Assembly: GCA_009991955.1 (NCBI GenBank)
Contig: JAACWS010000021.1
Span: 1 to 64,000, forward strand
Direction of reading: 5' to 3'
From: Spirochaetales bacterium
GTDB lineage: Bacteria; Spirochaetota; Spirochaetia; DSM-27196; Salinispiraceae
DNA: 64,000 bases
Shown: in pieces, positions 1 through 64,000 of the stretch
Layout: every line of letters begins with the position of its first letter
How positions within the stretch are numbered: the stretch's first letter is position 1
Translations under genes and position numbers: made by a program
Notes under the pieces: generated by a model
Database searches by the model: none
Told to the model about the DNA's origin: nothing
Seen by the model: the letters and a program-made list of their open reading frames with translations, nothing else

Positions 1-594
1 TCGTTTGAGTTTTTGCTTCCGAGTCATTCGCCCTTTGCGTTTGAGCACCGAGAGTCCCAGACCGTAGATGAACTCGTACTCCTTACCGGCGAGGATGTTA
101 ATGTTGTTGGGGTGATATTGGCTGTGGCTAAAAGATTCAAATCCATCCAACACCAAGGTGGTTTCGGGAAAGTGGGTAAGCAGTTCATTGCGTACAAGGG
201 TGTGCAGGTGCAAAAGCACCCGGGATAAACGTTCGTAGCGGTTGAGGACCAAATCCTCTCGCAGATTGTGGAAGCGGCAGATGTTTCCCTCTCCGGTGGT
301 ACAGACTAAATGGGCCATGAGCGCGGCGTAACTAATAGATTTCTTGGTGTAGTAATCCACGTGAAAGGTGCGGTAGCCGAAGGTGCGACCGCAGTTGGTG
401 CAGCGGTAGCGGGTGACCTTTCCGACGACCTTGGTCATGTAGCTTCCGTGGTAGGCGAACCAGGTGTTACCTGCTGGAGGGCAGTGGTAGTTGGGGCAGG
501 ATGGGTTCGGACAGTGGGGAAAGTCCGACATTTGACACGTTTCGGCCTTGGTCTGCAGGGCCGCGGGGTAGAAGAACGGTTCTTGGGTTTTCAT
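1..594 (-). CDS. Transposase-like zinc-ribbon protein, 3' end cut off by the window
   Basis: The minus strand reads open from an ATG at 594 to the window edge, 198 codons without a stop, so the C-terminus is missing. Residues about 28-38 hold CPNPSCPNYHC and residues about 85-92 hold CTNCGRTF, together a probable zinc ribbon. Near residue 145 the stretch LVLDGFESFSHSQYHP resembles the first catalytic-Asp region of IS1/IS1595-like DDE transposases, and a basic stretch (KRKGRMTRKQKLKR) follows. Seen: Cys pairs, the Asp-containing motif and the basic tail. Inferred: a DNA-binding transposase or transposase-derived protein. No terminal inverted repeat can be judged because one end is outside the window. 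The start follows a TATAGAT-like box and has no good Shine-Dalgarno, so it is tentative. Confidence 0.6.
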   Translation of the reverse strand, partial: MKTQEPFFYPAALQTKAETCQMSDFPHCPNPSCPNYHCPPAGNTWFAYHGSYMTKVVGKVTRYRCTNCGRTFGYRTFHVDYYTKKSISYAALMAHLVCTTGEGNICRFHNLREDLVLNRYERLSRVLLHLHTLVRNELLTHFPETTLVLDGFESFSHSQYHPNNINILAGKEYEFIYGLGLSVLKRKGRMTRKQKLKR

Positions 595-703
595 ATCTAT
601 ATTCACTACAAGAACATGGTTGCTGATTCAAATTTTTGAAAAAAACTTTTTTTTCCACAAGGTTTCGTGCACTACCTTCGGGTTACAGGGCCTCTGGAGC
701 ACT

Positions 704-1723
704 CTACTGGCCAAGAGCCATGAGAAAAGGAATAAACACCGGAACCAGAACCGACAGAATAACCCCGTGGGCCATCGATGTTGCCATGTGCTCGTACCCG
801 GCATAACGGCTTATCATAGGCAGGGTAACGTCCATGCTCGTGGCTCCGGCTATGGCGATAGACGAAGGTTTTAATCCCCCCCGAGCCAGGAGGGGTATAA
901 AAATGATTGCCAAACTCTCGCGTAAGAGATTACCTAAGAACGCCGCACTCCCGAGAAAGGGGTCGCCCAGATCGGCGATGAGGACACCCGACAAACTGTA
1001 CCACCCAAAACCTGCCGCCCCGGCCAGCCCTCGGGTGAGATCCCAACCCAGAATTGCCGCGGCCAGCGCACCCCCGGCCAGACTCCCGATGATCGTAGCC
1101 AAAGGCAGGGCCACGGTACGGCCACTGAAAATACCACCCAGACCGTGAGGATTTTCCAGGGCCATGCCCGCACCAGAAAAAAACAGCAGTATATACAGGA
1201 GGACAGAGCTGGCCCGGCTGTCGCCCCCAAAGAGCGGGAGGGCCGGCACCAGGTAACCGGCAACAACTCCCAAGGCCAAGGCCCCCAGCAGCCTTGCGGG
1301 ATCGCGGAAGTGGGCGAGGAACCCCAAACGGCCGGTGGCGGTCGCTGCAGAAGCATCGGCCGAAGCAGCCCTTGCAGTTGGGTCAGCGGTAGGTGGTGTG
1401 TCAGACGTACCACCCTTTCCTAATCCCTTGACCCGAAATCCCCGAGGAAAAACCAGGAAGGCAACCAGTACCGAACCACCGGCGCTAAGAATCGCCAGGA
1501 CTGCGGCGGCGAAACCAAGGTTTCCTAATTGAGCAACTAAACCGCTGTTGGCCCCCAGGTTGAATCCCATAGAAAAGATGAGGAACCAGAGGAAAAATCC
1601 AATCGTCCGGGAAACGAACTTTCGGTGGATAGGACGGCGGAAGCGGTGAGAAAGGAGGACAAAGAAATATCCCAAGGCCGCAAAGCCAAGCACTAAAAAG
1701 GTAGTAATCCAGAGGCTGCTCAT
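704..1723 (-). CDS. lysO: Lysine exporter LysO family (DUF340)
   Basis: A very hydrophobic 339-residue protein with about eight to ten membrane segments. It resembles LysO (YbjE), an inner-membrane exporter of L-lysine. Family-like stretches are the first 70 residues (GFFLWFLIFSMGFNLG) and the C-terminal part (WYSLSGVLIADLGDP, LRESLAIIFIP, GATSMDVTLPMI). Residues about 104-138 form a Gly/Thr/Ala/Asp-rich cytoplasmic linker that makes it longer than the roughly 300 residues of the E. coli protein. It is divergent from the small gene at 1774, with only 50 bp between them, too short for a lysine riboswitch. The substrate is inferred from the family. Confidence 0.75.
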   Translation of the reverse strand: MSSLWITTFLVLGFAALGYFFVLLSHRFRRPIHRKFVSRTIGFFLWFLIFSMGFNLGANSGLVAQLGNLGFAAAVLAILSAGGSVLVAFLVFPRGFRVKGLGKGGTSDTPPTADPTARAASADASAATATGRLGFLAHFRDPARLLGALALGVVAGYLVPALPLFGGDSRASSVLLYILLFFSGAGMALENPHGLGGIFSGRTVALPLATIIGSLAGGALAAAILGWDLTRGLAGAAGFGWYSLSGVLIADLGDPFLGSAAFLGNLLRESLAIIFIPLLARGGLKPSSIAIAGATSMDVTLPMISRYAGYEHMATSMAHGVILSVLVPVFIPFLMALGQ

Positions 1724-1773
1724 AGTGGCGTCATTCTATCAGAGCCGATATACTATGACCAGGAAGGTAATGT

Positions 1774-2220
1774 ATGGAACTGTCCCTGACGAAAGAACAA
1801 CTACGAAATCTCTTGGTCCTTACGTATATCGGAAATTGGGTAGCAAATGCCGACCGAAGCGATGACGAATTAGATATACCTTTGAATGATGCGGAACAAC
1901 TGCTCTTTGCCGCGGCCCACAATGCAGGGCTTGCGAACCTGGTAGAAGGTCCGGATTCCGACGGAATGTACAGCGCTACTGCACTCTTGGAAGAAATGGC
2001 CGAAACCTATTTGGACGAGTACGAGCGGGGTTATCTTTTGGAGGATGTGGCAATTCAGCTGGCTCGAAGGGATTTGATTCAGAAAATTGGAGAACCAGCC
2101 TTTGAGAAGATGGGTCCCGAACGATTAGCCGCAGAGTTGAACCCCTTCTTGGATAGCTACATGGAAGAATTTGAAGAGAATGGGGTTACGAATCTGCGGG
2201 TTGTTACACTCAAGAAGTAG
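1774..2220 (+). CDS. Conserved-looking hypothetical acidic protein
   Basis: I do not recognise this 148-residue protein. It is acidic (many Asp/Glu), predicted mostly helical, and has no signal peptide, membrane segment or Cys cluster. It opens with a helix (MELSLTKEQLRNLLVLTYIGNWV) and ends in Lys-Lys. Coding is supported by a TATACT box at 1749-1754, an AGGAAGG ribosome binding site just before the ATG, and codon use like that of its neighbours. It lies between divergent lysO and a second small hypothetical gene on the same strand 62 bp downstream, which has its own TATACT box, so the two need not be one operon. Confidence 0.6.
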   Translation: MELSLTKEQLRNLLVLTYIGNWVANADRSDDELDIPLNDAEQLLFAAAHNAGLANLVEGPDSDGMYSATALLEEMAETYLDEYERGYLLEDVAIQLARRDLIQKIGEPAFEKMGPERLAAELNPFLDSYMEEFEENGVTNLRVVTLKK

Positions 2221-2282
2221 ATTATCCGCCGGCTGACCTGTCATGTACTATACTGTAAGTACAGAAACCTGGAGGCCCACTT

Positions 2283-2639
2283 ATGAGTAAAACCATGACC
2301 CACGTCCTCGGACTAATGAGACTGGAATTGCAGGATGTCCAAGAAGACATCAAGGCCCTGGAGGACCTAGGTGTCCAACGTTACCGTCGGGGCGAAATTA
2401 CCGAATACGTTCTAAAAGAAAATAATGCCCTGTTCGAAGGAGAAATTCATGCAATTCGGTCCCTCATCGGAATATTAACAGATCCTAAATGGGCCCAAAT
2501 CCAAAGCCCCGAAGAGTTCTTTCTTCAGTTTGATATGGCGGTTCAAAACCATTTAAAAGATTTCCAGTACCCCTCCGCGGTCAATAGCATTCTCGACCGC
2601 AAAGTCCGCAAGGTGAGGGAATTTTTCCTGGGGGATTAG
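2283..2639 (+). CDS. Hypothetical small helical protein
   Basis: This 118-residue soluble protein is not recognised. It looks largely alpha-helical, with a heptad-like N-terminal half (LGLMRLELQDVQEDIKALEDLG), no membrane segment and no obvious catalytic motif. The ATG has a strong site (CTGGAGG) 8 nt upstream and a TATACT box at 2249-2254. That box lies inside an imperfect inverted repeat (TGTAC...GTACA, about 2244-2264) that could be an operator. The gene is convergent with the aldo/keto reductase, and a weak AACCG/CGGTT stem without a T-run lies between the two ends. Confidence 0.6.
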   Translation: MSKTMTHVLGLMRLELQDVQEDIKALEDLGVQRYRRGEITEYVLKENNALFEGEIHAIRSLIGILTDPKWAQIQSPEEFFLQFDMAVQNHLKDFQYPSAVNSILDRKVRKVREFFLGD

Positions 2640-2686
2640 GAAACCGCCGAAGAATCGGTTGGCCGAATGAGTTTAATGGACCGAGT

Positions 2687-3673
2687 CTACCACAACTGAT
2701 GTACTACAGGTTTTATGAGTCGCTCGTAAATGTCTCCCACGACCTTCATTTCGGCAGGGGTAAACGGTGGCTCATCTGCGGCCTGGACATTCCTTTGAGC
2801 CTGGTCCGGCCGAGAAGCACCGGGAATTATGCAGCTTACGGCGTCGAACATTAGAATCCAGCGAAGGGCAGCGGCGGCCAAGCTTTCTCGTCCCGGGAGA
2901 GCTTTCTTCAGTTCCTCGACCGCCTGGAGACCGAGTTCGTAGTTCACCCCACCAAAGGTTTCGCCCTTATCGAAAGAGGATCCGTCCCGGTTGAAGTTCC
3001 GGTGGTCTTGGGCAGCAAAGGTGGTTTCTGGGGTGTATTTACCGCTGAGTAAACCACTGGCCAAAGGAACCCGCACGATAACACCAATGTTCTTTTTTTG
3101 AGCTTCGGCAAAAAACAGCTGGGCCGGTCGCTGACGGAACATATTGAAGATGATTTGTACGGTTGTTACATTTGGGTACTCGATAGCCTTGAGGGCTTCC
3201 TCGACCTTTTCTACACTGACACCCAGGTGGGCAATTTTCCCCTCTTTCTTCAGGTCCTCGAAGAGGCCAAAAATTTCCGGCCGATAGTAGACTTCGGTGG
3301 GTGGGCAGTGGAGTTGAATGAGATCCAAGGTTTCTAACTTGGTATTTTGTAGACTGTTTTCCACAAACTTCCGTAAGGCTTGGGGGGTGTACCCGGCGCT
3401 GACGTGGGGGTTTACAAATCGTCCACACTTGGTCGCAATTTTTATGGGTACTTTTCGCTTTTTTACTGCTCGAGCTACCGCGGCTTCACTCTTGCCACCA
3501 TCGTAGACGTCGGCGGTGTCGATAAAGGTCACTCCCAGGTCGATTGCCTGATTTATGATAGATTCGGCGGTTTCGTCCCTAAAGGGTTTGCCCCAACCGC
3601 CACCTATTTGCCAGGCGCCGAGTGATATTTCGGAGACTTGGTAACCGGTTTTTCCGAGGGTTCGATACTTCAT
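2687..3673 (-). CDS. Aldo/keto reductase
   Basis: A full-length 328-residue member of the NADPH-dependent aldo/keto reductase superfamily, a (beta/alpha)8-barrel that reduces carbonyl compounds in the cytoplasm. The catalytic tetrad is visible: Asp52 and Tyr57 in FIDTADVYDGGKSE, Lys82 in KIATKCG, and His122 in LIQLHCPP. The C-terminal cofactor signature is IPGASRPDQAQRN. It resembles the YdhF/IolS-like group rather than the drug-metabolising ones, but the substrate cannot be told. Its ATG overlaps the stop of the upstream UPF0303 gene by four bases (ATGA), so the two are co-transcribed and probably translationally coupled. Confidence 0.85.
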   Translation of the reverse strand: MKYRTLGKTGYQVSEISLGAWQIGGGWGKPFRDETAESIINQAIDLGVTFIDTADVYDGGKSEAAVARAVKKRKVPIKIATKCGRFVNPHVSAGYTPQALRKFVENSLQNTKLETLDLIQLHCPPTEVYYRPEIFGLFEDLKKEGKIAHLGVSVEKVEEALKAIEYPNVTTVQIIFNMFRQRPAQLFFAEAQKKNIGVIVRVPLASGLLSGKYTPETTFAAQDHRNFNRDGSSFDKGETFGGVNYELGLQAVEELKKALPGRESLAAAALRWILMFDAVSCIIPGASRPDQAQRNVQAADEPPFTPAEMKVVGDIYERLIKPVVHQLW

Positions 3674-4149
3674 TTGTTTTCTCCTAGGGTTGGTAGAAAG
3701 GCTGACAGTCCATCGACTACCAGTTGATGGTCTTGTTCTTGGGGTAGGCCCGAGACGGTTACAACTCCCACAAAACCGCTGTCACGGGTTCGTAGGGGAA
3801 ATGCACCTCCGTGGTCGGCGTAGTCGAGAAGGGGAAGGGCTTGGCTGTCGGCGAGGGTTGTGCCTTTGGCCTTGTTTTCGAGACCGACCCGAAATGAGCT
3901 TTTATGGGTCAATTGAACGGTGTTACTCTTTCGGCGAACCCAGTTGTCGTTGTTCGCTGTTGTGCCCTCCATTGCTGTATGAAAAAGGATGTGGTCACCT
4001 TGTCGGACGTCGATAGTAACCGCGAGTTTCTTCTTTTTTGCTTCCTGGTAGATTGTACTTCCCAGTTGGTAGGCGATGTCGGCGGAGAACCGGGGGAGGA
4101 TTAGGGTTTGTTCTTGGGTAGCAATTGTCTGGATGAGGTCGTTGCTCAT
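3670..4149 (-). CDS. UPF0303 / heme-degrading-domain family protein
   Basis: A 159-residue cytoplasmic protein of the UPF0303 family (GlcG/HbpS-like fold). Typical features are the early ILPRFSADIAYQLGSTIYQEA segment, the NNDNWVRRKSNTV stretch around residue 75, and the C-terminal DHGGAFPLRTRDSGFVGVVTVSGLPQEQDHQLVVDGL. Some related proteins bind heme or cobalamin, but the function of UPF0303 proteins is not settled. I chose the ATG at 4149 because AAGGAG lies 7 nt upstream; an alternative start at 4170 lacks such a site. It overlaps the downstream aldo/keto reductase by four bases, suggesting a shared small-molecule redox role. Confidence 0.75.
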   Translation of the reverse strand: MSNDLIQTIATQEQTLILPRFSADIAYQLGSTIYQEAKKKKLAVTIDVRQGDHILFHTAMEGTTANNDNWVRRKSNTVQLTHKSSFRVGLENKAKGTTLADSQALPLLDYADHGGAFPLRTRDSGFVGVVTVSGLPQEQDHQLVVDGLSAFLPTLGENK

Positions 4150-4480
4150 GGTAGGGCTCCTTAAAAACACGAGGATTACTTCCGGGTAATCTAAGAATAA
4201 CAGAAAGTTAGGTTTTCGTTCAGGGGGTTCCTACCATGGCCAGGGCAAATGCACATGAAGTAAAAAGTATTGGTATGTCCCGGTGTCGCAGGACCGTGGG
4301 AAACAAGATCTCAGTCGAAAAGCGGTCTTACATCCCAAGCTTAGACCCTGACGGCGAGTTGTTTATGAAAACAGTGCGACGACTATTTGGAACAACTTCT
4401 ATATTTCTCCCGATCCTGTTACCTAACAGGTCCTAGCTCTTTGCCCTGCTACCTTGACTTCTTCTCATTTTTCCTGAAAA

Positions 4481-4494
4481 TGTAAACGCATACA
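4481..4494 (+). promoter_or_regulatory. LacI/cre-like operator upstream of galT
   Basis: The sequence TGTAAACGCATACA matches the catabolite-repression consensus TGWAARCGYTWNCW at all but one position and has the central CG expected for LacI-family operators. It lies 117-130 bp before the chosen galT start, just downstream of a possible -35 TTGACT at 4454-4459. A LacI/GalR-type repressor would fit a galactose operon, but none is encoded in this window. Confidence 0.45.
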
Positions 4495-4537
4495 TAAGGG
4501 ACCTCTCTACTCCATTCTTAACAGCCCGGGCTCTTAA

Positions 4538-4557
4538 GTCATTGTGGTGCAATGACC
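4538..4557. repeat. GGTCATTG palindrome, copy A (galT leader)
   Basis: GTCATTG and CAATGAC (7-bp arms) are separated by TGGTG. This copy lacks the first outer G found in the other copies, and its right arm continues as CAATGACC. It lies in the galT leader, 54 bp before the start codon, where it could act as an operator or as an RNA stem. Confidence 0.6.
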
Positions 4558-4610
4558 AACGTAGCCAGAAAACAAGATTTTGGAGGTCCCCACATTTTGA
4601 GGAGGCTCCC

Positions 4611-5669
4611 TTGGAAAATCTCTTTACATCGCCCCATCGACGCTACAATCCCCTAACCGGTGAGTGGGTCAAGGTGAGTCCCCATCGGACCAAAAGGCCC
4701 TGGCAGGGTCGCACCGAGCAAACGGCCCTGGACTCCCGACCCGCCTACGACCCCGAGTGTTACCTGTGTCCCGGTAATACTCGCAGCAATGGGGAGGTAA
4801 ACCCCCAGTACGCCCACACTTTTAGTTTCCTGAACGATTTTTCGGCCATCTTGCCCGACAACGACCACCAGGCCGTCGAGGATGGGCTTTTCCAGGCCCA
4901 ACCCGAGCGGGGAATTTGTAAGGTGTTGTGTTTTAGCCCCCGGCACGATTTGACTATACCCCGAATGAATCAGTCTGAGGTTGAGGAGGTCGTGCAAACT
5001 TGGAAGCGGGAATACCACGAAATCGCTCAAAATCCATGGATCCAGCATATTCAAATTTTTGAAAACCACGGGAGCCTCATGGGGTGTTCAAACCCCCACC
5101 CCCATGGGCAAATTTGGGCCGAGAATATTCTTCCCGATATACCCGCGAAGGAAGACAAAAAGCAGAGAGCCTACTACCAGGCCCAGGGAAACAATCTGCT
5201 CATCGACTACGTCCAAGCAGAGGTGGTCAAGGGCGATCGCATAGTCGTGGAAAATAACGATTTTGTGGCCCTGGTGCCCTACTGGGCGGTGTGGCCCTAC
5301 GAAACCCTGGTTCTGCCCCGGGCCCAGGTAAAGAGTCTGGCCGAATTTGACCAGCACCTCATTTCGTCCTTGGCCGATCTCATGATTCGTTTAGGAATTC
5401 GCTACGACAATCTTTTTCAGACCGACTTTCCCTACTCCATGGGGCTCCATCAGGCGCCGGTGAATCGGAAACTGGATAATCCCCATGAAGCCGAGGACCA
5501 TTGGACCTTCCATATGCATTACTATCCACCCTTGTTGCGCAGTGCGGCGATTAAAAAATTTATGGTTGGATACGAGATGATGGCCATGCCCCAGCGAGAT
5601 ATTACCCCCGAAACGGCGGCAGAAATACTGCGAGCCGTTTCCGACATCCATTACCGAGCCGAGGGATAA
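4611..5669 (+). CDS. galT: Galactose-1-phosphate uridylyltransferase
   Basis: Class I GalT of the HIT superfamily, exchanging UMP between UDP-glucose and galactose-1-phosphate (Leloir pathway, cytoplasm). With the TTG start the protein has 352 residues, close to the E. coli enzyme. Cys50 and Cys53 (ECYLC) fit the structural metal site. The active-site run NPHPHGQ lies at residues 161-167, with His165 the likely nucleophile. I chose TTG at 4611 because GAGGAGG sits 5 nt before it and the preceding in-frame codons run into the operator palindrome. It is the first gene of galT-galK-galE, with 4 nt to galK. Confidence 0.92.
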   Translation: MENLFTSPHRRYNPLTGEWVKVSPHRTKRPWQGRTEQTALDSRPAYDPECYLCPGNTRSNGEVNPQYAHTFSFLNDFSAILPDNDHQAVEDGLFQAQPERGICKVLCFSPRHDLTIPRMNQSEVEEVVQTWKREYHEIAQNPWIQHIQIFENHGSLMGCSNPHPHGQIWAENILPDIPAKEDKKQRAYYQAQGNNLLIDYVQAEVVKGDRIVVENNDFVALVPYWAVWPYETLVLPRAQVKSLAEFDQHLISSLADLMIRLGIRYDNLFQTDFPYSMGLHQAPVNRKLDNPHEAEDHWTFHMHYYPPLLRSAAIKKFMVGYEMMAMPQRDITPETAAEILRAVSDIHYRAEG

Positions 5670-5673
5670 CACG

Positions 5674-6972
5674 ATGGCACTTGGAAAAGATTGGATCGAG
5701 TCGATTTCCTCAGGGAAACTTTCGAAGGTATTTTCGGATCTGTATCCGAACTCGTCTGACCAGGCATCCCGATATTCCGAACTTCTTCGAATCTACGCCG
5801 ATCGGTTTGGATTCTCGGGTGAGGTTAGGCTTTTTTCTACCCCCGGTCGGACCGAGTTGGCGGGGAATCATACCGACCATAATCACGGCAGGGTCATAGC
5901 GGGTTCGGTTCATTTGGATGCTGTTGCTGCCGTGGGCCCTGCTACCGAAGAGGGGTTGGTTCGGGTGTTTTCGACCGACTTGGACCAAGAATTTATAGTC
6001 TCGCTTCACACCTTGGAGGTTAACCCGGAAGAAATGGGTTCTACCGAGGCCCTTATCCGGGGGGTGGCGGCTTGGTTTGTTCAGAAAGATAAGAGGATTG
6101 GTGGCTTTTCCATGGTCCTTCAGAGTAACGTTCTGCGGGGCTCGGGGCTTTCCAGTTCGGCCTGTGTAGAGGTCCTTTTTGCCACGGTGTTCGACCGAGT
6201 TTACAATGGGGGAACGGTGTCCCCGGTTCAGCGGGCTATTTGCGGTCAGTTTGCCGAGAACGTGTATTTTGGAAAACCTAGTGGGCTCATGGATCAGACC
6301 GCTTGTAGTGTGGGTGGGGTTGTAGGCATCGATTTTAAAAATCCCCAGGATCCCCAGGTAAGCAAAGTCGAGGTTGATTTTGGAGCCTCGGGGTACCGCT
6401 TAGCGATTATCAATACCAAGAGCGACCATACCGGTGGGGCCGATGATTACGGTGCTATGCCCCGGGAAATGAAGCTAGTGGCCCAGGCCCTAGGCGCCCA
6501 GGTGTTGGCAGAAGTTGAACCCAGTCGGTTTTGGGGTGATTTTTTGCCTTTGAAAACCCAATTGCCTGGGAGGGCTATGGCCCGGGCAGGTCACTTTTTT
6601 TTGGAGAATGCCCGGGTACCCCGGATGCTTGCATGTCTTACCGCCAGGCCCCCGGATTTTGCCTCGTGGCTGAGAATGGTGGCCGAGTCGGGCAACAGTT
6701 CGTACAAGTACTTGCAGAACGCTATCGATGAGGTAGAAAATCAGGACTACGCCCTGGCGATTATGCTGGCGGAGGCCTATGAAGGGTGCTCTGGCCAGCA
6801 GGTAGTGGCCCGGGTTCATGGTGGGGGTCTGGGTGGTACCATCCAGGTCTACGTGCCCCAGGGCGACTGGACAGAATTTGTGCGACACATGGAAACGGGC
6901 CTGGGTGAGGGGTGTGTAATCCCCTTAAGAATTCGAAATTATGGCAGCATCGAAATAGAGGAGATTCTATGA
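5674..6972 (+). CDS. galK: Galactokinase
   Basis: GHMP-family kinase, 432 residues, phosphorylating galactose at C1 with ATP. The galactokinase signature GRTELAGNHTDHNHG is at residues 58-72 and the phosphate-binding GSGLSSSACVEV near residue 160. The C-terminal GHMP motif (VHGGGLGGTIQVYV) is also present. It is about 40 residues longer than E. coli GalK, partly through an N-terminal segment of about 25 residues. It starts 4 nt after galT, and its TGA overlaps the galE ATG (ATGA), so the three genes form one coupled operon converting galactose to glucose-1-phosphate and UDP-galactose. Confidence 0.93.
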   Translation: MALGKDWIESISSGKLSKVFSDLYPNSSDQASRYSELLRIYADRFGFSGEVRLFSTPGRTELAGNHTDHNHGRVIAGSVHLDAVAAVGPATEEGLVRVFSTDLDQEFIVSLHTLEVNPEEMGSTEALIRGVAAWFVQKDKRIGGFSMVLQSNVLRGSGLSSSACVEVLFATVFDRVYNGGTVSPVQRAICGQFAENVYFGKPSGLMDQTACSVGGVVGIDFKNPQDPQVSKVEVDFGASGYRLAIINTKSDHTGGADDYGAMPREMKLVAQALGAQVLAEVEPSRFWGDFLPLKTQLPGRAMARAGHFFLENARVPRMLACLTARPPDFASWLRMVAESGNSSYKYLQNAIDEVENQDYALAIMLAEAYEGCSGQQVVARVHGGGLGGTIQVYVPQGDWTEFVRHMETGLGEGCVIPLRIRNYGSIEIEEIL

Positions 6973-8000
6973 AAGTTCTGGTAACCGGCGGGGCAGGGTA
7001 TATTGGCAGTACAGTGGTTCGGGCATTGCTCGACCAGGGGCATTCGGCGGTGGTTTTGGACAGCCTGGTAACTGGCCAGCGAAAGTTTGCCGAAGGGGTG
7101 GCTGGGGTAAAGTTCTACCACGGTGACATCGCCGATCGGGGAATTGTAAAGAAGATCTTCCTGGATAATCCGGAAATTTCCACCGTCATTCACTGTGCGG
7201 CCCTCATTATTGTTCCCGAAAGTGCGGACCACCCGGCTAAGTATTACCGGGAGAACGTCGCAAAATCTGTCGAGTTGTTCGACGTACTATCCGAACTCGG
7301 AGGAAAGAATCTCGTTTTTTCCTCCAGCGCGAGTATTTATGGAAATGTAGAAGGATTCAAGGTCACCGAGACCTCGCCTCTGAATCCCAGCAGCCCCTAC
7401 GCCCGGACCAAGTTTATGATGGAAATGGTCTTGCAGGATTTTTGTGCGGCCTACGATTTGCGCGGTCTGGCACTGCGGTATTTTAACCCTATTGGTGCCG
7501 ACCCTCAGTTGCGCACCGGCGGGTATGTGAAGAACCCCAGCCACGTGTTGGCCAAGTTGGTGAACGCGGCCTTGGGCATTGAAGGTGAGTTTAAGGTGAC
7601 CGGGGTCGATTGGCCGACCCGGGATGGGTCGGGAATCCGGGACTATATTCACATTTGGGACCTGGCCCGGGCCCACGTCAAGGCTGCTGAAGCCATTGAG
7701 GCCGGTGGTCTGTTTGACCGTCGGGATGGAGATGTCACCAGCCTGCGGTACCAGGTAATTAACGTGGGCACCGGAAACGGGGTTACGGTGCGCGAACTGG
7801 TCGATGGGTTCAAACAGGTATGGAGTGGTGAGGTGCCGGTGTCCGAGGCTCCTGCCCGGCCCGGCGACGTCGCCGGAGCCTTTGCGGATATTTCCAAGGC
7901 CCAACGCTTATTGGGTTGGAGTCCCGAGCTTACCACTGCCGAGGCGATTAAGGCAGAGTTGGATTGGCGCGAAGCCAGGAAGGGGATTTTGGGGTATTAG
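6969..8000 (+). CDS. galE: UDP-glucose 4-epimerase
   Basis: Extended SDR enzyme of 343 residues that interconverts UDP-galactose and UDP-glucose using tightly bound NAD. The N-terminal GGAGYIGS Rossmann motif, the SSSASIYG active-site Ser/Thr region and SPYARTK (catalytic Tyr-X3-Lys) are all present, followed by LRYFNPIGAD. The ATG at 6969 is preceded by GAGGAG and overlaps the galK stop. The 3' end overlaps the convergent radical SAM gene by four bases, with TAG on the plus strand and TAA on the minus strand interlocked. Confidence 0.93.
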   Translation: MKVLVTGGAGYIGSTVVRALLDQGHSAVVLDSLVTGQRKFAEGVAGVKFYHGDIADRGIVKKIFLDNPEISTVIHCAALIIVPESADHPAKYYRENVAKSVELFDVLSELGGKNLVFSSSASIYGNVEGFKVTETSPLNPSSPYARTKFMMEMVLQDFCAAYDLRGLALRYFNPIGADPQLRTGGYVKNPSHVLAKLVNAALGIEGEFKVTGVDWPTRDGSGIRDYIHIWDLARAHVKAAEAIEAGGLFDRRDGDVTSLRYQVINVGTGNGVTVRELVDGFKQVWSGEVPVSEAPARPGDVAGAFADISKAQRLLGWSPELTTAEAIKAELDWREARKGILGY

Positions 8001-9205
8001 GGGCCGAAAAAGGCCCTATAGTCTGCCGCCGGTCGACGGGCTGTTAGGGCCTTGGTCATGGCCCGGAAATAGGGCTTTGTTTCGCGATAGAAATCGAAGT
8101 AGCCCTGACACAGGTAGTTGAGTTTGCCCGACTTGGTCTGGATAAGGCGGTCTTTGGGGCAGGCGCCGTAACAGAGGTGCAGGTAAGGACAGGTTTTGCA
8201 CTTGTCTGGTAAGGCGGTGTATTTCGAGGTTCCAAATTCCTTTTGGGCCGGCTGATCGATAATCTCGGTTACCGAATGATGGTTCAGGTTTCCGAGGAAG
8301 TATTCGGGGCTCACGAAGTGGTCACAGGAGTACACGTCCCCGTTGTGTTCGATAGCCATGGCCCGGCCACATTCTTTGGAGTGGACACACAGGGATGCGG
8401 GGTAGCCGGCGTAGATTCCCAGAATCATATCGAAGTGTTGTACGAATATTCGACCGATGTCTTTTTTTCTCCATTCATGAAAAACACCGTTAAGGAACGA
8501 GCCCCACTGGGCGGGACGAACCGAACGAGGGTTCACCAGGGAGAGTGGGTCGTCGCCGATTCTTGCTTCCCGGGCCTTGGTCGAAGGTTCCACAATCGGA
8601 ATAAATTGGAGATAGGTCGACCCAATCGATGTGAGGAAGTTGTACACTTCTACCGGGTGGTCGGCGTTGTTTTCTTGCACCACCGTCAGGGTGTTAAAAT
8701 CCACCCCGTGTTTCTTGAGGTTTTCTAAGCCTGCCATGACGTCTTTGAAGGTTCCTTGCCCCACCCGGTCTACCCGGTATCGGTTATGGAGTTCCTCTGG
8801 TCCATCGATGCTCACTCCAACTAAAAATCCGTGGTCTTTGAAAAAGGATGCAAACTCGTCGCCGACTAATATTCCGTTAGTTTGGAAGGCGTTGAGGATT
8901 TTTACCCCCGCTGGAGCGTATTTTTGCTGATATTCCACGGCTTTTTCGTAGAATCGCACGCCCAAGAGGGTTGGTTCGCCCCCCTGCCAGGCGAAGGGTA
9001 TTTCTTTTAGCCCCTCGGGCTGGCTCTGAATATACCTGCGGACGTAGTTTTCCAGGGTCTCATCGGTCATGGTAAAGGCGGACCGATTTTTGGCGTCGGG
9101 GTAGAGTTTTTCTTTTTCTAGGTAGAAACAGTATTCACAGCGAATATTACAGAGGGCGCCGATAGGTTTTGCCATAAAATGGAAGGGAGTCTGAGTTCTG
9201 GTCAT
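7997..9205 (-). CDS. Radical SAM enzyme, anaerobic sulfatase-maturating type with SPASM domain
   Basis: A 402-residue radical SAM protein closely resembling anSME, which oxidises an active-site Cys or Ser of sulfatases to formylglycine. Cys19-X3-Cys23-X2-Cys26 (CNIRCEYC) would hold the SAM-cleaving 4Fe-4S cluster, and AWQGGEPTLLG is the GGE motif. The C-terminal SPASM region is rich in Cys (CVHSKECGRAM, SCDHF, CKTCPYLHLCYGACPKDRL). It is the last gene of gntR-chrA1-chrA2-anSME, and its ATG overlaps the chrA2 stop. No sulfatase is encoded nearby, so its target may be elsewhere in the genome or may not be a sulfatase. Confidence 0.85.
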   Translation of the reverse strand: MTRTQTPFHFMAKPIGALCNIRCEYCFYLEKEKLYPDAKNRSAFTMTDETLENYVRRYIQSQPEGLKEIPFAWQGGEPTLLGVRFYEKAVEYQQKYAPAGVKILNAFQTNGILVGDEFASFFKDHGFLVGVSIDGPEELHNRYRVDRVGQGTFKDVMAGLENLKKHGVDFNTLTVVQENNADHPVEVYNFLTSIGSTYLQFIPIVEPSTKAREARIGDDPLSLVNPRSVRPAQWGSFLNGVFHEWRKKDIGRIFVQHFDMILGIYAGYPASLCVHSKECGRAMAIEHNGDVYSCDHFVSPEYFLGNLNHHSVTEIIDQPAQKEFGTSKYTALPDKCKTCPYLHLCYGACPKDRLIQTKSGKLNYLCQGYFDFYRETKPYFRAMTKALTARRPAADYRAFFGP

Positions 9206-9720
9206 AGAAAAAGGATACCCCCAAAGGCGGCGGCCACCAAGAGCCAGGCGGGATGGAGTTTGGTGCGAGCCAGAATTGCCAAGCCCACGAGTGAGATGAT
9301 TACTGGTCCCCATCCGGTTAGGGCCACCTTTCCGATGGAGAAAGCACTGTACAAAATGAGGGCAACGATTCCCGGGCGTAGGCCATTCATAAGGTCCTGG
9401 ACGAGGGGTGTTTTTAAGAACCGAAAGGCTATCGTAGCAAGGATCAACATAAGAATGACCGGAACGGTAACAACTCCCAAGGTAGCAAGGGCGGCTCCAC
9501 CGACTCCACCAACCTTAAAACCAATGAAAGTTGCGGTATTAACGGCTATTGGCCCGGGGGTCATTTCAACGATAGCCAAAAGTTCGGCGAAGGTTTCGTG
9601 GGTAAGCCAATTTCTTTTTGTGATGATTTCTAATTCTATGAGAGGCAAGGACGCGTATCCTCCCCCAAAGCTGAAGGCACCAATTTGTAGAAAGGTCAAA
9701 AATAAGGTCAATAGATTCAT
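9202..9720 (-). CDS. Chromate transporter, short-chain ChrA subunit 2
   Basis: A 172-residue membrane protein of the CHR family, with the short-chain architecture in which two half-size proteins act as a pair. Typical motifs are FSFGGGYASLPL near the N-terminus and EMTPGPIAVNTATFIG around residue 52. Some CHR proteins export chromate; for the short pairs the natural substrate is often unknown. The ATG at 9720 has GAGGAGAAT upstream and overlaps the stop of the first half. Its own stop overlaps the radical SAM start. Confidence 0.85.
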   Translation of the reverse strand: MNLLTLFLTFLQIGAFSFGGGYASLPLIELEIITKRNWLTHETFAELLAIVEMTPGPIAVNTATFIGFKVGGVGGAALATLGVVTVPVILMLILATIAFRFLKTPLVQDLMNGLRPGIVALILYSAFSIGKVALTGWGPVIISLVGLAILARTKLHPAWLLVAAAFGGILFL

Positions 9721-10271
9721 TCTTTTGATTCTCCTCGGCGTGCACGACGAGACAATGGCCCATAGAGGAGTCCCGAGGCCCCTGAGAGTAGGACTATTAG
9801 GTAGGGGTTGACCTGAACAAAAATCATCAAGGATAACCAGGCTAGGGTCCCCAGAACCAAGAACCAGTTTATGTGGTGGAGGGAGACTTTCCAGGCAGCA
9901 AAGACAATGAGGGATACTACAAGTCCGAGAATACCCCGGAAGGCTGAAACTACCTGGGGAAGATCGGTATAGGGCATGAACCACAGGGCAATCGAGAGAA
10001 TCACTAAAAAAGAGGGGAGTATTACGCCCAATCCTGTAGCGAGTGCGCCCCTAGTACCCAAAGCTTTGTACCCAACCATGACGGCGGTGTTTACCGCTAT
10101 GGGGCCTGGAGCTGACTGGGCAATGAGAAGTACGTCTGACACTTCGTCATGGGTCAGAAGATTCGATGCGGTAGATATCTCGTGCTGAATAAGGGGAATC
10201 ATTGCGTATCCTCCCCCTAGGGTGAATAGGCCTATACGGAAAAAACGTGTGAAGAGGGCAAGGTAGATCAA
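9717..10271 (-). CDS. Chromate transporter, short-chain ChrA subunit 1
   Basis: A 184-residue CHR-family membrane protein, partner of the following half. Motifs FTLGGGYAMIPL and QSAPGPIAVNTAVMVG align with the same positions in subunit 2, showing the internal homology of the pair. The C-terminus is basic (RRARRGESKE), probably cytoplasmic. It sits between gntR and chrA2 with four-base ATGA overlaps on both sides, so expression should follow the GntR regulator. Transport of chromate or sulfate is inferred from the family only. Confidence 0.85.
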   Translation of the reverse strand: MIYLALFTRFFRIGLFTLGGGYAMIPLIQHEISTASNLLTHDEVSDVLLIAQSAPGPIAVNTAVMVGYKALGTRGALATGLGVILPSFLVILSIALWFMPYTDLPQVVSAFRGILGLVVSLIVFAAWKVSLHHINWFLVLGTLAWLSLMIFVQVNPYLIVLLSGASGLLYGPLSRRARRGESKE

Positions 10272-10975
10272 AATGGTTTCCTTTCAATAACGAGGTCCGA
10301 GCGAAAGCGCACCCGGTCTGGGCGAACGAGAGTCGTTCGAATTTCGATTATTCGGTTTTGGGTGTCAAAGGTAGTCCTGTAGGTTTGTAAAGCCGGCTGA
10401 CCGGGTAAAATTTCGAGGTATTTCGATTCAACGGGCTTTGGAAGGACGGGTTCAAGGTATTCCTGGGATTTTCCGTATTCGATTCCGTACACTTCTTCCA
10501 GGATTCCGTAAAGGGACTGGGTTTCCAGGTCGTAATTTTCAAGGTCTGGAGCAATTGCGATGGGTATCCATGATTGCTCAAGGGCCAGGGGTCGTTTATC
10601 CAAAAGACGGAGGCGTAAAACCGAGTAACCTTCCTCTTGGGGGTCCTTTTTCAGGCTAAGGAGGGTAGTCGAGAGCCGGAGGTTAGGGTCCTGGTAACGG
10701 TGCCCAAAGCTGTAAAAATTGTGGAGGTTTTGTTCGAGAGGCGGGGTCTTTATGCGGGTGCCTTGGCCTCGCCGACTTTCCAAGTATCCCTTTCGCTTAA
10801 GTACCTCGGTAGCCTGCCGGACCGTAAGGCGGGTGACACCAAATTCCTCGGCCAAATCGTTTTCTGGAGGCAAGAGGCTATCGAGAGAGTAAATGTGTTC
10901 GGTGATTCGTCTTTCGAGTATTTGGCGAATTTGTTCGTAGAGAGGAATGGGGCTGTGGTGGTCTATGAGGCTCAC
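10268..10975 (-). CDS. GntR-family transcriptional regulator (HutC/UTRA type)
   Basis: A 235-residue regulator. The N-terminal winged helix (residues about 10-75, PLYEQIRQILERRI through FGVTRLTVRQATEVLKRKGYLESRRGQGT) is typical of GntR. Residues about 90-230 fit the UTRA ligand-binding domain of the HutC subfamily. It leads an operon with two chromate-transporter halves and a radical SAM enzyme, joined by four-base overlaps. A perfect 16-bp palindrome 9 bp before its start is its likely own operator. The ligand is unknown. It lies 32 bp behind the AraC-type gene and could also be read from that promoter. Confidence 0.88.
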   Translation of the reverse strand: MSLIDHHSPIPLYEQIRQILERRITEHIYSLDSLLPPENDLAEEFGVTRLTVRQATEVLKRKGYLESRRGQGTRIKTPPLEQNLHNFYSFGHRYQDPNLRLSTTLLSLKKDPQEEGYSVLRLRLLDKRPLALEQSWIPIAIAPDLENYDLETQSLYGILEEVYGIEYGKSQEYLEPVLPKPVESKYLEILPGQPALQTYRTTFDTQNRIIEIRTTLVRPDRVRFRSDLVIERKPF

Positions 10976-10983
10976 GGATAAAA

Positions 10984-10999
10984 GTATAGATATCTATAC
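10984..10999. promoter_or_regulatory. GntR autoregulatory operator (palindrome)
   Basis: GTATAGATATCTATAC is a perfect 16-bp palindrome in the 32-bp gap before gntR. Position, perfect symmetry and AT-rich character fit a HutC/YtrA-type GntR operator. Binding is inferred. Confidence 0.6.
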
Positions 11000-11007
11000 A
11001 AATTTAT

Positions 11008-11874
11008 TCAAGATCTATGAGGGACAATTCTGTAGGCTTTGGGCGATGTACCCACTATCTGGCGAAATTGGTGAACGAAGCTCGAGGAGTCGAGGTAACC
11101 CAGGGTCTTGGCTATCTCGGTGACCGACTGGGGTGAGTAAATAAGAAGGTTCTGGGCTCGGCGAATTCGGGCATGAATCTGGTAGGTTTTCATTGATAGT
11201 CCGGTGCGATCGCGAAACTGCTTACGGAGGAGGGAGTAGCGGATGCCCAGGTTCTGGGCAATTGCCTCGGGAGGAACGAGGTGGTCGGATTCTATGGCTT
11301 GCTGGGCGGCAACAACCTTGTCCGGGGGGGCTTTGATATGGGGATTTCGTTGCTCAGGTACCTCGAGGGTGATTTTGGGGTTCCGTTCCTGATGAATAAG
11401 TTCGAGGCTAAGGGCCTGAAGCCCGAGGAAAACCTGGTCGTGGGTCGATTCATCGCTTCGATCGAGGGTATCGATCATCGAAACCCAGCGGGAGATGAGG
11501 GCTTCGTTCAGGCCCGGATTCCAGACCCGCAGATTTTCGGGTATGCGTCCCAGGGCAACGAGTCCACGATAGATAGGTGCACCGAAGGCCACAAAGAGTT
11601 CGATCCATTGGCCGTCGGGAAAAACCAGGGACGAGTGGCGCTCGCCGGGAACTCGTAAGAAGGCCGAGCCGGGCTTCAGAGGAATAATGGAGCCGGTAGA
11701 ATCGACGAAGGTGCCTCGCCCTTCGATGAGCCATATAATTCCGAAGTGGGGAAAGCGGGCGTCCTGATGACTATCCCGAGTGCTTGTTTTTTGGATGATT
11801 CCACAACCGACCAGGCCAGCGGTTGGATCCTGACCGAGGGTACGAAAAACCAGGCGTGTGGATAAATCGTGCAT
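11008..11874 (-). CDS. AraC-family transcriptional regulator, likely lactose/galactoside regulator
   Basis: A one-component AraC regulator of 288 residues. The N-terminal part looks like the cupin sensing domain (FGIIWLIEGRGTFVD, LKPGSAFLRVPGERHSS). The C-terminal 90 residues carry two helix-turn-helix units, ending in SVTEIAKTLGYLDSSSFVHQFRQIVGTSPKAYR. It is divergent from lacZ, and a pair of 15-bp direct repeats spaced 21 bp, the usual geometry for AraC dimers, lies between them. I chose the ATG at 11874; an in-frame TTG at 11901 would reach into the operator. There is no clear ribosome binding site. It probably activates lacZ in response to a galactoside (inference). Confidence 0.85.
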   Translation of the reverse strand: MHDLSTRLVFRTLGQDPTAGLVGCGIIQKTSTRDSHQDARFPHFGIIWLIEGRGTFVDSTGSIIPLKPGSAFLRVPGERHSSLVFPDGQWIELFVAFGAPIYRGLVALGRIPENLRVWNPGLNEALISRWVSMIDTLDRSDESTHDQVFLGLQALSLELIHQERNPKITLEVPEQRNPHIKAPPDKVVAAQQAIESDHLVPPEAIAQNLGIRYSLLRKQFRDRTGLSMKTYQIHARIRRAQNLLIYSPQSVTEIAKTLGYLDSSSFVHQFRQIVGTSPKAYRIVPHRS

Positions 11875-11887
11875 GAGTATAGTGTAG

Positions 11888-15247
<3,360 letters not shown>

Positions 15248-15256
15248 CGTAAGGAC

Positions 15257-16156
15257 ATGGTTCAAGAAAAAAATCCACCATTGAACCCGGTTCGGCGCAT
15301 AACCGTCCAAGGTTCGGTGGTCAATATTTTCCTTACCCTCGTCAAACTCGGGGCGGGTATTGGCGGCCAAAGTTCGGCCATGATCGCCGACGCGGTTCAC
15401 TCCCTTTCGGACTTTGCTACCGACCTGGTAGTACTCTTGGCCGTATCGATTTCTCAGAAGCCCCGGGACGAGGATCACAACTACGGCCACGGTAAATTTG
15501 AAACCTTGGGGACCCTTATTATTGGGGGTTCGCTTTTGGCTGTGGGTCTTGGGTTGATTTTTTCCGCTGCCCAATCGATTCTGGTCGTCCTGCAGGGTGG
15601 GGTTCTGCCCACCCCTGGGTGGATTGCCTTTGGTGCTGCGGTTGTATCGGTGGGGGTCAAAGAGGCCCTCTTTCAAGTTACCCGTCGGGTTGGTCGTAGG
15701 CTACGAAACCAAATGCTTCAGGCGAATGCCTGGCACCATCGGTCCGATGCCCTTTCTTCGGTTGCGGCCATGGCGGGGATTGGCGGGGCGATTCTCTTGG
15801 GTCCGAGTTTTGCTATTTTGGATCCCCTGGCGGGTCTGGGGGTGAGCGCAGTTATCTGCTGGGTCGCTTGGAGGATTCTTCGGGGTTGTCTGGCAGAGCT
15901 AGCCGAAACCTCGGTAGATCCCCAGGTGCGGCAGCAGATTCTCACTATCGTCGAGAAGGTCGATGGGGTGGCTGATCCTCACAATCTGCGGGCGCGGTGG
16001 GTAGGCTCAGAGCTAGCTCTAGATATACACATTCGGGTGGCAGGAACCATGACCGTCGACGCGGGGCATGTCATTGCGACCGAAGTTGAGCAGGAACTGC
16101 GTCAAAGTTTTGGCGATAAGACCATGACAAACATCCACGTTGAGCCCAGCAAATAA
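15257..16156 (+). CDS. Cation diffusion facilitator transporter
   Basis: A 299-residue CDF-family antiporter, exporting divalent cations such as Zn, Fe or Mn in exchange for protons at the inner membrane. Six membrane segments are expected. The metal-site pairs are seen as MIADAVHSLSDFATD (helix II) and WHHRSDALSS (helix V). The GHGKFETLG loop and a C-terminal cytoplasmic domain (from about residue 205) are typical of FieF/MamM-type proteins. It begins 9 nt after lacZ and probably shares its transcript, an odd partner for a galactosidase. The metal cannot be told from sequence. Confidence 0.88.
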   Translation: MVQEKNPPLNPVRRITVQGSVVNIFLTLVKLGAGIGGQSSAMIADAVHSLSDFATDLVVLLAVSISQKPRDEDHNYGHGKFETLGTLIIGGSLLAVGLGLIFSAAQSILVVLQGGVLPTPGWIAFGAAVVSVGVKEALFQVTRRVGRRLRNQMLQANAWHHRSDALSSVAAMAGIGGAILLGPSFAILDPLAGLGVSAVICWVAWRILRGCLAELAETSVDPQVRQQILTIVEKVDGVADPHNLRARWVGSELALDIHIRVAGTMTVDAGHVIATEVEQELRQSFGDKTMTNIHVEPSK

Positions 16157-16438
16157 AGGGTAATTGTCAAAATGACTGCACATCACGGGCCACTGTACCG
16201 AGTTGGTTCTTGGTACTGGTCGGTGGTGAAGCCTTCATCATCGAAGGATTATCACTTCCAACCTTTGGGTTCGTGCCGATTGGTCGGGGTAACGACCTTG
16301 CTTACAGACCAATAACCCCCACGACCAGGAGGCGGGAAAAATGACCGAAGAGGTCTTGATCCTAATCGCTTCGCTATTGCCAACCCCGCAACGGGGAGTA
16401 TATGCTGACCAAATCCCTAGGAATTCCGAAGAGGTTTC
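16157..16438. other. 282-bp spacer with stem-loops, unassigned
   Basis: No convincing gene lies between the CDF and HAD genes. Possible stems include ATTGGTC...GACCAAT (about 16276-16312) and CCCCGCAACGGGG (about 16384-16397). None is followed by a T-run, so they are not plain terminators. The spacer is long for this window and could hold a small RNA or a decayed gene; I cannot assign it to a known RNA family. Confidence 0.3.
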
Positions 16439-17119
16439 ATGGATCAAGGATCTATCCCCAAGAAAATCGCATTTTTCGATGTAGATCATACCCTCACGCG
16501 CAAAGCGACCGGAGCCTGGTTCTTACGAGAAATGGTTTTTCAAGGTATGATGGGTCGTCGGGCCTTGCTCTCAATTCCATTTTACATGTTTCTCTACCGC
16601 TTCGGTCCGGCAAATCATACTTCCCAAAAGCACGTGCCCCATAATTTTCCGGCTCTTCGCGGTATTCCCCAGCAGGTCTTGACCGAGTTGGGCGAAACAA
16701 CCCACGAAAAATTTATTCGAAATGATATGTACCCGCCGGTTCCCGAGCTCATTAGCGAGTTTCGGGCTTTAGGATATGAGCCCTATTTGGCGACATCTTC
16801 CTTTGATTTTTTGGTTCTTCCCTTGGCGCGGGAGCTTGGGGTCGATGGGGTAATTGCGTCCCAGCTCGAGATTGTGAATGGCGAGACAACCGGGAGGGTC
16901 CTAGGACCAGCAAGTTTTGGGTCGGGCAAGCGAGATCAGTGTAGAGAGAGGGTTGACGACTTACACACCAGTTTGGACCAGTGTGCCTTCTTTTCCGACA
17001 GTATCCACGACCTCCCACTCTTGCGAGAGGTCGGTAGGCCGGTAGCAGTCAACCCCGATTTCCGGCTCCTGAGACAAGCGAAAAAATACAGTTGGGAGAT
17101 ACGAGACTTTCGCCAGTGA
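16439..17119 (+). CDS. HAD-IB family hydrolase (SerB-like phosphatase)
   Basis: A 226-residue haloacid dehalogenase-type phosphatase of subfamily IB (phosphoserine-phosphatase-like). Motif I is FFDVDHTLT near residue 12, with the nucleophile Asp followed by the second Asp. Motif II is ATSSFD, motif III the GKRDQC region, and motif IV SDSIHDLPLL, all in order. The C1 cap is helical. Phosphoserine is one possible substrate; family members also act on lipid or other phosphomonoesters. It stands alone on the plus strand, convergent with the SDR gene 12 bp away. Confidence 0.82.
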   Translation: MDQGSIPKKIAFFDVDHTLTRKATGAWFLREMVFQGMMGRRALLSIPFYMFLYRFGPANHTSQKHVPHNFPALRGIPQQVLTELGETTHEKFIRNDMYPPVPELISEFRALGYEPYLATSSFDFLVLPLARELGVDGVIASQLEIVNGETTGRVLGPASFGSGKRDQCRERVDDLHTSLDQCAFFSDSIHDLPLLREVGRPVAVNPDFRLLRQAKKYSWEIRDFRQ

Positions 17120-17131
17120 TCAGTCGGCTCC

Positions 17132-18007
17132 TCAGTCCAAAAATATCGGGTGAATACCCCCCAGTCCTTTGACACCCGGGCTTTTCGCCAAGCTCCAAGT
17201 CCACAGTTCTTTCTGGGTTTTCTCATCCTCGGTATTCTTCTTGGTTTTCGAGGGTTTCTTTTTGTCGAAATAAAGTCCACTGTACTTTGACCCATCGGGG
17301 TCCGAAGCAAGATAGATTGAAGTCTGTGCCCCATCGAGCTGGCTTATCGCCAAATGTTTGTTCAAGAATCCGAATACCCGGCTTTCAAAGCTGGGTTTGG
17401 TTTGTACTCCAAAGTTAGTTTGAACAAATCCCGGGTGCAGGCAGTTTGCCGTTATTTTTAATTGGGCTTCTTTAAGTCGTTGGGCCAATTCTTGGGTAAA
17501 GAATATGTTTGCCAGCTTGCTATCTCCGTAACGGGGGAAGGCTTTGTAGGTTGAGGGATTTTCTAGTTCGTCGATCTTGATTTTTCCCATCCGATGGGCT
17601 GCCGATGCAACACTCACAATGCGGCCGTTTTCTGCCAAGTTCGGCAAGAGTGCCAAGGTCAGGCGAAAATATCCCAAATGATTGAGAGCCATGGTGTATT
17701 CCAGTCCCTCGGCGGTAAGGGATTTCTCGGTAAAGTATCCTCCGGCGTTGTTCACTAACACGTCGAGGACCTCGGTCCACTTTTTGATTTCGCTTGAAAC
17801 CTTAAGGACGTCGGATTCTAGAGAAAGATCAGCAATAAATACATGGATTTGGTCGTTTCCCGTTTCCTTCCGTATGGCTTCCGCCGCCGCAGTGCCTCGA
17901 TCTACATTCCTGCAAACCATTCCTACCTTCCATCCTAGGGCCGCCAAAGCCTTTGTGGTTTCATAGCCGATTCCCGAGTTTGCCCCGGTGATGAGTGCTG
18001 TTGTCAT
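17132..18007 (-). CDS. Short-chain dehydrogenase/reductase (retinol-dehydrogenase-like)
   Basis: A classical SDR of 291 residues. The NAD(P)-binding TGANSGIG motif is at residues 7-14, NNAGG near residue 85, the catalytic Ser in VSVASAAH, and Tyr-X3-Lys in PRYGDSKLAN. The C-terminal Lys-rich insert (DKKKPSKTKKNTEDEKTQ) is typical of the retinol-dehydrogenase/WWOX-like group. The substrate is unknown. I chose the ATG at 18007; the frame stays open further upstream, but that stretch holds operator-like repeats and does not look coding. It is divergent from the antiporter gene across an operator-rich spacer. Confidence 0.85.
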   Translation of the reverse strand: MTTALITGANSGIGYETTKALAALGWKVGMVCRNVDRGTAAAEAIRKETGNDQIHVFIADLSLESDVLKVSSEIKKWTEVLDVLVNNAGGYFTEKSLTAEGLEYTMALNHLGYFRLTLALLPNLAENGRIVSVASAAHRMGKIKIDELENPSTYKAFPRYGDSKLANIFFTQELAQRLKEAQLKITANCLHPGFVQTNFGVQTKPSFESRVFGFLNKHLAISQLDGAQTSIYLASDPDGSKYSGLYFDKKKPSKTKKNTEDEKTQKELWTWSLAKSPGVKGLGGIHPIFLD

Positions 18008-18110
18008 ACTTGTTCGAGTCCTCCAACTCGAAAGGTCGTCAATTTGTCGCCTCCGGTCAAGAATGAACTGTTGTGGAGAAAGAGCATCTTGTTTTTGACC
18101 CTTACGTAGG

Positions 18111-18200
18111 TTCATTGGCCATCTTTTTAGTCGTTGTAAGGTCATTGGGGTCAATGACCGGAAGACTATTAGACTTAAGAAATAGTTGGCCAATGAACTA
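18111..18200. repeat. Nested inverted repeats with GGTCATTG palindrome, copy B
   Basis: A 20-bp perfect palindrome, GGTCATTG-GGGT-CAATGACC (18140-18159), lies between two outer arms, GTTCATTGGCCA (18112-18123) and TGGCCAATGAAC (18187-18198), which are exact 12-bp inverted copies of each other. The central spacer is 4 bp here but 5 bp in the other copies. The whole array fills the divergent spacer between the SDR and antiporter genes. Confidence 0.65.
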
Positions 18201-18201
18201 G

Positions 18202-18237
18202 GACAAAATTTGCAACAGTTGTGACAAAATTTACAAC
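18202..18237 (+). promoter_or_regulatory. 21-bp-spaced direct-repeat operator, SDR/antiporter
   Basis: GACAAAATTTGCAAC (from 18202) and GACAAAATTTACAAC (from 18223) are direct repeats 21 bp apart, the same motif and spacing as upstream of lacZ. They lie about 50 bp before a TACCCT box of the antiporter gene and about 195 bp from the SDR start. Confidence 0.72.
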
Positions 18238-18304
18238 AAATTACAGCCCCACTAGTCGGAGCCTCACTACTCACACCTGCTCGGTTCTGGTACCCTCTTC
18301 TCCA

Positions 18305-19492
18305 ATGAGCTTCGAAGTCGTATTTTTCCTTCTATTTTTTGGTGGATGGGCCGCTGGCCGTCTGGCCCAACTGGTCACTCTGCCACCAATCTTAGGTATG
18401 ACCCTGTGGGGTATCGGTCTGGGTGTGCTCGTCGAGTACTTGGGCTACCCCTGGCCCGGGGGTTTCTGGGACCTGGTCCCTTTTCTCAAGTCCTTGGCCC
18501 TGGTGGTGATTCTGCTTCGGGCAGGGTTGGGCTTAAGTCGAAAAGAGCTGAAACGGGCGGGGATGGCGGGGGTCCTCATGGCCTTTGTCCCTGCGGTTTT
18601 CGAGGGGGCTGCCCTCATGGTGAGCCTGCGGTGGATTCTCGAGTTCTCGTGGCCCGCCGCGGGGCTTACGGCTTTTATGCTGGCCGCGGTCAGTCCGGCG
18701 GTCGTAGTACCGTCGATGCTCGAATTGCAAGAGAAGGGAATCGGCAAAAAAAACGGAGTTATAACGATTATTTTGGCTGGTGCCTCGGCCGATGACGTCT
18801 TTGCTATTACCATTTTTACGGTGTTTTTGGGCCTGGCCCAGGGGTTCGACGTATCCATGGCCGGGGCCTTGGCTACCATACCCTTAACATTGGCAGGGGG
18901 AATCGGGTTGGGAGGACTGGTTGGGTGGATAATCGCCCGGAGTTTCCGACGCCACCATCATCGAATCCGAGCGACAGAAAAGACCCTTCTGGTCCTGGCC
19001 TCGTCGGTGTTTTTGGTCCAGGTGGGAACCTGGACGGGCCTGGCTGCCCTCTTGGGTGTTATGACCCTGGGGCTCATGGTGGTCGAGTTTGCGAACCCCG
19101 CGGCCTTAGAAATGGCCTCCAAGCTAGGTAAGGTGTGGGTCTTTGCTCAGATCTTCTTGTTTGTAGCGATTGGCCTGGCCTTGGAACCGGCCCAGGCTTT
19201 GGTGCTGGGGCCTAAGGCCCTTGGAATCTTGGCCCTGGGCCTGGTAGCCCGGTCGGTGGGTGTTCTGTTGGCCACCTGGCCCTCAAGTCTAACCTGGGGT
19301 GAACGGTGGTTCAGTGTTTTGGCCTATCTTCCCAAGGCGACGGTCCAAGCTGCTCTGGGAGGTATTGCCTTATCTGTAGGGATTCCCGAAGGCAAGGCGA
19401 TTCTCTCCCTGGCGGTAGTCGCCATTCTCATGACCGCTCCCTTGGGACTCTTTGGAATTCGGTGGGGAAAGCGGTGGTTAGAGGGTAGTTGA
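18305..19492 (+). CDS. Cation:proton antiporter (CPA1/NhaP-like)
   Basis: A 395-residue polytopic membrane protein with about 12 segments, of the monovalent cation:proton antiporter type (Na+/H+ exchanger fold). Family-like parts are AAVSPAVVVPSML (discontinuous helix 4 region), LAGASADDVFAIT (the conserved Asp pair of helix 5) and the C-terminal LAYLPKATVQAALGGIAL. No long cytoplasmic regulatory tail follows. The ATG at 18305 lies 8 nt after a TACCCT box and lacks a ribosome site. It ends directly against the convergent glmS stop with no gap. Ion specificity is not visible. Confidence 0.85.
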   Translation: MSFEVVFFLLFFGGWAAGRLAQLVTLPPILGMTLWGIGLGVLVEYLGYPWPGGFWDLVPFLKSLALVVILLRAGLGLSRKELKRAGMAGVLMAFVPAVFEGAALMVSLRWILEFSWPAAGLTAFMLAAVSPAVVVPSMLELQEKGIGKKNGVITIILAGASADDVFAITIFTVFLGLAQGFDVSMAGALATIPLTLAGGIGLGGLVGWIIARSFRRHHHRIRATEKTLLVLASSVFLVQVGTWTGLAALLGVMTLGLMVVEFANPAALEMASKLGKVWVFAQIFLFVAIGLALEPAQALVLGPKALGILALGLVARSVGVLLATWPSSLTWGERWFSVLAYLPKATVQAALGGIALSVGIPEGKAILSLAVVAILMTAPLGLFGIRWGKRWLEGS

Positions 19493-21382
19493 CTACTCCG
19501 TCGTCACACTCTTGGCTAAATTTCGAGGTTGGTCTACGTTTCGTCCTAGTTCCCGGCTCAAATACAAGGCCAGAAGCTGTAAAGGAACTACGGTCAAAAG
19601 GGGCGAAAGAATTTCTGGACACTTTGGTAATCGAATGATGTCGTCGCTTAAGTCCTCGATTTCTTTACTATCGGCGTTGGTAACCGTAATTACGCGGCCT
19701 TTGCGGGCCTTCACTTCTTGGATGTTCGATAACACCTTGTCGAAGGTTTCCCCTTGGGGAGCGATGAACAGCGACGGGGTTTCGTCGTCTACCAGGGCCA
19801 AGGGACCGTGTTTTAGGTTGCCCGCCGAGAAGCCCTCGGCGTGGATATAGGAGAGTTCTTTGAGCTTCAGGGCTCCTTCGCTGGCGACCGCGTGGCTAAT
19901 CCCCCTCCCAAGAAAGAGAAAGCTTCGGGCATACTTGTACTTTCGGGCAATATCTTGGATCTGGGCTGACTGGGCGAGAATTTGGTTAATTTGATTGGGG
20001 ATTTCCTCCAAGGCAGCCAGAAGAGCCTGTCCCTCGCTGGGTGACAGGTGACGAACTCGACCGAAAGCCAGGGCCAACAGGAACATCGAGGTTACCTGTC
20101 CCGTAAAGGCTTTGGTGCTGGCCACCGAAATTTCTGGCCCGGCGTGAATATACACCCCCGCACCACAGGCTCGGGCAATGCTGGATCCGACGGCGTTAAT
20201 AATCCCATAGACCTTACCACCTCGATTTTGAAGCTCCTTAATTGCCAAGAGGGTGTCGAGGGTTTCGCCACTCTGACTTAGGGCAAAATATACGCTGTCT
20301 TCTTGGACCAAGGGATTCGACCACCGCAGCTCGCTGGCATCGACAGCTTGACTCGAAAGGCGAGCCAGGGACTCGAACATTCGTGCACCAATAATGCCCG
20401 CGTTCATGGCGGTTCCCATGCCGATAAAGGTGGCCTGACGAAGCCGGCGCACCGTGGCTCCGTCCATTTCGATACCCCCCAACCGGGCGGTGCCGAAGTC
20501 CCGGTCCAGGCGGCCGCCGTTTCCGTAGGCTCGGCGAATGGACTCGGGTTGTTCGAATATTTCCTTTTCAAGGTAGTCCTCGTATTGGCCTTTGGAGACC
20601 TCGGCGGTGCGAATATCGAGGATTTCGGCTTCCCGACGGATTTCGGTCTGGGTGGCGTCGAAGATGGAAAGGCTGTTGGGAGTAAGAATCGCCAACTCCC
20701 GGTCTTCCATAAAGATTACCTGCCGGGTGTAAGCGGCGAAGGCCAGGGGATCGCTGGCAATGTACCGTCCGTCGGGGCCAATACCTGCCGCCAGAGGACT
20801 ACCGTTTTTAGCAGCGATAAGCAATTCCGGTTGATCGCGAAACATGACAACCAGTCCATAGGTTCCTCGAACTGCCTCCAGGGCTCGGGCTACGGCCTCG
20901 GCGGGGTTACGGTGCTCGAGGGGTATATGCAGGGTCGATGGGGTCGGTGGTTCTTTCTCACTGCTCAGGCGTACGTACTCGATTTCGATGAGGTGGGCCA
21001 GGACCTCCGAGTCGGTTTCGCTGGCGAATTCGATTCCCACCTTTGTAAGGGCGGCCTTGATTTCTTGGTAGTTATCGATAATTCCATTATGGACGACAGC
21101 TACTGAACCCTTGGCACTCACGTGGGGATGGGCGTTGGCATCGGTGACACCGCCGTGGGTAGCCCAACGGGTGTGGGCGATACCCAAATTACCGTTAAGG
21201 GCGGGGTCTACGGCCTCGGAGAGCCGAGAAAGGACTCCAGCCTTTTTTGTTACCCGAATTTTTTTCTTTTGGAGGATTCCAATACCCGAGCTATCGTAGC
21301 CCCGGTATTCGAGTCGTTTCAGTCCGTGCAAGAGAATTTCGGTAACCTCATGGGTTCCGGTGTATCCAATAATTCCACACAT
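19493..21382 (-). CDS. glmS: Glutamine--fructose-6-phosphate aminotransferase (isomerizing)
   Basis: GlmS makes glucosamine-6-phosphate from fructose-6-phosphate and glutamine, the first step toward UDP-GlcNAc and peptidoglycan. The N-terminal class II amidotransferase domain begins MCGIIGYTG with nucleophile Cys2; RWATHGGVTDANAHPH is also diagnostic. Two SIS domains follow (SQSGETLDTL near residue 370; the C-terminal KLKELSYIHAEGFSAGNLKHGPLALVDD). At 629 residues it is about 20 longer than E. coli GlmS, partly through a segment near residue 145 (SSEKEPPTPSTLHIPLEH). It lies 24 bp behind a small hypothetical gene on the same strand and is probably co-transcribed with it. Confidence 0.95.
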   Translation of the reverse strand: MCGIIGYTGTHEVTEILLHGLKRLEYRGYDSSGIGILQKKKIRVTKKAGVLSRLSEAVDPALNGNLGIAHTRWATHGGVTDANAHPHVSAKGSVAVVHNGIIDNYQEIKAALTKVGIEFASETDSEVLAHLIEIEYVRLSSEKEPPTPSTLHIPLEHRNPAEAVARALEAVRGTYGLVVMFRDQPELLIAAKNGSPLAAGIGPDGRYIASDPLAFAAYTRQVIFMEDRELAILTPNSLSIFDATQTEIRREAEILDIRTAEVSKGQYEDYLEKEIFEQPESIRRAYGNGGRLDRDFGTARLGGIEMDGATVRRLRQATFIGMGTAMNAGIIGARMFESLARLSSQAVDASELRWSNPLVQEDSVYFALSQSGETLDTLLAIKELQNRGGKVYGIINAVGSSIARACGAGVYIHAGPEISVASTKAFTGQVTSMFLLALAFGRVRHLSPSEGQALLAALEEIPNQINQILAQSAQIQDIARKYKYARSFLFLGRGISHAVASEGALKLKELSYIHAEGFSAGNLKHGPLALVDDETPSLFIAPQGETFDKVLSNIQEVKARKGRVITVTNADSKEIEDLSDDIIRLPKCPEILSPLLTVVPLQLLALYLSRELGRNVDQPRNLAKSVTTE

Positions 21383-21406
21383 AGGCTCTCCTTTGGGTTT
21401 TATAGA

Positions 21407-21667
21407 CTAGCCGTAGATAGCCCGGCGAATTTGCCGCTGGGTAAGTTTAGGGCCACGAAAGAGGTGGTGTTGGACGTCCTTGGCCAGGTGACGATAGATT
21501 TCTTCGTTCTTGAATCCTTGATCCTGGAGTTCCAGATGCCGGCTGCGGATATACTCCTGGGGATCATCTTGGAAGAAAACCAACAGGTCCTGCCAAAGTT
21601 GTTCCGACAAGTTGGAATCCAGGGCATAGGCCCGGCGTAGATGATCTTTTAGCCGTTCGGGAATCAT
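21407..21667 (-). CDS. Small hypothetical protein upstream of glmS
   Basis: An 86-residue charged protein that I do not recognise. It looks helical, with no membrane segment or metal motif (MIPERLKDHLRRAYALDSNLSEQLWQDLL...). The ATG at 21667 has an AGGTG site 8 nt upstream and a TATAG-containing AT-rich box before that. Codon use matches its neighbours, and it sits 24 bp ahead of glmS, so a shared transcript is likely. Confidence 0.6.
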   Translation of the reverse strand: MIPERLKDHLRRAYALDSNLSEQLWQDLLVFFQDDPQEYIRSRHLELQDQGFKNEEIYRHLAKDVQHHLFRGPKLTQRQIRRAIYG

Positions 21668-21716
21668 AGAAAGCACCTCGCGAACTATAGTATCGGCGAG
21701 GTGGGATAAAATCTTA

Positions 21717-22370
21717 TTATTTGCCCGAAAGCAGGTAGATAATGGTATTTTTTAGTTCTAAGGCCGTAGAAGATAGGTAGGTGGGTACGGGTTTTAGGGC
21801 ATCCAAAGAACGAAAACCCCAGCGAACCCCTGCAAAGGGAAGGTTTGCGGCTATCGCGGTCTCCACATCAACTTCCGTATCGCCTACAAAGACCCTCGGG
21901 AGGGGAGGTAGGTCCTTGGTTATTTCGTTCACCATCCAGGGGTCAGGTTTTTGGGGGAATCCCTTTGTCGCTCCCACAAGGCGATGAAAGACCGGGGGCA
22001 AAAAATGAGATACCAAAGCCTGGGATATTTCTTGGTCTTTGTTTGTGGCGATGGCCAGAGTAAGGCCGGATGCCGCCAGTTCTTGAACAAGCTCGACAAT
22101 TCCCGGGTAGGGTTTGGTGTGAAGGGTCGGGTTGGCCCGATAGGATGTCACCAAGTCTTTTACTACCAGATCGATAACTTGATTTCCCCTTCCAGGGTCG
22201 ATACTATCTTCTACAAGTCGTCGAAGGCCCCGGCCGACCCTTTGACGGCAGGTATCTGGGTCTATACCTTCGATACCGTGGGCAACTAAAGCTGCGTTCA
22301 GGTGATGACGAATTCCTTCGAGGGTATTTAGGAGGGTTCCATCGAGATCGAATATTACTAGTCCATTCAT
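21717..22370 (-). CDS. gph: HAD hydrolase, phosphoglycolate phosphatase-like
   Basis: A 217-residue HAD phosphatase of subfamily IA. Motif I is IFDLDGTLLNT at the N-terminus, motif II AIATNKD (about residue 107), a Lys in GFPQKPDPWM, and motif IV VFVGDTEVDVETA. This order fits phosphoglycolate phosphatase (Gph/PgpB-like), though the family is broad. I chose ATG 22370 because AGAGGTG precedes it; a GTG nine bases upstream is possible. The gene is divergent from pepP, with a GGTCATTG palindrome between them. Confidence 0.8.
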   Translation of the reverse strand: MNGLVIFDLDGTLLNTLEGIRHHLNAALVAHGIEGIDPDTCRQRVGRGLRRLVEDSIDPGRGNQVIDLVVKDLVTSYRANPTLHTKPYPGIVELVQELAASGLTLAIATNKDQEISQALVSHFLPPVFHRLVGATKGFPQKPDPWMVNEITKDLPPLPRVFVGDTEVDVETAIAANLPFAGVRWGFRSLDALKPVPTYLSSTALELKNTIIYLLSGK

Positions 22371-22407
22371 GGGTGGCACCTCTGGAATCTATTTTTTTAC
22401 GTAAATC

Positions 22408-22428
22408 GGTCATTGCGCCGCAATGACC
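22408..22428. repeat. GGTCATTG palindrome, copy C
   Basis: GGTCATTG-CGCCG-CAATGACC, a perfect 8-bp inverted repeat with a 5-bp spacer, lies in the divergent gap between gph (start 22370) and pepP (start 22513). It falls upstream of both genes, as expected for an operator. Confidence 0.65.
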
Positions 22429-22512
22429 TACGGACATCATACTCGTGGAAATAGTAGTTTCCGTAAGGTGCCCGGGACGCAGTATACCAAAAGGATGAGA
22501 AAAGGACAGACA

Positions 22513-24501
22513 ATGAGCAGAGCAGATTCTGAAGTAGTACGGGTTCGGGTAAAAAAAGTGGCGGAATTATTGCAAACCCATAGAGCTTGGGCGTGGATTT
22601 TCCCTTCCGGTGATCCCCACGCTTCTGAGTACCCTGCTCCACCTTGGCAAAGTCGGGCATGGATTTCTGGGTTTCATGGCTCTGCCGGTACCGCAGTGGT
22701 CCTGGCTGATGGTCGGGGAGCCCTCTGGACCGATAGTCGATACTTTTTAGAGGCCTCGGAAATTCTTGCCGACAGCCCCTTTGTCCTCATGAAAGAAGGC
22801 CAAAGTGGTACCCCGGGAATTCAGGAGTGGATTTTCCAGACCGCCAAGACCGCGGGCTACGGGAAGAGTGGTCCCTTGGCCGATGGACCAATTCCTGCCA
22901 CTTCGCCAGTAATCCTCGCCGAAGCTACGGGGATAACTCCAGGCTTTTTGGCCCAGCACGGGCTTTCTTCGGTCACACTGGCTGAAGGAGAATTAAACTC
23001 TATTTGGACCGACCGACCCGCCCTCATCGCCCAGCCAATTCGGGAGTTCTCTGAGAAAGTTGCGGGAAAGAGTCGGGAAAAAAAGATTGAAGAGCTGGTT
23101 TCTGTTTTGGCCTCCGAGGGTGCCGACGGCATGTTAGTTTCCGCCCTCGATGAAATCGCGTGGGTACTGAACCTTCGGGGCGAAGACGTCGAGTATAACC
23201 CGGTGTTTTATGCCTATTTATTTATTGGAAGAAGCCCGGTTGGTTCCTCCTCGGCAGGATCTTCGACCTCGCAGGCTCCTGCCGCCGCCAAACCAAAATC
23301 GCTTGCCTACGGCTTTGAAGCACCCCAAACCGAAGACCCTGGGGCTGAACTTTGGGCGACGGTTGGCGATTATTCCAGTCTGCTTTTTACCCAGGATGAG
23401 CGATTGACTCCCGAAGTACGTCGGGCCTTGGGTCGGGCGGAGGTAGGAATTCTTCCTTACGAGGATTGTCAGCCCTGGCTGGCGGGACCGGGGTCGAAGA
23501 AAAAGATCTGGTATAACCCCAGCCAAATTTCTGCAGGTTTTGCCCAAACCCTTACCGAAAACGCCAAGGGTTCGATTGCAAAAGAGTTACCTATTACCCT
23601 AGCAAAGGCGAAAAAGACTCCTGCGGAGGTTTCGTCTCTTCGATCGTGTATGGTGGAAGATGGCGAGTCCTTGGTGCGGGCCTTCGCGTGGATAGAATCA
23701 TCGATTGCTAAGGGCTCTGTTCTCTCCGAGGCCGAGATTGCCGAGAAGATTGGGTCATTCCGGTCCCAAATTGCCGGGTATAGGGGCGAGAGTTTCCACG
23801 CGATTGTAGGTTTTGCCCGCAATGGGGCAATTATCCATTACCGACCCGAAGAGCCCGGTTGTGCTCGGGTCGGCAAGCCCGGGGACCGGGGACTTTTACT
23901 CATCGACTGCGGTGGCCAGTTCGACTCGGGGACAACCGACGTTACGCGGACCCTGGTCATTGGCGTCCCTACTGCCGAAGAGAAGGAGCGTTATACCCTG
24001 GTCCTCAAGGGGCACGTTGCCCTGTCCCGGGCCCGGTTTCCCGTGGGCACAGTGGGGACCCAACTAGATACCTTCGCTCGTCAGGCCCTGTGGGAGCGAG
24101 GACTAAACTACGGTCACGGTACAGGCCACGGGGTCGGTTTTGCAATGAACGTGCACGAGGGTCCGGCGCGCATTAGCCCGGTCCCTAACCCAGCCCCCTT
24201 GGCGGCCGGAATGGTCATGTCCAATGAGCCGGGTTTCTATAAGAACGGCTCCTACGGTATTCGCATAGAAAATCTTGTGGCTGTCCGCCCGGTGTCGACT
24301 CCCGGATTTGATGGATTTTTGGAATTTGAAACCCTTACCATCGCCCCTTACGAGCCTGAACTCATTGACCGCTCACTACTGACCCCAGCAGAAATTGAGT
24401 GGGTAAACGAATACCACCGATGGGTGTACGATGCCTTAGCACCGGGACTCAACGGGGAGGCCCTGGGGTACCTGGAGAAGAAAACCGTGCCATTGGAGTA
24501 G
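22513..24501 (+). CDS. pepP: Xaa-Pro aminopeptidase (M24 family)
   Basis: A 662-residue metallopeptidase removing N-terminal residues before proline. It has the long three-domain form: two creatinase-like N-terminal domains (about residues 15-180 and 190-350) and a C-terminal pita-bread catalytic domain (about 370-590). The metal ligands are visible in DCGGQFDSGTTDVTRT, HGTGHGVGFAMNVHE and SNEPGFY, with a further Glu in IRIENL. Near residue 245 there is a low-complexity Ser/Ala insert (GSSSAGSSTSQAPAAAKP) unlike typical family members. ATG 22513 has AAAGGA upstream. No signal peptide is seen, so it is cytoplasmic. Confidence 0.9.
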   Translation: MSRADSEVVRVRVKKVAELLQTHRAWAWIFPSGDPHASEYPAPPWQSRAWISGFHGSAGTAVVLADGRGALWTDSRYFLEASEILADSPFVLMKEGQSGTPGIQEWIFQTAKTAGYGKSGPLADGPIPATSPVILAEATGITPGFLAQHGLSSVTLAEGELNSIWTDRPALIAQPIREFSEKVAGKSREKKIEELVSVLASEGADGMLVSALDEIAWVLNLRGEDVEYNPVFYAYLFIGRSPVGSSSAGSSTSQAPAAAKPKSLAYGFEAPQTEDPGAELWATVGDYSSLLFTQDERLTPEVRRALGRAEVGILPYEDCQPWLAGPGSKKKIWYNPSQISAGFAQTLTENAKGSIAKELPITLAKAKKTPAEVSSLRSCMVEDGESLVRAFAWIESSIAKGSVLSEAEIAEKIGSFRSQIAGYRGESFHAIVGFARNGAIIHYRPEEPGCARVGKPGDRGLLLIDCGGQFDSGTTDVTRTLVIGVPTAEEKERYTLVLKGHVALSRARFPVGTVGTQLDTFARQALWERGLNYGHGTGHGVGFAMNVHEGPARISPVPNPAPLAAGMVMSNEPGFYKNGSYGIRIENLVAVRPVSTPGFDGFLEFETLTIAPYEPELIDRSLLTPAEIEWVNEYHRWVYDALAPGLNGEALGYLEKKTVPLE

Positions 24502-24603
24502 ATCGAGCCCGGATGTTCCCTTGGCATACGGTCCCAGAGGCTAAAAGTTCCCAACGTGACCTTCGAGCTCTATGGGTATCAAAAGGGTCGCCGCGACTTG
24601 GTT

Positions 24604-26076
24604 CTATAGTCGGTGTATTTCTGTTGATTCAAATATCCTCTCGTCGGAACATACTCTAAGGAATTTTCCCGACCCGATTCGCACATTCCGCAGCCCCACC
24701 GTTTTTGGTAGCTCATAGGGATAGGCCTGCTCCGGTGAAGGGTTCGCCCCTTCGTAGGGTCGGGAGAAGAGAAAGATTGGCCAATCGTCGGGACAAAACC
24801 GGTCGTCGATATCAAGATCTTCTATTTCGACCCTTTCAGGCATCGAACAAGGGTACCCAAAGTCGTGGTTCCCCGAATTGCTCCCGAAAATAAGGTGGGA
24901 CTCCCTTTCCATTTCGGGGGTTGCAGGCCCATCTTCCGGATCCACTATCCAGGTACACCCCCGGATAATGACCCGCCCTTCCCAGGTACTTCCATAATCC
25001 TCCCGAAACCGCAAGAAACTCCGGCTCTTGAGCCTGACGTTCTCGAGTAAAATTGAACCCTTCCCAATGGCATTTATCCCCTGGTGGCCCAGTTGAGTAT
25101 TGCGAATGATATAGGTCCCAGACACCCCCATGTGGGCGTCTATCCGCGACAGATGGCAGTTCTCGACGCGAATGTTTTTACAGAAGTTTGAGGCAAATAC
25201 CCCCCACCGGGTTTTGTCGTCGATGTGGTTCATTCGGCAATTTTCGAGGGTGAGGTTGATTACCTGATTGGCGTGCAGGTCGTAGGAGCCCATTTTTACC
25301 GGGAGGTTTGCTCGGCCGATGGTGGTGTAAATCTTGTGGCCAGTACTAAAACAGTTCTGAAAACGGATATTGGCGCACTTCTCTGCCGATAGGAATCCTC
25401 GGTAGGGCGATCCCGTCGACCCCTCTGCGATCACGCAGTGGCTTAGGCCATCAATGGTGGTGTTCGAACGACCAATATCGATTCCTCGGCTGTTGTAGTT
25501 ATAGACCGACTTGGCCTGGTTGGCGATAGTCGTAAAAATACCGCCCTGAATCGTTAGAGTCTCGGACTCCAGAGGCCAGGTCACGGCTTCGGTTACATGG
25601 TCATAGTTCCAGTCGATCGGGGATAAAATACTGCCGTCGGGGTCGACCAAAAAACAGTCGGTGGTGTCTTCGCCGGGGCTTGGATTGAGGCCATACCGAA
25701 TGAATTTTTTTTCTTTAGAATTTGACACCAAAATATAACTAGTGGTTTTTGGGTAGAACTCGAGTTTGGTCTGATTTTTCTCCAGGGATTCCAATGAAAA
25801 TTCTTGGGGTTCTGAAATCCGGGGAACGAGAAAGCAGGGGGTGGCAAAATCCTCGACCCCTCTATCGTCGATGACAAAACGGGTAGTGCTCCAGTCGGTG
25901 TCGGTTTTTATAACCGCCGTCAGGGCCCCACCACCGATGTAATATTCAGCGGTAGGTTTGGTTCTTATAGGTAGCCCCCGGGTATTTGCATACTCGTGGG
26001 CGGCGATAATTGCCTCTTGGTCATCGGCGATGCCGTCACCGATTGCACCAAAGTCTTCGTAGGATACAAAGGTCAT
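24604..26076 (-). CDS. Parallel beta-helix protein, pectate-lyase/glycosyl-hydrolase-28-like, cytoplasmic
   Basis: A 490-residue protein starting with the Pectate_lyase_3-like segment FVSYEDFGAIGDGIADDQEAIIAAHEYAN, common in polygalacturonase/rhamnogalacturonase relatives, followed by repeating beta-helix strands (VINLTLENCRMNHI, KNIRVENCHLSRI, SILLENVRLKS, RVIIRGCTWIV). It has no signal peptide, so it should act in the cytoplasm on imported oligosaccharides. I cannot identify the catalytic residues or confirm a lyase or hydrolase. Its ATG overlaps the GH88 stop by four bases, making it the last gene of the uronate-oligosaccharide operon. Confidence 0.72.
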   Translation of the reverse strand: MTFVSYEDFGAIGDGIADDQEAIIAAHEYANTRGLPIRTKPTAEYYIGGGALTAVIKTDTDWSTTRFVIDDRGVEDFATPCFLVPRISEPQEFSLESLEKNQTKLEFYPKTTSYILVSNSKEKKFIRYGLNPSPGEDTTDCFLVDPDGSILSPIDWNYDHVTEAVTWPLESETLTIQGGIFTTIANQAKSVYNYNSRGIDIGRSNTTIDGLSHCVIAEGSTGSPYRGFLSAEKCANIRFQNCFSTGHKIYTTIGRANLPVKMGSYDLHANQVINLTLENCRMNHIDDKTRWGVFASNFCKNIRVENCHLSRIDAHMGVSGTYIIRNTQLGHQGINAIGKGSILLENVRLKSRSFLRFREDYGSTWEGRVIIRGCTWIVDPEDGPATPEMERESHLIFGSNSGNHDFGYPCSMPERVEIEDLDIDDRFCPDDWPIFLFSRPYEGANPSPEQAYPYELPKTVGLRNVRIGSGKFLRVCSDERIFESTEIHRL

Positions 26077-27185
26077 TTTTGAGTCAGGTCCCTCAATCGA
26101 GTTAATGCCTCGAGGAAGTAATAATCACCATAAATGATACTAATGTGCTGTCGCCCTTTGTGGGTACTCGAGCCGTAGGCTTCGGATCCTTTGTCCAAGA
26201 GGTAATCGACGTCGGGACTCGGATTGTAGGCCTTGGTTCTGAGGGCTTCCAAAAGCTGCCTAGCCCCATTCAGGTACAGGGCTTTTTCGTACGGGAGTAC
26301 AAAAGACGCAATCGCCAACATTCCACTGGCCGCAATGGCCCCAGCAGTAGTGTCGTAGAAGACCGGGGTCGCCGGAGCCCGGAAATCGAGTAAGGGCAGG
26401 TAGTCGGTCTGGGCAGCGTTAGCCAAGAAGTAGTGGGCCACCCGCTTCGCCGCATCCAGGTGCCGCTGTTCACCGGTAGAACGATACAGCTCGGCAAATC
26501 CGTGTACGGCCCAACTTTGCCCTCGAGACCAGGATGAGCCTTTCTCGTATCCCTGTCCCCCAATGGAGTCAATTTTTGCACCGGTCTGGGGGTCGTAGAC
26601 TACAATGTGTTCTACCGAACCATCGGGTCGAATAAAATTCTCCAAGGTCTTGTCCCCGTGGGCCCGGGCAATTTTTGCGTACCGGCTGTACCCGGTCTCT
26701 TCGGTGGCAAACCACAAAAGGGGCAGGTTCATCATGGTATCGATGATGGACCAGCTTTCCTTCTCCTTGCTGTTCCAGGCAATAATAAAGTTGCAATCCA
26801 GGTCATATCGGGAGGCCAGGAATTTTGCCGCTGTAAGAACCCGCTCTCGGCTAGCTGGGTCTTTTGTCATTTGGTAATGTTTTCCTGCGCTGAGGTACCA
26901 CATAAATCCAACATCGTGGTGTATGCCTTCCGAATCCGAAAGAACAGGATCGAGCTTCTCTATTGCTAACTTTGCCTTGTCCAGGAATATTGGATCTTTA
27001 GTCAGGGTATAGAGATCGAGAAGGTAAGCGGGCCAAAATCCATTGGTCCACCAGCTGGCTTGTTCTTCGAATTTATCGACAAACCTTCCGTTTTCGGTGG
27101 TATAGGCGATAATGTTTCCCGTCCGGGCCAGAACGGTTTTCATCTTGTCCCCAATTTGGGGGAGTAACTGAGTTAGTTGTTCCAT
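26073..27185 (-). CDS. Unsaturated glucuronyl hydrolase (GH88)
   Basis: A 370-residue (alpha/alpha)6-barrel enzyme of family GH88, which removes the unsaturated uronic acid left by polysaccharide lyases. Two family positions are visible: Asp in HHDVGFMWYLS and Asp in SIIDTMMNLPLLWFA, the pair that hydrates the double bond in known members. The substrate-binding run GQGYEKGSSWSRGQSWAVHG is also present. There is no signal peptide. It sits between the ABC permeases (10 bp) and the beta-helix gene (four-base overlap), so imported unsaturated uronyl oligosaccharides are the likely substrate. GH105 is an alternative but fits less well. Confidence 0.87.
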   Translation of the reverse strand: MEQLTQLLPQIGDKMKTVLARTGNIIAYTTENGRFVDKFEEQASWWTNGFWPAYLLDLYTLTKDPIFLDKAKLAIEKLDPVLSDSEGIHHDVGFMWYLSAGKHYQMTKDPASRERVLTAAKFLASRYDLDCNFIIAWNSKEKESWSIIDTMMNLPLLWFATEETGYSRYAKIARAHGDKTLENFIRPDGSVEHIVVYDPQTGAKIDSIGGQGYEKGSSWSRGQSWAVHGFAELYRSTGEQRHLDAAKRVAHYFLANAAQTDYLPLLDFRAPATPVFYDTTAGAIAASGMLAIASFVLPYEKALYLNGARQLLEALRTKAYNPSPDVDYLLDKGSEAYGSSTHKGRQHISIIYGDYYFLEALTRLRDLTQK

Positions 27186-27195
27186 AATTTCTTCC

Positions 27196-28074
27196 TTATC
27201 CTTTTATTGCACCAATCATGACACCCTTGGCAAAGTACTTCTGCAAAAAGGGATAGACGGTGAGTATTGGGAGAGTCGAGACGATAATGGTAGCGTAGCG
27301 TATACCCTCGGACAGGAACGCTGCGTCATCATTCGCCGATCCTTGGGTCATGGTTGATAAGTCGTTCAATATAAGTATTTCCCGTAAAATAAGCTGCAAG
27401 GGAAAAACCTCGCGGCTTCGAATGAATACCGATGCCCAAAACCACCCATTCCAAATTCCTACCCCGTAATACAGGACCATAACCGCGATGACTGCTTTAC
27501 TGAGGGGCATGACTATCCGGGAGTAAATCGTAAAGTGGCTTGCTCCATCCATTCTTGCGGACTCTTCGAGGGATACGGGAATAGCTAGGAAGGAAGTACG
27601 CATAATGATGAGGTTATAGGCACTCACCGCGAAGGGGAAAACCACCGACATGAGGTTGTTAATGAGTCCCAGATCCCTTACAACCAGATACAAGGGAATC
27701 ATTCCACCGGCAAAAAACATAGTAAAGCTAACAAAAAACATAAACGGATTTCTAAGGCCGAAGGTCTTCCTTGAAAGCACGTACGCCCCCAGGGATGTGA
27801 GAATTACCTGCAGTGGGACACCTACTATCAGGATAAAGAGGGTATTTTGGTAGCCAATAAGAATGTTCGGATTCGTAGAAACCGAACGATAGGCGTCCAG
27901 GTTTGCCTGCCCTATCGGGAAAAAGAGGAGTCCCCGATTTGTCATAAGTGCTTGGCCGTCGCTTATGGAACCAATAAGGACGTGCCACATTGGGTACAGG
28001 GTAACAAAGGTAAGAAGGGCGAGAAATACATAATTAAAAAACTGAAAAACCTTATATTCGATTGATTCTTTCAT
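27196..28074 (-). CDS. ABC sugar transporter permease (CUT1, LplC/YtcP type)
   Basis: A 292-residue inner-membrane permease with six predicted segments. The EAA loop reads ESARMDGASHFTIYSRIVMPLSKAV at about residue 180, as in binding-protein-dependent sugar permeases. It ends MIGAIKG, the usual C-terminus of the LplC/YtcP group that imports oligosaccharides (often uronate-containing) in Firmicutes and spirochaetes. Thirteen bases separate it from the other permease. No ATPase gene is present in this locus; such systems commonly use a shared MsmX-type ATPase encoded elsewhere. Confidence 0.9.
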   Translation of the reverse strand: MKESIEYKVFQFFNYVFLALLTFVTLYPMWHVLIGSISDGQALMTNRGLLFFPIGQANLDAYRSVSTNPNILIGYQNTLFILIVGVPLQVILTSLGAYVLSRKTFGLRNPFMFFVSFTMFFAGGMIPLYLVVRDLGLINNLMSVVFPFAVSAYNLIIMRTSFLAIPVSLEESARMDGASHFTIYSRIVMPLSKAVIAVMVLYYGVGIWNGWFWASVFIRSREVFPLQLILREILILNDLSTMTQGSANDDAAFLSEGIRYATIIVSTLPILTVYPFLQKYFAKGVMIGAIKG

Positions 28075-28087
28075 TTGACTTTACCCT

Positions 28088-29002
28088 TTACCACAGACTC
28101 GTTTCACTGAACCGTTTACTCAACTTGTTGGCCAATAAAAGCATGAGGAAGTTGATTAACGAATTAAAGAGACCGACCGCCGTGCTGTAACTGAAGTTCA
28201 TTTCCAAAAGTCCTGTCCGATAGACCAGGGTCGAGATGACATCGGCAACGCTGTAGGTCGAAGGACTGTACATAAGAATGATCTTCTCAAACCCAACAGT
28301 GAACAGACGACCCATTCGTAGAATAAGTAGGATCATGATCGTACTCTGAATACTTGGAAGGGTTATATGGATGGTCTGTTTCCATCGGTTGGCCCCGTCG
28401 ATTTTTGCTGCTTCATAGAGCTCGGGATCCACTCCCGAAAGGGCAGCTAAATAGATAATCGAATTCCAACCTATGGTCTGCCAAACCTCGCTGACGACAA
28501 AGAGAGTTCGAAAGTACTCGGGAAATTGAAGCAGAGGTCTTCGTTGAACCCCGAAGAAGCTGAGCATATCGTTAACTACCCCATCGGTAAGGGTAAATTC
28601 CCGAAGCAAACCAATAATGACTACCAGGGAAATAAAGTGAGGTAGATAGGTGATAGTTTGAACCGAGTTCTTAAACCACCGAAGTTTTACCTCGTTGAGT
28701 AGGAGCGCCAGTATTATCGGAGCCGGAAATCCAAAGAGTAACGAGAGAGCGCTAATGGCAAAGGTGTTGATAACAACCCGGGAAAAAAAGACGCTATTAA
28801 AAAATCGTACAAAGTGGACAAACCCGACCCAGGGGCTCCCGGTAAAGCCTTTGGCTGGAGTGTAGTTTTTAAAGGCAATGGTAGCTCCATACATGGGGAT
28901 GTAATGGAACACGATAAAATATACGACAACGGGAAGGAGCATGAGAAGAAGCTCTTTGTCTCGGTGGAAGCCCGTCCGTAATTTGTAGGGAAGTTTTTTC
29001 AT
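28088..29002 (-). CDS. ABC sugar transporter permease (CUT1, LplB/YteP type)
   Basis: A 304-residue permease, partner of the following one. The EAA motif YEAAKIDGANRWKQTIHITLPSI lies around residue 195, and the N-terminal LLMLLPVVVYFIVFHYIPMYGATIAFKNY segment is typical of LplB/YteP proteins. I chose ATG 29002 (GAGGTATTTCG upstream). The frame continues further upstream but would run through the GGTCATTG palindrome and the terminator that separates it from the solute-binding protein gene. Together with 27196 and 29097 it forms the importer of this locus. Confidence 0.9.
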   Translation of the reverse strand: MKKLPYKLRTGFHRDKELLLMLLPVVVYFIVFHYIPMYGATIAFKNYTPAKGFTGSPWVGFVHFVRFFNSVFFSRVVINTFAISALSLLFGFPAPIILALLLNEVKLRWFKNSVQTITYLPHFISLVVIIGLLREFTLTDGVVNDMLSFFGVQRRPLLQFPEYFRTLFVVSEVWQTIGWNSIIYLAALSGVDPELYEAAKIDGANRWKQTIHITLPSIQSTIMILLILRMGRLFTVGFEKIILMYSPSTYSVADVISTLVYRTGLLEMNFSYSTAVGLFNSLINFLMLLLANKLSKRFSETSLW

Positions 29003-29025
29003 TCGAAATACCTCGTAATGAGTTG

Positions 29026-29046
29026 GGTCATTGCGGTGCAATGACC
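29026..29046. repeat. GGTCATTG palindrome, copy D
   Basis: GGTCATTG-CGGTG-CAATGACC, a perfect 8-bp inverted repeat with a 5-bp spacer, lies between the terminator behind the solute-binding protein gene and the first permease gene, 24 bp before the permease start. Confidence 0.65.
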
Positions 29047-29055
29047 GCCTTACAT

Positions 29056-29089
29056 AAAAAAGGTAGGGATGAAGAATCATCCCTACCTT
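29056..29089 (-). terminator. Intrinsic terminator behind the solute-binding protein gene
   Basis: On the minus strand a 13-bp perfect stem (AAGGTAGGGATGA, loop TTCT, TCATCCCTACCTT) runs straight into a T-run. It follows the solute-binding protein stop by 8 bp and precedes the permeases, so it likely lowers transcription into the rest of the operon and gives excess binding protein. Confidence 0.8.
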
Positions 29090-29096
29090 GGTGGGT

Positions 29097-30671
29097 TTAT
29101 CTGGCGTTGAATCTTCTCAGGGCGTTGGTATAGATCTCAATTGCTCTATTGAGTCCCATATTTTGAATGTTTCTGACGTAGGTATCGAAGGTATTCAAGT
29201 TCTCAATGCCCATGATGTACTTCGTTCGCATTTCGTCCCGGTAGGTATTGATGTCGCTCATAATGGTGGCTAGTTCGGCACTCTCTTCGGGGGTTGGAGA
29301 GATGGGAGGAAGCTTATGATTCATGACATCGGTAACTGCCCAGTTCGGTAAGGCTACTTCTTGTTGGGGGAACTGGTAGCCGTACTGCTCGAAGTACTCA
29401 CGTCGTTGGACAAAAGGACCGTTTGAACTGGATCGAAGATACTGACCAAACATCGCTGCTCGGGGAAGGTTAGGGTCGTTCATTAAGAGGTCGGTGTAGG
29501 TCGGATATCCGTCGATCATTTCATATGAAACCCCTTCGATTCCGAAGTTGTAGAACATATTTCCTTCTTCGGAATAACCGTAGTCAAGGAGTTTGAGTAT
29601 TCCTACAACATCTTTTGCCGCGGTAGAAATGTGAGCGTCTCCGATGCTTCCTTGGAGGGGGAAGTCCATTTGGGAGAACATAGGAATATCGCCACGGTTA
29701 AGAACCGGATACTTTGTACCGGTAAAATCAATTTCCGGATTATCCTTAACTGCCGAGAGCCATACACCCAATCGGGATGCGGCATAACCTAAGGATGCAC
29801 CGGCCTGTCCGGTAGTCATCTTAAAGGTTGTTTGTTCCCGGTTCATAGATTCGATGTTCGGATCGATAAGACCATTGGCGTACCAGCGTTGGAAGGTTTC
29901 CAGGAACTGTCGATACCCGGGCTGAATTGGTCCGTATTGAATTTGCCTATTGTTATCGAGGTAGAAGTCGAAGTTTACTCCAAAGGCTCCTACGAAGGTA
30001 GAGTTATTACTTTCAAGAAGGGCTGGCTCGTAGGTCAGGGGCGCGGTTGCGCCTTTTTCGTTTTTGAAGCGGGTAAGCATGGTCTCCCAATCTGCGATGG
30101 TTTCGGGATAGGCCATTCCCAAATCGGCGAGCCACTTGCTATTGACGATTGGTCCGAAGTACACAACTAAAGACTCATGGCCCCGGATAAAGGGAAAGCT
30201 GTAATACTTTCCCGAGTCGGTTCGTGCAAGCTTCGCAATATCGGGGTTTTCTTGGTAGAACTTCCAGAGATTCGGTGCGTGAACGGGTAGAAGATCGGTC
30301 AGGTCAACAATGACTCCGTCTTCAATAGCTTTCTCAGGACCGCCAGGATAACGACCGAGGATATCGTACTCAATAATATCGGTCAGGTCTCCCGAGGCAA
30401 CCATGAGGTTAAAGGCTTGGTTCAACTGGCCTGCGGCTGGGTGTTGGAATTCGATCTGCGTATTTGTTCGGCGCATGAGTTCCTGGGCGAAGGGAGTTTC
30501 TCCCAGATTTGTTACTACCTGGGCGATCCCAGGGGTAAGTTCTGCGAACCATGTAACTTCGAGAGGTGCCGAGCTATCTTGACTTGAGGGGGCTAAGCTT
30601 TGATTACCACCACCAAAAGCGCTAAGAACCACGAAGATCGCTAGGGCGATCCCAATAATACGTTTTTTCAT
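29097..30671 (-). CDS. Extracellular solute-binding protein (LplA-like), lipobox Cys replaced by Phe
   Basis: A 524-residue periplasmic binding protein of the large CUT1/LplA type. The N-terminus is a clear secretion signal, MKKR followed by IIGIALAIFVVLSA. At the point where related lipoproteins read LSAC-GGG, this one reads LSAF-GGG: codon 19 is TTT, one base from the Cys codon TGT. Without Cys the protein cannot be lipid-anchored by the standard route. Internal segments (MVASGDLTDII, YSFPFIRGHE, DWETMLTRFK) fit the family. The ATG has AAGGAGG upstream. It is first of the transport operon and follows the sensor-regulator gene. Confidence 0.88.
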   Translation of the reverse strand: MKKRIIGIALAIFVVLSAFGGGNQSLAPSSQDSSAPLEVTWFAELTPGIAQVVTNLGETPFAQELMRRTNTQIEFQHPAAGQLNQAFNLMVASGDLTDIIEYDILGRYPGGPEKAIEDGVIVDLTDLLPVHAPNLWKFYQENPDIAKLARTDSGKYYSFPFIRGHESLVVYFGPIVNSKWLADLGMAYPETIADWETMLTRFKNEKGATAPLTYEPALLESNNSTFVGAFGVNFDFYLDNNRQIQYGPIQPGYRQFLETFQRWYANGLIDPNIESMNREQTTFKMTTGQAGASLGYAASRLGVWLSAVKDNPEIDFTGTKYPVLNRGDIPMFSQMDFPLQGSIGDAHISTAAKDVVGILKLLDYGYSEEGNMFYNFGIEGVSYEMIDGYPTYTDLLMNDPNLPRAAMFGQYLRSSSNGPFVQRREYFEQYGYQFPQQEVALPNWAVTDVMNHKLPPISPTPEESAELATIMSDINTYRDEMRTKYIMGIENLNTFDTYVRNIQNMGLNRAIEIYTNALRRFNAR

Positions 30672-30855
30672 CTACATCTTCCTCCTTCATGTAGCTTCTA
30701 AATTTGTTTCATTGTAGGAGCCAAAAAAAGAAGCTGTATATGAACAGTTTCCGATAACTATGTACACTTTCTTCTCGGAGCCATGGGAGGACAGAAATTG
30801 TTCATGGAAGAAAATTATGTCTATGCCCAAACAGCAAGTGGACCGGGTACTCGGG
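30672..30855 (-). promoter_or_regulatory. Promoter region of the uronate-oligosaccharide operon
   Basis: This 184-bp gap separates the sensor-regulator stop from the solute-binding protein start. It holds a TACAAT -10 box on the minus strand (30713-30708), a poor -35, and upstream repeats around GAACAATTT and CTGTTCATATACAG. A weak -35 with upstream repeats fits activation by the adjacent AraC-type regulator. The exact site is not resolved. Confidence 0.4.
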
Positions 30856-33090
30856 TTACTCCTCGGGTTTTCCGTGGAGAACTCGATATTGTCCCGGGGT
30901 TACACCCGTGTGACCCTTGAAAAATCGAATAAAGGCATTCGAGTAGTAGTAACCTACTTCCTCGGCAATTTCCCCGATCCCCTTATTGGTTTCTAAGAGA
31001 AGCTTCTCCGCCGCCGAAACTCGCTCGCTGTTAATTGCGGTCGATACGGTACTTCCTGTTTCTTTCTTGTAAATTTTCGAAAGGTAGGTGGGGCTCATGC
31101 CGAACTCGTCGGCCAGTTTTGAGACATTCAGGTTCATGTCCGAGAAATGTTCTTGAATAAACCGTTCAAGTTTTTCCGCAACCAAAGCCGATGACTTTTC
31201 CAAGTCGGTCTCCGTATATACCTCGCACGCGACTGTTACGACCTCGAGAACGATTTTTTTCATCGTATCTAGGTTGTCGGCCTTCATCATTCGTTGAATA
31301 GGACTATTCTGGTTTATGAGCTCACTAAAGGCCTCGTGATGAACCGATTTTATGATCGCACTCACCAGGTCAAACATAAGGCACTGAAGGTACCCGAGCT
31401 TAATTTGGTGGGTCTCCCGATTCCGTTCGACAATCGCATCGATATGGAGAAGGGCCTGCTCCAAATCCCCAAGCTTAATAAAGTTGAACAGTTTGTACTC
31501 GTCATCGAGGCTAAACTCGTAGAGGGCCTTCATATCTTGAAGAGATTCATACTGAATGACCTGGGAAGTACCTAAGACCCCGACATTCTGTACTGCTTCC
31601 AGGCTTTCGTGGTAGGCATTCGAAAAAGCCAGAATATAGCGGTGGGTTTGACTAATACCCGCTTCGCAGCGGATATCAAAATTCTCTTGTAGCAGGATAG
31701 CTGTACTGCGCACCTTATCTTCGATCCAGAGTAGACTCTCATCTGGAACAGTCGGACTTACGAGGAAGGCGATTCTGTCCTCGATTTCTACGGAATAAAT
31801 CGCGAGGGCAGATGACAAGGTTTCTTCCAGGATATTCTGAGCCAAAAATCGAGGCACTCCCGAATCGTTGAGCCTTGAGTCTTCTCTGGATATCTTGAAA
31901 AGTACGACCTTAAACCCTACTTCCGAGATGCTTATGCCGAATTTTTCTAGATTTGTTTGGACCAGAAGAGGATCCTTAATAAATCCTCGAAAAACCCGAC
32001 TAAGAAACGCTTGGCGTAGTTCAAGGACCTGGGTGTCGAGCTCCTTTTTCATTCGTATTTGTTCAAAGCGGCTTTTGGTAATAACCTGTTCAATAACCTC
32101 GAATTCCGATTGGTTCAACTCGTACCCCGCGTCGTTGATTGAAATCATGAGCTTTTTTACCGGCTGGTACATTCTGTTAGCAAAGAAGTAGGCGATGATA
32201 ATGTTTAACCCAAAAAAGATAAGGGCTACAAAGAGGGCTACTGCTCCAATTTGTCGTACCGGTCGAAGATAGTTTTCCCGGGATACCAGGCTCGTATAGG
32301 TCCAACCCCGAGAATCGGTAGACCGAAACTGAACGTAAGGAGTGCCCTCCGGATTGTAGGGGGGAATTAACGATGGGGCGTTGTAGTACTCGTCGCGATT
32401 TGTGAAGAGGATACGATCCTCCGCATCCCTCACCACGATAACACTTTCTGGAAACCACGTGTTTTCACCCCACTCACCCAGGGCGTTCTCGTTCACGCTG
32501 ACAATAAGGGTTCCCCGGGGGCTTGATCCCAGTACAAATGGAATCGACTGAATATAGAGTAGGGGATTAAGCGGGCTCGACTCTTTGTGCCATTCCCGTA
32601 GGCGAATAATCGTTCGACTATGGCTTTGAGCTAACAAAGAACGAAAGGTATCCGGGGAAAGGCGGAATGCATCGAGGGTGCTCAGTTCTATGAGTTCCCC
32701 AAAATACGCGCTGTCGTTAACAATGAGAAGATCGGGCCTATCAATATAGAGGTAGATGTCCTGGAGAAAGCTATTCGATCGAGCGATGAGGGATAAATTC
32801 CGGTGGGCATCCACGATTCCGTAGCGTTCATAGTTAGTCAAACTCGTGTCGAAGTTGGTCAGGCGGGTTATTCGAGGTTCTAGGCCTAGGTTGTACACCA
32901 AGACGTCGAGGGAATCGAAGGCGTAGTTAAAGTGATTTACAATTTTCTCGAGGTACACCTCGTTGGTCCGACGTAGGTTCTCGTTGATGCTATTGATGTA
33001 GATTTGGTAAATCCCCGAGATGAAGAGTATGGCGACCAAGGTAAGGGTAAGATAGGTAAGTAACCATTTTGAGAACAAAGAACGTTTCAT
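30856..33090 (-). CDS. Membrane-bound AraC-type sensor-regulator of the transport operon
   Basis: A 744-residue single-protein sensor and regulator. Residues 1-30 form a first membrane helix, residues about 30-290 an extracytoplasmic sensing region, and a second helix (IGAVALFVALIFFGLNIIIAYFFANRMYQP) lies near residue 295. The C-terminal 100 residues carry the AraC double helix-turn-helix (NVSKLADEFGMSPTYLSKIYKKETG and IGEIAEEVGYYYSNAFIRFFKGHTGVTPGQYR). This architecture is typical of regulators placed next to LplABC importers. It probably senses the oligosaccharide or its binding protein and activates the operon downstream. No receiver or kinase domain is seen. Confidence 0.87.
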   Translation of the reverse strand: MKRSLFSKWLLTYLTLTLVAILFISGIYQIYINSINENLRRTNEVYLEKIVNHFNYAFDSLDVLVYNLGLEPRITRLTNFDTSLTNYERYGIVDAHRNLSLIARSNSFLQDIYLYIDRPDLLIVNDSAYFGELIELSTLDAFRLSPDTFRSLLAQSHSRTIIRLREWHKESSPLNPLLYIQSIPFVLGSSPRGTLIVSVNENALGEWGENTWFPESVIVVRDAEDRILFTNRDEYYNAPSLIPPYNPEGTPYVQFRSTDSRGWTYTSLVSRENYLRPVRQIGAVALFVALIFFGLNIIIAYFFANRMYQPVKKLMISINDAGYELNQSEFEVIEQVITKSRFEQIRMKKELDTQVLELRQAFLSRVFRGFIKDPLLVQTNLEKFGISISEVGFKVVLFKISREDSRLNDSGVPRFLAQNILEETLSSALAIYSVEIEDRIAFLVSPTVPDESLLWIEDKVRSTAILLQENFDIRCEAGISQTHRYILAFSNAYHESLEAVQNVGVLGTSQVIQYESLQDMKALYEFSLDDEYKLFNFIKLGDLEQALLHIDAIVERNRETHQIKLGYLQCLMFDLVSAIIKSVHHEAFSELINQNSPIQRMMKADNLDTMKKIVLEVVTVACEVYTETDLEKSSALVAEKLERFIQEHFSDMNLNVSKLADEFGMSPTYLSKIYKKETGSTVSTAINSERVSAAEKLLLETNKGIGEIAEEVGYYYSNAFIRFFKGHTGVTPGQYRVLHGKPEE

Positions 33091-33146
33091 TGTAGACCAG
33101 GATATATCGAAAAGACCAAAGTCGGTAGCAAAATTTTCAAATCTGA

Positions 33147-33175
33147 TAGACTTAGTCCACGACTTAGTCTATATT
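33147..33175 (+). promoter_or_regulatory. Promoter and tandem operator of first Phd/PIN module
   Basis: Two copies of the 9-bp palindrome GACTTAGTC lie 12 bp apart (33149-33157, 33161-33169), overlapping a -35 TAGACT (33147-33152) and touching the -10 TATATT (33170-33175; 17-bp spacer). The ATG follows the -10 after 6 nt, so the message is probably leaderless. Autorepression by the antitoxin is inferred. Confidence 0.6.
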
Positions 33176-33181
33176 TTTGGA

Positions 33182-33412
33182 ATGCAAGTAAATATCCATG
33201 AGGCAAAGACCAATTTTTCCGTTCTCATTAAACGAGCTCTCGCGGGGGAGCAGGTAGTAATTGCACGAAACGGAGTTCCACTTCTTACCTTAGTTCCCGT
33301 AAAGGAAAAAACTAAGCCCCGGACTCCGGGTTTGTCTCTGGGGAAAGGAATTATCCACGAAGACTTTGATGCCCCTTTACCCGATGACGTGGTACGCGAG
33401 TTCGAAGAGTGA
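33182..33412 (+). CDS. Antitoxin, Phd/YefM family
   Basis: A 76-residue protein of the Phd/YefM fold: an N-terminal DNA-binding part (MQVNIHEAKTNFSVLIKRALAGEQVVIARNGVPLLTLVPV) and a C-terminal acidic tail (EDFDAPLPDDVVREFEE) that would wrap the toxin. Its TGA overlaps the GTG start of the PIN toxin (GTGA), the usual coupling in toxin-antitoxin pairs. It resembles the antitoxin at 52034, with which it shares promoter layout. Confidence 0.88.
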   Translation: MQVNIHEAKTNFSVLIKRALAGEQVVIARNGVPLLTLVPVKEKTKPRTPGLSLGKGIIHEDFDAPLPDDVVREFEE

Positions 33413-33801
33413 AGGTACTCCTAGATACTCATACTTTTCTGTGGTGGTCCTTGGAACCTAGAAAACTGCCCTCTTTCTTACTCAAGGTTCTTCAGGAACC
33501 CGAAAATCAGATTTTCTTAAGTACTGTGTCCTCTTGGGAAACCCAAATAAAAAGAGGACTCGGCAAGATAACGTTGTATGAACCTTTGAAAGATATTATC
33601 CAGCGGGAAATAACCCTCAATAATTGGGAGGTATTACCGGTAATGTTACACCATACCTGGGAACTGGATCGGCTTCCTCCGCTGCACCGGGATCCTTTCG
33701 ATCGACTTTTGATTGCCCAAGCTCTGGCCGAAAACCTCACAATCGCAACCAAAGATTCATTTATTTGTCAGTATCCTGAAATCGAATTGATCTGGGAATA
33801 A
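33409..33801 (+). CDS. PIN-domain toxin (VapC-like ribonuclease)
   Basis: A 130-residue PIN-domain protein of the type paired with Phd antitoxins. The acidic residues expected to bind metal are Asp6 (LLDTHTFLWW), Glu in SSWETQIKRGLGK, and Asp in HRDPFDRLLIAQA and TKDSF. It would cleave RNA when the antitoxin is lost; the target cannot be predicted. The GTG start overlaps the antitoxin stop by four bases. The protein ends 26 bp before the convergent broken DHH-CBS gene. Confidence 0.88.
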   Translation: MKVLLDTHTFLWWSLEPRKLPSFLLKVLQEPENQIFLSTVSSWETQIKRGLGKITLYEPLKDIIQREITLNNWEVLPVMLHHTWELDRLPPLHRDPFDRLLIAQALAENLTIATKDSFICQYPEIELIWE

Positions 33802-33827
33802 ATAATCTGGAAACGTTAGCCGAATCG

Positions 33828-34912
33828 TTACCCCACCGCCCCCAGAAACGACAGATACGATGACCGGGTAACCATGCCACAGAGTCCCCGATCGTCTATG
33901 ACCGGCAGGTGACCTATATCGTGCTGGTAAAAGAGCTTCTCAATATCCCTTAGTCCGGTCTCGGGGGCGGAGGTGATTGGATTCTTTTTCATGTAAGCCC
34001 GGACCGGCGCGTGCATTTGCTCGTGTTTCCGGGCTTTCTGAATATCTCGCAGGGTCAAAATCCCCTTCAGAATTCCGGCATCATCGACCACCGGAGCCCC
34101 GGTCTCGCTCCACCGTTCCAAATGAAGACTGGCGTCTAACAGCGTCCAGTCTTCCAGAATTGGGTGAACCTCCCGCATCAGAGTCGCGGCCCGGATACCC
34201 CCGCTCAAACTTTGGCGCAGATGGTTCAGCAGATGGGTCTGAATCGGAAAAGCCCCCGACCGCTTCAGCAGGGCGCTGGCGGCCTGGGGATGCCCCCCAC
34301 CACCGAAGGGGGTTAACAAATCGTTCAGATCAATCTCTTCCCCCCGGGCCCGGGCAATAATCAAGTGACTCCTTTCCTTCAACAAATGAAAGGTGACAAA
34401 AAGGGTCTCGCAGGGCTCAACCACCATAACCTGGTCGATTACCGCGGCTAACCCCCCCCAGTATCGGCGTAAATTCCGGTCAGGGCGATGGTCGCGATGG
34501 GCTGGGTAACCGACATACCCCGATTTCGTAGCTCCAGGGCAAGAATTGTCGTGTTCGATCCGTAGGGTTTTTCGTGAATCAAGGCCCCGGGTATATCGCA
34601 GGTTTCTTGTTTGTGGTGGTCCCAGACCTCGAAGCTCGGTGGTAGGGAGGGTAGGACCGGGAGGTATTCTTGAATCTTCCCCAGGGAACGGGTATCCAGG
34701 ACAATCATCTTCTCTACTTGGAGACCCTTGAGGTCTTGAACCCGACCCAAGGAAAGATGATCCCGAAACAGGGTGTACAAATTAGCGGCCCCGGGGTGGA
34801 GCCGCCCACTTTTTGCTATGGTTGCCTCGGGATAGAGCACCTGGGCCAGAGCCAGGCTTCCGAGGCAGTCCAAATCGTTTACACTAGGTCCAACAACTAG
34901 GCAGTGGGCCAC
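33828..34912 (-). pseudogene. DHH phosphoesterase-CBS domain gene, frameshifted and internally shortened
   Basis: The 5' part (34912-34448) encodes a DHH domain start (MAHCLVVGPSVNDLDCLGSLALA, DTRSLGKI, WDHHKQET, GIYADTGGG) and then stops. In another frame the 3' part (to 33828) encodes the DHHA1 end (LIIARARGEEIDLNDLLTPFGGGGHPQAAS) and two CBS domains (about 34240-33840). The break is at a run of eight G (minus strand, near 34452-34459); one extra G would join the frames. Even then about 60 residues usually found between ADTG and the DHHA1 core are absent, suggesting an internal deletion. Intact relatives hydrolyse nucleotides or oligoRNA, or are fused to tRNA nucleotidyltransferase. Here the gene is probably dead, unless the G-run is a sequencing error or a slippage site. 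Confidence 0.7.
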
Positions 34913-34937
34913 AAACCACCTCTGCCTTTAGTGTAGG

Positions 34938-35945
34938 TTATTCCTGTTCGCCAAGCCAGCGTTCGGCTTCTAATGCGGCCATACAACCGGACCCGGCAGC
35001 GGTAATGGCCTGGCGGAAGACCTTGTCTTTTACATCCCCGCAGGCAAATACACCGGGAATATCGGTGGCCGTGGAGTCGGCTTTGGTGACCAGGTAGCCG
35101 GTCTCGTCGGTTTTTAGTTGGCCACCCAAGAACGCGGTGTTTGGTTCGTGTCCAATGGCGAAGAAGAGTCCGCTCGCGTCAATGACCGATTCTTCCTTGG
35201 TTTTGTTACTGATTACCCGGACTTGGGTCAAGAGCGCTTCTCCCTTGGCCTCTAGGGCCTCGGTGTTCCAATGGACGGTGATTTTGGGATTCTTAAGCAC
35301 CCGCTCCTGCATGGCTTTGCTCGCCCGCAGTACATCGCGGCGGACCAACATATGGACCTGGCTTCCGAACTTCGCCAAATACGTGGCTTCTTCGCAGGCC
35401 GTGTCGCCGCCCCCAATGACCACCAGGGGTTTATTTCGAAAAATCGGTAAAGCCCCGTCACACACCGCACAGGCCGAAATACCTTTTTGCCAGTAGGTTT
35501 CCTCGCCGGGAATATCCAGGCGTTTTGCCGTAGCTCCGGTGGCGATAATTACCGCCAGGGTGGGGTAGACCTCGCCATCAACCACAACTTTTTTCGGGTT
35601 CGAGCTCAAATCTACCGAATCGACGGTTTCGGTTTTGATTCGGGTGCCGTAGACGATTGACTGCTGGCGCATCCGGTCCATGAGGTCGGGGCCCTGGAGG
35701 GGTTCGGGGAATCCGGGGAAGTTTTCGATTTCGGTGGTGGTGGTCAACTGGCCCCCCGCAGCTACACCGCCGGCCATAAAGCCTTCGAACATGAGGGGAC
35801 TAAGGTCTGCTCGGCCGGCATAAATTGCCGCCGTATGGGCTGCGGGACCACTTCCTATAATAATAACTTTCTCGGTGGGGTGAACTTTTGAGGGATTTTT
35901 GCTCGAGTCGCTGTTGGACTTAACGGTTCCAAATGAAAATGCCAT
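34938..35945 (-). CDS. trxB: Thioredoxin reductase
   Basis: A flavoprotein of 335 residues passing electrons from NADPH to thioredoxin. It has the FAD motif [16 protein letters not shown] (from residue 31), the redox Cys159-Ala-Val-Cys162 pair followed by DGA, the NADPH motif [13 protein letters not shown], and the C-terminal [22 protein letters not shown]. An N-terminal extension of about 22 residues ([17 protein letters not shown]) is not usual. The ATG has AAGGAG upstream, and a TTGACG-N17-TATTTT promoter lies at 36013-35985 on the minus strand. It is divergent from the Gfo/Idh/MocA gene. Confidence 0.93.
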
Positions 35946-36010
35946 GGTGTCTCCTTCGATGATGGCCTTGTAGGATTATATAGTAAAATACCTATATAGA
36001 TTGGCGGCGT

Positions 36011-36040
36011 CAAGGGAAGGGGTGTTTTCCCTTGTTTTTT
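36011..36040 (+). terminator. Terminator-like hairpin in the leader of the Gfo/Idh/MocA gene
   Basis: CAAGGGAA (36011-36018) and TTCCCTTG (36027-36034) form a perfect 8-bp stem directly followed by six T on the plus strand. No gene reads into it from the left on this strand. A possible plus-strand promoter (TTGTAG 35968, TATATA 35993) would start transcription just before it, so it may attenuate the downstream gene. The stem's left end also overlaps the -35 of trxB. Confidence 0.5.
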
Positions 36041-36082
36041 CGACTCGACCATATCACACTTATGTAAAAAGAGGATGTGGAA

Positions 36083-37066
36083 ATGAAGAAAATCCGGTGG
36101 GCGGTGGTAGGAACCGGCAGCATCGCCTCGCGAATGGTAGAAGAAATTCGTCGAACCCGAGGAGGCGCGGTTGTGGCCGTTGTCAGTCGCACCCCCGAGC
36201 GGGGGCGTTCGACAGCCCGGGCCTGGGGAGTCGGCTCCTGGTCGACCGATCTGGCTGACCTAATTGAAAAATCTCGCGAAAAACGAGAATCGCGAGAAAC
36301 AATCGACGCGGTTTACCTAGGCACACCTCATCCCGCCCACTTCGAGCCGGCTCTCATAGCCCTGGACCGGGGGGTGCCGGTCCTTTGCGAAAAACCCTTA
36401 ACTGCCAGTGGCTACCACACCCGTCTTTTGGTCGAAAGGGCTCGAGAAAAAAAGGTACTTCTCATGGAGGCCCTGTGGACCAAGTTCCAGCCCCTCATTC
36501 GTCGGCTTTGGGATTATCTTGACCACGGCCATCTGGGACAGGTGCGGAGTATCCGGGGCGAGTTGGGATTTCCGGCCCCCTTCGAGCCCGAGGGCCGGCT
36601 CTTTAGTCCAAAACTTGGGGGTGGTGCATTACTGGATCTGGGAGTCTATCCTCTCTGGTTGCCCCTGGCATTCTGGGGCGAACCCCGAAACCTGGCCGTT
36701 TTTGGAACCCGGGCCTCGACCGGGGTCGACGAAAGCTCTACGGCTATGTTGGCCTTTTCGGGCGGTGGGCGGGCTACCATTGAAACAAGCATTATCTCGG
36801 CCTTGGAGGATTCTATGACTATCTACGGCACCAAGGGTCGAATCCGGGTGCCAGCTCCACTGTTTAACCCAACCCGAATCGAGGTCATTCCCCACGAAGG
36901 GAAACCCGAAGTCTGGACTACCAGGCCCCGAGGTTTGAACTTCGTCCATCAGATCGACCATTTTCACGGGCTCATCCACAAAGACGAGAAAGAATCGCCT
37001 ATCCACTCACTGGACGACACCCTTCTGTTGGCGAAGGTTATGGATCAAATTTTGGGGGAGCTGTAG
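36083..37066 (+). CDS. Gfo/Idh/MocA family NAD(P)-dependent oxidoreductase
   Basis: A 327-residue sugar/cyclitol-type dehydrogenase. The N-terminal Rossmann motif is AVVGTGSIASRMVEEI, followed by the EKP motif (VLCEKPLTASGYHT) near residue 100 that carries the catalytic-region Lys. The C-terminal half fits the family fold, with GGGALLDLGVYPLWL. It resembles trans-dihydrodiol/glucose-fructose oxidoreductase types, but the substrate is unknown. I chose ATG 36083 with AGAGGA upstream over a GTG six bases earlier. A terminator-like hairpin lies in its leader. Confidence 0.87.
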   Translation: MKKIRWAVVGTGSIASRMVEEIRRTRGGAVVAVVSRTPERGRSTARAWGVGSWSTDLADLIEKSREKRESRETIDAVYLGTPHPAHFEPALIALDRGVPVLCEKPLTASGYHTRLLVERAREKKVLLMEALWTKFQPLIRRLWDYLDHGHLGQVRSIRGELGFPAPFEPEGRLFSPKLGGGALLDLGVYPLWLPLAFWGEPRNLAVFGTRASTGVDESSTAMLAFSGGGRATIETSIISALEDSMTIYGTKGRIRVPAPLFNPTRIEVIPHEGKPEVWTTRPRGLNFVHQIDHFHGLIHKDEKESPIHSLDDTLLLAKVMDQILGEL

Positions 37067-37116
37067 GTAAACGGCCTCTGTTCGTTCCCGACCCCGGCCT
37101 GATAGTGTACCTGACT

Positions 37117-38346
37117 ATGTTAGTAAACAATAAACATAAATCCGCCTTCTTTCTCGTCGTTCTTGGGGCTCTTTCCTTTTTTGTCACCTCGTGTACGACG
37201 GTAGACCAGCCCAGGGCCCAAAATCCCACCATCAAAGAAGCAACCTCTCAAACCCAGAGCGAGCCATCACCCGAGGCGCTACCCGAACCCATCGTGTATC
37301 ACCCGGCCTTCGAGGAATACGGATGCGAGTTTGTCCAGGAACCGACCATGACCTCGGAGGTGGAAGGGAGTTTTGCCCTTCGTTCAACCACGCCTGCCGA
37401 GCTGCGAGTTATCATTGAACGGACGGGAACCGACCAGGGCTTACGGCTAAGTCCGGTTGAAGGTAGCGATGAGTATCGTTTCAATTATTCCCTTTGGTCC
37501 GATGGGCTGTTCGAAATTCACATTCAGCTTCGTCCTGCAGGCAGTACGGTGTTCGAATTCACCCCCGTGGCCGACCTTCGCCTTCAGTCCCCCCTGGCTC
37601 CCGATACTACGATTGTGTGGTGGAGAGCTCAGGGTGCCACGTTCCCTATCTTTCTGTCCGCTTACACCGAGGTTCAAGAATCGTGGAGTATTGAACCCGA
37701 GTTGGCCAGCTACCGCCGGGGTGTACTCGCAAGACCGATTACCCTGACCTACGAGGACCTAAGCCTGGAGGTTGATGCCGGGACCCCCATCGAATTTCAT
37801 CCCAACGAATACTTTTTTCCCTACACCAATAGGGCTGCGGTTCAGTTGGCCGAACCTTTGACCCTGCCAGTTGGGGGCGAATCCCTGACCTTTGGTCCTG
37901 GTAGTCTTTTTTCCTTTTCCGAGTTCGACGTCGACGGATTTATCGCCCAGCCCTTGGAGCGAACCCTCCTTGGGGCCCAGGTGTCGTTTCCGGCCGGTAG
38001 CCTGGTCAAGGTTACCTCGGGACAAATTACCCTCGTACTCCCCACGTCGCCGGTAGCCATGACCCTGGGGAATTCGGTCATACCTATTTCGGTCTACGCT
38101 CCTCTTTGGGGTCTTCCTGGGGAGTTCGAGATCGATTTTTTCGAGCCCGCTACCTTCACCCTCGGTGGGGCCGACTTTGAGACCCAGGGCAGAACCAGAA
38201 TTACCGGAACCACCCGGGTGCCCACTCGACTGCGGACTACCGAACCATCGACGGTTCGTCATAATGGACAGGTTTACGAGCTGGACAATCGAAATCACGC
38301 TACCTTCACCGGTGCGGGGGCATTCAGAAGCATAAACTGGAACTAA
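37117..38346 (+). CDS. Hypothetical lipoprotein
   Basis: A 409-residue exported protein of unknown function. The N-terminus has Lys residues, a hydrophobic stretch and the lipobox FVTSC with Cys26, so it should be lipid-anchored. After a short Gln/Ser/Glu-rich spacer the body is beta-rich with many Phe, Thr and Pro and no recognised domain. A TAGTGT box 8 nt before the ATG and no ribosome site suggest a leaderless start; GTG 37105 is an alternative. It lies between the oxidoreductase and the EpmB-like gene. Confidence 0.68.
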   Translation: MLVNNKHKSAFFLVVLGALSFFVTSCTTVDQPRAQNPTIKEATSQTQSEPSPEALPEPIVYHPAFEEYGCEFVQEPTMTSEVEGSFALRSTTPAELRVIIERTGTDQGLRLSPVEGSDEYRFNYSLWSDGLFEIHIQLRPAGSTVFEFTPVADLRLQSPLAPDTTIVWWRAQGATFPIFLSAYTEVQESWSIEPELASYRRGVLARPITLTYEDLSLEVDAGTPIEFHPNEYFFPYTNRAAVQLAEPLTLPVGGESLTFGPGSLFSFSEFDVDGFIAQPLERTLLGAQVSFPAGSLVKVTSGQITLVLPTSPVAMTLGNSVIPISVYAPLWGLPGEFEIDFFEPATFTLGGADFETQGRTRITGTTRVPTRLRTTEPSTVRHNGQVYELDNRNHATFTGAGAFRSINWN

Positions 38347-38362
38347 ATGATAGACTAGGCCT

Positions 38363-39352
38363 ATGAACGATGCGACCCGATTACCGGGCCGGGACAGTTT
38401 GCCCTATGGGGTCAGTTCCTACTACCGCAACCTGGCGGTAGTTGAAGACCCGACGGTTGACCCTATAGCAGCCCAGTTTGTCCCCCGGCCGGAAGAAGAT
38501 ATACGTCTAGATTACGAGACCCCCGACCCCCTGTCCGATACCCTGTACGAGGTAGCTCCCCGGCTGGTGCACCACTACCACGACCGGGCTCTTATCTTGG
38601 TCAACGACCGGTGTGCGGTGTACTGCCGACACTGCTTTCGTCGCCATTTTACCGGCAACTCTACTGGCCGATTGACCCCGGACCAACTCGAGGCTATCTG
38701 TGTTGCCCTGGCCGAAAGGCCCCAGATTCAAGAAATACTCCTCTCCGGGGGCGACCCGCTTATGAGCCCGGACCGGGAGATCGAGCTTCTTCTCCAGGCC
38801 CTAACCCGGGTAAACCCAAACTACACCTTTCGTATGGCCACCCGAATTCCTGTGGTTCAGCCCAATCGAATCACCCCCGAACTGGCAAAGATCTTGGGAA
38901 GGTACGGGACCATGTGGATGGTAACCCACGTCAATCATCCCCGAGAAATTACCCCCGAGTTCCGCCGGGCCATAGACCTGGTGGTTCGCCAAGGGGTGCC
39001 GGTGCTCAACCAAGCGGTATTGTTACGGGGGGTAAACGACCACGCCGATACCCTGGTGGAGCTGTTTCGTGGGCTCTTGCAGGCCCGGGTCAAACCTTAC
39101 TACCTTTTCCAGGGCGATTTAGCCGCCGGAACCCGGCACTTTCGGACCTCGATCGATCGGGGATTGGATCTTATGGACGAAATTCGGTCCCGCCTTTCGG
39201 GAATGGGAATGCCCACCTACGCGGTAGACCTCCCCGAAGGGGGGGGCAAAATCCCCCTGGATCGGGGAACGGTCCTGGGAAAAGAAGAAGGAAATTATCT
39301 GCTAAAAGGGCCGGGGGGAAAGATCTACCGGTATCCGATAGAAGGAGTATAA
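38363..39352 (+). CDS. KamA-family radical SAM aminomutase, EpmB-like
   Basis: A 329-residue radical SAM, PLP-dependent enzyme of the lysine 2,3-aminomutase family. The cluster motif CAVYCRHC (Cys-X3-Cys-X2-Cys) is near residue 83, followed by RRHF and LSGGDPLM. The PLP Lys would lie near the C-terminal GGGKIPL. At about 330 residues it matches EpmB, which makes (R)-beta-lysine for modifying elongation factor P, rather than the longer catabolic KamA. Neither efp nor epmA is in the window, so the role is inferred from length. A TAGACT box lies 6 nt before the ATG. It is 10 nt ahead of hisI. Confidence 0.83.
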   Translation: MNDATRLPGRDSLPYGVSSYYRNLAVVEDPTVDPIAAQFVPRPEEDIRLDYETPDPLSDTLYEVAPRLVHHYHDRALILVNDRCAVYCRHCFRRHFTGNSTGRLTPDQLEAICVALAERPQIQEILLSGGDPLMSPDREIELLLQALTRVNPNYTFRMATRIPVVQPNRITPELAKILGRYGTMWMVTHVNHPREITPEFRRAIDLVVRQGVPVLNQAVLLRGVNDHADTLVELFRGLLQARVKPYYLFQGDLAAGTRHFRTSIDRGLDLMDEIRSRLSGMGMPTYAVDLPEGGGKIPLDRGTVLGKEEGNYLLKGPGGKIYRYPIEGV

Positions 39353-39362
39353 GGAACGAGCT

Positions 39363-39788
39363 ATGGCCGACAAAGAAATCGAAGAAAGCCCATCATTCTT
39401 GCCCCAGTTCGAAAAGCGGGGTGGACTCCTGCCCGTAGTCGTCCAAGACTTCGATACCAAAGAAATCCTCATGGTCGCCTACGCGAACCACCAGGCCGTG
39501 GAACGAACCCTGGAAACCGGCACCGCAGTTTTTTGGAGTACTAGCCGAAATGCCCTGTGGACTAAGGGCGAGACCTCGGGTGACACTCTGGACCTCGTTG
39601 AAGTGAGGGTCGACTGCGACCAAGATGCCCTAGTTTACTTGGTGCGGCCCCAGGGGGATGGAGTTTGCCATACCAAGGGGCCCGATGGAAAGGCCCGGCG
39701 AACATGCTTTTACCGAAGGGTGAATAGCCCCACCCTTGACCCGGGTCTAGAATTCCTACCGGGCCTTGGGTTTTCGATCGAAAAATAG
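39363..39788 (+). CDS. hisI: Phosphoribosyl-AMP cyclohydrolase
   Basis: A 141-residue HisI that opens the adenine ring of phosphoribosyl-AMP in histidine synthesis. The signature is complete: VAYANHQAVERTLETGTAVFWSTSRNALWTKGETSGDTL, the metal-binding VDCDQDALVYLV, and the Cys residues in GVCHTKG and RTCFYR. No fused HisE domain is present. It lies behind the EpmB-like gene, away from other his genes. Its 3' end overlaps the convergent gltS by 33 bp. Confidence 0.93.
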   Translation: MADKEIEESPSFLPQFEKRGGLLPVVVQDFDTKEILMVAYANHQAVERTLETGTAVFWSTSRNALWTKGETSGDTLDLVEVRVDCDQDALVYLVRPQGDGVCHTKGPDGKARRTCFYRRVNSPTLDPGLEFLPGLGFSIEK

Positions 39789-41177
39789 AAAAAAGGCGGT
39801 CAGGGCGCAGTACACCACGAGAGCGGCCAGGGCGTAGAAGTGGAACTCCGGTTTATTTTCCGTCAGGGCAATGACCGGGAGGTTCAAAATTAATAAAAGG
39901 GGAAAGGCAAAAAACAGGGCTAACCCACCCCCCAGAACCAGATGGTCGGCAACCTTGGTGCGAAAGCTCGGGTCTACAGTCCTCAACAGGGCCATTCCGG
40001 TCGATAAGGTGCCGGTGTAGGTTCCAAAAAATCCCAGAGTGTATTCGAGAATGTCTTTCTTAAACACTTTACGAGCCGCATACAGGCTGAACCATAGGGT
40101 AATGATCCCCCCAGCGGCTGTAAGAAGCAGTAAGATAATCCAACTGTCGAGGATAACTTCCACCGAAATCGCGGCGATCGAAGCGGCTACCATGTAATCG
40201 AAACTGGTACCCGAAATACGCGAAAGAATACGATTATTGTTATACACGTGGTGCATCACCCCCCGCTTTCGTAGACGAGCCATCGCCAGTTTCACGATGA
40301 TTGCGTACATGGTACCAAAGACAAAATGGAAGCCCCACAGAACATTCGCCAGGTTCGCTCCAACATTCCCTAAACGCCCAAGTAGCATCGAAATGCCATA
40401 GAGGGTCAAATAAACTGCCAAATAGATGAATCCAATGAGGAATAATTGCCGGGTTCCAATATCAATCATATTACTTAAATTGAGTTCCCCCTGTTCTTCC
40501 TGGGGGGTTTCGGGTTCTCCAAAAAGATTGGCGATAACCTCCCTAGAGACCTGGGCTCCAGAACTCCCGGGCGAAACCGGAAGCGCGGTAGGTGGATACT
40601 TCTTCTTGAGTATATTCGCAGCTATTACTCCACCAAAGGTTGCCCACACAAATCCCATGGTCGCTATCGTCAGGCCGAGACTGCCTCCAAATTTGACCCC
40701 AGCACTTTCCCACGATCGACCAATACTGTAGGCTTGGCCGGGACCCTGACCAAATCCCAAGGGTAACAGGAGCCCTAAAGACGGAAAAGTATCGGGCAAA
40801 AAGGTGTAGGCGGCGGTTATCGTAATAATGCTACCAATGATTCCTTGAAGAAGGTACACGGTAACTATAAACAGGCCGGTTTTTACAATAGGACGAGAGG
40901 CGGTCATTTCCCGATCTTTGAGGGCCAAGGAGATGAAACCCAGACCCAGGAGGTGGTACACATAGACTCCCAAGCGTTCTTGGTCCAAGTGTATCAATCC
41001 AATCCCATCACTCCCCAATAGCAGGCCAAGGAATCCGGCGATAATTGCACTGGGCAAGAGGAAGGTATTGAGAAAGGGTATTTTCCGCTTCAGAATCTGT
41101 CCGGCTAACAAGAGTACACTGAGGATAACCGCATCAAAAATGCCCGGTCCCCACATTGTTTGCATAACTTCGCTCAT
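39756..41177 (-). CDS. gltS: Sodium/glutamate symporter
   Basis: A 473-residue inner-membrane transporter of the ESS/GltS family, taking up glutamate with Na+. About ten to twelve segments are predicted; the two family pore loops are visible as PLGFGQGPGQAYSIG in the first half and FFGTYTGTLSTGMALLRTVDP in the second half. A central hydrophilic loop (about residues 215-245) is Pro/Glu-rich. ATG 41177 has AAAGGAAG upstream and overlaps the stop of the acyltransferase gene (ATGA). Its end overlaps hisI by 33 bp in the convergent direction. Confidence 0.9.
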   Translation of the reverse strand: MSEVMQTMWGPGIFDAVILSVLLLAGQILKRKIPFLNTFLLPSAIIAGFLGLLLGSDGIGLIHLDQERLGVYVYHLLGLGFISLALKDREMTASRPIVKTGLFIVTVYLLQGIIGSIITITAAYTFLPDTFPSLGLLLPLGFGQGPGQAYSIGRSWESAGVKFGGSLGLTIATMGFVWATFGGVIAANILKKKYPPTALPVSPGSSGAQVSREVIANLFGEPETPQEEQGELNLSNMIDIGTRQLFLIGFIYLAVYLTLYGISMLLGRLGNVGANLANVLWGFHFVFGTMYAIIVKLAMARLRKRGVMHHVYNNNRILSRISGTSFDYMVAASIAAISVEVILDSWIILLLLTAAGGIITLWFSLYAARKVFKKDILEYTLGFFGTYTGTLSTGMALLRTVDPSFRTKVADHLVLGGGLALFFAFPLLLILNLPVIALTENKPEFHFYALAALVVYCALTAFFLFFDRKPKAR

Positions 41178-42367
41178 TGCTTTCTTCCTTTCTGGTACAA
41201 CTTGTGCCAGCGATAGAATGGATACCCTCCCAGGGGTTTTCGTAACTGTAGAATGAAAATTCGATTTTGGAAACGAAATTCGATTCGCTCTCCCATTTGC
41301 ACGTTGACCCACTCCAGGTTAATCATAGGAAAGGCCCATGTTCGCCCCTTGCCCGCCGTCTGTTGTATTTCTAGAACTTGCCCCCCCTGGGGCCAGGTGA
41401 TTTTTACCGGCTCCCGGAATTTTCGTCCTAATCGTTGGCTATGTTCTTCAAAGTGGCCGTCAAGGGCAAGGGGTTCCCAGACGTCGAACCCTTTGTCTAC
41501 CAACCACTGGTCCTGGGCCCTAAACCACTCGGGTATCGAGGTTGGTAAGGCGTTTGTCGGTTGGGGACGATCGGGGGCTGGAGACCAGGTCAAAGTTCCT
41601 TCAGCCCCGAGTTGTGCTTTGGAGTGGCAATTTTTGCACCAAACTCTATGGGTAAGAGAACTCAAGGTATGGCTACCTCCACACACTGGGCAGTGGGCCA
41701 GGGCTCCTTCGATCCCTTCTAACGTCATCTGCCCCAGGGGAGTGTTTTTCCAAGGTTGTATTTCGAGGTGTTTATGGAGAATCTCCTCTATTGCTAATGG
41801 CGTAAGGGTTTTTAGCTCTTCTGGGCTAATGATTCGGGTAAGGATGAGTGTTACGGGACGGATTTTTTTTCTGCGAAGCCATCGGTTCTGGGCGAAATAG
41901 ACACCCTCAGTGCGAATGCAGACCACAGGAGCACCAAGAAACTTGAGTAACTTGCCAGTCCCTTCTACAAAGGGGGATAGGGAACCGGTCCAGGTAGATT
42001 CGCCCTCGGGGTAGAAACCAACCCACTCGCCTCGAGCTAGGGACTCCCGCATAGATCGAACCGACCTCGGATCGGCGTGGAATTTTCGTTTGGGAATCAT
42101 TCCTAACCACCGAAGAAGTCGCCCCAAGACGGGTCTACGAAATATCAGGTCCGAGGCAAGATACCGAATTCGTTGGTTCACTGCGGCGATTACCCAAATT
42201 GGATCCCAGTTTGCCTCGTGGTTCCCCACCACTACCGGTGCTCTCGACAAGGTTCGAAGTTGTTCAAAATTGACTCTCCGAAACGAAAAGAGTCTTGGTA
42301 CTCCCAAGAAGAGTATTTTCAAAATAATTCGAGGAAAAAGGGGTATATGGGAGTGGGAGAACACCAT
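41174..42367 (-). CDS. 1-acylglycerol-3-phosphate acyltransferase-like protein with zinc ribbon
   Basis: A 397-residue protein with a PlsC-type acyltransferase domain in the first 215 residues: NHEANWDP (H-X4-D) near residue 49 and FYPEGESTWTG near residue 117. Behind it lies a Cys4 zinc ribbon (CPVCGG...CKNCHS, about residues 228-250) and a further domain of about 150 residues that I do not recognise. Membrane lipid synthesis or remodelling is likely, but the extended architecture is unlike plain PlsC. It is the first gene ahead of gltS, overlapping it by four bases. Confidence 0.8.
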   Translation of the reverse strand: MVFSHSHIPLFPRIILKILFLGVPRLFSFRRVNFEQLRTLSRAPVVVGNHEANWDPIWVIAAVNQRIRYLASDLIFRRPVLGRLLRWLGMIPKRKFHADPRSVRSMRESLARGEWVGFYPEGESTWTGSLSPFVEGTGKLLKFLGAPVVCIRTEGVYFAQNRWLRRKKIRPVTLILTRIISPEELKTLTPLAIEEILHKHLEIQPWKNTPLGQMTLEGIEGALAHCPVCGGSHTLSSLTHRVWCKNCHSKAQLGAEGTLTWSPAPDRPQPTNALPTSIPEWFRAQDQWLVDKGFDVWEPLALDGHFEEHSQRLGRKFREPVKITWPQGGQVLEIQQTAGKGRTWAFPMINLEWVNVQMGERIEFRFQNRIFILQLRKPLGGYPFYRWHKLYQKGRKQ

Positions 42368-42425
42368 AGTTCTATTCTATAACTCTATGAGGAAGTTTGA
42401 ATACTTCTGAGTTACAATTAGGAAC

Positions 42426-45413
42426 GTGAACACATTGAAAAATATTCGGTGGCTTTCCGCAGCTTTACTCCTCTTCAGTTCTCTGACGGCCTTACAAGGG
42501 CAACCACTGTACTTTGAGACCCTCGATCGACGAGATGGACTTGCTAGTCTCTCTGTTTCGTCAATTTCTCAAGATAGCAGGGGATTTTTATGGCTCGGTT
42601 CCCAAGGGGGATTACATCGGTACGATGGATACTCGATGTCACTTTTTGAGAACGAGCCCTTCGTGGATACGAGTCTTTCGGGGAACGTAGTTCAAACTAC
42701 CTACTATGACAGCTCGCGAGAAATCCTTTGGATAGGAACCTACCAAGGGCTCAATGCTCTCGATCTGGCTACCCAGCAGTTTACTGCTTATCGGCGGGAT
42801 CCCGAGAACCCCCAAACCCTCAACCACGATGTAGTAGTAAGCATTTTTCGCGATTCGAAGAATCGTTTGTGGGTGGGGACTCTCGGTGGTTTGCACCGCT
42901 TTCATGATGAAAGTGGAACCTTCACCCAGTACCCCACCGGGCCCGAACCGGGGCAGATTTCTCATCCGACAATTCGCGACATCCACGAAGATCGTGGAGG
43001 GCGGTTGTGGATCGTTTCTAACGGAGGGGTGTATCGGTACGACGAGACCCGGGATGCATTTGTTTTGGTTATCGGAATAAAAGCGGGCAACTACACCTCG
43101 GACTTTGGAATGGTCGCCCAAGAAGACCCCAATGGACTGCTGTATTTCGGATTTTGGGATGGTGGCGTGGTACTCTACGATCCTGAAGCCGATAGAATTC
43201 TCGAAAATCTGCTGCCCCAAGATCTTCGTATTTACTCGATGCTCCTCGATAGGGAAGGGTACCTCTGGGTTGGCACCTGGGGTGGTGGCCTTTTCTGTCT
43301 GGATCCAGGGGCCAAGGAGTTCTCCCAATCGCTCCAGCAAAGGGGAGTTCGAGGATCGCTACCGGGGAACATTATTTATTCCCTTTTTGAAGACCGTACG
43401 GGAATGATATGGGTTGGAACCCACGGGAATGGCCTGGGCTTATACAACCCCACGAGTAGAATTTTTTCCCATATGACCCACAATCCCGCCGATGGTCAGT
43501 CTATTGCAAGCGGTTCTGTTACTACCATCTTTAAAGATTCAAAGAACCGTTATTGGGTAGGAACCTACAACGGAGGACTCAATCTCTTTGAGGAATTTGA
43601 TGGAGCAGTCCAACGATTCGCCTACGACCAAAACCAAACCTCGAGTATTTCGAACAATATTATTCGTCAAATTGTCGAAGCACCAGACGGGAACATTTGG
43701 GTCGCTACCAACGACGGGCTCAATCGTTACAACGAAGATGGTACCTTTACCCGTTTCGAAGCCCCCGATACGACGATTATGAGTATTTTGCCCCGGGAAG
43801 AACCGGGTACCTTCTGGCTGGGCACCTACTCGAAGGGGGTAGTAGCCTGGGGACCCGAGACTGGTCTTACCCAAACCCTCAGTTTAGGCGATTCACTGGT
43901 GTATAACCTAACCCGCGACGACAAGAAACGACTATGGATAGGTACAAACCGGGGCCTCTACCTTTATAACCCGACTAACCCCGATACAATTCAGGGTCTG
44001 CAAAAAGACGGAACTCTCGAAGGTCTGGCAGGTCAAACTGTCCGAACCCAGTACCTCGACTCCGAAGGACGCATGTGGATTGGAACAATCGAAGGGGGAG
44101 TAACCGTCATTTCTCCGGACTTTACCATTCTTCACCATTACGGAAAAGAGGAAGGCCTAGTAAGCTACAACGTCAGTGCCCTTGTCAGGGACTCCGAAGG
44201 GGCCGTCTGGGCGTCGACGAACTCTGGTATGAACCGGCTCAGTTATCCCTCGGGAGTTACGCTCTCTTTGGGTCGGGAACAAGGCTTACCCTATGACGAA
44301 TTTTCTACCGGTGTCCTCCGCGACACCGATGGATACCTGCTTTTAGGAAATGTTGACGGTCTTACCCGGTTTGATCCGAACCTGGTAAGAGAACAGACGC
44401 GAAGTTTTCCACCAACCATAACTCGGGTCTTTGTTCAGAACCAGGAACGAGAACTGAGTTTTCTGGGGGAAGAAATACCGGAAGTATGGGTGCCCTGGTC
44501 CCAGAACAGCATCCTCTTAGAATTTGCTGGTTTGGATTTTTCCGGGTCCAGGACCGATCGGTTTTTCTACGCCCTCGAGGGATTTGACCGGGACTGGGTA
44601 GACGGCACTAACCGAAGGCAGGCAGGGTATACAAACCTGAGTCCCGGTACCTACACTTTCTACCTCAGCTGGGATTCCGACATGAGCTTCACCGACGTGC
44701 CCCGGGAGTCGCGAGTGCTTGTGCGAGTCGAAGCGCCACCATTTTTCCAGCCTTGGGCCTTTATTCTCTACAGTCTTCTGACCGTAGCATTCATTTACGG
44801 TATTACCCAGATTCGTCTAAAGTTTGCCTTGGCCGACCAGGTTCAGCAATTAACCAAGACCCAAGAGGCCCTGGAGATAGCAAACAAAAAACTCAACTAT
44901 ATGTCCTACCACGACCAGTTGTCGGGTCTCGGGAACCGTCGTATGTTTTCCGATACCCTTTCCCGGGAATGGATGCACTGTCGAAGGTCGGAAGAGCCAA
45001 TTTCTCTCATTTCCCTGGATATCGATTTTTTCAAGCCGTACAACGATACCCTCGGCCACCCCGCCGGGGATGAGGTTATTCGTCAAGTATCCCAGGTTCT
45101 TACCGATTCGGTCAGCCGAGGAGGCGACCTGGTGTGCAGAATCGGGGGGGAAGAATTTGCCCTCGTCCTCCCGGCGACCACCGCCGAAGGAGCCATACAA
45201 ATTGCCAGTACGATTCAGGCGGGACTCGCCTTTCGCCAAATTTCCCATCCGGCTTCGAGTTTGGGTCCTTTCCTCACAGTGAGTATTGGAATTGAAACCC
45301 TTGTGCCGAAAAATGAAGACATCCAGGTCTTGGTCAATGCCAGCGATGATGCCCTGTACGCAGCGAAGAATCAGGGGCGGAATCGAATTGTCCACGCGTC
45401 TCTCGAATCCTAG
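42426..45413 (+). CDS. Membrane diguanylate cyclase with two-component-regulator propeller sensor
   Basis: A 995-residue sensor. A signal peptide (to about residue 25) is followed by repeated propeller blades (LWLGSQGGLHRYDGY, LWVGTLGGLHRF, IWVGTHGNGLGLYNP, and so on) to about residue 660. A Y_Y_Y immunoglobulin-like domain (to about 770), one membrane helix (WAFILYSLLTVAFIYGITQIR) and a short coiled coil lead to a GGDEF domain. The active site GGEEF near residue 907 and the inhibitory site RGGD five residues before it are both intact, so it should make c-di-GMP. This is a hybrid-sensor architecture with the kinase replaced by a cyclase. The GTG start has AGGA close by and TACAAT 7 nt upstream. 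Confidence 0.9.
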   Translation: MNTLKNIRWLSAALLLFSSLTALQGQPLYFETLDRRDGLASLSVSSISQDSRGFLWLGSQGGLHRYDGYSMSLFENEPFVDTSLSGNVVQTTYYDSSREILWIGTYQGLNALDLATQQFTAYRRDPENPQTLNHDVVVSIFRDSKNRLWVGTLGGLHRFHDESGTFTQYPTGPEPGQISHPTIRDIHEDRGGRLWIVSNGGVYRYDETRDAFVLVIGIKAGNYTSDFGMVAQEDPNGLLYFGFWDGGVVLYDPEADRILENLLPQDLRIYSMLLDREGYLWVGTWGGGLFCLDPGAKEFSQSLQQRGVRGSLPGNIIYSLFEDRTGMIWVGTHGNGLGLYNPTSRIFSHMTHNPADGQSIASGSVTTIFKDSKNRYWVGTYNGGLNLFEEFDGAVQRFAYDQNQTSSISNNIIRQIVEAPDGNIWVATNDGLNRYNEDGTFTRFEAPDTTIMSILPREEPGTFWLGTYSKGVVAWGPETGLTQTLSLGDSLVYNLTRDDKKRLWIGTNRGLYLYNPTNPDTIQGLQKDGTLEGLAGQTVRTQYLDSEGRMWIGTIEGGVTVISPDFTILHHYGKEEGLVSYNVSALVRDSEGAVWASTNSGMNRLSYPSGVTLSLGREQGLPYDEFSTGVLRDTDGYLLLGNVDGLTRFDPNLVREQTRSFPPTITRVFVQNQERELSFLGEEIPEVWVPWSQNSILLEFAGLDFSGSRTDRFFYALEGFDRDWVDGTNRRQAGYTNLSPGTYTFYLSWDSDMSFTDVPRESRVLVRVEAPPFFQPWAFILYSLLTVAFIYGITQIRLKFALADQVQQLTKTQEALEIANKKLNYMSYHDQLSGLGNRRMFSDTLSREWMHCRRSEEPISLISLDIDFFKPYNDTLGHPAGDEVIRQVSQVLTDSVSRGGDLVCRIGGEEFALVLPATTAEGAIQIASTIQAGLAFRQISHPASSLGPFLTVSIGIETLVPKNEDIQVLVNASDDALYAAKNQGRNRIVHASLES

Positions 45414-45422
45414 GAGGTGGAA

Positions 45423-47783
45423 TTGAGAGACTGGAAAAACCGGGGGATTTCTCAAAAAGACCTTTCCCGCTCAATGTCCATAAGCTACGTTTCCGGAGCC
45501 TTGGGCATTATGTGGCTGGTAACCGCAACGCCCCAACAAATTCTGACGGTCTTTATCCGAAACTACCTCGAGGCTACCTCTACCCAATTGGGTCTTTTAG
45601 TAGGAACGGTCAATGCCCTGGCACTCTTGAACTTGGCGGCAATCTGGTTCTATGGTTTACTCAAGGGGCAGCGAAAACCCTTCTTTATACTTACAACCCT
45701 TATCCAGCGCAGTGCGGCTTTTCTCATCGCCTTTGCAGCCTTTGGGGTTGCTTCGGGGGGAGATAAGGACTTTGCTATTCGCCTGGTCCTTGTGGCGGGT
45801 ATCATTGGTGCCCTCTTTGGCAGTTCGAGCGGATCGGGCTGGTGGTCGTGGATGGCTGACCTCATTCCCGAGGCGCGACGATCGGCCTTTTTTGGCCGTC
45901 GTTCGGCAATTAGTCAGTTTGTGAACGTCATCTTTTTCTTTAGTGCCACCTTTGCGGTCGATCTTTACGCAAAACAGGCTTTTGTGGTCTATGGAATACT
46001 CTTCTCCTTGGGAGCGTTGGCGGGCCTTGGAGACATATTGCTGCATATCTTCATTCCCGAACCAAAGCCCCTGGATGCCGATGTGGAACCTATGACCTGG
46101 CGGGAATTCTTTCGGCCCTTGCGGGACCGATCGTTTCGACAATTCTGTATTGTCTTGGGTATGTACCTCTTCTCCTTCAATTTGGCTGCCCCCTTTTTGG
46201 CTCCTTTCATGACCAGCCCGACCGGCGGCGGTGCGCCTACGGTGTGGTTAGGAATTACCTTTGTCATTAGTCAGCTAACCTGGGTCCTCATGGCGCCCTT
46301 TTGGGGAATGCTCATGGATCGAATGGGGAAAAAACCAATTGTAATGATCGGTGGGCTCATGGTGATTTCCTGGGTTGGTTACCTCTTTCTTGGTCCCTCA
46401 AACTACCCTTTTGTTCTGCCTCTTATCGCTTTGGTTGGGGGATTTTTTGCTCCCGCCTTTTGGGAAGGAATTAGTCAATTCATGATAGCCCTGTCCCCGG
46501 ACGAGAATCGAACCGCCTATTCGGCCTGGTATTGGACAGCCTTTGGGGTTAGTGCTTCGGTAAGCCCACTTTTGGGTGGGGTAATCTACGACTATCTGGA
46601 ACTTCATCCTTTAATTATAGGCAGATTTGCCGCTTCTCCTTTTCAGACCGTGGTTTCCCTTTCTATTGTCTTGGTCCTTTTTAGCCTGACCCACCTAGGA
46701 CGGATAACTACCCTTCGGGACAAGAGCGTAAGGGCAGTTGTCGGGACTATTCTAAACCCGGGCATTTTTCGGGCGGTTACAAATATTTCTATCCTCGGCC
46801 GTCCTACTCGAGCCCTGGTGGTTCAGCGAACCCTTGAGGACAGTCGGGGAGGTGCGCTCGATCTGGGGTTTGCCGAAATTAGTATTCGTCTCGATGACCC
46901 GGTGGCCGAAGTGCGAGAGGCAGCAATTCAAGCTATGGTTCGGCTCGGTACCCCCGAGGCAGTCCATGAGTTGGTCTCTCGCCTATCTTCGAGTGAGACC
47001 CTTTCTCGACCAAAACTTGCCCGGGCCCTGGGACTCATACCCCTCAAGAATGAAGCATTGAAAGAAGAGGTTTCTATTGCTCTGAGCCTAGCCCTTCAAG
47101 ATCCCAGTGAAGAGCTAGAAATAGAGGCCGCGGGAGCCCTTGGGCGAATTCAGTCCCAGGGTTCTCGGGGGATTCTTTTAGATTTCTTACGTCGTTCCGA
47201 TTCTTTGAAGGTCAAGGTAAGCTCAGCCGGGGCTGCAGCCCAACTGGGACTAGAGGAAGCGGCAGAAGAAATTTTCTTCTTACTCTTTACTACCGAGAAC
47301 TGGATATTACGAAGGCAGTTAGCTATTGCCTTGGGTGACCTTTTTGGAACCTCCGGGGAGATGTACCAGTATATGACTGGGGACTGGTCTCAGAATGTCC
47401 AGTCCTTTTATCAGCTGGCCGAGCAAAGCCAAAAACGGCTGGATAAAATCTTGGGTCGAGTCTCGGGGCGACGGGTTCTCTTGGGGCTTCCTATTAATCG
47501 GCACCTGGAGGCCCTTCCAGTGTATTACGAAAAGGGCGAATTTGCCGCGGCCTTTCGACTCGAGCTCGAAGTGTGGGGCGAAATTGAGCGCCATCCGGGA
47601 GTGAAGGCGATAATTCCTTCGGTAGTTCGGATGTTCTGGGATAAGACCTTGGGAATCATTGAAGAAGGAAACGAACCCAAGGCCCAGGAAGTAGTGCTGG
47701 GCCTCTATGGGTTGTATCGATGTCTATACCTTGCGGAGAACAATCGTCGAGTTATGACCGCCGAAACCAAAACTGTTCGATAG
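45423..47783 (+). CDS. MFS transporter fused to C-terminal HEAT-like repeats
   Basis: A protein of 786 residues. Residues about 15-430 form a major facilitator domain with about twelve membrane segments. Residues about 480-640 show helical HEAT-like repeats (DPVAEVREAAIQAMVRLGTPEAVHELV, DPSEELEIEAAGALGRIQSQGSRGILLDFL), and a helical tail follows. I chose TTG 45423 because AGGAGG lies 5 nt upstream; GTG 45417 would sit inside that site. It starts 9 nt after the GGDEF gene and may be co-transcribed. Its last 60 bp overlap the convergent fabF gene. The substrate is unknown; the repeats suggest a cytoplasmic partner. Confidence 0.85.
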   Translation: MRDWKNRGISQKDLSRSMSISYVSGALGIMWLVTATPQQILTVFIRNYLEATSTQLGLLVGTVNALALLNLAAIWFYGLLKGQRKPFFILTTLIQRSAAFLIAFAAFGVASGGDKDFAIRLVLVAGIIGALFGSSSGSGWWSWMADLIPEARRSAFFGRRSAISQFVNVIFFFSATFAVDLYAKQAFVVYGILFSLGALAGLGDILLHIFIPEPKPLDADVEPMTWREFFRPLRDRSFRQFCIVLGMYLFSFNLAAPFLAPFMTSPTGGGAPTVWLGITFVISQLTWVLMAPFWGMLMDRMGKKPIVMIGGLMVISWVGYLFLGPSNYPFVLPLIALVGGFFAPAFWEGISQFMIALSPDENRTAYSAWYWTAFGVSASVSPLLGGVIYDYLELHPLIIGRFAASPFQTVVSLSIVLVLFSLTHLGRITTLRDKSVRAVVGTILNPGIFRAVTNISILGRPTRALVVQRTLEDSRGGALDLGFAEISIRLDDPVAEVREAAIQAMVRLGTPEAVHELVSRLSSSETLSRPKLARALGLIPLKNEALKEEVSIALSLALQDPSEELEIEAAGALGRIQSQGSRGILLDFLRRSDSLKVKVSSAGAAAQLGLEEAAEEIFFLLFTTENWILRRQLAIALGDLFGTSGEMYQYMTGDWSQNVQSFYQLAEQSQKRLDKILGRVSGRRVLLGLPINRHLEALPVYYEKGEFAAAFRLELEVWGEIERHPGVKAIIPSVVRMFWDKTLGIIEEGNEPKAQEVVLGLYGLYRCLYLAENNRRVMTAETKTVR

Positions 47784-48974
47784 GGCAATCTGAATATCTT
47801 TTTCTATCGGTTTTTGGTTGATTGTCTCGGGTTTCAGGGCCACGTCGGTATCAAATTCGTCGATATTACTATTCGCCGGAACAAGGTTATCGTTCATCGC
47901 CATGAGGGTCAAAATTGCCTCCAGTCCTGCGGTGGCTCCCAACAGGTGACCGTGGAGACTCTTGGTTGAACCCACGTGCACCCGTTCTTCATTTCCTTTG
48001 AGAAGCTTATAAATAGCCTTACTTTCGGCGACGTCTCCTAAGGGAGTAGATGTTCCGTGGGCGTTAATGTAGTCGATTTGGTCTGCGGTTATACCCGCAT
48101 ATTCCAGGGCCATTTCCATGCTGGCCAGGGCCCCAATACCCTCGGGGTGGGGCACTACCAGGTCGTAGGCGTCGCCACTCATGCCCACCGATAGCAGTTC
48201 CCCAAGAATGACCGCCCCTCGCTTTCTTGCGTGCTCGTATTCTTCGAGTACCAGCACCCCGGCTCCTTCGGCGATAACAAACCCATCCCGACCCTTGTCG
48301 TAGGGTCGACTGGCCCGGTGGGGGGTGTCGTTGTACTTGCTGGAAAGGGCCCGCAGGTTTGCAAAACCGGCAACGGCCATTTCGGTAACCGAGGCTTCGG
48401 TGCCCCCGGCTACGATGGCATCAGCCATGCCGGCCTGGATCATGAGGTAGCCCATGGCCATGGCGTGGTTAGCGGTGGCGCAGGCGGTTTGGGTGGCCAG
48501 GTTCGGTCCCATAATTCCGTGTTCCATAGACACAAAACCTGCGGCCATGTTTCCAATGCTGGCAGGAATGTACATGGGGCTTACTCCCCGAAACCCCCTG
48601 GCTGCCAGGTTTGCCCCGTTTTGCTGATGGACCTGGACTCCACCAATTCCGGTTCCAAGGCAGATGCCCGTTCGAAAGGGTGCACTTTTTATATCCAGAC
48701 CCGATTGGGCCAGGGCCTCGCGGGTAGCCTTCGAGGCAAAATGGACAAATCGGTCCTGCTTTTTTGCGGCTTTGCGGTCCTCGTCGGAGTAGTGGGCTAG
48801 GGGATCGAAGTCTTTGACGACCCCCGCGATTTGGGAATTAAGTCCTTCGGGATTGAAATGGGTTATGCGTTCTATGCCACTTCTTCCAGCCTTGACCGCC
48901 TCCCAACTTTCTTGGGCCGAATGGCCTAAGGGATTGACGGTCCCTATACCGGTAATGACAACTCGTTTATTCAT
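47724..48974 (-). CDS. fabF: 3-oxoacyl-ACP synthase II
   Basis: A 416-residue condensing enzyme of fatty-acid elongation. The Cys-His-His triad is visible: Cys165 in TQTACATANHAM, His in INAHGTSTPLGD (near 305) and His in STKSLHGHLLGATAG (near 342). The C-terminal GFGGHN is typical. I chose ATG 48974 because GGGGAG sits 7 nt before it; an ATG six bases earlier is too close to the site. No acpP or fabG neighbours are present. The 3' end runs 60 bp into the MFS-HEAT gene on the other strand. Confidence 0.93.
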   Translation of the reverse strand: MNKRVVITGIGTVNPLGHSAQESWEAVKAGRSGIERITHFNPEGLNSQIAGVVKDFDPLAHYSDEDRKAAKKQDRFVHFASKATREALAQSGLDIKSAPFRTGICLGTGIGGVQVHQQNGANLAARGFRGVSPMYIPASIGNMAAGFVSMEHGIMGPNLATQTACATANHAMAMGYLMIQAGMADAIVAGGTEASVTEMAVAGFANLRALSSKYNDTPHRASRPYDKGRDGFVIAEGAGVLVLEEYEHARKRGAVILGELLSVGMSGDAYDLVVPHPEGIGALASMEMALEYAGITADQIDYINAHGTSTPLGDVAESKAIYKLLKGNEERVHVGSTKSLHGHLLGATAGLEAILTLMAMNDNLVPANSNIDEFDTDVALKPETINQKPIEKDIQIALSNSFGFGGHNSTIVLRKV

Positions 48975-48995
48975 GTTCATACTCCCCAAAGTATA

Positions 48996-50198
48996 TCAAT
49001 TTGACCGATTAATCAAATCCCGTTCAGGAATTCCTGGAGAATGTGAACGCCCCAAGAGGTTCGAAAGGGTAAGGAGGGTAAACAAGGCAAGGACCATTCC
49101 GAGTAAGGTGTAGGGGATTACGAACAAACCAACCCGGGCGGCGAGGAATCCGACCAGGGTAGGCAAAATTCCTACCCCAATTCCGGCGAAAGCCATTTGC
49201 ATACCCACGGTATTGGTGGCGTGTTCCCGGCCAACCCGGTGGCTGGTGGTAGAGACCATAGCTGGGAAGATGGGGGCCAAGGAGAAACCATACAGGCCTA
49301 TACCCGTTACGACCAGAGTCTGGGAGTTACCTAACAAGAGGAAACCAGTCCCCACCAGGGCCAGGGTAATGGCCCCGTAGATGAGGACGATCGATCGTAT
49401 TCGAAAGGCCACCAGGCCGGCAATGATGCGTCCAATCGTGAAGAAGCCCCAGTAACTTCCGGTTATGAGCCCCGCGACACCCAGGTCGGCCCCTTTCCCC
49501 TCGGTGAGGTAGGTGTATCCCCAATGGCCCAGGGTTACCTCCATACCAACGTAGACAAAAAAGAGCAGTCCACTTAGCCAGCTCGGTGCGTACCCTAGGG
49601 TCTTGGCCAGGGGCACCCCGGAGGAGTGCTGCTCTTCGGTTACTTCATCGTCCGGTCGATCCCATGATCGCCGGCGCAGGAAAAAGAGCATCCCAACGGT
49701 GGCCTGGAAGACCGCGACAATCCAGTAACCTATTCGCCACTGACCGGGACCCGTGACTGCCCAGGTCATGACCAGGGGACCGGTTGTGATGCCAATGCCA
49801 AAAAAGGCATGGAGCCACTGCATGAGCCCTTCGCCGTGGTGTTTTTCGAAATAGGAGTTCAGACCTGCATCGATAGCGCCAGCTCCTAATCCCCCCAGGA
49901 AACCAAAAGGAAAGACCAAATACCACAAGGGGACCACCGTATAACCGATTAAAGCCCCGGAGGTAAGTACGACGCTCAGAGCCAAAAGGTTACCCAGGCC
50001 CAGGCGACGAACGGCCTCGCCACTGAAAAAGCTGGAAAGGGTATAGCCCACCACCGAGGAGATGAGTAAGCCACCCAGGGCATCCAAGGGCTGGGCAAAG
50101 TCCTGGCGCATAAAGGGCCAGGCGACCCCCAAAAGGCCATCGGGCATACCCAGGCTTATGAAGGCAATAAAAGCGAGAATTACGGTCGAAACTGCCAT
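48996..50198 (-). CDS. MFS transporter
   Basis: A 400-residue major facilitator protein with about twelve membrane segments. It opens AFIAFISLGMPDGLLGVAWPFMRQDF, resembling fucose/sugar-permease-like and Bsc6-like members. The halves are split by a hydrophilic loop around residue 195 (RRRSWDRPDDEVTEEQHSS). The substrate is not visible. It lies between the gamma carbonic anhydrase gene (10 bp upstream) and fabF (21 bp downstream) on the same strand, so the three may be co-transcribed. Confidence 0.85.
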   Translation of the reverse strand: MAVSTVILAFIAFISLGMPDGLLGVAWPFMRQDFAQPLDALGGLLISSVVGYTLSSFFSGEAVRRLGLGNLLALSVVLTSGALIGYTVVPLWYLVFPFGFLGGLGAGAIDAGLNSYFEKHHGEGLMQWLHAFFGIGITTGPLVMTWAVTGPGQWRIGYWIVAVFQATVGMLFFLRRRSWDRPDDEVTEEQHSSGVPLAKTLGYAPSWLSGLLFFVYVGMEVTLGHWGYTYLTEGKGADLGVAGLITGSYWGFFTIGRIIAGLVAFRIRSIVLIYGAITLALVGTGFLLLGNSQTLVVTGIGLYGFSLAPIFPAMVSTTSHRVGREHATNTVGMQMAFAGIGVGILPTLVGFLAARVGLFVIPYTLLGMVLALFTLLTLSNLLGRSHSPGIPERDLINRSN

Positions 50199-50208
50199 AT
50201 CCGCCGAC

Positions 50209-50736
50209 CTATCCTTTTTGACTTTGCACGGCGTACTGCCGATACCGGGCAGCCGACTCCTCCAAGGCCATCATATCTGCAGGGGTAAGGGGCCGCAGGA
50301 CCTTGGCGGGAATTCCTCCAACCAAGTAACCCGAGGGGACTCGGGTGTTGGGGGTAACAACGGCCCCGGCGGCGACAAAGCTATGGTGCTCTAACACCGC
50401 CCCGTCCAGGACTATGGCGCCCATGCCGACCAGGACAAAATCCTCTACCGTGCATCCGTGCAGGATAACACTGTGGCCCACCGTGACCCCATTCCCGATA
50501 TGCAAGGGATGGGTGTCGTGGGTCACGTGGAGCATGCAGTTGTCCTGGACGTTGGTTTGGTTGCCGATGCGAACGATTTGCACATCGCCCCGAATGACCG
50601 TGTTGTACCAAATGCTCGAGTCTTTTCCAATTTCTACATCACCCACTATTCGAACCCCGTCGGCCAGAAAAACCGAAGGATCGATGGTTGGCGAAATTCC
50701 GTTGTACGGCCGAACTGTGTACTGAAAGGGTTCCAT
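50209..50736 (-). CDS. Gamma carbonic anhydrase-like hexapeptide-repeat protein
   Basis: A 175-residue left-handed beta-helix protein of the YrdA/PaaY gamma carbonic anhydrase-like group. The hexapeptide repeats run from about residue 20 to 140 (VRIVGDVEIGKDSSIWYNTVIRGDV, NVQDNCMLHVTHDTHPLHIGNGVTVGHSVILHG). The three metal-binding His fit HVTHD...GHSVILHG. Trimer formation and zinc or iron at the interfaces are known for the family; carbonic anhydrase activity varies among members. Position between a lipase-fold gene and an MFS gene gives no further hint. Confidence 0.88.
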   Translation of the reverse strand: MEPFQYTVRPYNGISPTIDPSVFLADGVRIVGDVEIGKDSSIWYNTVIRGDVQIVRIGNQTNVQDNCMLHVTHDTHPLHIGNGVTVGHSVILHGCTVEDFVLVGMGAIVLDGAVLEHHSFVAAGAVVTPNTRVPSGYLVGGIPAKVLRPLTPADMMALEESAARYRQYAVQSQKG

Positions 50737-50755
50737 GGTATGTCCTTTTAGGTGA

Positions 50756-51598
50756 TTATTTGAGACTTCTATTCAGGAACGAAAGCATCTCGGACCAGGC
50801 TTCTCGGCTGGGTCCGGGGCTATCGATGAGGGGATTCTTTATAAAGGCGTGTCCTACTCCCTCGTATACGGTGATCGTATTCTCGACGTTTCGGTTGTTC
50901 AGGGCCTTTTCAAAGGCGGCCACTTCGGTCAAGGGAATGGAACCATCCTCGGCTCCAAAAATTCCCAGGACCGGACCATTGGCCCCCAGCCTTCCAATGT
51001 CGTCGGTGACCACGCTACCGCCGTAGGCGGTAATAGTCGCCCGGGGTCGGGGATCCCGTACTCCAAATTGCATAGCCTCCCGGCCCCCAAAACAAAAGCC
51101 CATAATGCCCAGACGTCCAGGGTCGGTCAAGTTGTGATTTTGTAAATAGTCGAAGGCCCCATTTACCGCGGTGTCGATTGTATCTGCAGGAGTCGAGAGA
51201 GTTAAGAGGAGGGCACCGGGCACAGTAGAGGCGTAACGTCCTGCGAGGGCATCGGGAACCACGACGAGGTAACCTTCGGCGGCGAGCCGGTCAGCTTTGG
51301 CGATGGTCTCCTCGTCCAGTCCCCACCATTCGTGGATCATTACTACACCAGGCAGGCTTCCCGGTTCGTGGGTGCCCGGTGGGAGGGCGACGTAGGCTCC
51401 GTACTCTTGGTCGCCGACTCGGTAGTAGTTGGTGTAGAGTTCTTGCGGGCTCTCCAAGGCGAAGGCGTCCAGGGCACCAAAGCCGAGCAGACCGAGGATT
51501 CCAAGAATAAGAAGAACAAGGAAAAAGGCAAAAAATCGGCCTACCTTCCCCATGAGCGAACGGGGAGTTGGCGATTTCTTTTTTGGTTTCGATTTCAT
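50756..51598 (-). CDS. Dienelactone hydrolase family protein with membrane anchor
   Basis: A 280-residue alpha/beta hydrolase. A basic N-terminus and one hydrophobic helix (FFAFFLVLLILGILGLLGFGAL, residues about 22-44) anchor it, with the catalytic part probably outside the inner membrane. The dienelactone-hydrolase triad is visible: Cys in IMGFCFGGREA, Asp in GAEDGSIP, and His in GVGHAFIK. The motif VVMIHEWWGLDEE is also typical. The natural ester or lactone is unknown. It is 19 bp ahead of the gamma carbonic anhydrase gene on the same strand. Confidence 0.85.
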   Translation of the reverse strand: MKSKPKKKSPTPRSLMGKVGRFFAFFLVLLILGILGLLGFGALDAFALESPQELYTNYYRVGDQEYGAYVALPPGTHEPGSLPGVVMIHEWWGLDEETIAKADRLAAEGYLVVVPDALAGRYASTVPGALLLTLSTPADTIDTAVNGAFDYLQNHNLTDPGRLGIMGFCFGGREAMQFGVRDPRPRATITAYGGSVVTDDIGRLGANGPVLGIFGAEDGSIPLTEVAAFEKALNNRNVENTITVYEGVGHAFIKNPLIDSPGPSREAWSEMLSFLNRSLK

Positions 51599-51647
51599 GG
51601 GTCTAAGGTACCCTCAAAGGGGTCGAGTTGCCAAGACAGGGGGGGAG

Positions 51648-52037
51648 CTAGTGCCAGATTCGTTGTACTCCCCATGGGTCAACTGCCGAGTCTGCAGACA
51701 GAAATGGAATGTTTAGTTCGAGGGCTTGGGCGGCTAGGAAACGATCGAAGGGGTCACGGTGGGAAAGATCGAGTTCGAGGGTACGCAGAATTGTGGTTTT
51801 CGATACTCCGATCTCTGATAGGCGTGCTTTTTCGATGGTTTCCGACCAAAAATCGTCAAGACCGAGGGGAAGGAGCAACTTTCCGATCCGAAGTTTGATT
51901 GCGATTTCCCACAAAGAGGTAATACTAGCGATGAGGTTATTCTCCTCTGTTTCCACTATTTGTCGGGCCTGATAACCCAGCTTGTCCGGATCTATCGCAA
52001 GATACAGAATCGTGTGGGTATCAAGTAGGGCCGTCAT
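51648..52037 (-). CDS. PIN-domain toxin (VapC-like)
   Basis: A 129-residue PIN-domain ribonuclease toxin, second such pair in the window. Asp6 (LLDTHTILYL), Glu in LWEIAIKLRIGKL, and the HRDPFDRFLAAQA and SADSAVD acidic residues would hold the metal ions. Its start overlaps the antitoxin stop by four bases. It resembles the toxin at 33409 over the whole length, including the spacing of the acidic motifs, but the sequences differ enough that the pairs may not cross-react. Confidence 0.88.
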   Translation of the reverse strand: MTALLDTHTILYLAIDPDKLGYQARQIVETEENNLIASITSLWEIAIKLRIGKLLLPLGLDDFWSETIEKARLSEIGVSKTTILRTLELDLSHRDPFDRFLAAQALELNIPFLSADSAVDPWGVQRIWH

Positions 52038-52258
52038 GTGTACTCACGAAGATCTTCAGGTGTTTCGTCAAAGTCCGAGGCGATGTTCGATCCTTTCGCA
52101 AAGAAACCGAATTCCCGAACTCTTTTGTCACCTTCGTAGGGCACGATACGTACCGAAGGCTTACCGTGTTTGGTGATAATTACTTCTTTACCCGCCTCGG
52201 CTTCCCTCACAAGTTCAGAAAGTCGAATTTTCGCCTGATAGAGGCTTACAGTTTCCAT
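52034..52258 (-). CDS. Antitoxin, Phd/YefM family
   Basis: A 74-residue Phd/YefM-type antitoxin: METVSLYQAKIRLSELVREAEAGKEVIITKHGKPSVRIVPYEG as the DNA-binding part, then an acidic tail ending DFDETPEDLREYT that should neutralise the PIN toxin. Both antitoxins share the DFD-containing tail. The ATG lies exactly 6 nt after TATATT, as in the other module, with no ribosome site, so it is probably translated from a leaderless message. Confidence 0.88.
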   Translation of the reverse strand: METVSLYQAKIRLSELVREAEAGKEVIITKHGKPSVRIVPYEGDKRVREFGFFAKGSNIASDFDETPEDLREYT

Positions 52259-52264
52259 GATTTA

Positions 52265-52293
52265 AATATAGACCAACTAGACTAGAAATACAA
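52265..52293 (-). promoter_or_regulatory. Promoter of second Phd/PIN module
   Basis: On the minus strand TTGTAT (52293-52288), a 17-bp spacer and TATATT (52270-52265) form a promoter, with ATG 6 nt later. The spacer carries AGTCTA and GGTCTA, related to the GACTTAGTC operator of the first module and in the same position against the -10 box. Confidence 0.55.
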
Positions 52294-52332
52294 ATCCCGG
52301 AAGTAGGACGACACCCAGCTTCGGTTCCAGGC

Positions 52333-52361
52333 TTGACCCACCAAGACCCAGGCCATAGAAT
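52333..52361 (+). promoter_or_regulatory. Leaderless promoter of the nucleotidyltransferase gene
   Basis: TTGACC (52333-52338), a 17-bp spacer and TAGAAT (52356-52361) form a near-consensus promoter. Only five bases separate the -10 box from the ATG at 52367, so transcription should begin at or beside the start codon. Confidence 0.65.
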
Positions 52362-52366
52362 GGGTT

Positions 52367-52735
52367 ATGGGTTTGTTATTCCCCAAAAAACTGAGTGCGG
52401 AAGAGACCGAACAGCTCATTTCTTTTACCACCGATTGGATTTTGTCGGTCTGTAAGCCCTATGGTCTTATTCTCTTCGGTTCTGCTGCCCGAGGCCAAAT
52501 GACTGTAGCCTCGGACCTGGATCTAGCGATCCTTTTTGAAGACGAGGAATTACTTTCGTCCGGCAGGAATGCATTATACTCCTCGATAACCGAGAAAACT
52601 GCCAACTGGCCTCGGGACTTACTCTTTTATACCCTGGAAGGATTTCGGTCGCGGTTAAAAATTGGCGGAGTGGTCGAACTCATTATGTCCGAGGGGCGGC
52701 TACTGTATGGGAGGTGGCCGCTGCCCGGCGATTGA
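52367..52735 (+). CDS. Minimal nucleotidyltransferase (MNT-like)
   Basis: A 122-residue protein of the polymerase-beta nucleotidyltransferase fold. The motif GSAARGQMTVASDLDLAI (from about residue 37) has the GS, the Arg-Gly and the Asp-X-Asp needed for catalysis. Such proteins are often antitoxins (MntA) that AMPylate a HEPN toxin, but no HEPN gene follows here; the next 177 bp contain only a doubtful 50-codon frame. It may be an orphan, or its partner may have been lost. A near-perfect promoter directly precedes the ATG with no leader. Confidence 0.8.
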   Translation: MGLLFPKKLSAEETEQLISFTTDWILSVCKPYGLILFGSAARGQMTVASDLDLAILFEDEELLSSGRNALYSSITEKTANWPRDLLFYTLEGFRSRLKIGGVVELIMSEGRLLYGRWPLPGD

Positions 52736-52912
52736 GTGGGGTGGGGGGATTATCCATGAAGGACCTAGATAGGCCCCGGAAACAGTTGCCTTGTCCCCAC
52801 CGCAATTCTTTCGATACCGATGCTCGGTCTTACCTGGTTGTCTTTGACCGTCTGAGTTGGAAAGTAGACGAAACTCCGTCGGGGCTGATGACGGTGGTAG
52901 GAGGATGACTCT

Positions 52913-53329
52913 ATGAGGGCAAAAATATGGCTCGTCTGGGCTTTGTTGATAGTCTTAGTTCCAACTTTTGCCCGAACCCCGGAAGTAGAGGATTTTTTCC
53001 GCCAGGAGCTCTGTCCTCCCAACTCCGATGGTAGCGAATGCAGTGTGGTTCAGCTGTTCGTATCCGACGATGATCAACTCTCGGTAGGCATCGTAGAAAA
53101 CCTGACCTTCCGATCCTCAACCTTTGGTTTTGCCATCCGTCTCGACGGCCAGTGGCAGCTTCTGGGCGCGGGTCCCTTGGTCGATCTAGAAGTAATGGCC
53201 TACTCCCCCACCGACCCCTTTGCCTTCGAGAATTACCCGGGCATTTGGCAAAAGGTTGGTGATCAGACTCTTTTTGGGCTTCTGACCCAGGTGGCCGAGT
53301 ATTTCGACGATCTTTACGGGTACGATTGA
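52913..53329 (+). CDS. Hypothetical exported protein
   Basis: A 138-residue protein that I do not recognise. MRAKIWLVWALLIVLVPTFA is a signal peptide likely cut near residue 20. The mature part is acidic, with two Cys (ELCPPNSDGSECSVV) that could form a disulfide, and ends DDLYGYD. AGGAGG lies 8 nt before the ATG. It stands between the nucleotidyltransferase and the Uma2 gene on the same strand. Confidence 0.65.
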   Translation: MRAKIWLVWALLIVLVPTFARTPEVEDFFRQELCPPNSDGSECSVVQLFVSDDDQLSVGIVENLTFRSSTFGFAIRLDGQWQLLGAGPLVDLEVMAYSPTDPFAFENYPGIWQKVGDQTLFGLLTQVAEYFDDLYGYD

Positions 53330-53359
53330 AAGGGTTTACTATACCTTCAGGGGGCTACC

Positions 53360-53953
53360 ATGAAAGAACCGGTGGTTCAGGGTTCGAGCGCCGTAAAAAG
53401 TGACGAAGTTTTCACCTACAAGGAATATAAAACCTGGCCCGACGACCAACGCTGGGAACTCATCGAGGGGCGGCCTTATTCGATGAGTCCTGCACCAACA
53501 CCTAAACATCAGAGGTTTCTCGGGGTCCTAAATTCTCAATTGGAAAATTTCTTCTCCGGTAAACCTTGCCGGCCTTACCTCGCCCCCGTGGATGTCATAT
53601 TGGTAGTAGAACTGGAAGACCAGGAAGACTCTCGGACGGTGGTACAACCCGACGCCTTTGTCGTGTGCGATCCTTCAAAACTCGTCGACGAGGGTATTAT
53701 TGGGGCCCCGGATTTTGTCATCGAAATCCTGTCGGCGAGTACAGCAATGAAAGACCAAGGCGAAAAACGTATACTCTATGAGAAGTTTGGGGTTAAGGAA
53801 TATTGGGTAGTAAATCCTCTAACCTATGAAGTGTTGCGGTACTTTTTTCGGGAGGGGAAATTTGGACTGGCCGTACCCGCCGACTTACGAAACCCCGTAG
53901 AAGTCAGTCTGTTTCCTGATCTGTTCTTGTCGGTAAAACCCGAAGATTTATAG
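53360..53953 (+). CDS. Uma2 family endonuclease-like protein (DUF820)
   Basis: A 197-residue protein of the Uma2/DUF820 family, which has the PD-(D/E)XK nuclease fold. Conserved parts are ELIEGRPYSMSPAPTPKHQRFLGVL, VVQPDAFVVCDPSKL, GAPDFVIEILSAST and the Lys-containing EKFGVKEYWVVNP. The acidic and Lys residues of the fold (Asp in QPD, Glu-X-Leu in VIEIL, Lys in VKEYW) are intact. The biological role of the family is unclear. CAGGGGGC precedes the ATG. A strong bidirectional terminator follows the stop. Confidence 0.85.
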   Translation: MKEPVVQGSSAVKSDEVFTYKEYKTWPDDQRWELIEGRPYSMSPAPTPKHQRFLGVLNSQLENFFSGKPCRPYLAPVDVILVVELEDQEDSRTVVQPDAFVVCDPSKLVDEGIIGAPDFVIEILSASTAMKDQGEKRILYEKFGVKEYWVVNPLTYEVLRYFFREGKFGLAVPADLRNPVEVSLFPDLFLSVKPEDL

Positions 53954-53961
53954 CAGGTGCC

Positions 53962-54005
53962 AAAAAAAGCCCGAGGCGACGTATCGTCCTCGGGCTCAAT
54001 TTTTG
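53962..54005. terminator. Bidirectional intrinsic terminator
   Basis: GCCCGAGG (53969-53976) pairs with CCTCGGGC (53988-53995), extended by a GAC/GTC pair, with seven A before and a T-rich run after. It lies between the convergent Uma2 and CoA-disulfide reductase genes and can stop transcription from both. Confidence 0.85.
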
Positions 54006-54023
54006 CACCACTGAAAAATCCCC

Positions 54024-56045
54024 CTACATCCTCGCCATCATGTCGTGTAAACCACCGCCATTTTGGACGTTAGCGAATCCCATCTGTTTCAGGACCCGCA
54101 CACCGTAGGAAGATCGAGCCCCCGAGGCACAATACAAGGTAATGTCTCGGTCCTTGGCTCCCAGCTCTTCAATTCGGCTTTGGAGTTCGTCGAGGGGGAT
54201 GTTGATTGCCCCGGGGACGGCACCGTAGGAGTACTCTTCGTCGGTTCGAACGTCGACCACCAGGGGGCCGGTGGTATCCACGGGGGCTGCAGGGGCCTCG
54301 GAACCTTCACTGGTTGGGGCACTTCCGGCAGCTCCATGTTTCAGATCCTCGATAGATTTTTTCTCGATGGGGAACAACCCCACCTGAAGTTTAGGAAATT
54401 TGGCGACTCGGGCCTGGCGTTCCAGGGAGATGTATCCACCACTCAGGTTGTAGGCCTTTTCGAAACCCGCAGACTTGAGCATCCGGACCGCCACGTGGCC
54501 TTTTTGTCCGTCGTCGCTGATAACAAGGATAGCTTGATCCTTGGCAATTTGGTCCAGATTCTCTCGTAAGATATTCTGGCTAATATTGCTCGAGCCGGCT
54601 AGGTTTGCTTTGCGAAAAGTAATGGGGTCCCGAAGGTCTACAGCAATGGGTTGTTTTTCGAGAACGAAGGTCTCCAGGTCCTGGGCCAGAACCGAGGGGC
54701 TAAATCCGCTGGCGTGATTCAGGGCCGTAAAGGCCGCCATGTTCACTGGTCCGTTGGGGCTGTTGAAGGGAGGCGCATAGGCCAAATCCAACTCTTCTAG
54801 ATCTGAAAGAGTCATTCCTGCGGTAATTGCGGTGGCCATAACATCGATTCGTTTGTCGACCCCGACCCGACCTGCGGCCTGAGCGCCCAGGATCTTTTGG
54901 GTCTTCTTGTCAAAGATAACCATGAGGCTTACCTTCTCGGCGCCGGGGTAGTAGGCGGTATGGCTGGTCTTGTGGACGACAATTGCATCGGCGTCGAACC
55001 CTGCGTCCCGGGCGGCCTTGAGGTTGAGTCCCGTAGAACCCGCAACCGCACCGAACAACAACACAACAGAAGTACCTAACGAGCCTTTATATTCCCGGTG
55101 GCCACCCAGGGCGTTTTCGGCGACATAACGGCCTTGGCGGTTTGCCGGGCCGGCTAGGGGGATTCGGACGGTTTTGTCCAGGATTCGGTGTTCAATTTCT
55201 ACCATGTCACCGGCGGCAAAGATGTTGGGGTCGTTGGTCTGCAGGGTTGAACTAACTTTTAGTCCACCAGCGGGGCCAATTTCCAGACCGGCGTCTTTGG
55301 CCAGGGCCAGGGTCGGGCGTACCCCTACGGATAACAACACAAAGTCCGAGGGCAGGGTAGTTCCATCGCTTAAGGCTACCGAGTTGTCGTTAATTTCTTT
55401 CAGTGATTTTCCGAGGTGCAGTTCTACTCCGTAGTCGAGGAGCTCCTTGGTCAGAAAACCAGCAAATTCTTGTTCCAGGTTTGGCATCACCTGGGGTGCC
55501 ATTTCTACTAATCGAACCTTCAACCCTCGTTTTACCAGGGCTTCGACCATTTCTAGACCTATAAAGCCACCACCAACGACAACCGCGTCTTGGGGCTCTT
55601 CCTCGGTAATAAACTCCTGGATTCGGTCCATATCATCCAGGGTCCAGAGTTGGAATACGTGGTCTTTTTCTACTCCAGGGAGCGGTGGTACCAGAGGTTT
55701 ACCCCCCTGGGCCAAGATGAGGGTATCGTAGGGGTAATCGATTTCTTTGCCGGTCTCGGTGTTTTTTGTCTTGACGATCTTTTTGGTTCGATCGAGCGAA
55801 AGGGCCGCAGTATTCGTTTGGACTTTGACTTTGTATTGGTCGTCGAAGGTTTGGGGGCTGGCCAGAATGAGGGAAGATCGGTGTTCCACATCGCCACCTA
55901 TGTAGTAGGGAAGGCCACAGTTGGCAAACGAGACGTCGGCTCCTGCCTCCAGAAGTGTTATATCGGCATCACCATCGAGCCGCCGAGTCTTTGCTGCTGC
56001 GGTGGCTCCCGCGGCGACTCCTCCAATTATGACTATTTTACGCAT
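54024..56045 (-). CDS. CoA-disulfide reductase with two C-terminal rhodanese domains
   Basis: A 673-residue flavoprotein of the CoA-disulfide reductase/NADH oxidase group. FAD motif GGVAAGATAAAK at residues 8-19, single redox Cys43 in SFANCGLPYY, NAD(P) motif VVGGGFIGLEMVEAL, and dimerisation domain to about residue 445. Two rhodanese-like domains follow. The first (about 460-555) has lost the catalytic Cys (ISDDGQKGHVAVRM), while the second (about 590-670) keeps it (LYCASGARSSYG). A Pro/Ala/Ser linker near residue 575 joins them. It probably reduces CoA or other persulfides and disulfides. Promoter and AGGAG site are clear upstream. Confidence 0.9.
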   Translation of the reverse strand: MRKIVIIGGVAAGATAAAKTRRLDGDADITLLEAGADVSFANCGLPYYIGGDVEHRSSLILASPQTFDDQYKVKVQTNTAALSLDRTKKIVKTKNTETGKEIDYPYDTLILAQGGKPLVPPLPGVEKDHVFQLWTLDDMDRIQEFITEEEPQDAVVVGGGFIGLEMVEALVKRGLKVRLVEMAPQVMPNLEQEFAGFLTKELLDYGVELHLGKSLKEINDNSVALSDGTTLPSDFVLLSVGVRPTLALAKDAGLEIGPAGGLKVSSTLQTNDPNIFAAGDMVEIEHRILDKTVRIPLAGPANRQGRYVAENALGGHREYKGSLGTSVVLLFGAVAGSTGLNLKAARDAGFDADAIVVHKTSHTAYYPGAEKVSLMVIFDKKTQKILGAQAAGRVGVDKRIDVMATAITAGMTLSDLEELDLAYAPPFNSPNGPVNMAAFTALNHASGFSPSVLAQDLETFVLEKQPIAVDLRDPITFRKANLAGSSNISQNILRENLDQIAKDQAILVISDDGQKGHVAVRMLKSAGFEKAYNLSGGYISLERQARVAKFPKLQVGLFPIEKKSIEDLKHGAAGSAPTSEGSEAPAAPVDTTGPLVVDVRTDEEYSYGAVPGAINIPLDELQSRIEELGAKDRDITLYCASGARSSYGVRVLKQMGFANVQNGGGLHDMMARM

Positions 56046-56074
56046 ATATTGCTCCTGCTATCTATGATTATTTA

Positions 56075-56103
56075 TATATATAACATCAATGAATGAACGT
56101 CAA
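56075..56103 (-). promoter_or_regulatory. Promoter of CoA-disulfide reductase gene
   Basis: On the minus strand TTGACG (56103-56098), a 17-bp spacer and TATATA (56080-56075) form a good sigma-70 promoter, 29 bp before the ATG at 56045. The 21-bp-spaced operator lies about 50 bp further upstream and points toward this promoter. Confidence 0.7.
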
Positions 56104-56152
56104 CTAGATACACAGCAGCAGTTACCAGAGGCACCTATAGAACTCGAAAATC

Positions 56153-56189
56153 ATTGTAAAAATTGTCAGGAAAGTTGTAAATTTTGACA
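56153..56189 (-). promoter_or_regulatory. 21-bp-spaced direct-repeat operator, CoA-disulfide reductase/Cof phosphatase
   Basis: On the minus strand GTCAAAATTTACAAC (from 56188) and GACAATTTTTACAAT (from 56167) are direct repeats exactly 21 bp apart, the same motif as at lacZ and the antiporter. The orientation matches regulation of the CoA-disulfide reductase; the Cof phosphatase start is about 70 bp away on the other side. Confidence 0.72.
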
Positions 56190-56257
56190 CAGTCGACGGC
56201 GTGTAGTTTCGCAGCGGGTACTTTGCGAACCGCCCATTTCCCTGTACCCTGCCACCC

Positions 56258-57061
56258 ATGGCAATAAAATTACTCGCAACCGATATGGATGACACTCTCC
56301 TCTCCCACGACCTAAGTATTAGTCCCGGCAACAAAGAGGCCCTGGAAGCCGCCGAAGACCTGGGAGTACACATCGTTTTGGCCAGTGGCCGAAGCCTCTT
56401 TAGTATGAGCCCCTACGTAAAATCCCTTGGAATAGATACCCACGAAGGCTACGTTATTAGTTGGAACGGTGCCCTGGTGACCGACGCTCAGACCCAGAAA
56501 CCCCTGTTCGAGTATTTCTTAGAACCATCGGTAATCAATGAGGCAATCGACTACTGTGTTAAGCACGACCTATCGTTACAGACCCAAAAAGACAGTCGAA
56601 TATTCGTAATTAACGTCAATAGGTACGCCGAGCTCGATGTTGCGGTTTCAAAAATGGAACTGGTCCCGAGCGATCGCGAGGGATTCTTGTCGATGCCCCT
56701 TCCTAAACTCATCTTACCGGGGGATCCCGATGCCCTCACACCCATCGAAAACATGCTCAAACCCCACTTTGGTGACCGCGCCCGACTCTTTCGATCGAAA
56801 CCGTACTTTCTCGAAATAATGCCCCCCGAAGCCGATAAGGGCCTCGCCCTCGCCCATCTGGCCGAAATTCTTGGAGTTAAACAAGAAGAGGTCATGGCTA
56901 TAGGAGATGCGGGAAACGACAAACATATGATCGAGTGGGCGGGTATCGGGGTTGCAATGGCCAACGCTACCGAAGAGGTGCGAAAGGTCGCAAATTGGGT
57001 TACGACAAAAACTAACGATGAAGACGGATTTGCCGAAGCGCTCAGGCGGTTTGTGCTTTAG
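56258..57061 (+). CDS. Cof-type HAD hydrolase (sugar-phosphate phosphatase-like)
   Basis: A 267-residue HAD phosphatase of subfamily IIB. Motif I is LLATDMDDTLLSHD at residues 4-17, motif II VLASGRS (about 46), motif III Lys in EADKGLALAHL, and motif IV IGDAGNDKHMIEWA. The C2 cap lies between motifs II and III. Members dephosphorylate sugar phosphates, flavin or PLP precursors; the substrate is open. The ATG follows a TACCCT box by 7 nt and lacks a ribosome site. Its TAG interlocks with the TAA of the convergent Fn3-like gene. Confidence 0.87.
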   Translation: MAIKLLATDMDDTLLSHDLSISPGNKEALEAAEDLGVHIVLASGRSLFSMSPYVKSLGIDTHEGYVISWNGALVTDAQTQKPLFEYFLEPSVINEAIDYCVKHDLSLQTQKDSRIFVINVNRYAELDVAVSKMELVPSDREGFLSMPLPKLILPGDPDALTPIENMLKPHFGDRARLFRSKPYFLEIMPPEADKGLALAHLAEILGVKQEEVMAIGDAGNDKHMIEWAGIGVAMANATEEVRKVANWVTTKTNDEDGFAEALRRFVL

Positions 57062-58428
57062 GGCTGTCGCAATCGAAGCAGAATATCGTTCATCCAAGGA
57101 TCTACAGTCGACGCGCCGACCTGATCGCGAATAAGTAAAAAGGCCAAATAGGACTGCTCGTAATTGCCCAGAAAATACTGAGCCTGGGCCTGGTAGAACT
57201 CTACCCTCGCCCGGCGCTCGGTCTCGAGGGGCAGGGTCATAAGATTTGCAAATAAAGACAAAGACTCATCCCAATTACGATTCTGAAACTGGGTCGTAAG
57301 GATCGATTGCAAAATTCGAGCCTCGGCCTTGTTCTGTTCCTGTCCAGGATCTCGATCTTCGGGGAAGATGAGAACTTCTGGTTCGGGCAAGGGGGCTTGA
57401 GGAAAGGGTGCCATAAGGATATCGAAAGCCTGACGGGCTCGATCGGTAGGTTCGGTTTCCCGGGAAGGGAAGGGCAGGACCGGCGAATCGAGATTGGTAG
57501 TCGAAATAAATCGAGCTTGAGAACTCAGGAGGGGCAATCCGAGAGCCCGAGGATTTGCGGCCTCCACTGGAACAGAGGTAACCACCGCCTGCTCGCCGAG
57601 GGGGAGGCTTACGGGGTTAATGAGGGTATTGGTGCCCCTTACCAGGGAACCTGGATCAAGAGCATCGGTATCAAGAACTCCGTAGTAGTAAGCCACACCC
57701 GGTACGGGGTAATCGATGAATTGATTAATTGTACCCCCGACCGTATCGACTAACAGTGCTTGGGCAAGATTCTCTGAGTTCGTAATTGGTCCGGTAGAGC
57801 GGTATAAACTCACCCGGCGTCGTGGCGAGTCGGTTTGGTAGGATATTTCAAAGGCCAAATTGTCCGATCGGGCGATAACCCGTAGGCCCGAAAGCCGTGC
57901 AGGAACTTCAGGAACCGGGGTGGTTTCCGCCGCAGATTCGCCATTGTCCCCGGTCTCGGAAGTCGATTCTGTAGCTGGGGTCGGATTCTGGGCCATAACC
58001 ATACTTATTCGGGCGGGCACCAGGGTAATATTTCGCATAGGAATAAAGACCGGAAAAGGGTTTCCCGAACCATCGGCTGCCAGTACGGCGTAGTAGTAGT
58101 TACCATTCACCGGGGGGGTGTCGATGTAAATTTGTGTACCCGGAGGAACCTGGGCTACTTGTTCGGCAAGAAAATAATTGGACGTAGAAATCTCCCGGGT
58201 GTAACGATAGATAAAATATGTACTGGGGGAGTTAGGAATATCTTCCCAGGTTAGGCGAACCTGGGGATCGCGAACCGCAATTCGGAGCTGACTTATGAAT
58301 GGGGCAAAAACGCTCATGTCCCCGTCGGCCTGGGCAAAGAGCCCAATCGATCCTCCAAAGAGTAAAAAACCTAAAAAGAGAGGTAATAGGGAGTTTCGAA
58401 GGGCGGAAGAGGACATATTCCTGATCAT
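57058..58428 (-). CDS. Exported Fn3/TPR-like hypothetical protein
   Basis: A 456-residue secreted or periplasmic protein. The signal peptide (SSALRNSLLPLFLGFLLFGGSIGLFAQA) ends near residue 33. The N-terminal part reads like fibronectin type III strands (VRLTWEDIPNSPSTYFIYRYTREI, NYYYAVLAADGSG), followed by a Thr/Glu/Pro spacer near 145 and a second such unit (LAFEISYQTDSPRRRVSLYRS, YYYGVLDTDA). The last 100 residues are helical and TPR-like (LQSILTTQFQNRNWDESLSLFANLM, QAQYFLGNYEQSYLAFL). Such proteins are common in spirochaete envelopes. The start is uncertain (58428 or 58416). Function unknown. Confidence 0.7.
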   Translation of the reverse strand: MIRNMSSSALRNSLLPLFLGFLLFGGSIGLFAQADGDMSVFAPFISQLRIAVRDPQVRLTWEDIPNSPSTYFIYRYTREISTSNYFLAEQVAQVPPGTQIYIDTPPVNGNYYYAVLAADGSGNPFPVFIPMRNITLVPARISMVMAQNPTPATESTSETGDNGESAAETTPVPEVPARLSGLRVIARSDNLAFEISYQTDSPRRRVSLYRSTGPITNSENLAQALLVDTVGGTINQFIDYPVPGVAYYYGVLDTDALDPGSLVRGTNTLINPVSLPLGEQAVVTSVPVEAANPRALGLPLLSSQARFISTTNLDSPVLPFPSRETEPTDRARQAFDILMAPFPQAPLPEPEVLIFPEDRDPGQEQNKAEARILQSILTTQFQNRNWDESLSLFANLMTLPLETERRARVEFYQAQAQYFLGNYEQSYLAFLLIRDQVGASTVDPWMNDILLRLRQP

Positions 58429-58483
58429 ACTCTTACTTATCGACAATTTCCAGGTTAAGATTGAGGGTAAGGGGGCCCATCGA

Positions 58484-59776
58484 ATGAAAGTACACCTACC
58501 CTATGGAAAAACAAAGATTACCTTGGAGTTATCCGAGAGAGTAACCGTTCTGAGTGCTGAGGTCGAGTATCCCAAAGCCCTTGCTCGGTCGGAAATTTCT
58601 CGCGCCTTGGCCAATCCAATTGGTACTCCGTCCCTTTCGGAATTATTGATGAAAAAGAAGCCACGAACCGTCGCCATTACCATTTCCGATAGTACCCGGG
58701 CGGTACCAAACAAAGTGTTTATGCCCGAAATTCTCAAAACGTTGAAAGATTCGGGAGTACCCAGCGAGGCTGTAACGATAATCGTAGGCACAGGAATGCA
58801 TCGCCCCAGCACAACCGCGGAGTTGGAGGAGCTTTTAGGTCCAGAAATAATCCAGAAGTACACCGTCATCGATCATACCGCCGACGACCCCGAGACCCTT
58901 TCCAAGGTTAGCGATACCCCCTACGTAGCGGTGAATAAGATCTTCGCCGAGGCCGATTTTCGGGTTGTAACCGGGTTCATTGAGCCCCACTTTATGGCCG
59001 GGTATTCGGGGGGACGGAAAGGAGTATGCCCCGCCATGGTAGACCTGCACACTATTCAGCGGTTCCACGGCTTTCGCACCCTTTCGAATCCACTAGCCAA
59101 GGAAGGCGTATTAGAAGGGAACCCCTGTCATTCCGCTGCCCTCGAGGTAGCCCAAGCGGTCGGGGTAGATTTTCTGTTTAACGTTGCAATTAACCGCGAG
59201 AAAGAAATTGTAGGAATCTATTGTGGGGATTTAGAAAAGGCCCACGCCCGAGGATGTGCCGACATTGCCCTGTGGTCTGGAGTAAAGCTGACCCAAAAAT
59301 ATGACTTTGTAATAACCAACGGTGGCGGATACCCCTTGGACCAGAACTTCTACCAGACCGTTAAGGGAATGTGCATGGCCCTACCAGCCTTGCACGACAA
59401 AAGTACCCTGCTCGTCGTCTCATCCTGTGCTCAGCAATTGGGGAGTCCCGAGTACACCGATCTCATGAAGAAATACGATGGGCGGTGGCAAGAGTTTCTC
59501 GAAGACATCGAGGCACATTCCGATACCACCGCCAAAGATCAGTGGGAACTGCAAATGCAGTGCCGGGTCTTAGAACGAATAGGGAGCAAACGGCTTTTGT
59601 TTTTCTCCGACGAGATGAATTTTACCTTACAAAAGCAGTCCAACGTGAGTCCAATCTTGGGCGATAAGGCAGTAGGGCAACGACTTCAAGAGACTATCGA
59701 TCGAATCTGCCATGAAAACCCCAAGGCTTCGATCGCGGTTATTCCCGATGGGCCCTATGCCATGCTGCTGGAATAG
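58484..59776 (+). CDS. LarA-like (DUF2088) nickel-pincer enzyme family protein
   Basis: A 430-residue protein of the lactate racemase LarA family. The phosphate-contact motif SDSTRAVP (about residue 65), GTGMHRP (His near 106), EPHFMAGYSGGRKGVCPAM (His near 172, Lys near 182 that binds the nickel-pincer cofactor) and HTIQRFHG (His near 200) are all present. Known relatives racemise or epimerise 2-hydroxy acids; this member could have another substrate. Cofactor-making larB, larC and larE are not in the window. ATG 58484 is preceded by a G-rich stretch. It is divergent from the Fn3-like gene. Confidence 0.82.
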   Translation: MKVHLPYGKTKITLELSERVTVLSAEVEYPKALARSEISRALANPIGTPSLSELLMKKKPRTVAITISDSTRAVPNKVFMPEILKTLKDSGVPSEAVTIIVGTGMHRPSTTAELEELLGPEIIQKYTVIDHTADDPETLSKVSDTPYVAVNKIFAEADFRVVTGFIEPHFMAGYSGGRKGVCPAMVDLHTIQRFHGFRTLSNPLAKEGVLEGNPCHSAALEVAQAVGVDFLFNVAINREKEIVGIYCGDLEKAHARGCADIALWSGVKLTQKYDFVITNGGGYPLDQNFYQTVKGMCMALPALHDKSTLLVVSSCAQQLGSPEYTDLMKKYDGRWQEFLEDIEAHSDTTAKDQWELQMQCRVLERIGSKRLLFFSDEMNFTLQKQSNVSPILGDKAVGQRLQETIDRICHENPKASIAVIPDGPYAMLLE

Positions 59777-59781
59777 GTGGG

Positions 59782-59811
59782 TTGAGTCAGGGCAACCAGG
59801 AAGGGTATACT
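59782..59811 (+). promoter_or_regulatory. Promoter of prfB
   Basis: TTGAGT (59782-59787), an 18-bp spacer and TATACT (59806-59811) form a good promoter, followed after 9 nt by the TAGGAGG ribosome site of prfB (59821-59827). Confidence 0.65.
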
Positions 59812-59832
59812 GCAAATCTTTAGGAGGCCCTC

Positions 59833-60958
59833 ATGCTTGAAGATCTACAAGCTCCCATAATGGAACTTGCCGACCTAATCTCTTCTACCTGGAGGGATCT
59901 TTGACCCCGAGAGAATTCGTGGGGAAGTAAAAAACCTCGAAACTAAGACTTCGGACCCAAGTTTTTGGAACGATCGCGCGAAGGCCGAGAAGGTCTTGCA
60001 AGAAATGAATCGCCATAAAAATCGACTCGAGCCCTGGGAAATACTAGTACGGGAGGCCAAGGATTTGGTTGATCTGTACGAGATGGCTTCCGACGAGGGC
60101 GATAGCTCTATGGAGTCGGAGATTCGCCAAAATTACCTGGATATTAAAACTCGATACGAAAAAATGCGCATTTTGGAGCTCCTCAGCGATGAGCACGACC
60201 CGGATGATGCGTTTTTGACAATTCACGCTGGGGCCGGGGGAACCGAGGCCTGCGATTGGGCTAGTATGCTCTACCGTATGTATACCCGGTGGATCGAAGA
60301 CAACAAAATGAAGTACTCCCTCATCGACCTTCAGGAGGCCGAGGGAGGAATAAAGAGCGTGACAATCCAGGTCACCGGGGATTACGCCTACGGCTACCTG
60401 AAAGGGGAGACCGGAGTCCATCGGCTAGTGCGGATTTCGCCCTTCGATTCTGGTGGTCGACGACATACATCCTTTACCTCGGTGTACGCATCGCCGGTGG
60501 TAGACGAAGATATCAATATCGACATTAAACCCGAGGATTTGCGGGTCGATACCTTTCGGTCCGGTGGGGCGGGGGGACAGCACGTCAATACCACCGACTC
60601 GGCGGTACGATTTACCCACTTACCCACAGGTGTCGTGGTTCAGTGCCAAAACGAACGGAGTCAAATTAAGAACCGGGATATAGCTATGAAGATGTTAAAG
60701 TCCCGATTATTTGATTATTATAAAGAGCAACAAGACCTGGAGCGGGAAAAGAATAGCGTAGAGAAAAAAGATATTTCTTGGGGAAATCAGATTCGTTCTT
60801 ACGTCTTTCAGCCTTATACTATGGTGAAGGACACTAGAACTCGTTGGGAAACCGGCAATATTCAAGGGGTCATGGACGGCGATTTAGATGATTTTATCGA
60901 AGCCTATTTAAAGTATATCTGGGACCAAAAGATAAAGGCCCAGAAAGGTGGAATATAA
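59833..60958 (+). CDS. prfB: Peptide chain release factor 2, programmed +1 frameshift
   Basis: RF2 recognises UAA and UGA stop codons. The gene is read as 59833-59901 joined to 59903-60958 (374 residues). Codon 24 is an in-frame TGA inside CTT-TGA-C, preceded by the internal Shine-Dalgarno AGGG three bases before CTT. This is the classical autoregulatory site, where low RF2 lets the ribosome slip +1 and read GAC. After the shift the sequence DPERIRGEVKNLETKTSDPSFWND fits RF2. The RF2-type SPF motif (ISPFDSGGRRHTS) and the catalytic GGQ (GGAGGQHVN) are present. TAGGAGG precedes the ATG. A response regulator and ftsY follow. Confidence 0.95.
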
Positions 60959-60965
60959 CATCCCC

Positions 60966-61424
60966 ATGGACCGGGAAACAAGATCCCCTGGATTAGGGGT
61001 AACAAGTACACAAGGATCCTCTCTTTTCGATGGGCCAGATAAGTCTCAGGTTCTCATCATCGATGACCTTCCTTTCATGCGTAAGCTCCTGAGTCAAATC
61101 TGTCACGATGGGGGCTTCGAGGTTATCGCCGAGGCGGCAAATGGTCGCGATGGGGTACGGCAGTATGTGCTCACCGAACCGACCCTGGTCCTTTTAGATA
61201 TAACTATGCCGGTGATGGATGGCATTACCGCTCTGCGAAAGATTCTCGCCTACGATCCTGAAGCAAGGGTTGTCATGTGTAGTGCCCTGAACGAGGAGGG
61301 TCTCATTCGACGGGCCCTGCAAATTGGCGCCCGAGACTACGTAGTAAAGCCTTTTCTGCCCCAGCGGGTAAAAAATGCCCTCCTTAGGGCAATGGACTCG
61401 GAGCTACCCGGCCTGGGAGTGTAG
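60966..61424 (+). CDS. CheY-like response regulator
   Basis: A 152-residue single-domain response regulator with a 20-residue N-terminal extension. The receiver begins QVLIIDDLPFMRKLL (acidic pair), has the phosphorylation Asp in LVLLDITMPVMDG, a Ser in MCSALNEE and the Lys in DYVVKPF. There is no output domain. The start is uncertain: ATG 60966 lies 7 nt after the prfB stop, while GTG 60948 would overlap prfB and have AGAAAG upstream. The orphan regulator is probably phosphorylated by a kinase outside the window and may act in chemotaxis or stress. Confidence 0.85.
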   Translation: MDRETRSPGLGVTSTQGSSLFDGPDKSQVLIIDDLPFMRKLLSQICHDGGFEVIAEAANGRDGVRQYVLTEPTLVLLDITMPVMDGITALRKILAYDPEARVVMCSALNEEGLIRRALQIGARDYVVKPFLPQRVKNALLRAMDSELPGLGV

Positions 61425-61427
61425 GTT

Positions 61428-62990
61428 GTGGGTGCTCGAATCCCTTGCGGTTGTGGCCCTACTTTTCTGGTAGGATTTTTTGTCCTTTTCTGTGCTAGCT
61501 CGCTATTTTCCCAGACCCCAAGCCTTCCGCAATCATTTCTTCCCCAATCATTGAAAGACGACCTATACGCAGAGTTTTCGGCCAGTTCCTGGTGGTCCTC
61601 TGCGCGGATTGGGGCCCTCCCCTTTGAAATAATCTCGTCGGGGGAACAGGAAGGAAGTGCGAATCTCGATCCCCTGACCGACTACCTGGCCCGATTTTTA
61701 CCCTCCCTTTTGCTGACCCGGGTGCCCGAGTTGCCTTCTCGGCCTCTGAATCCCGATGAGGTCAAGGGAATTTATACCCGTGCAGCGGACGCAATTCGTG
61801 GCCGTCGGATGCAGATTTTGGCCGATCATCTACGGCAGCAGAGTCTTGCCCAGTTACGAGACCAGGTATTTACCTACCGGGAAGAATTGTCTACCCGGGC
61901 AGAGGAGGGCAAAAGTTGGCTTGATCCAGAAATCCTCGACCTCGAACTCCTTCAGGCAGAGGTACCCCTGTCACCGAGACTCCCCCTAGAAGTGGTCAGT
62001 ACTCCTGAAGGTTTCGAGGTCCCGGAATCCCTCCGAAAAGGGCTAAGAGAATCTTCACCCTTTGCCCTTGAGGCCCAAGCAAAAGAATTTGGAGTAGAAT
62101 ATTTGCTTTTGGGTTCAATCGAACTCTTTGGCGATGAGTCTGAATTTCTGGGGGTGAACTACTCGCTCTATTCCCGGTTTAGTCGAGAGATTGTTTTAGA
62201 AGGCAACTTCTTTTCGTCGAAGGCGGTAGCCCCCGAGGTTGCCCGAGACGAGGCTCGAAAGATTGCCATAGAGCTTTCAGAACAGCCCCAAGGGCGGGTT
62301 CAAGTAACCGTTCTACCCCCGGTGTACGAAATTCGAGTAAATGGACAGGTTCGGGGAATCGGACAGGTCGATGTAGACATGATTCCCATCGGCGAGGTTG
62401 TGCTAGAGGTTCTAGACCGTGAGCAGGTACTCGAAACAAAAAGGGGGGTAGTGGACTCTGAGAACCTTACAGAGATAGGGTTCTTAGTACCCCCACCCTC
62501 CTATTCGTTCGTTCCGGTGGTTTCGGTTCCTTCGGAGGTACCGGTCCTGATCGATGGGGTATTCCTAGGGATTACCCCTTTTTTGGCACCCCTTGGGGCC
62601 CAGCCTTCGGTGCTGGAGTTCAACCTGTCGGGGTATCATCGACGGACCCTGGTTACAAACCAGGAAATGGCCTCCCAGGGATTGAGCCTTACCCTGCTCG
62701 ATGACCGAATTGATTGGACCTACGAGGTAGAAACCCGTCGGGATCGATTTTATGGCTCCTTGGGAATTACCGTCTTAACTACCCTGGTCCCCCTGGTGCT
62801 CAATGGTATTTTTCAGGAGGCTGCAACCCTTGCCCGGGCAAATCTTTCGAACGCCACCCTCGTAGGCAGGGCAAACGACCTGTACTGGATACGGAATACA
62901 AGCTATCTGTTGACCGGAGTCTCGGCGGGCTATACTCTCTTCGAGTTAGGCCGATACATAGCCGCTGCTCGGGCGGCATTAACCCGATAA
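61428..62990 (+). CDS. Exported PEGA-domain protein
   Basis: A 520-residue protein with an N-terminal signal (LVGFFVLFCASSLFSQ, cut near residue 30). The middle part (residues about 60-285) is unrecognised. Two PEGA-like units follow: VTVLPPVYEIRVNGQVRGIGQVDVDMIPIGEVVLEVLD (about 292-330) and VVSVPSEVPVLIDGVFLGITPFLAPLGAQPSVLEFNLSGY (about 365-403). The C-terminal 90 residues contain hydrophobic stretches that could be membrane helices. PEGA units are common in surface proteins of spirochaetes. The GTG start lies 3 nt after the response-regulator stop, so the genes form one operon. Confidence 0.75.
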   Translation: MGARIPCGCGPTFLVGFFVLFCASSLFSQTPSLPQSFLPQSLKDDLYAEFSASSWWSSARIGALPFEIISSGEQEGSANLDPLTDYLARFLPSLLLTRVPELPSRPLNPDEVKGIYTRAADAIRGRRMQILADHLRQQSLAQLRDQVFTYREELSTRAEEGKSWLDPEILDLELLQAEVPLSPRLPLEVVSTPEGFEVPESLRKGLRESSPFALEAQAKEFGVEYLLLGSIELFGDESEFLGVNYSLYSRFSREIVLEGNFFSSKAVAPEVARDEARKIAIELSEQPQGRVQVTVLPPVYEIRVNGQVRGIGQVDVDMIPIGEVVLEVLDREQVLETKRGVVDSENLTEIGFLVPPPSYSFVPVVSVPSEVPVLIDGVFLGITPFLAPLGAQPSVLEFNLSGYHRRTLVTNQEMASQGLSLTLLDDRIDWTYEVETRRDRFYGSLGITVLTTLVPLVLNGIFQEAATLARANLSNATLVGRANDLYWIRNTSYLLTGVSAGYTLFELGRYIAAARAALTR

Positions 62991-63002
62991 AGAGGTCCCG
63001 GA

Positions 63003-63893
63003 ATGTTTTTTGGAAAAAAGAAAGATCTAGGAACACGTATAAAGAGACTCTTTGGCTTAGGGCCACATAATGAAGCCTATTATGAAGAGCTTGAAGAACT
63101 CTTTTTAGAAAGTGATTTGGGTCCGCGGGTAACCCTGGAGTTACTCGAAGAACTGCGGGAGTTAGGAAAGAAGGATAGACTAGGGAAAGAAGAAGACCTC
63201 AAGGTTGCAGTGCAACAGCTTCTTTCTGGAAGCGTCAAGACCGCGCAGCTTACTCCCCAACCGGGAGCTCTCAGCTGTTTTCTCATTCTTGGGGTAAACG
63301 GGGTTGGAAAAACGACAACCATCGCTAAGTTGGCGACCTATTACCGCAGACAGAAGATTACCGACAAGATAGTGCTGGCTGCGGGCGATACCTTTCGGGC
63401 CGCGGCTACAGATCAGCTCATTACCCATGGTCAACGACAAGGTTTTCGGGTAGTAAGCCAAGGACCCGGCGCCGATCCGGGGGCAGTACTCTTTGATGCT
63501 ATAGAAAGTGCCAAGTCCCGGGGCGAAGATCTGGTAATTGCAGATACCGCCGGTCGGTTGCACAACAAGGCGAACTTGGTAAAGGAACTCCAGAAAATCG
63601 ACCGGATAGGGAGTTCCAAAGTTGGCCCCGAAAGGTATAAAAAGATTCTCGTTCTCGATGCCACTACGGGCCAAAATGGATTGCAACAGGCCCAGGTTTT
63701 TCACGAAGCCTTGGGCTTGGATGGTATTATTTTGTCGAAGTACGATTCTACCGCCCGAGGGGGTATGGTTGTAAGTGTATCGCGGAGTTTGGAGTTGCCG
63801 TTTTTCTTTGTTGGTACCGGGGAATCGATGGAAGATTTTGCACCCTTTTCCGCCGAGACTTTTATTCAAGATTTGGTAAACCGGATACTCTAA
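63003..63893 (+). CDS. ftsY: Signal recognition particle receptor
   Basis: FtsY, the GTPase docking SRP-ribosome complexes at the membrane. At 296 residues it lacks the long acidic A domain of E. coli FtsY; only a short basic N-terminus (FFGKKKDLGTRIKRLFG) precedes the N domain. The NG core is complete: P-loop GVNGVGKTTT, GDTFRAAATDQL, DTAGRLHNK, and the guanine-specificity SKYD (usually TKxD). The closing GTGESMEDFAPF is typical. It starts 12 nt after the PEGA gene. Confidence 0.93.
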   Translation: MFFGKKKDLGTRIKRLFGLGPHNEAYYEELEELFLESDLGPRVTLELLEELRELGKKDRLGKEEDLKVAVQQLLSGSVKTAQLTPQPGALSCFLILGVNGVGKTTTIAKLATYYRRQKITDKIVLAAGDTFRAAATDQLITHGQRQGFRVVSQGPGADPGAVLFDAIESAKSRGEDLVIADTAGRLHNKANLVKELQKIDRIGSSKVGPERYKKILVLDATTGQNGLQQAQVFHEALGLDGIILSKYDSTARGGMVVSVSRSLELPFFFVGTGESMEDFAPFSAETFIQDLVNRIL

Positions 63894-64000
63894 GTGAAGT
63901 CTTGGGTTCTGCGACTTTTGTTGTTAGGTTTTGGGGTTGGAATTCTCTATTCCGCAGGACCTCTGCTAGACGAACTGGTCTCGACTCAGACCCCTCTTGC
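63894..64000 (+). CDS. Start of a membrane or exported protein, cut by the window end
   Basis: A GTG directly after the ftsY stop opens a frame to the window edge (35 complete codons). It encodes MKSWVLRLLLLGFGVGILYSAGPLLDELVS, a basic N-terminus and one hydrophobic stretch, fitting a signal anchor. Too little is present to name it. Immediate adjacency suggests co-transcription with ftsY. Confidence 0.5.
   Translation, partial: MKSWVLRLLLLGFGVGILYSAGPLLDELVSTQTPL

Follow-up and report, generated by a model that had tools for sequence, protein, structure and literature searches.

QMITE2 from Coxiella burnetii is a MITE with an inner palindrome and the target of an IS1111-type element (PMC5896051), and it is present in 78 copies (PMC10969869). 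REPs are a known insertion target of IS110-family elements (PMC1525189). Size variation arising from partial copies has been reported for Chunjie and QMITE (PMC10969869). The family analysed here is similar to QMITE2, a largely intergenic MITE of 150-190 bp with an inner palindrome and an IS1111-type invader. However, QMITE2 makes duplications of 7-11 bp and its sequence is unrelated to the family here. IS1111 enters a GTAG palindrome in QMITE2, whereas here it is the terminal repeat that receives an IS110-family element. Other bacterial MITEs, among them ERIC, BOX and Chunjie (PMC10969869), resemble our family in size range, intergenic location and stable hairpins, and differ from it in sequence, ends and duplication length. 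IS5-family insertion sequences and their MITEs are also similar to our family, whose ends are common to a 1,210-bp IS5-family element of genome G036 and to an IS5-family remnant in the own genome (G000). Unlike IS5-family insertion sequences, the family here has no coding sequence, contains a conserved central hairpin and shows a 5-bp duplication in its subfamily A.

The window, that is, the whole stretch of 64,000 nucleotides analysed, contains three exact sites of GGTCATTG-N3..7-CAATGACC, where none is expected (100 shuffles). A sequence-only reading had described four perfect copies of this palindrome. Three of them are exact (Table 1), while the copy in the galT leader, AGTCATTGTGGTGCAATGACC at 4537-4557, has a left arm of 7 bp with one mismatch to the proposed motif. 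All four lie outside called genes, as that reading stated. It also stressed that the spacers differ, which is true but misleading, as the N5 form has arms of, in most cases, 8 bp (GTCATTGC-NNN-GCAATGAC), and conservation of the flanks reaches well past the palindrome. By their sequence, the elements at 4497-4591 and 22374-22473 are to be classed as clear members of the MITE family described below. The latter has its terminal AGAGGTGCCA 3 nt upstream of the ATG (22370, - strand) of a HAD phosphatase gene. Around the palindrome at 29026-29046 the flanks are weakly conserved and the ends are not recognisable; it is probably a decayed MITE copy. The element at 18110-18198, with an inner core common only to C89:4363-4392, stands apart as a small hairpin element of its own and may be related to subfamily B. 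Adjoining the decayed palindrome, at 29056-29087 (- strand), a strong hairpin is followed by T residues (GTAGGGATGATTCTTCATCCCTACCTTTTTT), which by its sequence looks like the intrinsic terminator of the upstream 29097-30671 gene.

Table 1. Coordinates of the palindrome-bearing elements of the window, and of the IS110-family junctions elsewhere in the genome.
Feature	Position	Strand	Details
Left target-site duplicate ACATA, galT-leader copy	4492..4496		catACATA before AGGGACCTCT; 4/5 bases same as right
MITE copy, subfamily A, 95 bp, galT leader	4497..4591	+	covariance model E 4.8e-15; apex 4537-4557
Right target-site duplicate ACATT, galT-leader copy	4592..4596		directly after end GGAGGTCCCC
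Separate two-copy hairpin element	18110..18198	+	outer arms GTTCATTGGCCA/TGGCCAATGAAC; apex 18140-18159, N4 spacer
MITE copy, subfamily B, 100 bp	22374..22473	-	covariance model E 1.0e-16; apex 22408-22428
Apex palindrome, leader of sugar-permease-like gene (start 29002, - strand)	29026..29046	+	30.6 bits, E 0.01
IS110-family junctions	L008:1562; L048:845 (-); L068:2724 (-); L072:2619 (-); L082:2570

The own genome (2.44 Mb, 90 contigs, ~93% complete) contains seven exact matches to the palindrome. With the N5 spacing and up to 3 mismatches, 77 places were found genome-wide, against 8 for the reversed control, and their flanks are conserved; this count and inspection of flanks, proposed by the sequence-only reading itself, point to a mobile repeat. 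The N4 spacing gave 13 places against a background of 10, and only 18140 and C89:4373 stand out. Alignment and folding of 15 copies showed that the palindrome forms the conserved apex of an imperfect, ~98-bp hairpin with three helices, bounded by terminal inverted repeats GGGNACCTCT...AGAGGTNCCC; in 60 copies both sides agree with the consensus in 7 or more of 10 bases. A covariance model finds ~83 distinct places in the own genome, its other hits being these places read on the opposite strand, and long and short forms were found as well. The family occupies ~85 places, nearly all intergenic. Copies are mostly 92-102 bp long (range 53-233 bp) and fall into a major subfamily A, GGGGACCTCTAAAAACC...TTAAGTCATTGC...GGCCAGAAAA...TTTTAGAGGTCCCC, and a minor subfamily B, GGGCACCTCTGGAAACTACTATTTCC...GTAAGTCATTGC...GATTCCAGAGGTGCCC. 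Short copies of 53-75 bp are devoid of the apex. Two long forms, L111 (C14:21104-21294, 190 bp) and L115 (C40:3475-3707, 233 bp), carry two or three extra near-perfect loop hairpins, three in the case of C40:3475-3707, and stretches of 270-300 nt around them fold into many-armed structures of -92 and -115 kcal/mol, respectively. The element had no match in viral contigs, and in named genomes (GTDB r220) the motif gave only single matches, in four Pseudomonas and one Acidobacteria MAG. As far as can be tested by comparison of sequences, the family appears to be new, its kind, the MITE, being already known.

Evidence of movement was obtained from the flanks. Among 60 copies, 24 have 5-bp flanks that match at 4 or more of the 5 bases, where 1.6 are expected and the maximum in 10,000 permutations was 8; nothing comparable was seen for lengths of 3, 6, 7 and 8. 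In subfamily A, flank identity at length 5 is 60% against 28% expected (0 of 2000 permutations), and no such excess appears at 3, 6 or 8. In subfamily B, identity at length 4 is 46% against 29% (p 0.0145, n=11), which is suggestive of a 4-bp target-site duplication. In two cases (C29:29881/29921 and C60:34742/34847) one copy lies within or directly against another. An exact empty site for the galT copy could not be aligned in relatives because they are too diverged (68-75% DNA identity). Given the ~98 bp of conserved flanks, the terminal inverted repeats and the target-site duplications, the dispersed element is a MITE, and of the two readings offered before, a protein operator or a dispersed small hairpin element, it is the second that holds. 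Tn3-derived TIMEs also make a 5-bp duplication, as subfamily A does. They resemble our family in their GGGG ends (PMC4133298), but the family here lacks their ~38-bp terminal repeat. Tn3 transposase (PF01526) is absent from the own genome, and for this reason a Tn3-derived element was rejected.

Further information about the origin of the family came from its relatives. The covariance-model search of 40 relatives, which cannot detect forms that lack the apex, gave only weak hits, all in G036, a genome of the same order but another family. A search of 46 genomes with the end GGGCACCTCTGGAAACT, allowing one mismatch, found it in G036, in G001, which belongs to the same genus, and once in G002. 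Two places in G036 are ~100-bp elements with both ends. A third (G036:C56:15250-16459) is the 1,210-bp element, with a terminal inverted repeat of 17 or more bases on both ends; its transposase is split by a frameshift, the main part matching the NCBIfam IS5-family profile NF033581 (148.5 bits, cut-off 140) and the rest matching DDE_Tnp_1. In G001, GGGCACCTCTGGAAACT with one mismatch bounds a short element located before a groEL-like gene, having both ends, GGTCATTGATTTCCAATGG inside and a GTCATTG-like apex. Finally, contig C62 of the own genome begins with an N-terminal fragment of an IS5-family transposase whose upstream end is GGGCACCTCTCAAAACC.

We therefore consider, with a probability of about 0.88, that the dispersed copies form a MITE family whose origin is an IS5-family element. 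Judged from the sequences, the link is close for subfamily B and looser for subfamily A. Against an IS5 origin, subfamily A and the IS5 elements have only ~15 terminal bases in common, and the duplication is 5 bp in A while 4 bp is suggested for B. We propose that the ends GGGNACCTCTNNAAA... are those of an IS5-family insertion sequence, forming its terminal inverted repeats, and that an IS5-family transposase may have moved the elements in trans, duplicating 4-5 bp of the target whenever one inserted. An intact transposase with these ends was not found in the own genome by DDE_Tnp_1 search (~93% complete, 90 contigs). As neither this domain nor that of Tn3 was found, the driver transposase may have been lost or left unassembled, and one may be missing from the assembly. 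Transposition would here have mostly ceased, the copies presumably persisting as largely neutral hairpins of which some may have been adopted as ribosome-binding sites. If a RAYT (Y1) transposase had moved a REP-like palindrome, the copies would also be palindromic, intergenic and numerous, and REPs too receive IS110-family elements. However, the terminal inverted repeats and the 4-5-bp duplications, the latter not expected of such a repeat, point to a DDE transposase, and these ends are also found on an IS5-family element, making a RAYT origin highly improbable.

Gene context was taken from a simple gene caller, and neighbouring genes were named by reading their translations. Of the 85 places, 26 lie in divergent gaps, 22 and 14 in co-directional ones and 10 in convergent ones, while only 5 overlap a called gene and the rest adjoin contig ends; the family is short, non-coding and found in many intergenic copies, as MITEs are. 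Neighbours are varied and include genes for a HAD phosphatase, an MBL-fold-like protein, a PhoB-like regulator and a dTDP-sugar-reductase-like protein. The link to sugar genes seen before does not extend to the ~85 places, which adjoin genes of many kinds. An operator of a sugar-responsive transcription factor would explain the perfect palindrome and the fact that two of the four window copies are near sugar genes, but conservation is not confined to the palindrome and covers ~98 bp, terminal repeats and target duplications are present, the spacer is 4 or 5, and the neighbouring genes are unrelated in function; we give this explanation almost no credence. Another motif, similar to TCAAAATTTACAAC, was observed at 11898-11932, 18203-18237 and 56174-56187, with 5 window matches (up to 2 mismatches) against 0.5 expected, twice in pairs 21 bp apart in intergenic gaps; it also occurs around C89:4373 and near C88:27790. 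From its sequence it may be the site of a regulator, and as a candidate operator it is preferable to the palindrome.

On the element's + strand, a start codon follows the end of ten copies at a distance of 0-5 nt, compared with one in the opposite orientation (one-sided binomial 0.006). These ten are mostly of subfamily B, and their terminal AGAGGTG is mostly 6-8 nt before the start, at the Shine-Dalgarno position. From this arrangement, it appears that some copies have come to serve the downstream gene as its ribosome-binding site, and the excess fits a retention of insertions supplying such a site. It is tempting to go further and see subfamily B as a portable translation module, in which the end arm, kept as ribosome-binding site of several genes, could pair with the opposite hairpin arm; we regard this as unlikely. 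The outer stem covaries, with 123 cells changed on both sides against 42 in shuffles. Together with the position of AGAGGTG in ten copies of one orientation and one of the other, this is what a cis-regulatory structured RNA in 5' leaders would give, its outer stem hiding or showing the Shine-Dalgarno as in a riboswitch, a thermosensor or a protein-binding leader. However, most copies are not beside a start codon, they occur in both orientations and also between convergent genes, and they carry target-site duplications. Moreover, Rfam gave no match at gathering score in the window and nothing meaningful at 4480-4620, and the covariance model finds the own genome only, apart from the weak hits in G036. 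We consequently hold a structured RNA to be improbable and retain the MITE family. Matched changes in the outer arms can stem from a transposase that requires similar ends, from hairpin-templated correction, which has been reported for RNA hairpins (PMC8794818), or from selection on the folded form. Template switching as their main source is not supported, as the closest copies show 33 single changes against 4 compensated double ones.

Five MITE copies are joined to one repeated sequence, and the junction falls at exactly the same base of the terminal repeat in all five (AGAGAT / GGTATGATTTACGTGG; Table 1). At L048 the joined sequence encodes the C-terminus of an IS110-family transposase (NF033542, 104.5 bits, under the 140-bit cut-off). 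It looks, from these junction sequences, as if an IS110-family element inserts site-specifically into either arm at the end of the MITE. Many contigs break off no more than a few hundred bases from a copy (C60:67, C87:62, C33:16972, C1:9623, C79:155, C68:429), and therefore the repeats and the IS110-family element probably broke the assembly.

In summary, a guessed regulon is replaced by a family of mobile elements, and the motif should not be used to link galT with the sugar permeases. The set of copies allows the study of a transposon end adopted as ribosome-binding site and of repeated IS110-family insertion into the end of another transposon. If the portable translation module were true, a single transposon family would have put a shared translational switch in front of many genes.

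Follow-up and report, generated by a model that had tools for sequence, protein, structure and literature searches.

A great many organisms that hardly ever encounter chromate encode CHR proteins. A 1998 paper by Nies et al. is said to state in its title that the family probably contains chromate/sulfate antiporters. The short CHR pair YwrB/YwrA of Bacillus subtilis is known to mediate chromate efflux, and co-extrusion of sulfate is discussed in the part of its description at hand (PMC8940164). A pneumococcal operon unites a PTS, a sulfatase, a sulfatase modifying enzyme and TauE, and in the available excerpts its authors propose that the released sulfur anion is exported (PMC3302838, PMC3283741). 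In the literature searched, nothing joins "chromate transporter" with "sulfatase maturase" or with "sulfate efflux", and among the titles found for "chromate transporter" together with "sulfatase" none concerned such an operon. The window analyzed here is a stretch of 64,000 nucleotides of a Spirochaetales genome (contig JAACWS010000021.1), in which a CHR gene pair shares an operon with a gene for an anaerobic sulfatase-maturating enzyme (anSME); we think it rather probable that, within a pathway of desulfation in the cytosol, this operon supplies the half that activates the sulfatase and disposes of the waste.

The GntR-CHR-anSME operon

The operon lies on the minus strand and contains, in this order, genes for a HutC-like GntR/UTRA regulator (10268–10975, 235 amino acids, GTG start), two short CHR proteins, CHR1 (9717–10271, 184 amino acids) and CHR2 (9202–9720, 172 amino acids), and the anSME, a radical SAM/SPASM protein (7997–9205, 402 amino acids, ATG start at 9205). 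Its coordinates and its matches to PF02417 and TIGR03942 bear out an earlier note on this DNA, which had described a GntR regulator joined to a split chromate transporter and a sulfatase-maturase-like enzyme. Each of the three junctions is a 4-base overlap, as that note had it, but only the CHR1/CHR2 and CHR2/anSME overlaps are the ATGA it gave for all of them; the overlap between the regulator gene and CHR1 is TTGA and holds the TTG start of CHR1. A longer anSME frame (7997–9313) is unnecessary, the ATG at 9205 being sufficient. The 3' end of the anSME gene overlaps the convergent galE gene by 4 bases, and the operon as a whole is flanked by galE and lacZ. An AraC gene (11008–11901) lies 32 nt upstream in the same direction, so read-through from it into the operon is possible.

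CHR1 and CHR2 are tandem single-domain proteins that match PF02417 with 138.7 and 158.1 bits, respectively (cut-off 28.6), and correspond to the N-terminal and C-terminal halves of ChrA (TIGR00937 positions 1–160 and 204–368). The pair stays under the TIGR00937 cut-off (89 and 82 bits versus 171.7) and under those of the chromate efflux equivalogs NF053759 and NF053760 (95 and 67 bits versus 250). The anSME reaches 482.3 bits in the NCBIfam profile search against TIGR03942, above the curated cut-off of 349.45, and also matches Pfam families PF04055 and PF13186; all of its NCBIfam peptide-maturase matches are far under their respective cut-offs. Its residues 7–378 align with the solved anSME 4k36, and in this alignment the CxxxCxxC motif, the SPASM cysteines and the catalytic Asp are conserved. 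We take this Asp, in its catalytic role, to be D277 of the C. perfringens enzyme.

Both domains of the regulator score above cut-off (PF00392, GntR, 61.8 bits; PF07702, UTRA, 103.7 bits), and the perfect palindrome that had been reported upstream of its gene is indeed present: GTATAGATATCTATAC, at 10984–10999, a candidate operator assigned to neither strand. The 64 kb contain just one other perfect 16-nt palindrome, and a perfect palindrome of this length arises in 0.2% of 20000 base-shuffled 100-nt stretches. The candidate operator covers the -10 element of the sole minus-strand promoter-like match, TTGAAT-17-TATACT (10983–11011), a consensus match from a promoter scan whose count is not above that of shuffles. 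The whole genome holds no other copy with fewer than two mismatches, and with up to three there are 6 sites versus 8 for the backward control, so an operator common to this operon and the sulfatase operon described below was rejected; with the latter on another contig, joint control is unsupported. A site with two mismatches at 47714, where a FabF-like gene ends, is probably due to chance.

The sulfatase of the source genome

The earlier note found no sulfatase nearby, which is right for the window's contig: matches to PF00884 in the source genome fall on contigs C19 and C20 only. Its suggestion to look for CxPxR or SxPxR sulfatases elsewhere in the genome was fruitful. One sulfatase is above the PF00884 cut-off, a canonical Cys-type enzyme with the motif CGPCR encoded on C19 (locus L001, 1492–2844), in an operon TctC-TctB-TctA-sulfatase-GntR/LacI that also encodes the TTT transporter TctCBA. 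In the source genome the sulfatase is thus not in one operon with maturase and exporter. Its fold starts within a few residues of the protein start, without a preceding hydrophobic stretch, and there is no evident signal peptide. Among solved sulfatases, those most similar to this enzyme act on polysaccharides; with E values of 1e-36 or weaker they are too distant for a substrate to be named from them. A genuine-looking formylglycine-generating enzyme (FGE) is also encoded, with both cysteines within RGGSYLCHASYCNRYR, which are presumably its catalytic cysteines; to judge from its sequence it could activate the C19 sulfatase too, and we reject the anSME as the sole maturase. PF01507 (PAPS reductase/CysD) is without a match in the source genome but is matched in all 14 control genomes, and the source genome seems unable to assimilate sulfate.

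Related genomes and the probable role of the CHR pair

Three genomes that belong to the same class but to a different family (G424, G505 and G508) have the same functions together in one operon, TctCBA-sulfatase-regulator-anSME-CHR1-CHR2. The G424 products are 80% (TctA), 75% (TctC), 68% (sulfatase), 67% (regulator) and 55% (TctB) identical to their source-genome orthologues, and there, as in G505 and G508, the anSME, CHR1 and CHR2 genes follow these five in the same direction. In each of the sister genomes G506 and G513, a TauE/SafE anion exporter occupies the position after the anSME instead of CHR, again in one operon with sulfatase and maturase, and TauE/SafE also adjoins an anSME in G188 and G409. 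At twelve loci the anSME belongs to or adjoins a TctA-sulfatase cluster (L164–166, 168, 170–172, 222–225 and 246); three of them carry CHR, four TauE and five neither.

The anSME tree, built from 114 full-length rows thinned to 96 with most Poribacteria dropped, separates the window anSME from the G424 type and places it with the two anSMEs of G409, both of which have TTT-sulfatase genes around them. Ancestry of the window and G424-type anSMEs in a single clade is rejected by the AU test (p = 3.5e-5, on a quickly built tree, some of whose branches are long); the CHR trees favor separate origins, and the same test leaves a common origin standing there (p = 0.12 and 0.18). The anSMEs thus belong to different deep clades and the gene orders differ, so anSME and CHR appear to have been joined at least twice. 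CHR loci with an anSME occur only in one genus (g66) and in the window, so such events were few, about two.

These arrangements suggest the following pathway. TctCBA would import a sulfated organic anion, which the C19 sulfatase would cleave in the cytosol after the window anSME had turned the CGPCR active-site cysteine into formylglycine by an O2-independent reaction; the CHR1-CHR2 pair would export the sulfate set free, and the GntR/UTRA protein would bind the palindrome and keep its own operon repressed as long as its ligand is absent. The link through sulfate that the earlier note had offered as an idea gains from the sulfatase in the genome, from CHR after the anSME in three TTT-sulfatase operons and from TauE/SafE in the same place twice; transport itself is predicted, and its likely direction is outward, sulfate leaving the cytosol instead of being taken up.

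An explanation without any pathway would be a CHR pair under its own regulator that expels chromate or oxyanions in general and is by chance co-transcribed with an anSME landed beside gal genes. The order GntR-CHR-CHR-anSME is seen only in the source genome, with no other case among 46 genomes of the taxonomic order. None of 61 related anSME loci from other genomes (several of them truncated at contig ends) has CHR nearby, nor has any of the 21 phylum anSME loci scanned out of 36 matches; CHR beside anSME is therefore not a common arrangement. CHR genes are themselves common (31 of the 46 order genomes, and 11 of 11 in the control set), and the position of the operon, with galE on one side and lacZ on the other, may reflect a rearrangement of the region. 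That note had named a unique arrangement together with the absence of any sulfatase gene as grounds against its idea, a combination that the genome does not present. Chance is also at odds with the three 4-base overlaps, with the recurrence of anSME followed by CHR1-CHR2 inside an orthologous sulfatase operon in three genomes, with the exchange of TauE for CHR at one position and with the control, in which none of 17 other CHR loci from the same 11 genomes had an anSME, a sulfatase of this type, TctA/TctC or TauE in its neighborhood of 8.4–14 kb. We regard opportunistic neighbors as unlikely.

It is less probable still that the pair carries some other anion of the pathway, namely sulfite, the desulfated carboxylate or, in antiport with sulfate, the incoming sulfated substrate. 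Antiport would agree with the character that Nies et al. reportedly gave the family, and TauE/SafE proteins, according to the accessible part of one report, export sulfite, sulfoacetate and sulfolactate (PMC10413263). These operons already have the TTT system for uptake, however, and a sulfatase frees sulfate, not sulfite, for which no producing enzyme was seen in them. Modification by the anSME of a different protein or peptide, whose product the CHR pair would serve, we consider highly improbable: SPASM radical SAM enzymes are diverse, peptide-maturase profiles do match, if far under cut-off, and FGE is available for the sulfatase, but the TIGR03942 score is above cut-off, sulfatases flank 32 of the 61 related anSME loci, the nearest relatives in the clade (G409) lie in TTT-sulfatase clusters and the operon shows no peptide gene.

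Under the desulfation reading, the arrangement of these genes across several genomes indicates a single role for CHR, sulfate release after intracellular desulfation, and would fill a gap in cytosolic sulfatase pathways, the exit route of waste sulfate; the related genomes suggest that pumping out this sulfate may be the pair's real job. Our opinion is evenly divided on the broader proposal that short CHR pairs are dedicated sulfate exporters of such pathways and stand in for TauE/SafE, recruited at least twice beside unrelated anSME clades, with chromate efflux a side effect of sulfate chemistry. TauE/SafE in the same place in sister genomes offers an opportunity to test the CHR role directly.

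Comparison with known systems

The window anSME shares domain structure, CxxxCxxC motif and SPASM cysteines with the solved anSMEs (PDB 4k36–4k39), and differs in its genetic partners, which are a CHR pair and a GntR/UTRA regulator and not a sulfatase gene. YwrB/YwrA are likewise two tandem single-domain CHR proteins of about 170–200 amino acids; the part of their description at hand gives no link to a sulfatase or anSME (PMC8940164), and the window pair is far under the NF053759/NF053760 cut-offs. The pneumococcal operon has a PTS in place of TTT, TauE/SafE in place of the CHR pair, and one operon where the source genome has two loci, but it is alike in combining an import system, a cytosolic-type sulfatase, a maturation enzyme and an anion exporter. 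The operon of G424, G505 and G508 has an anSME of another clade, CHR after rather than before it and no GntR/UTRA gene, yet it contains the same functional set, and its TctCBA, sulfatase and regulator genes are orthologous to those of C19.

Layout and proteins of the operon

The operon lies on the reverse strand and encodes, in order, a GntR/UTRA regulator (10268-10975, GTG start), two short chromate-transporter family (CHR) proteins, CHR1 (9717-10271, TTG start) and CHR2 (9202-9720), and an anaerobic sulfatase-maturating enzyme, anSME (7997-9205). The earlier note had these genes joined by ATGA overlaps throughout; all three junctions do overlap by four bases, and the sequence is ATGA at CHR1/CHR2 and CHR2/anSME but TTGA at GntR/CHR1. 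A convergent galE gene overlaps the 3'-end of the anSME gene by four bases. The perfect palindrome noted before the operon is indeed present (GTATAGATATCTATAC, 10984-10999); it lies 8 nt upstream of the regulator GTG and covers the -10 element of a promoter-like match, and the GntR/UTRA protein is predicted probably to repress its own promoter. The original observation thus stands with small corrections. The AraC gene upstream has the same direction and is separated from the operon by only 32 nt, so read-through into the operon is possible. There is no second palindrome copy with fewer than 2 mismatches in the whole genome, and the sulfatase operon described below would therefore be under its own GntR/LacI-type regulator. 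A weaker copy with 2 mismatches, at 47714-47729 close to where a FabF-like gene ends, is probably due to chance.

The anSME scores 482 bits against TIGR03942 (cut-off 349) and aligns over nearly its full length with the solved Clostridium perfringens-type enzyme 4k36, retaining the cysteines of the radical SAM and SPASM domains. CHR1 and CHR2 both exceed the PF02417 cut-off and match the first and second halves, respectively, of the double-domain ChrA model; their profile scores fall far short of those required for the chromate-efflux equivalogs. Both a GntR and a UTRA domain are present in the regulator.

The sulfatase and its putative maturases

The genome assembly (2.44 Mb, 90 contigs, 93% complete) contains one sulfatase above the PF00884 cut-off, on contig C19. 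Its motif is CGPCR, so that the Cys-type (CxPxR) enzyme that the earlier note suggested looking for does exist, and it is probably cytosolic because the sulfatase fold begins at once at its start. A second, weak PF00884 match on contig C20 is under the cut-off and resembles a membrane phosphotransferase. The C19 operon has the order TctC-TctB-TctA-sulfatase-regulator, in which the Tct proteins form a tripartite tricarboxylate transporter (TTT) and the regulator is a GntR domain fused to a sugar-binding-protein domain. The genome has a single anSME, so the window's enzyme is the sole candidate for maturing this sulfatase independently of oxygen. A protein resembling FGE, the oxygen-dependent kind of maturase (L109, C20:8499-9338), carries RGGSYLCHASYCNRYR, both cysteines of which we take to be catalytic; both kinds of maturase are therefore represented, and judging from its sequence the FGE could mature the sulfatase in air. 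Four further, weaker FGE-sulfatase domain matches are present.

Two clues bear on the substrate. The transporter is of the TTT type, which hints at a carboxylate, and the window operon sits between galT-, galK- and galE-like genes (4542-8000, forward strand) and an AraC regulator with a lacZ-type beta-galactosidase (11008-15247), which hints at a sulfated galactoside; both are only leads.

Recurrence and origin of the anSME-CHR pairing

Relatives of the C19 sulfatase (E <= 1e-80) occur in 20 of the 392 genomes of the phylum searched. Separate searches find the sulfatase in 16 of 139 genomes in the order of genome G424 and in 8 of 274 in the family of G362. The G424 operon is orthologous to that of C19 (identities of TctA 80%, TctC 75%, sulfatase 68%, regulator 67% and TctB 55%) and continues with anSME, CHR1 and CHR2, all running the same way. 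Two of the 16, G505 and G508, again have regulator-anSME-CHR1-CHR2, and two others of the same genus, G506 and G513, have regulator-anSME-TauE/SafE, an anion exporter family gene that also adjoins the anSME of G188 and one of the two that G409 has. At 12 loci with anSME in or beside a TctA-sulfatase cluster, three have a CHR pair, four TauE/SafE and five neither, a count that takes in two G409 loci whose sulfatase-like genes are only distantly related to that of C19. CHR is found in 3 of 56 scanned sulfatase or anSME stretches, each time after anSME. No CHR lies beside the sulfatase in the stretches read from G362's family, some of which end at contig ends.

Some individual loci deserve mention. 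G362 has a TTT-sulfatase-anSME cluster without an adjoining exporter, and on its contig C2 (L258, 5951-7128) a CHR pair that stands alone and is, among the control loci, the closest to the G424 pair. Membrane proteins that look TauE-like by eye (L230, 6837-7622; L231, 13066-13857) are convergent to a TTT-sulfatase operon and adjoin an ArsR-like regulator in two genomes belonging to one genus, neither with an anSME in the vicinity; in L231 (G481) the sulfatase frame (9318-11976) is broken by a 378-aa frame resembling a transposase.

CHR genes are common, and further ones occur in 11 of 11 genomes checked; around 17 such loci there is no anSME, C19-type sulfatase, TctA/TctC or TauE, and ten CHR loci from the window's own order have no anSME or sulfatase neighbour. 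A second CHR pair of the window's genome (L089, contig C39, 2374-3476) is not near sulfatase genes; a regulator-like gene is transcribed divergently from it, and behind that gene come those for a lipoyl/biotin-domain protein and a flavoprotein. In named genomes, 61 relatives of the anSME were compared: a sulfatase flanks 32 of them and a CHR gene none. By coordinate comparison of the 46 genomes of the window's order, 21 of which have an anSME above cut-off, CHR lies beside anSME only in this one.

In the anSME tree the window protein groups with two G409 anSMEs and one from a spirochaete MAG, and those of G424, G505, G506, G508 and G513 form a separate, distant clade; an AU test rejects placing the window anSME in that clade (p=3.5e-5). 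The window's CHR1 clusters with CHR genes of two genomes from its own order, G001 and G002 (support 99/95), as does CHR2 more weakly (84/81), and AU tests do not reject a common origin of the window and G424 CHR pairs (p 0.12 and 0.18). CHR precedes anSME in the window and follows it in the G424-type operons. The simplest account of these sequences is that the anSME-CHR functional pair was assembled twice from different parts, once inside a sulfatase operon and once outside; the independent joining events would be few, about two.

Putative sulfate export

TctCBA would take up the substrate, and cytosolic cleavage by the sulfatase would then free sulfate inside the cell. No match to PF01507 (PAPS reductase and CysD) was found in this genome, 93% complete so that 7% may be missing, and all 14 control genomes have one; usual sulfate assimilation thus seems to be missing, sulfate would be waste, and an exporter is expected. 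Chromate is an analogue of sulfate. The sulfate link proposed in the earlier note is supported by the C19 sulfatase and by the CHR pairs after anSME in orthologous operons, and the comparisons support narrowing it to putative sulfate export after cytosolic desulfation; the transport direction, ion, substrate and regulator ligand are inferred. This gives a hypothesis, open to testing, about what short CHR pairs normally do.

TauE/SafE proteins of other pathways are described as exporting sulfite and similar small anions (PMC10413263), and sulfate co-extrusion is discussed for a Bacillus short CHR pair (PMC8940164). Among the closest known systems is a pneumococcal operon that joins a PTS to a sulfatase, a sulfatase-modifying enzyme and TauE, and its authors read TauE as the exporter (PMC3302838, PMC3283741). 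In the G424-type operons the CHR pair stands after anSME, where G506 and G513 have TauE/SafE, which fits a sulfate exporter.
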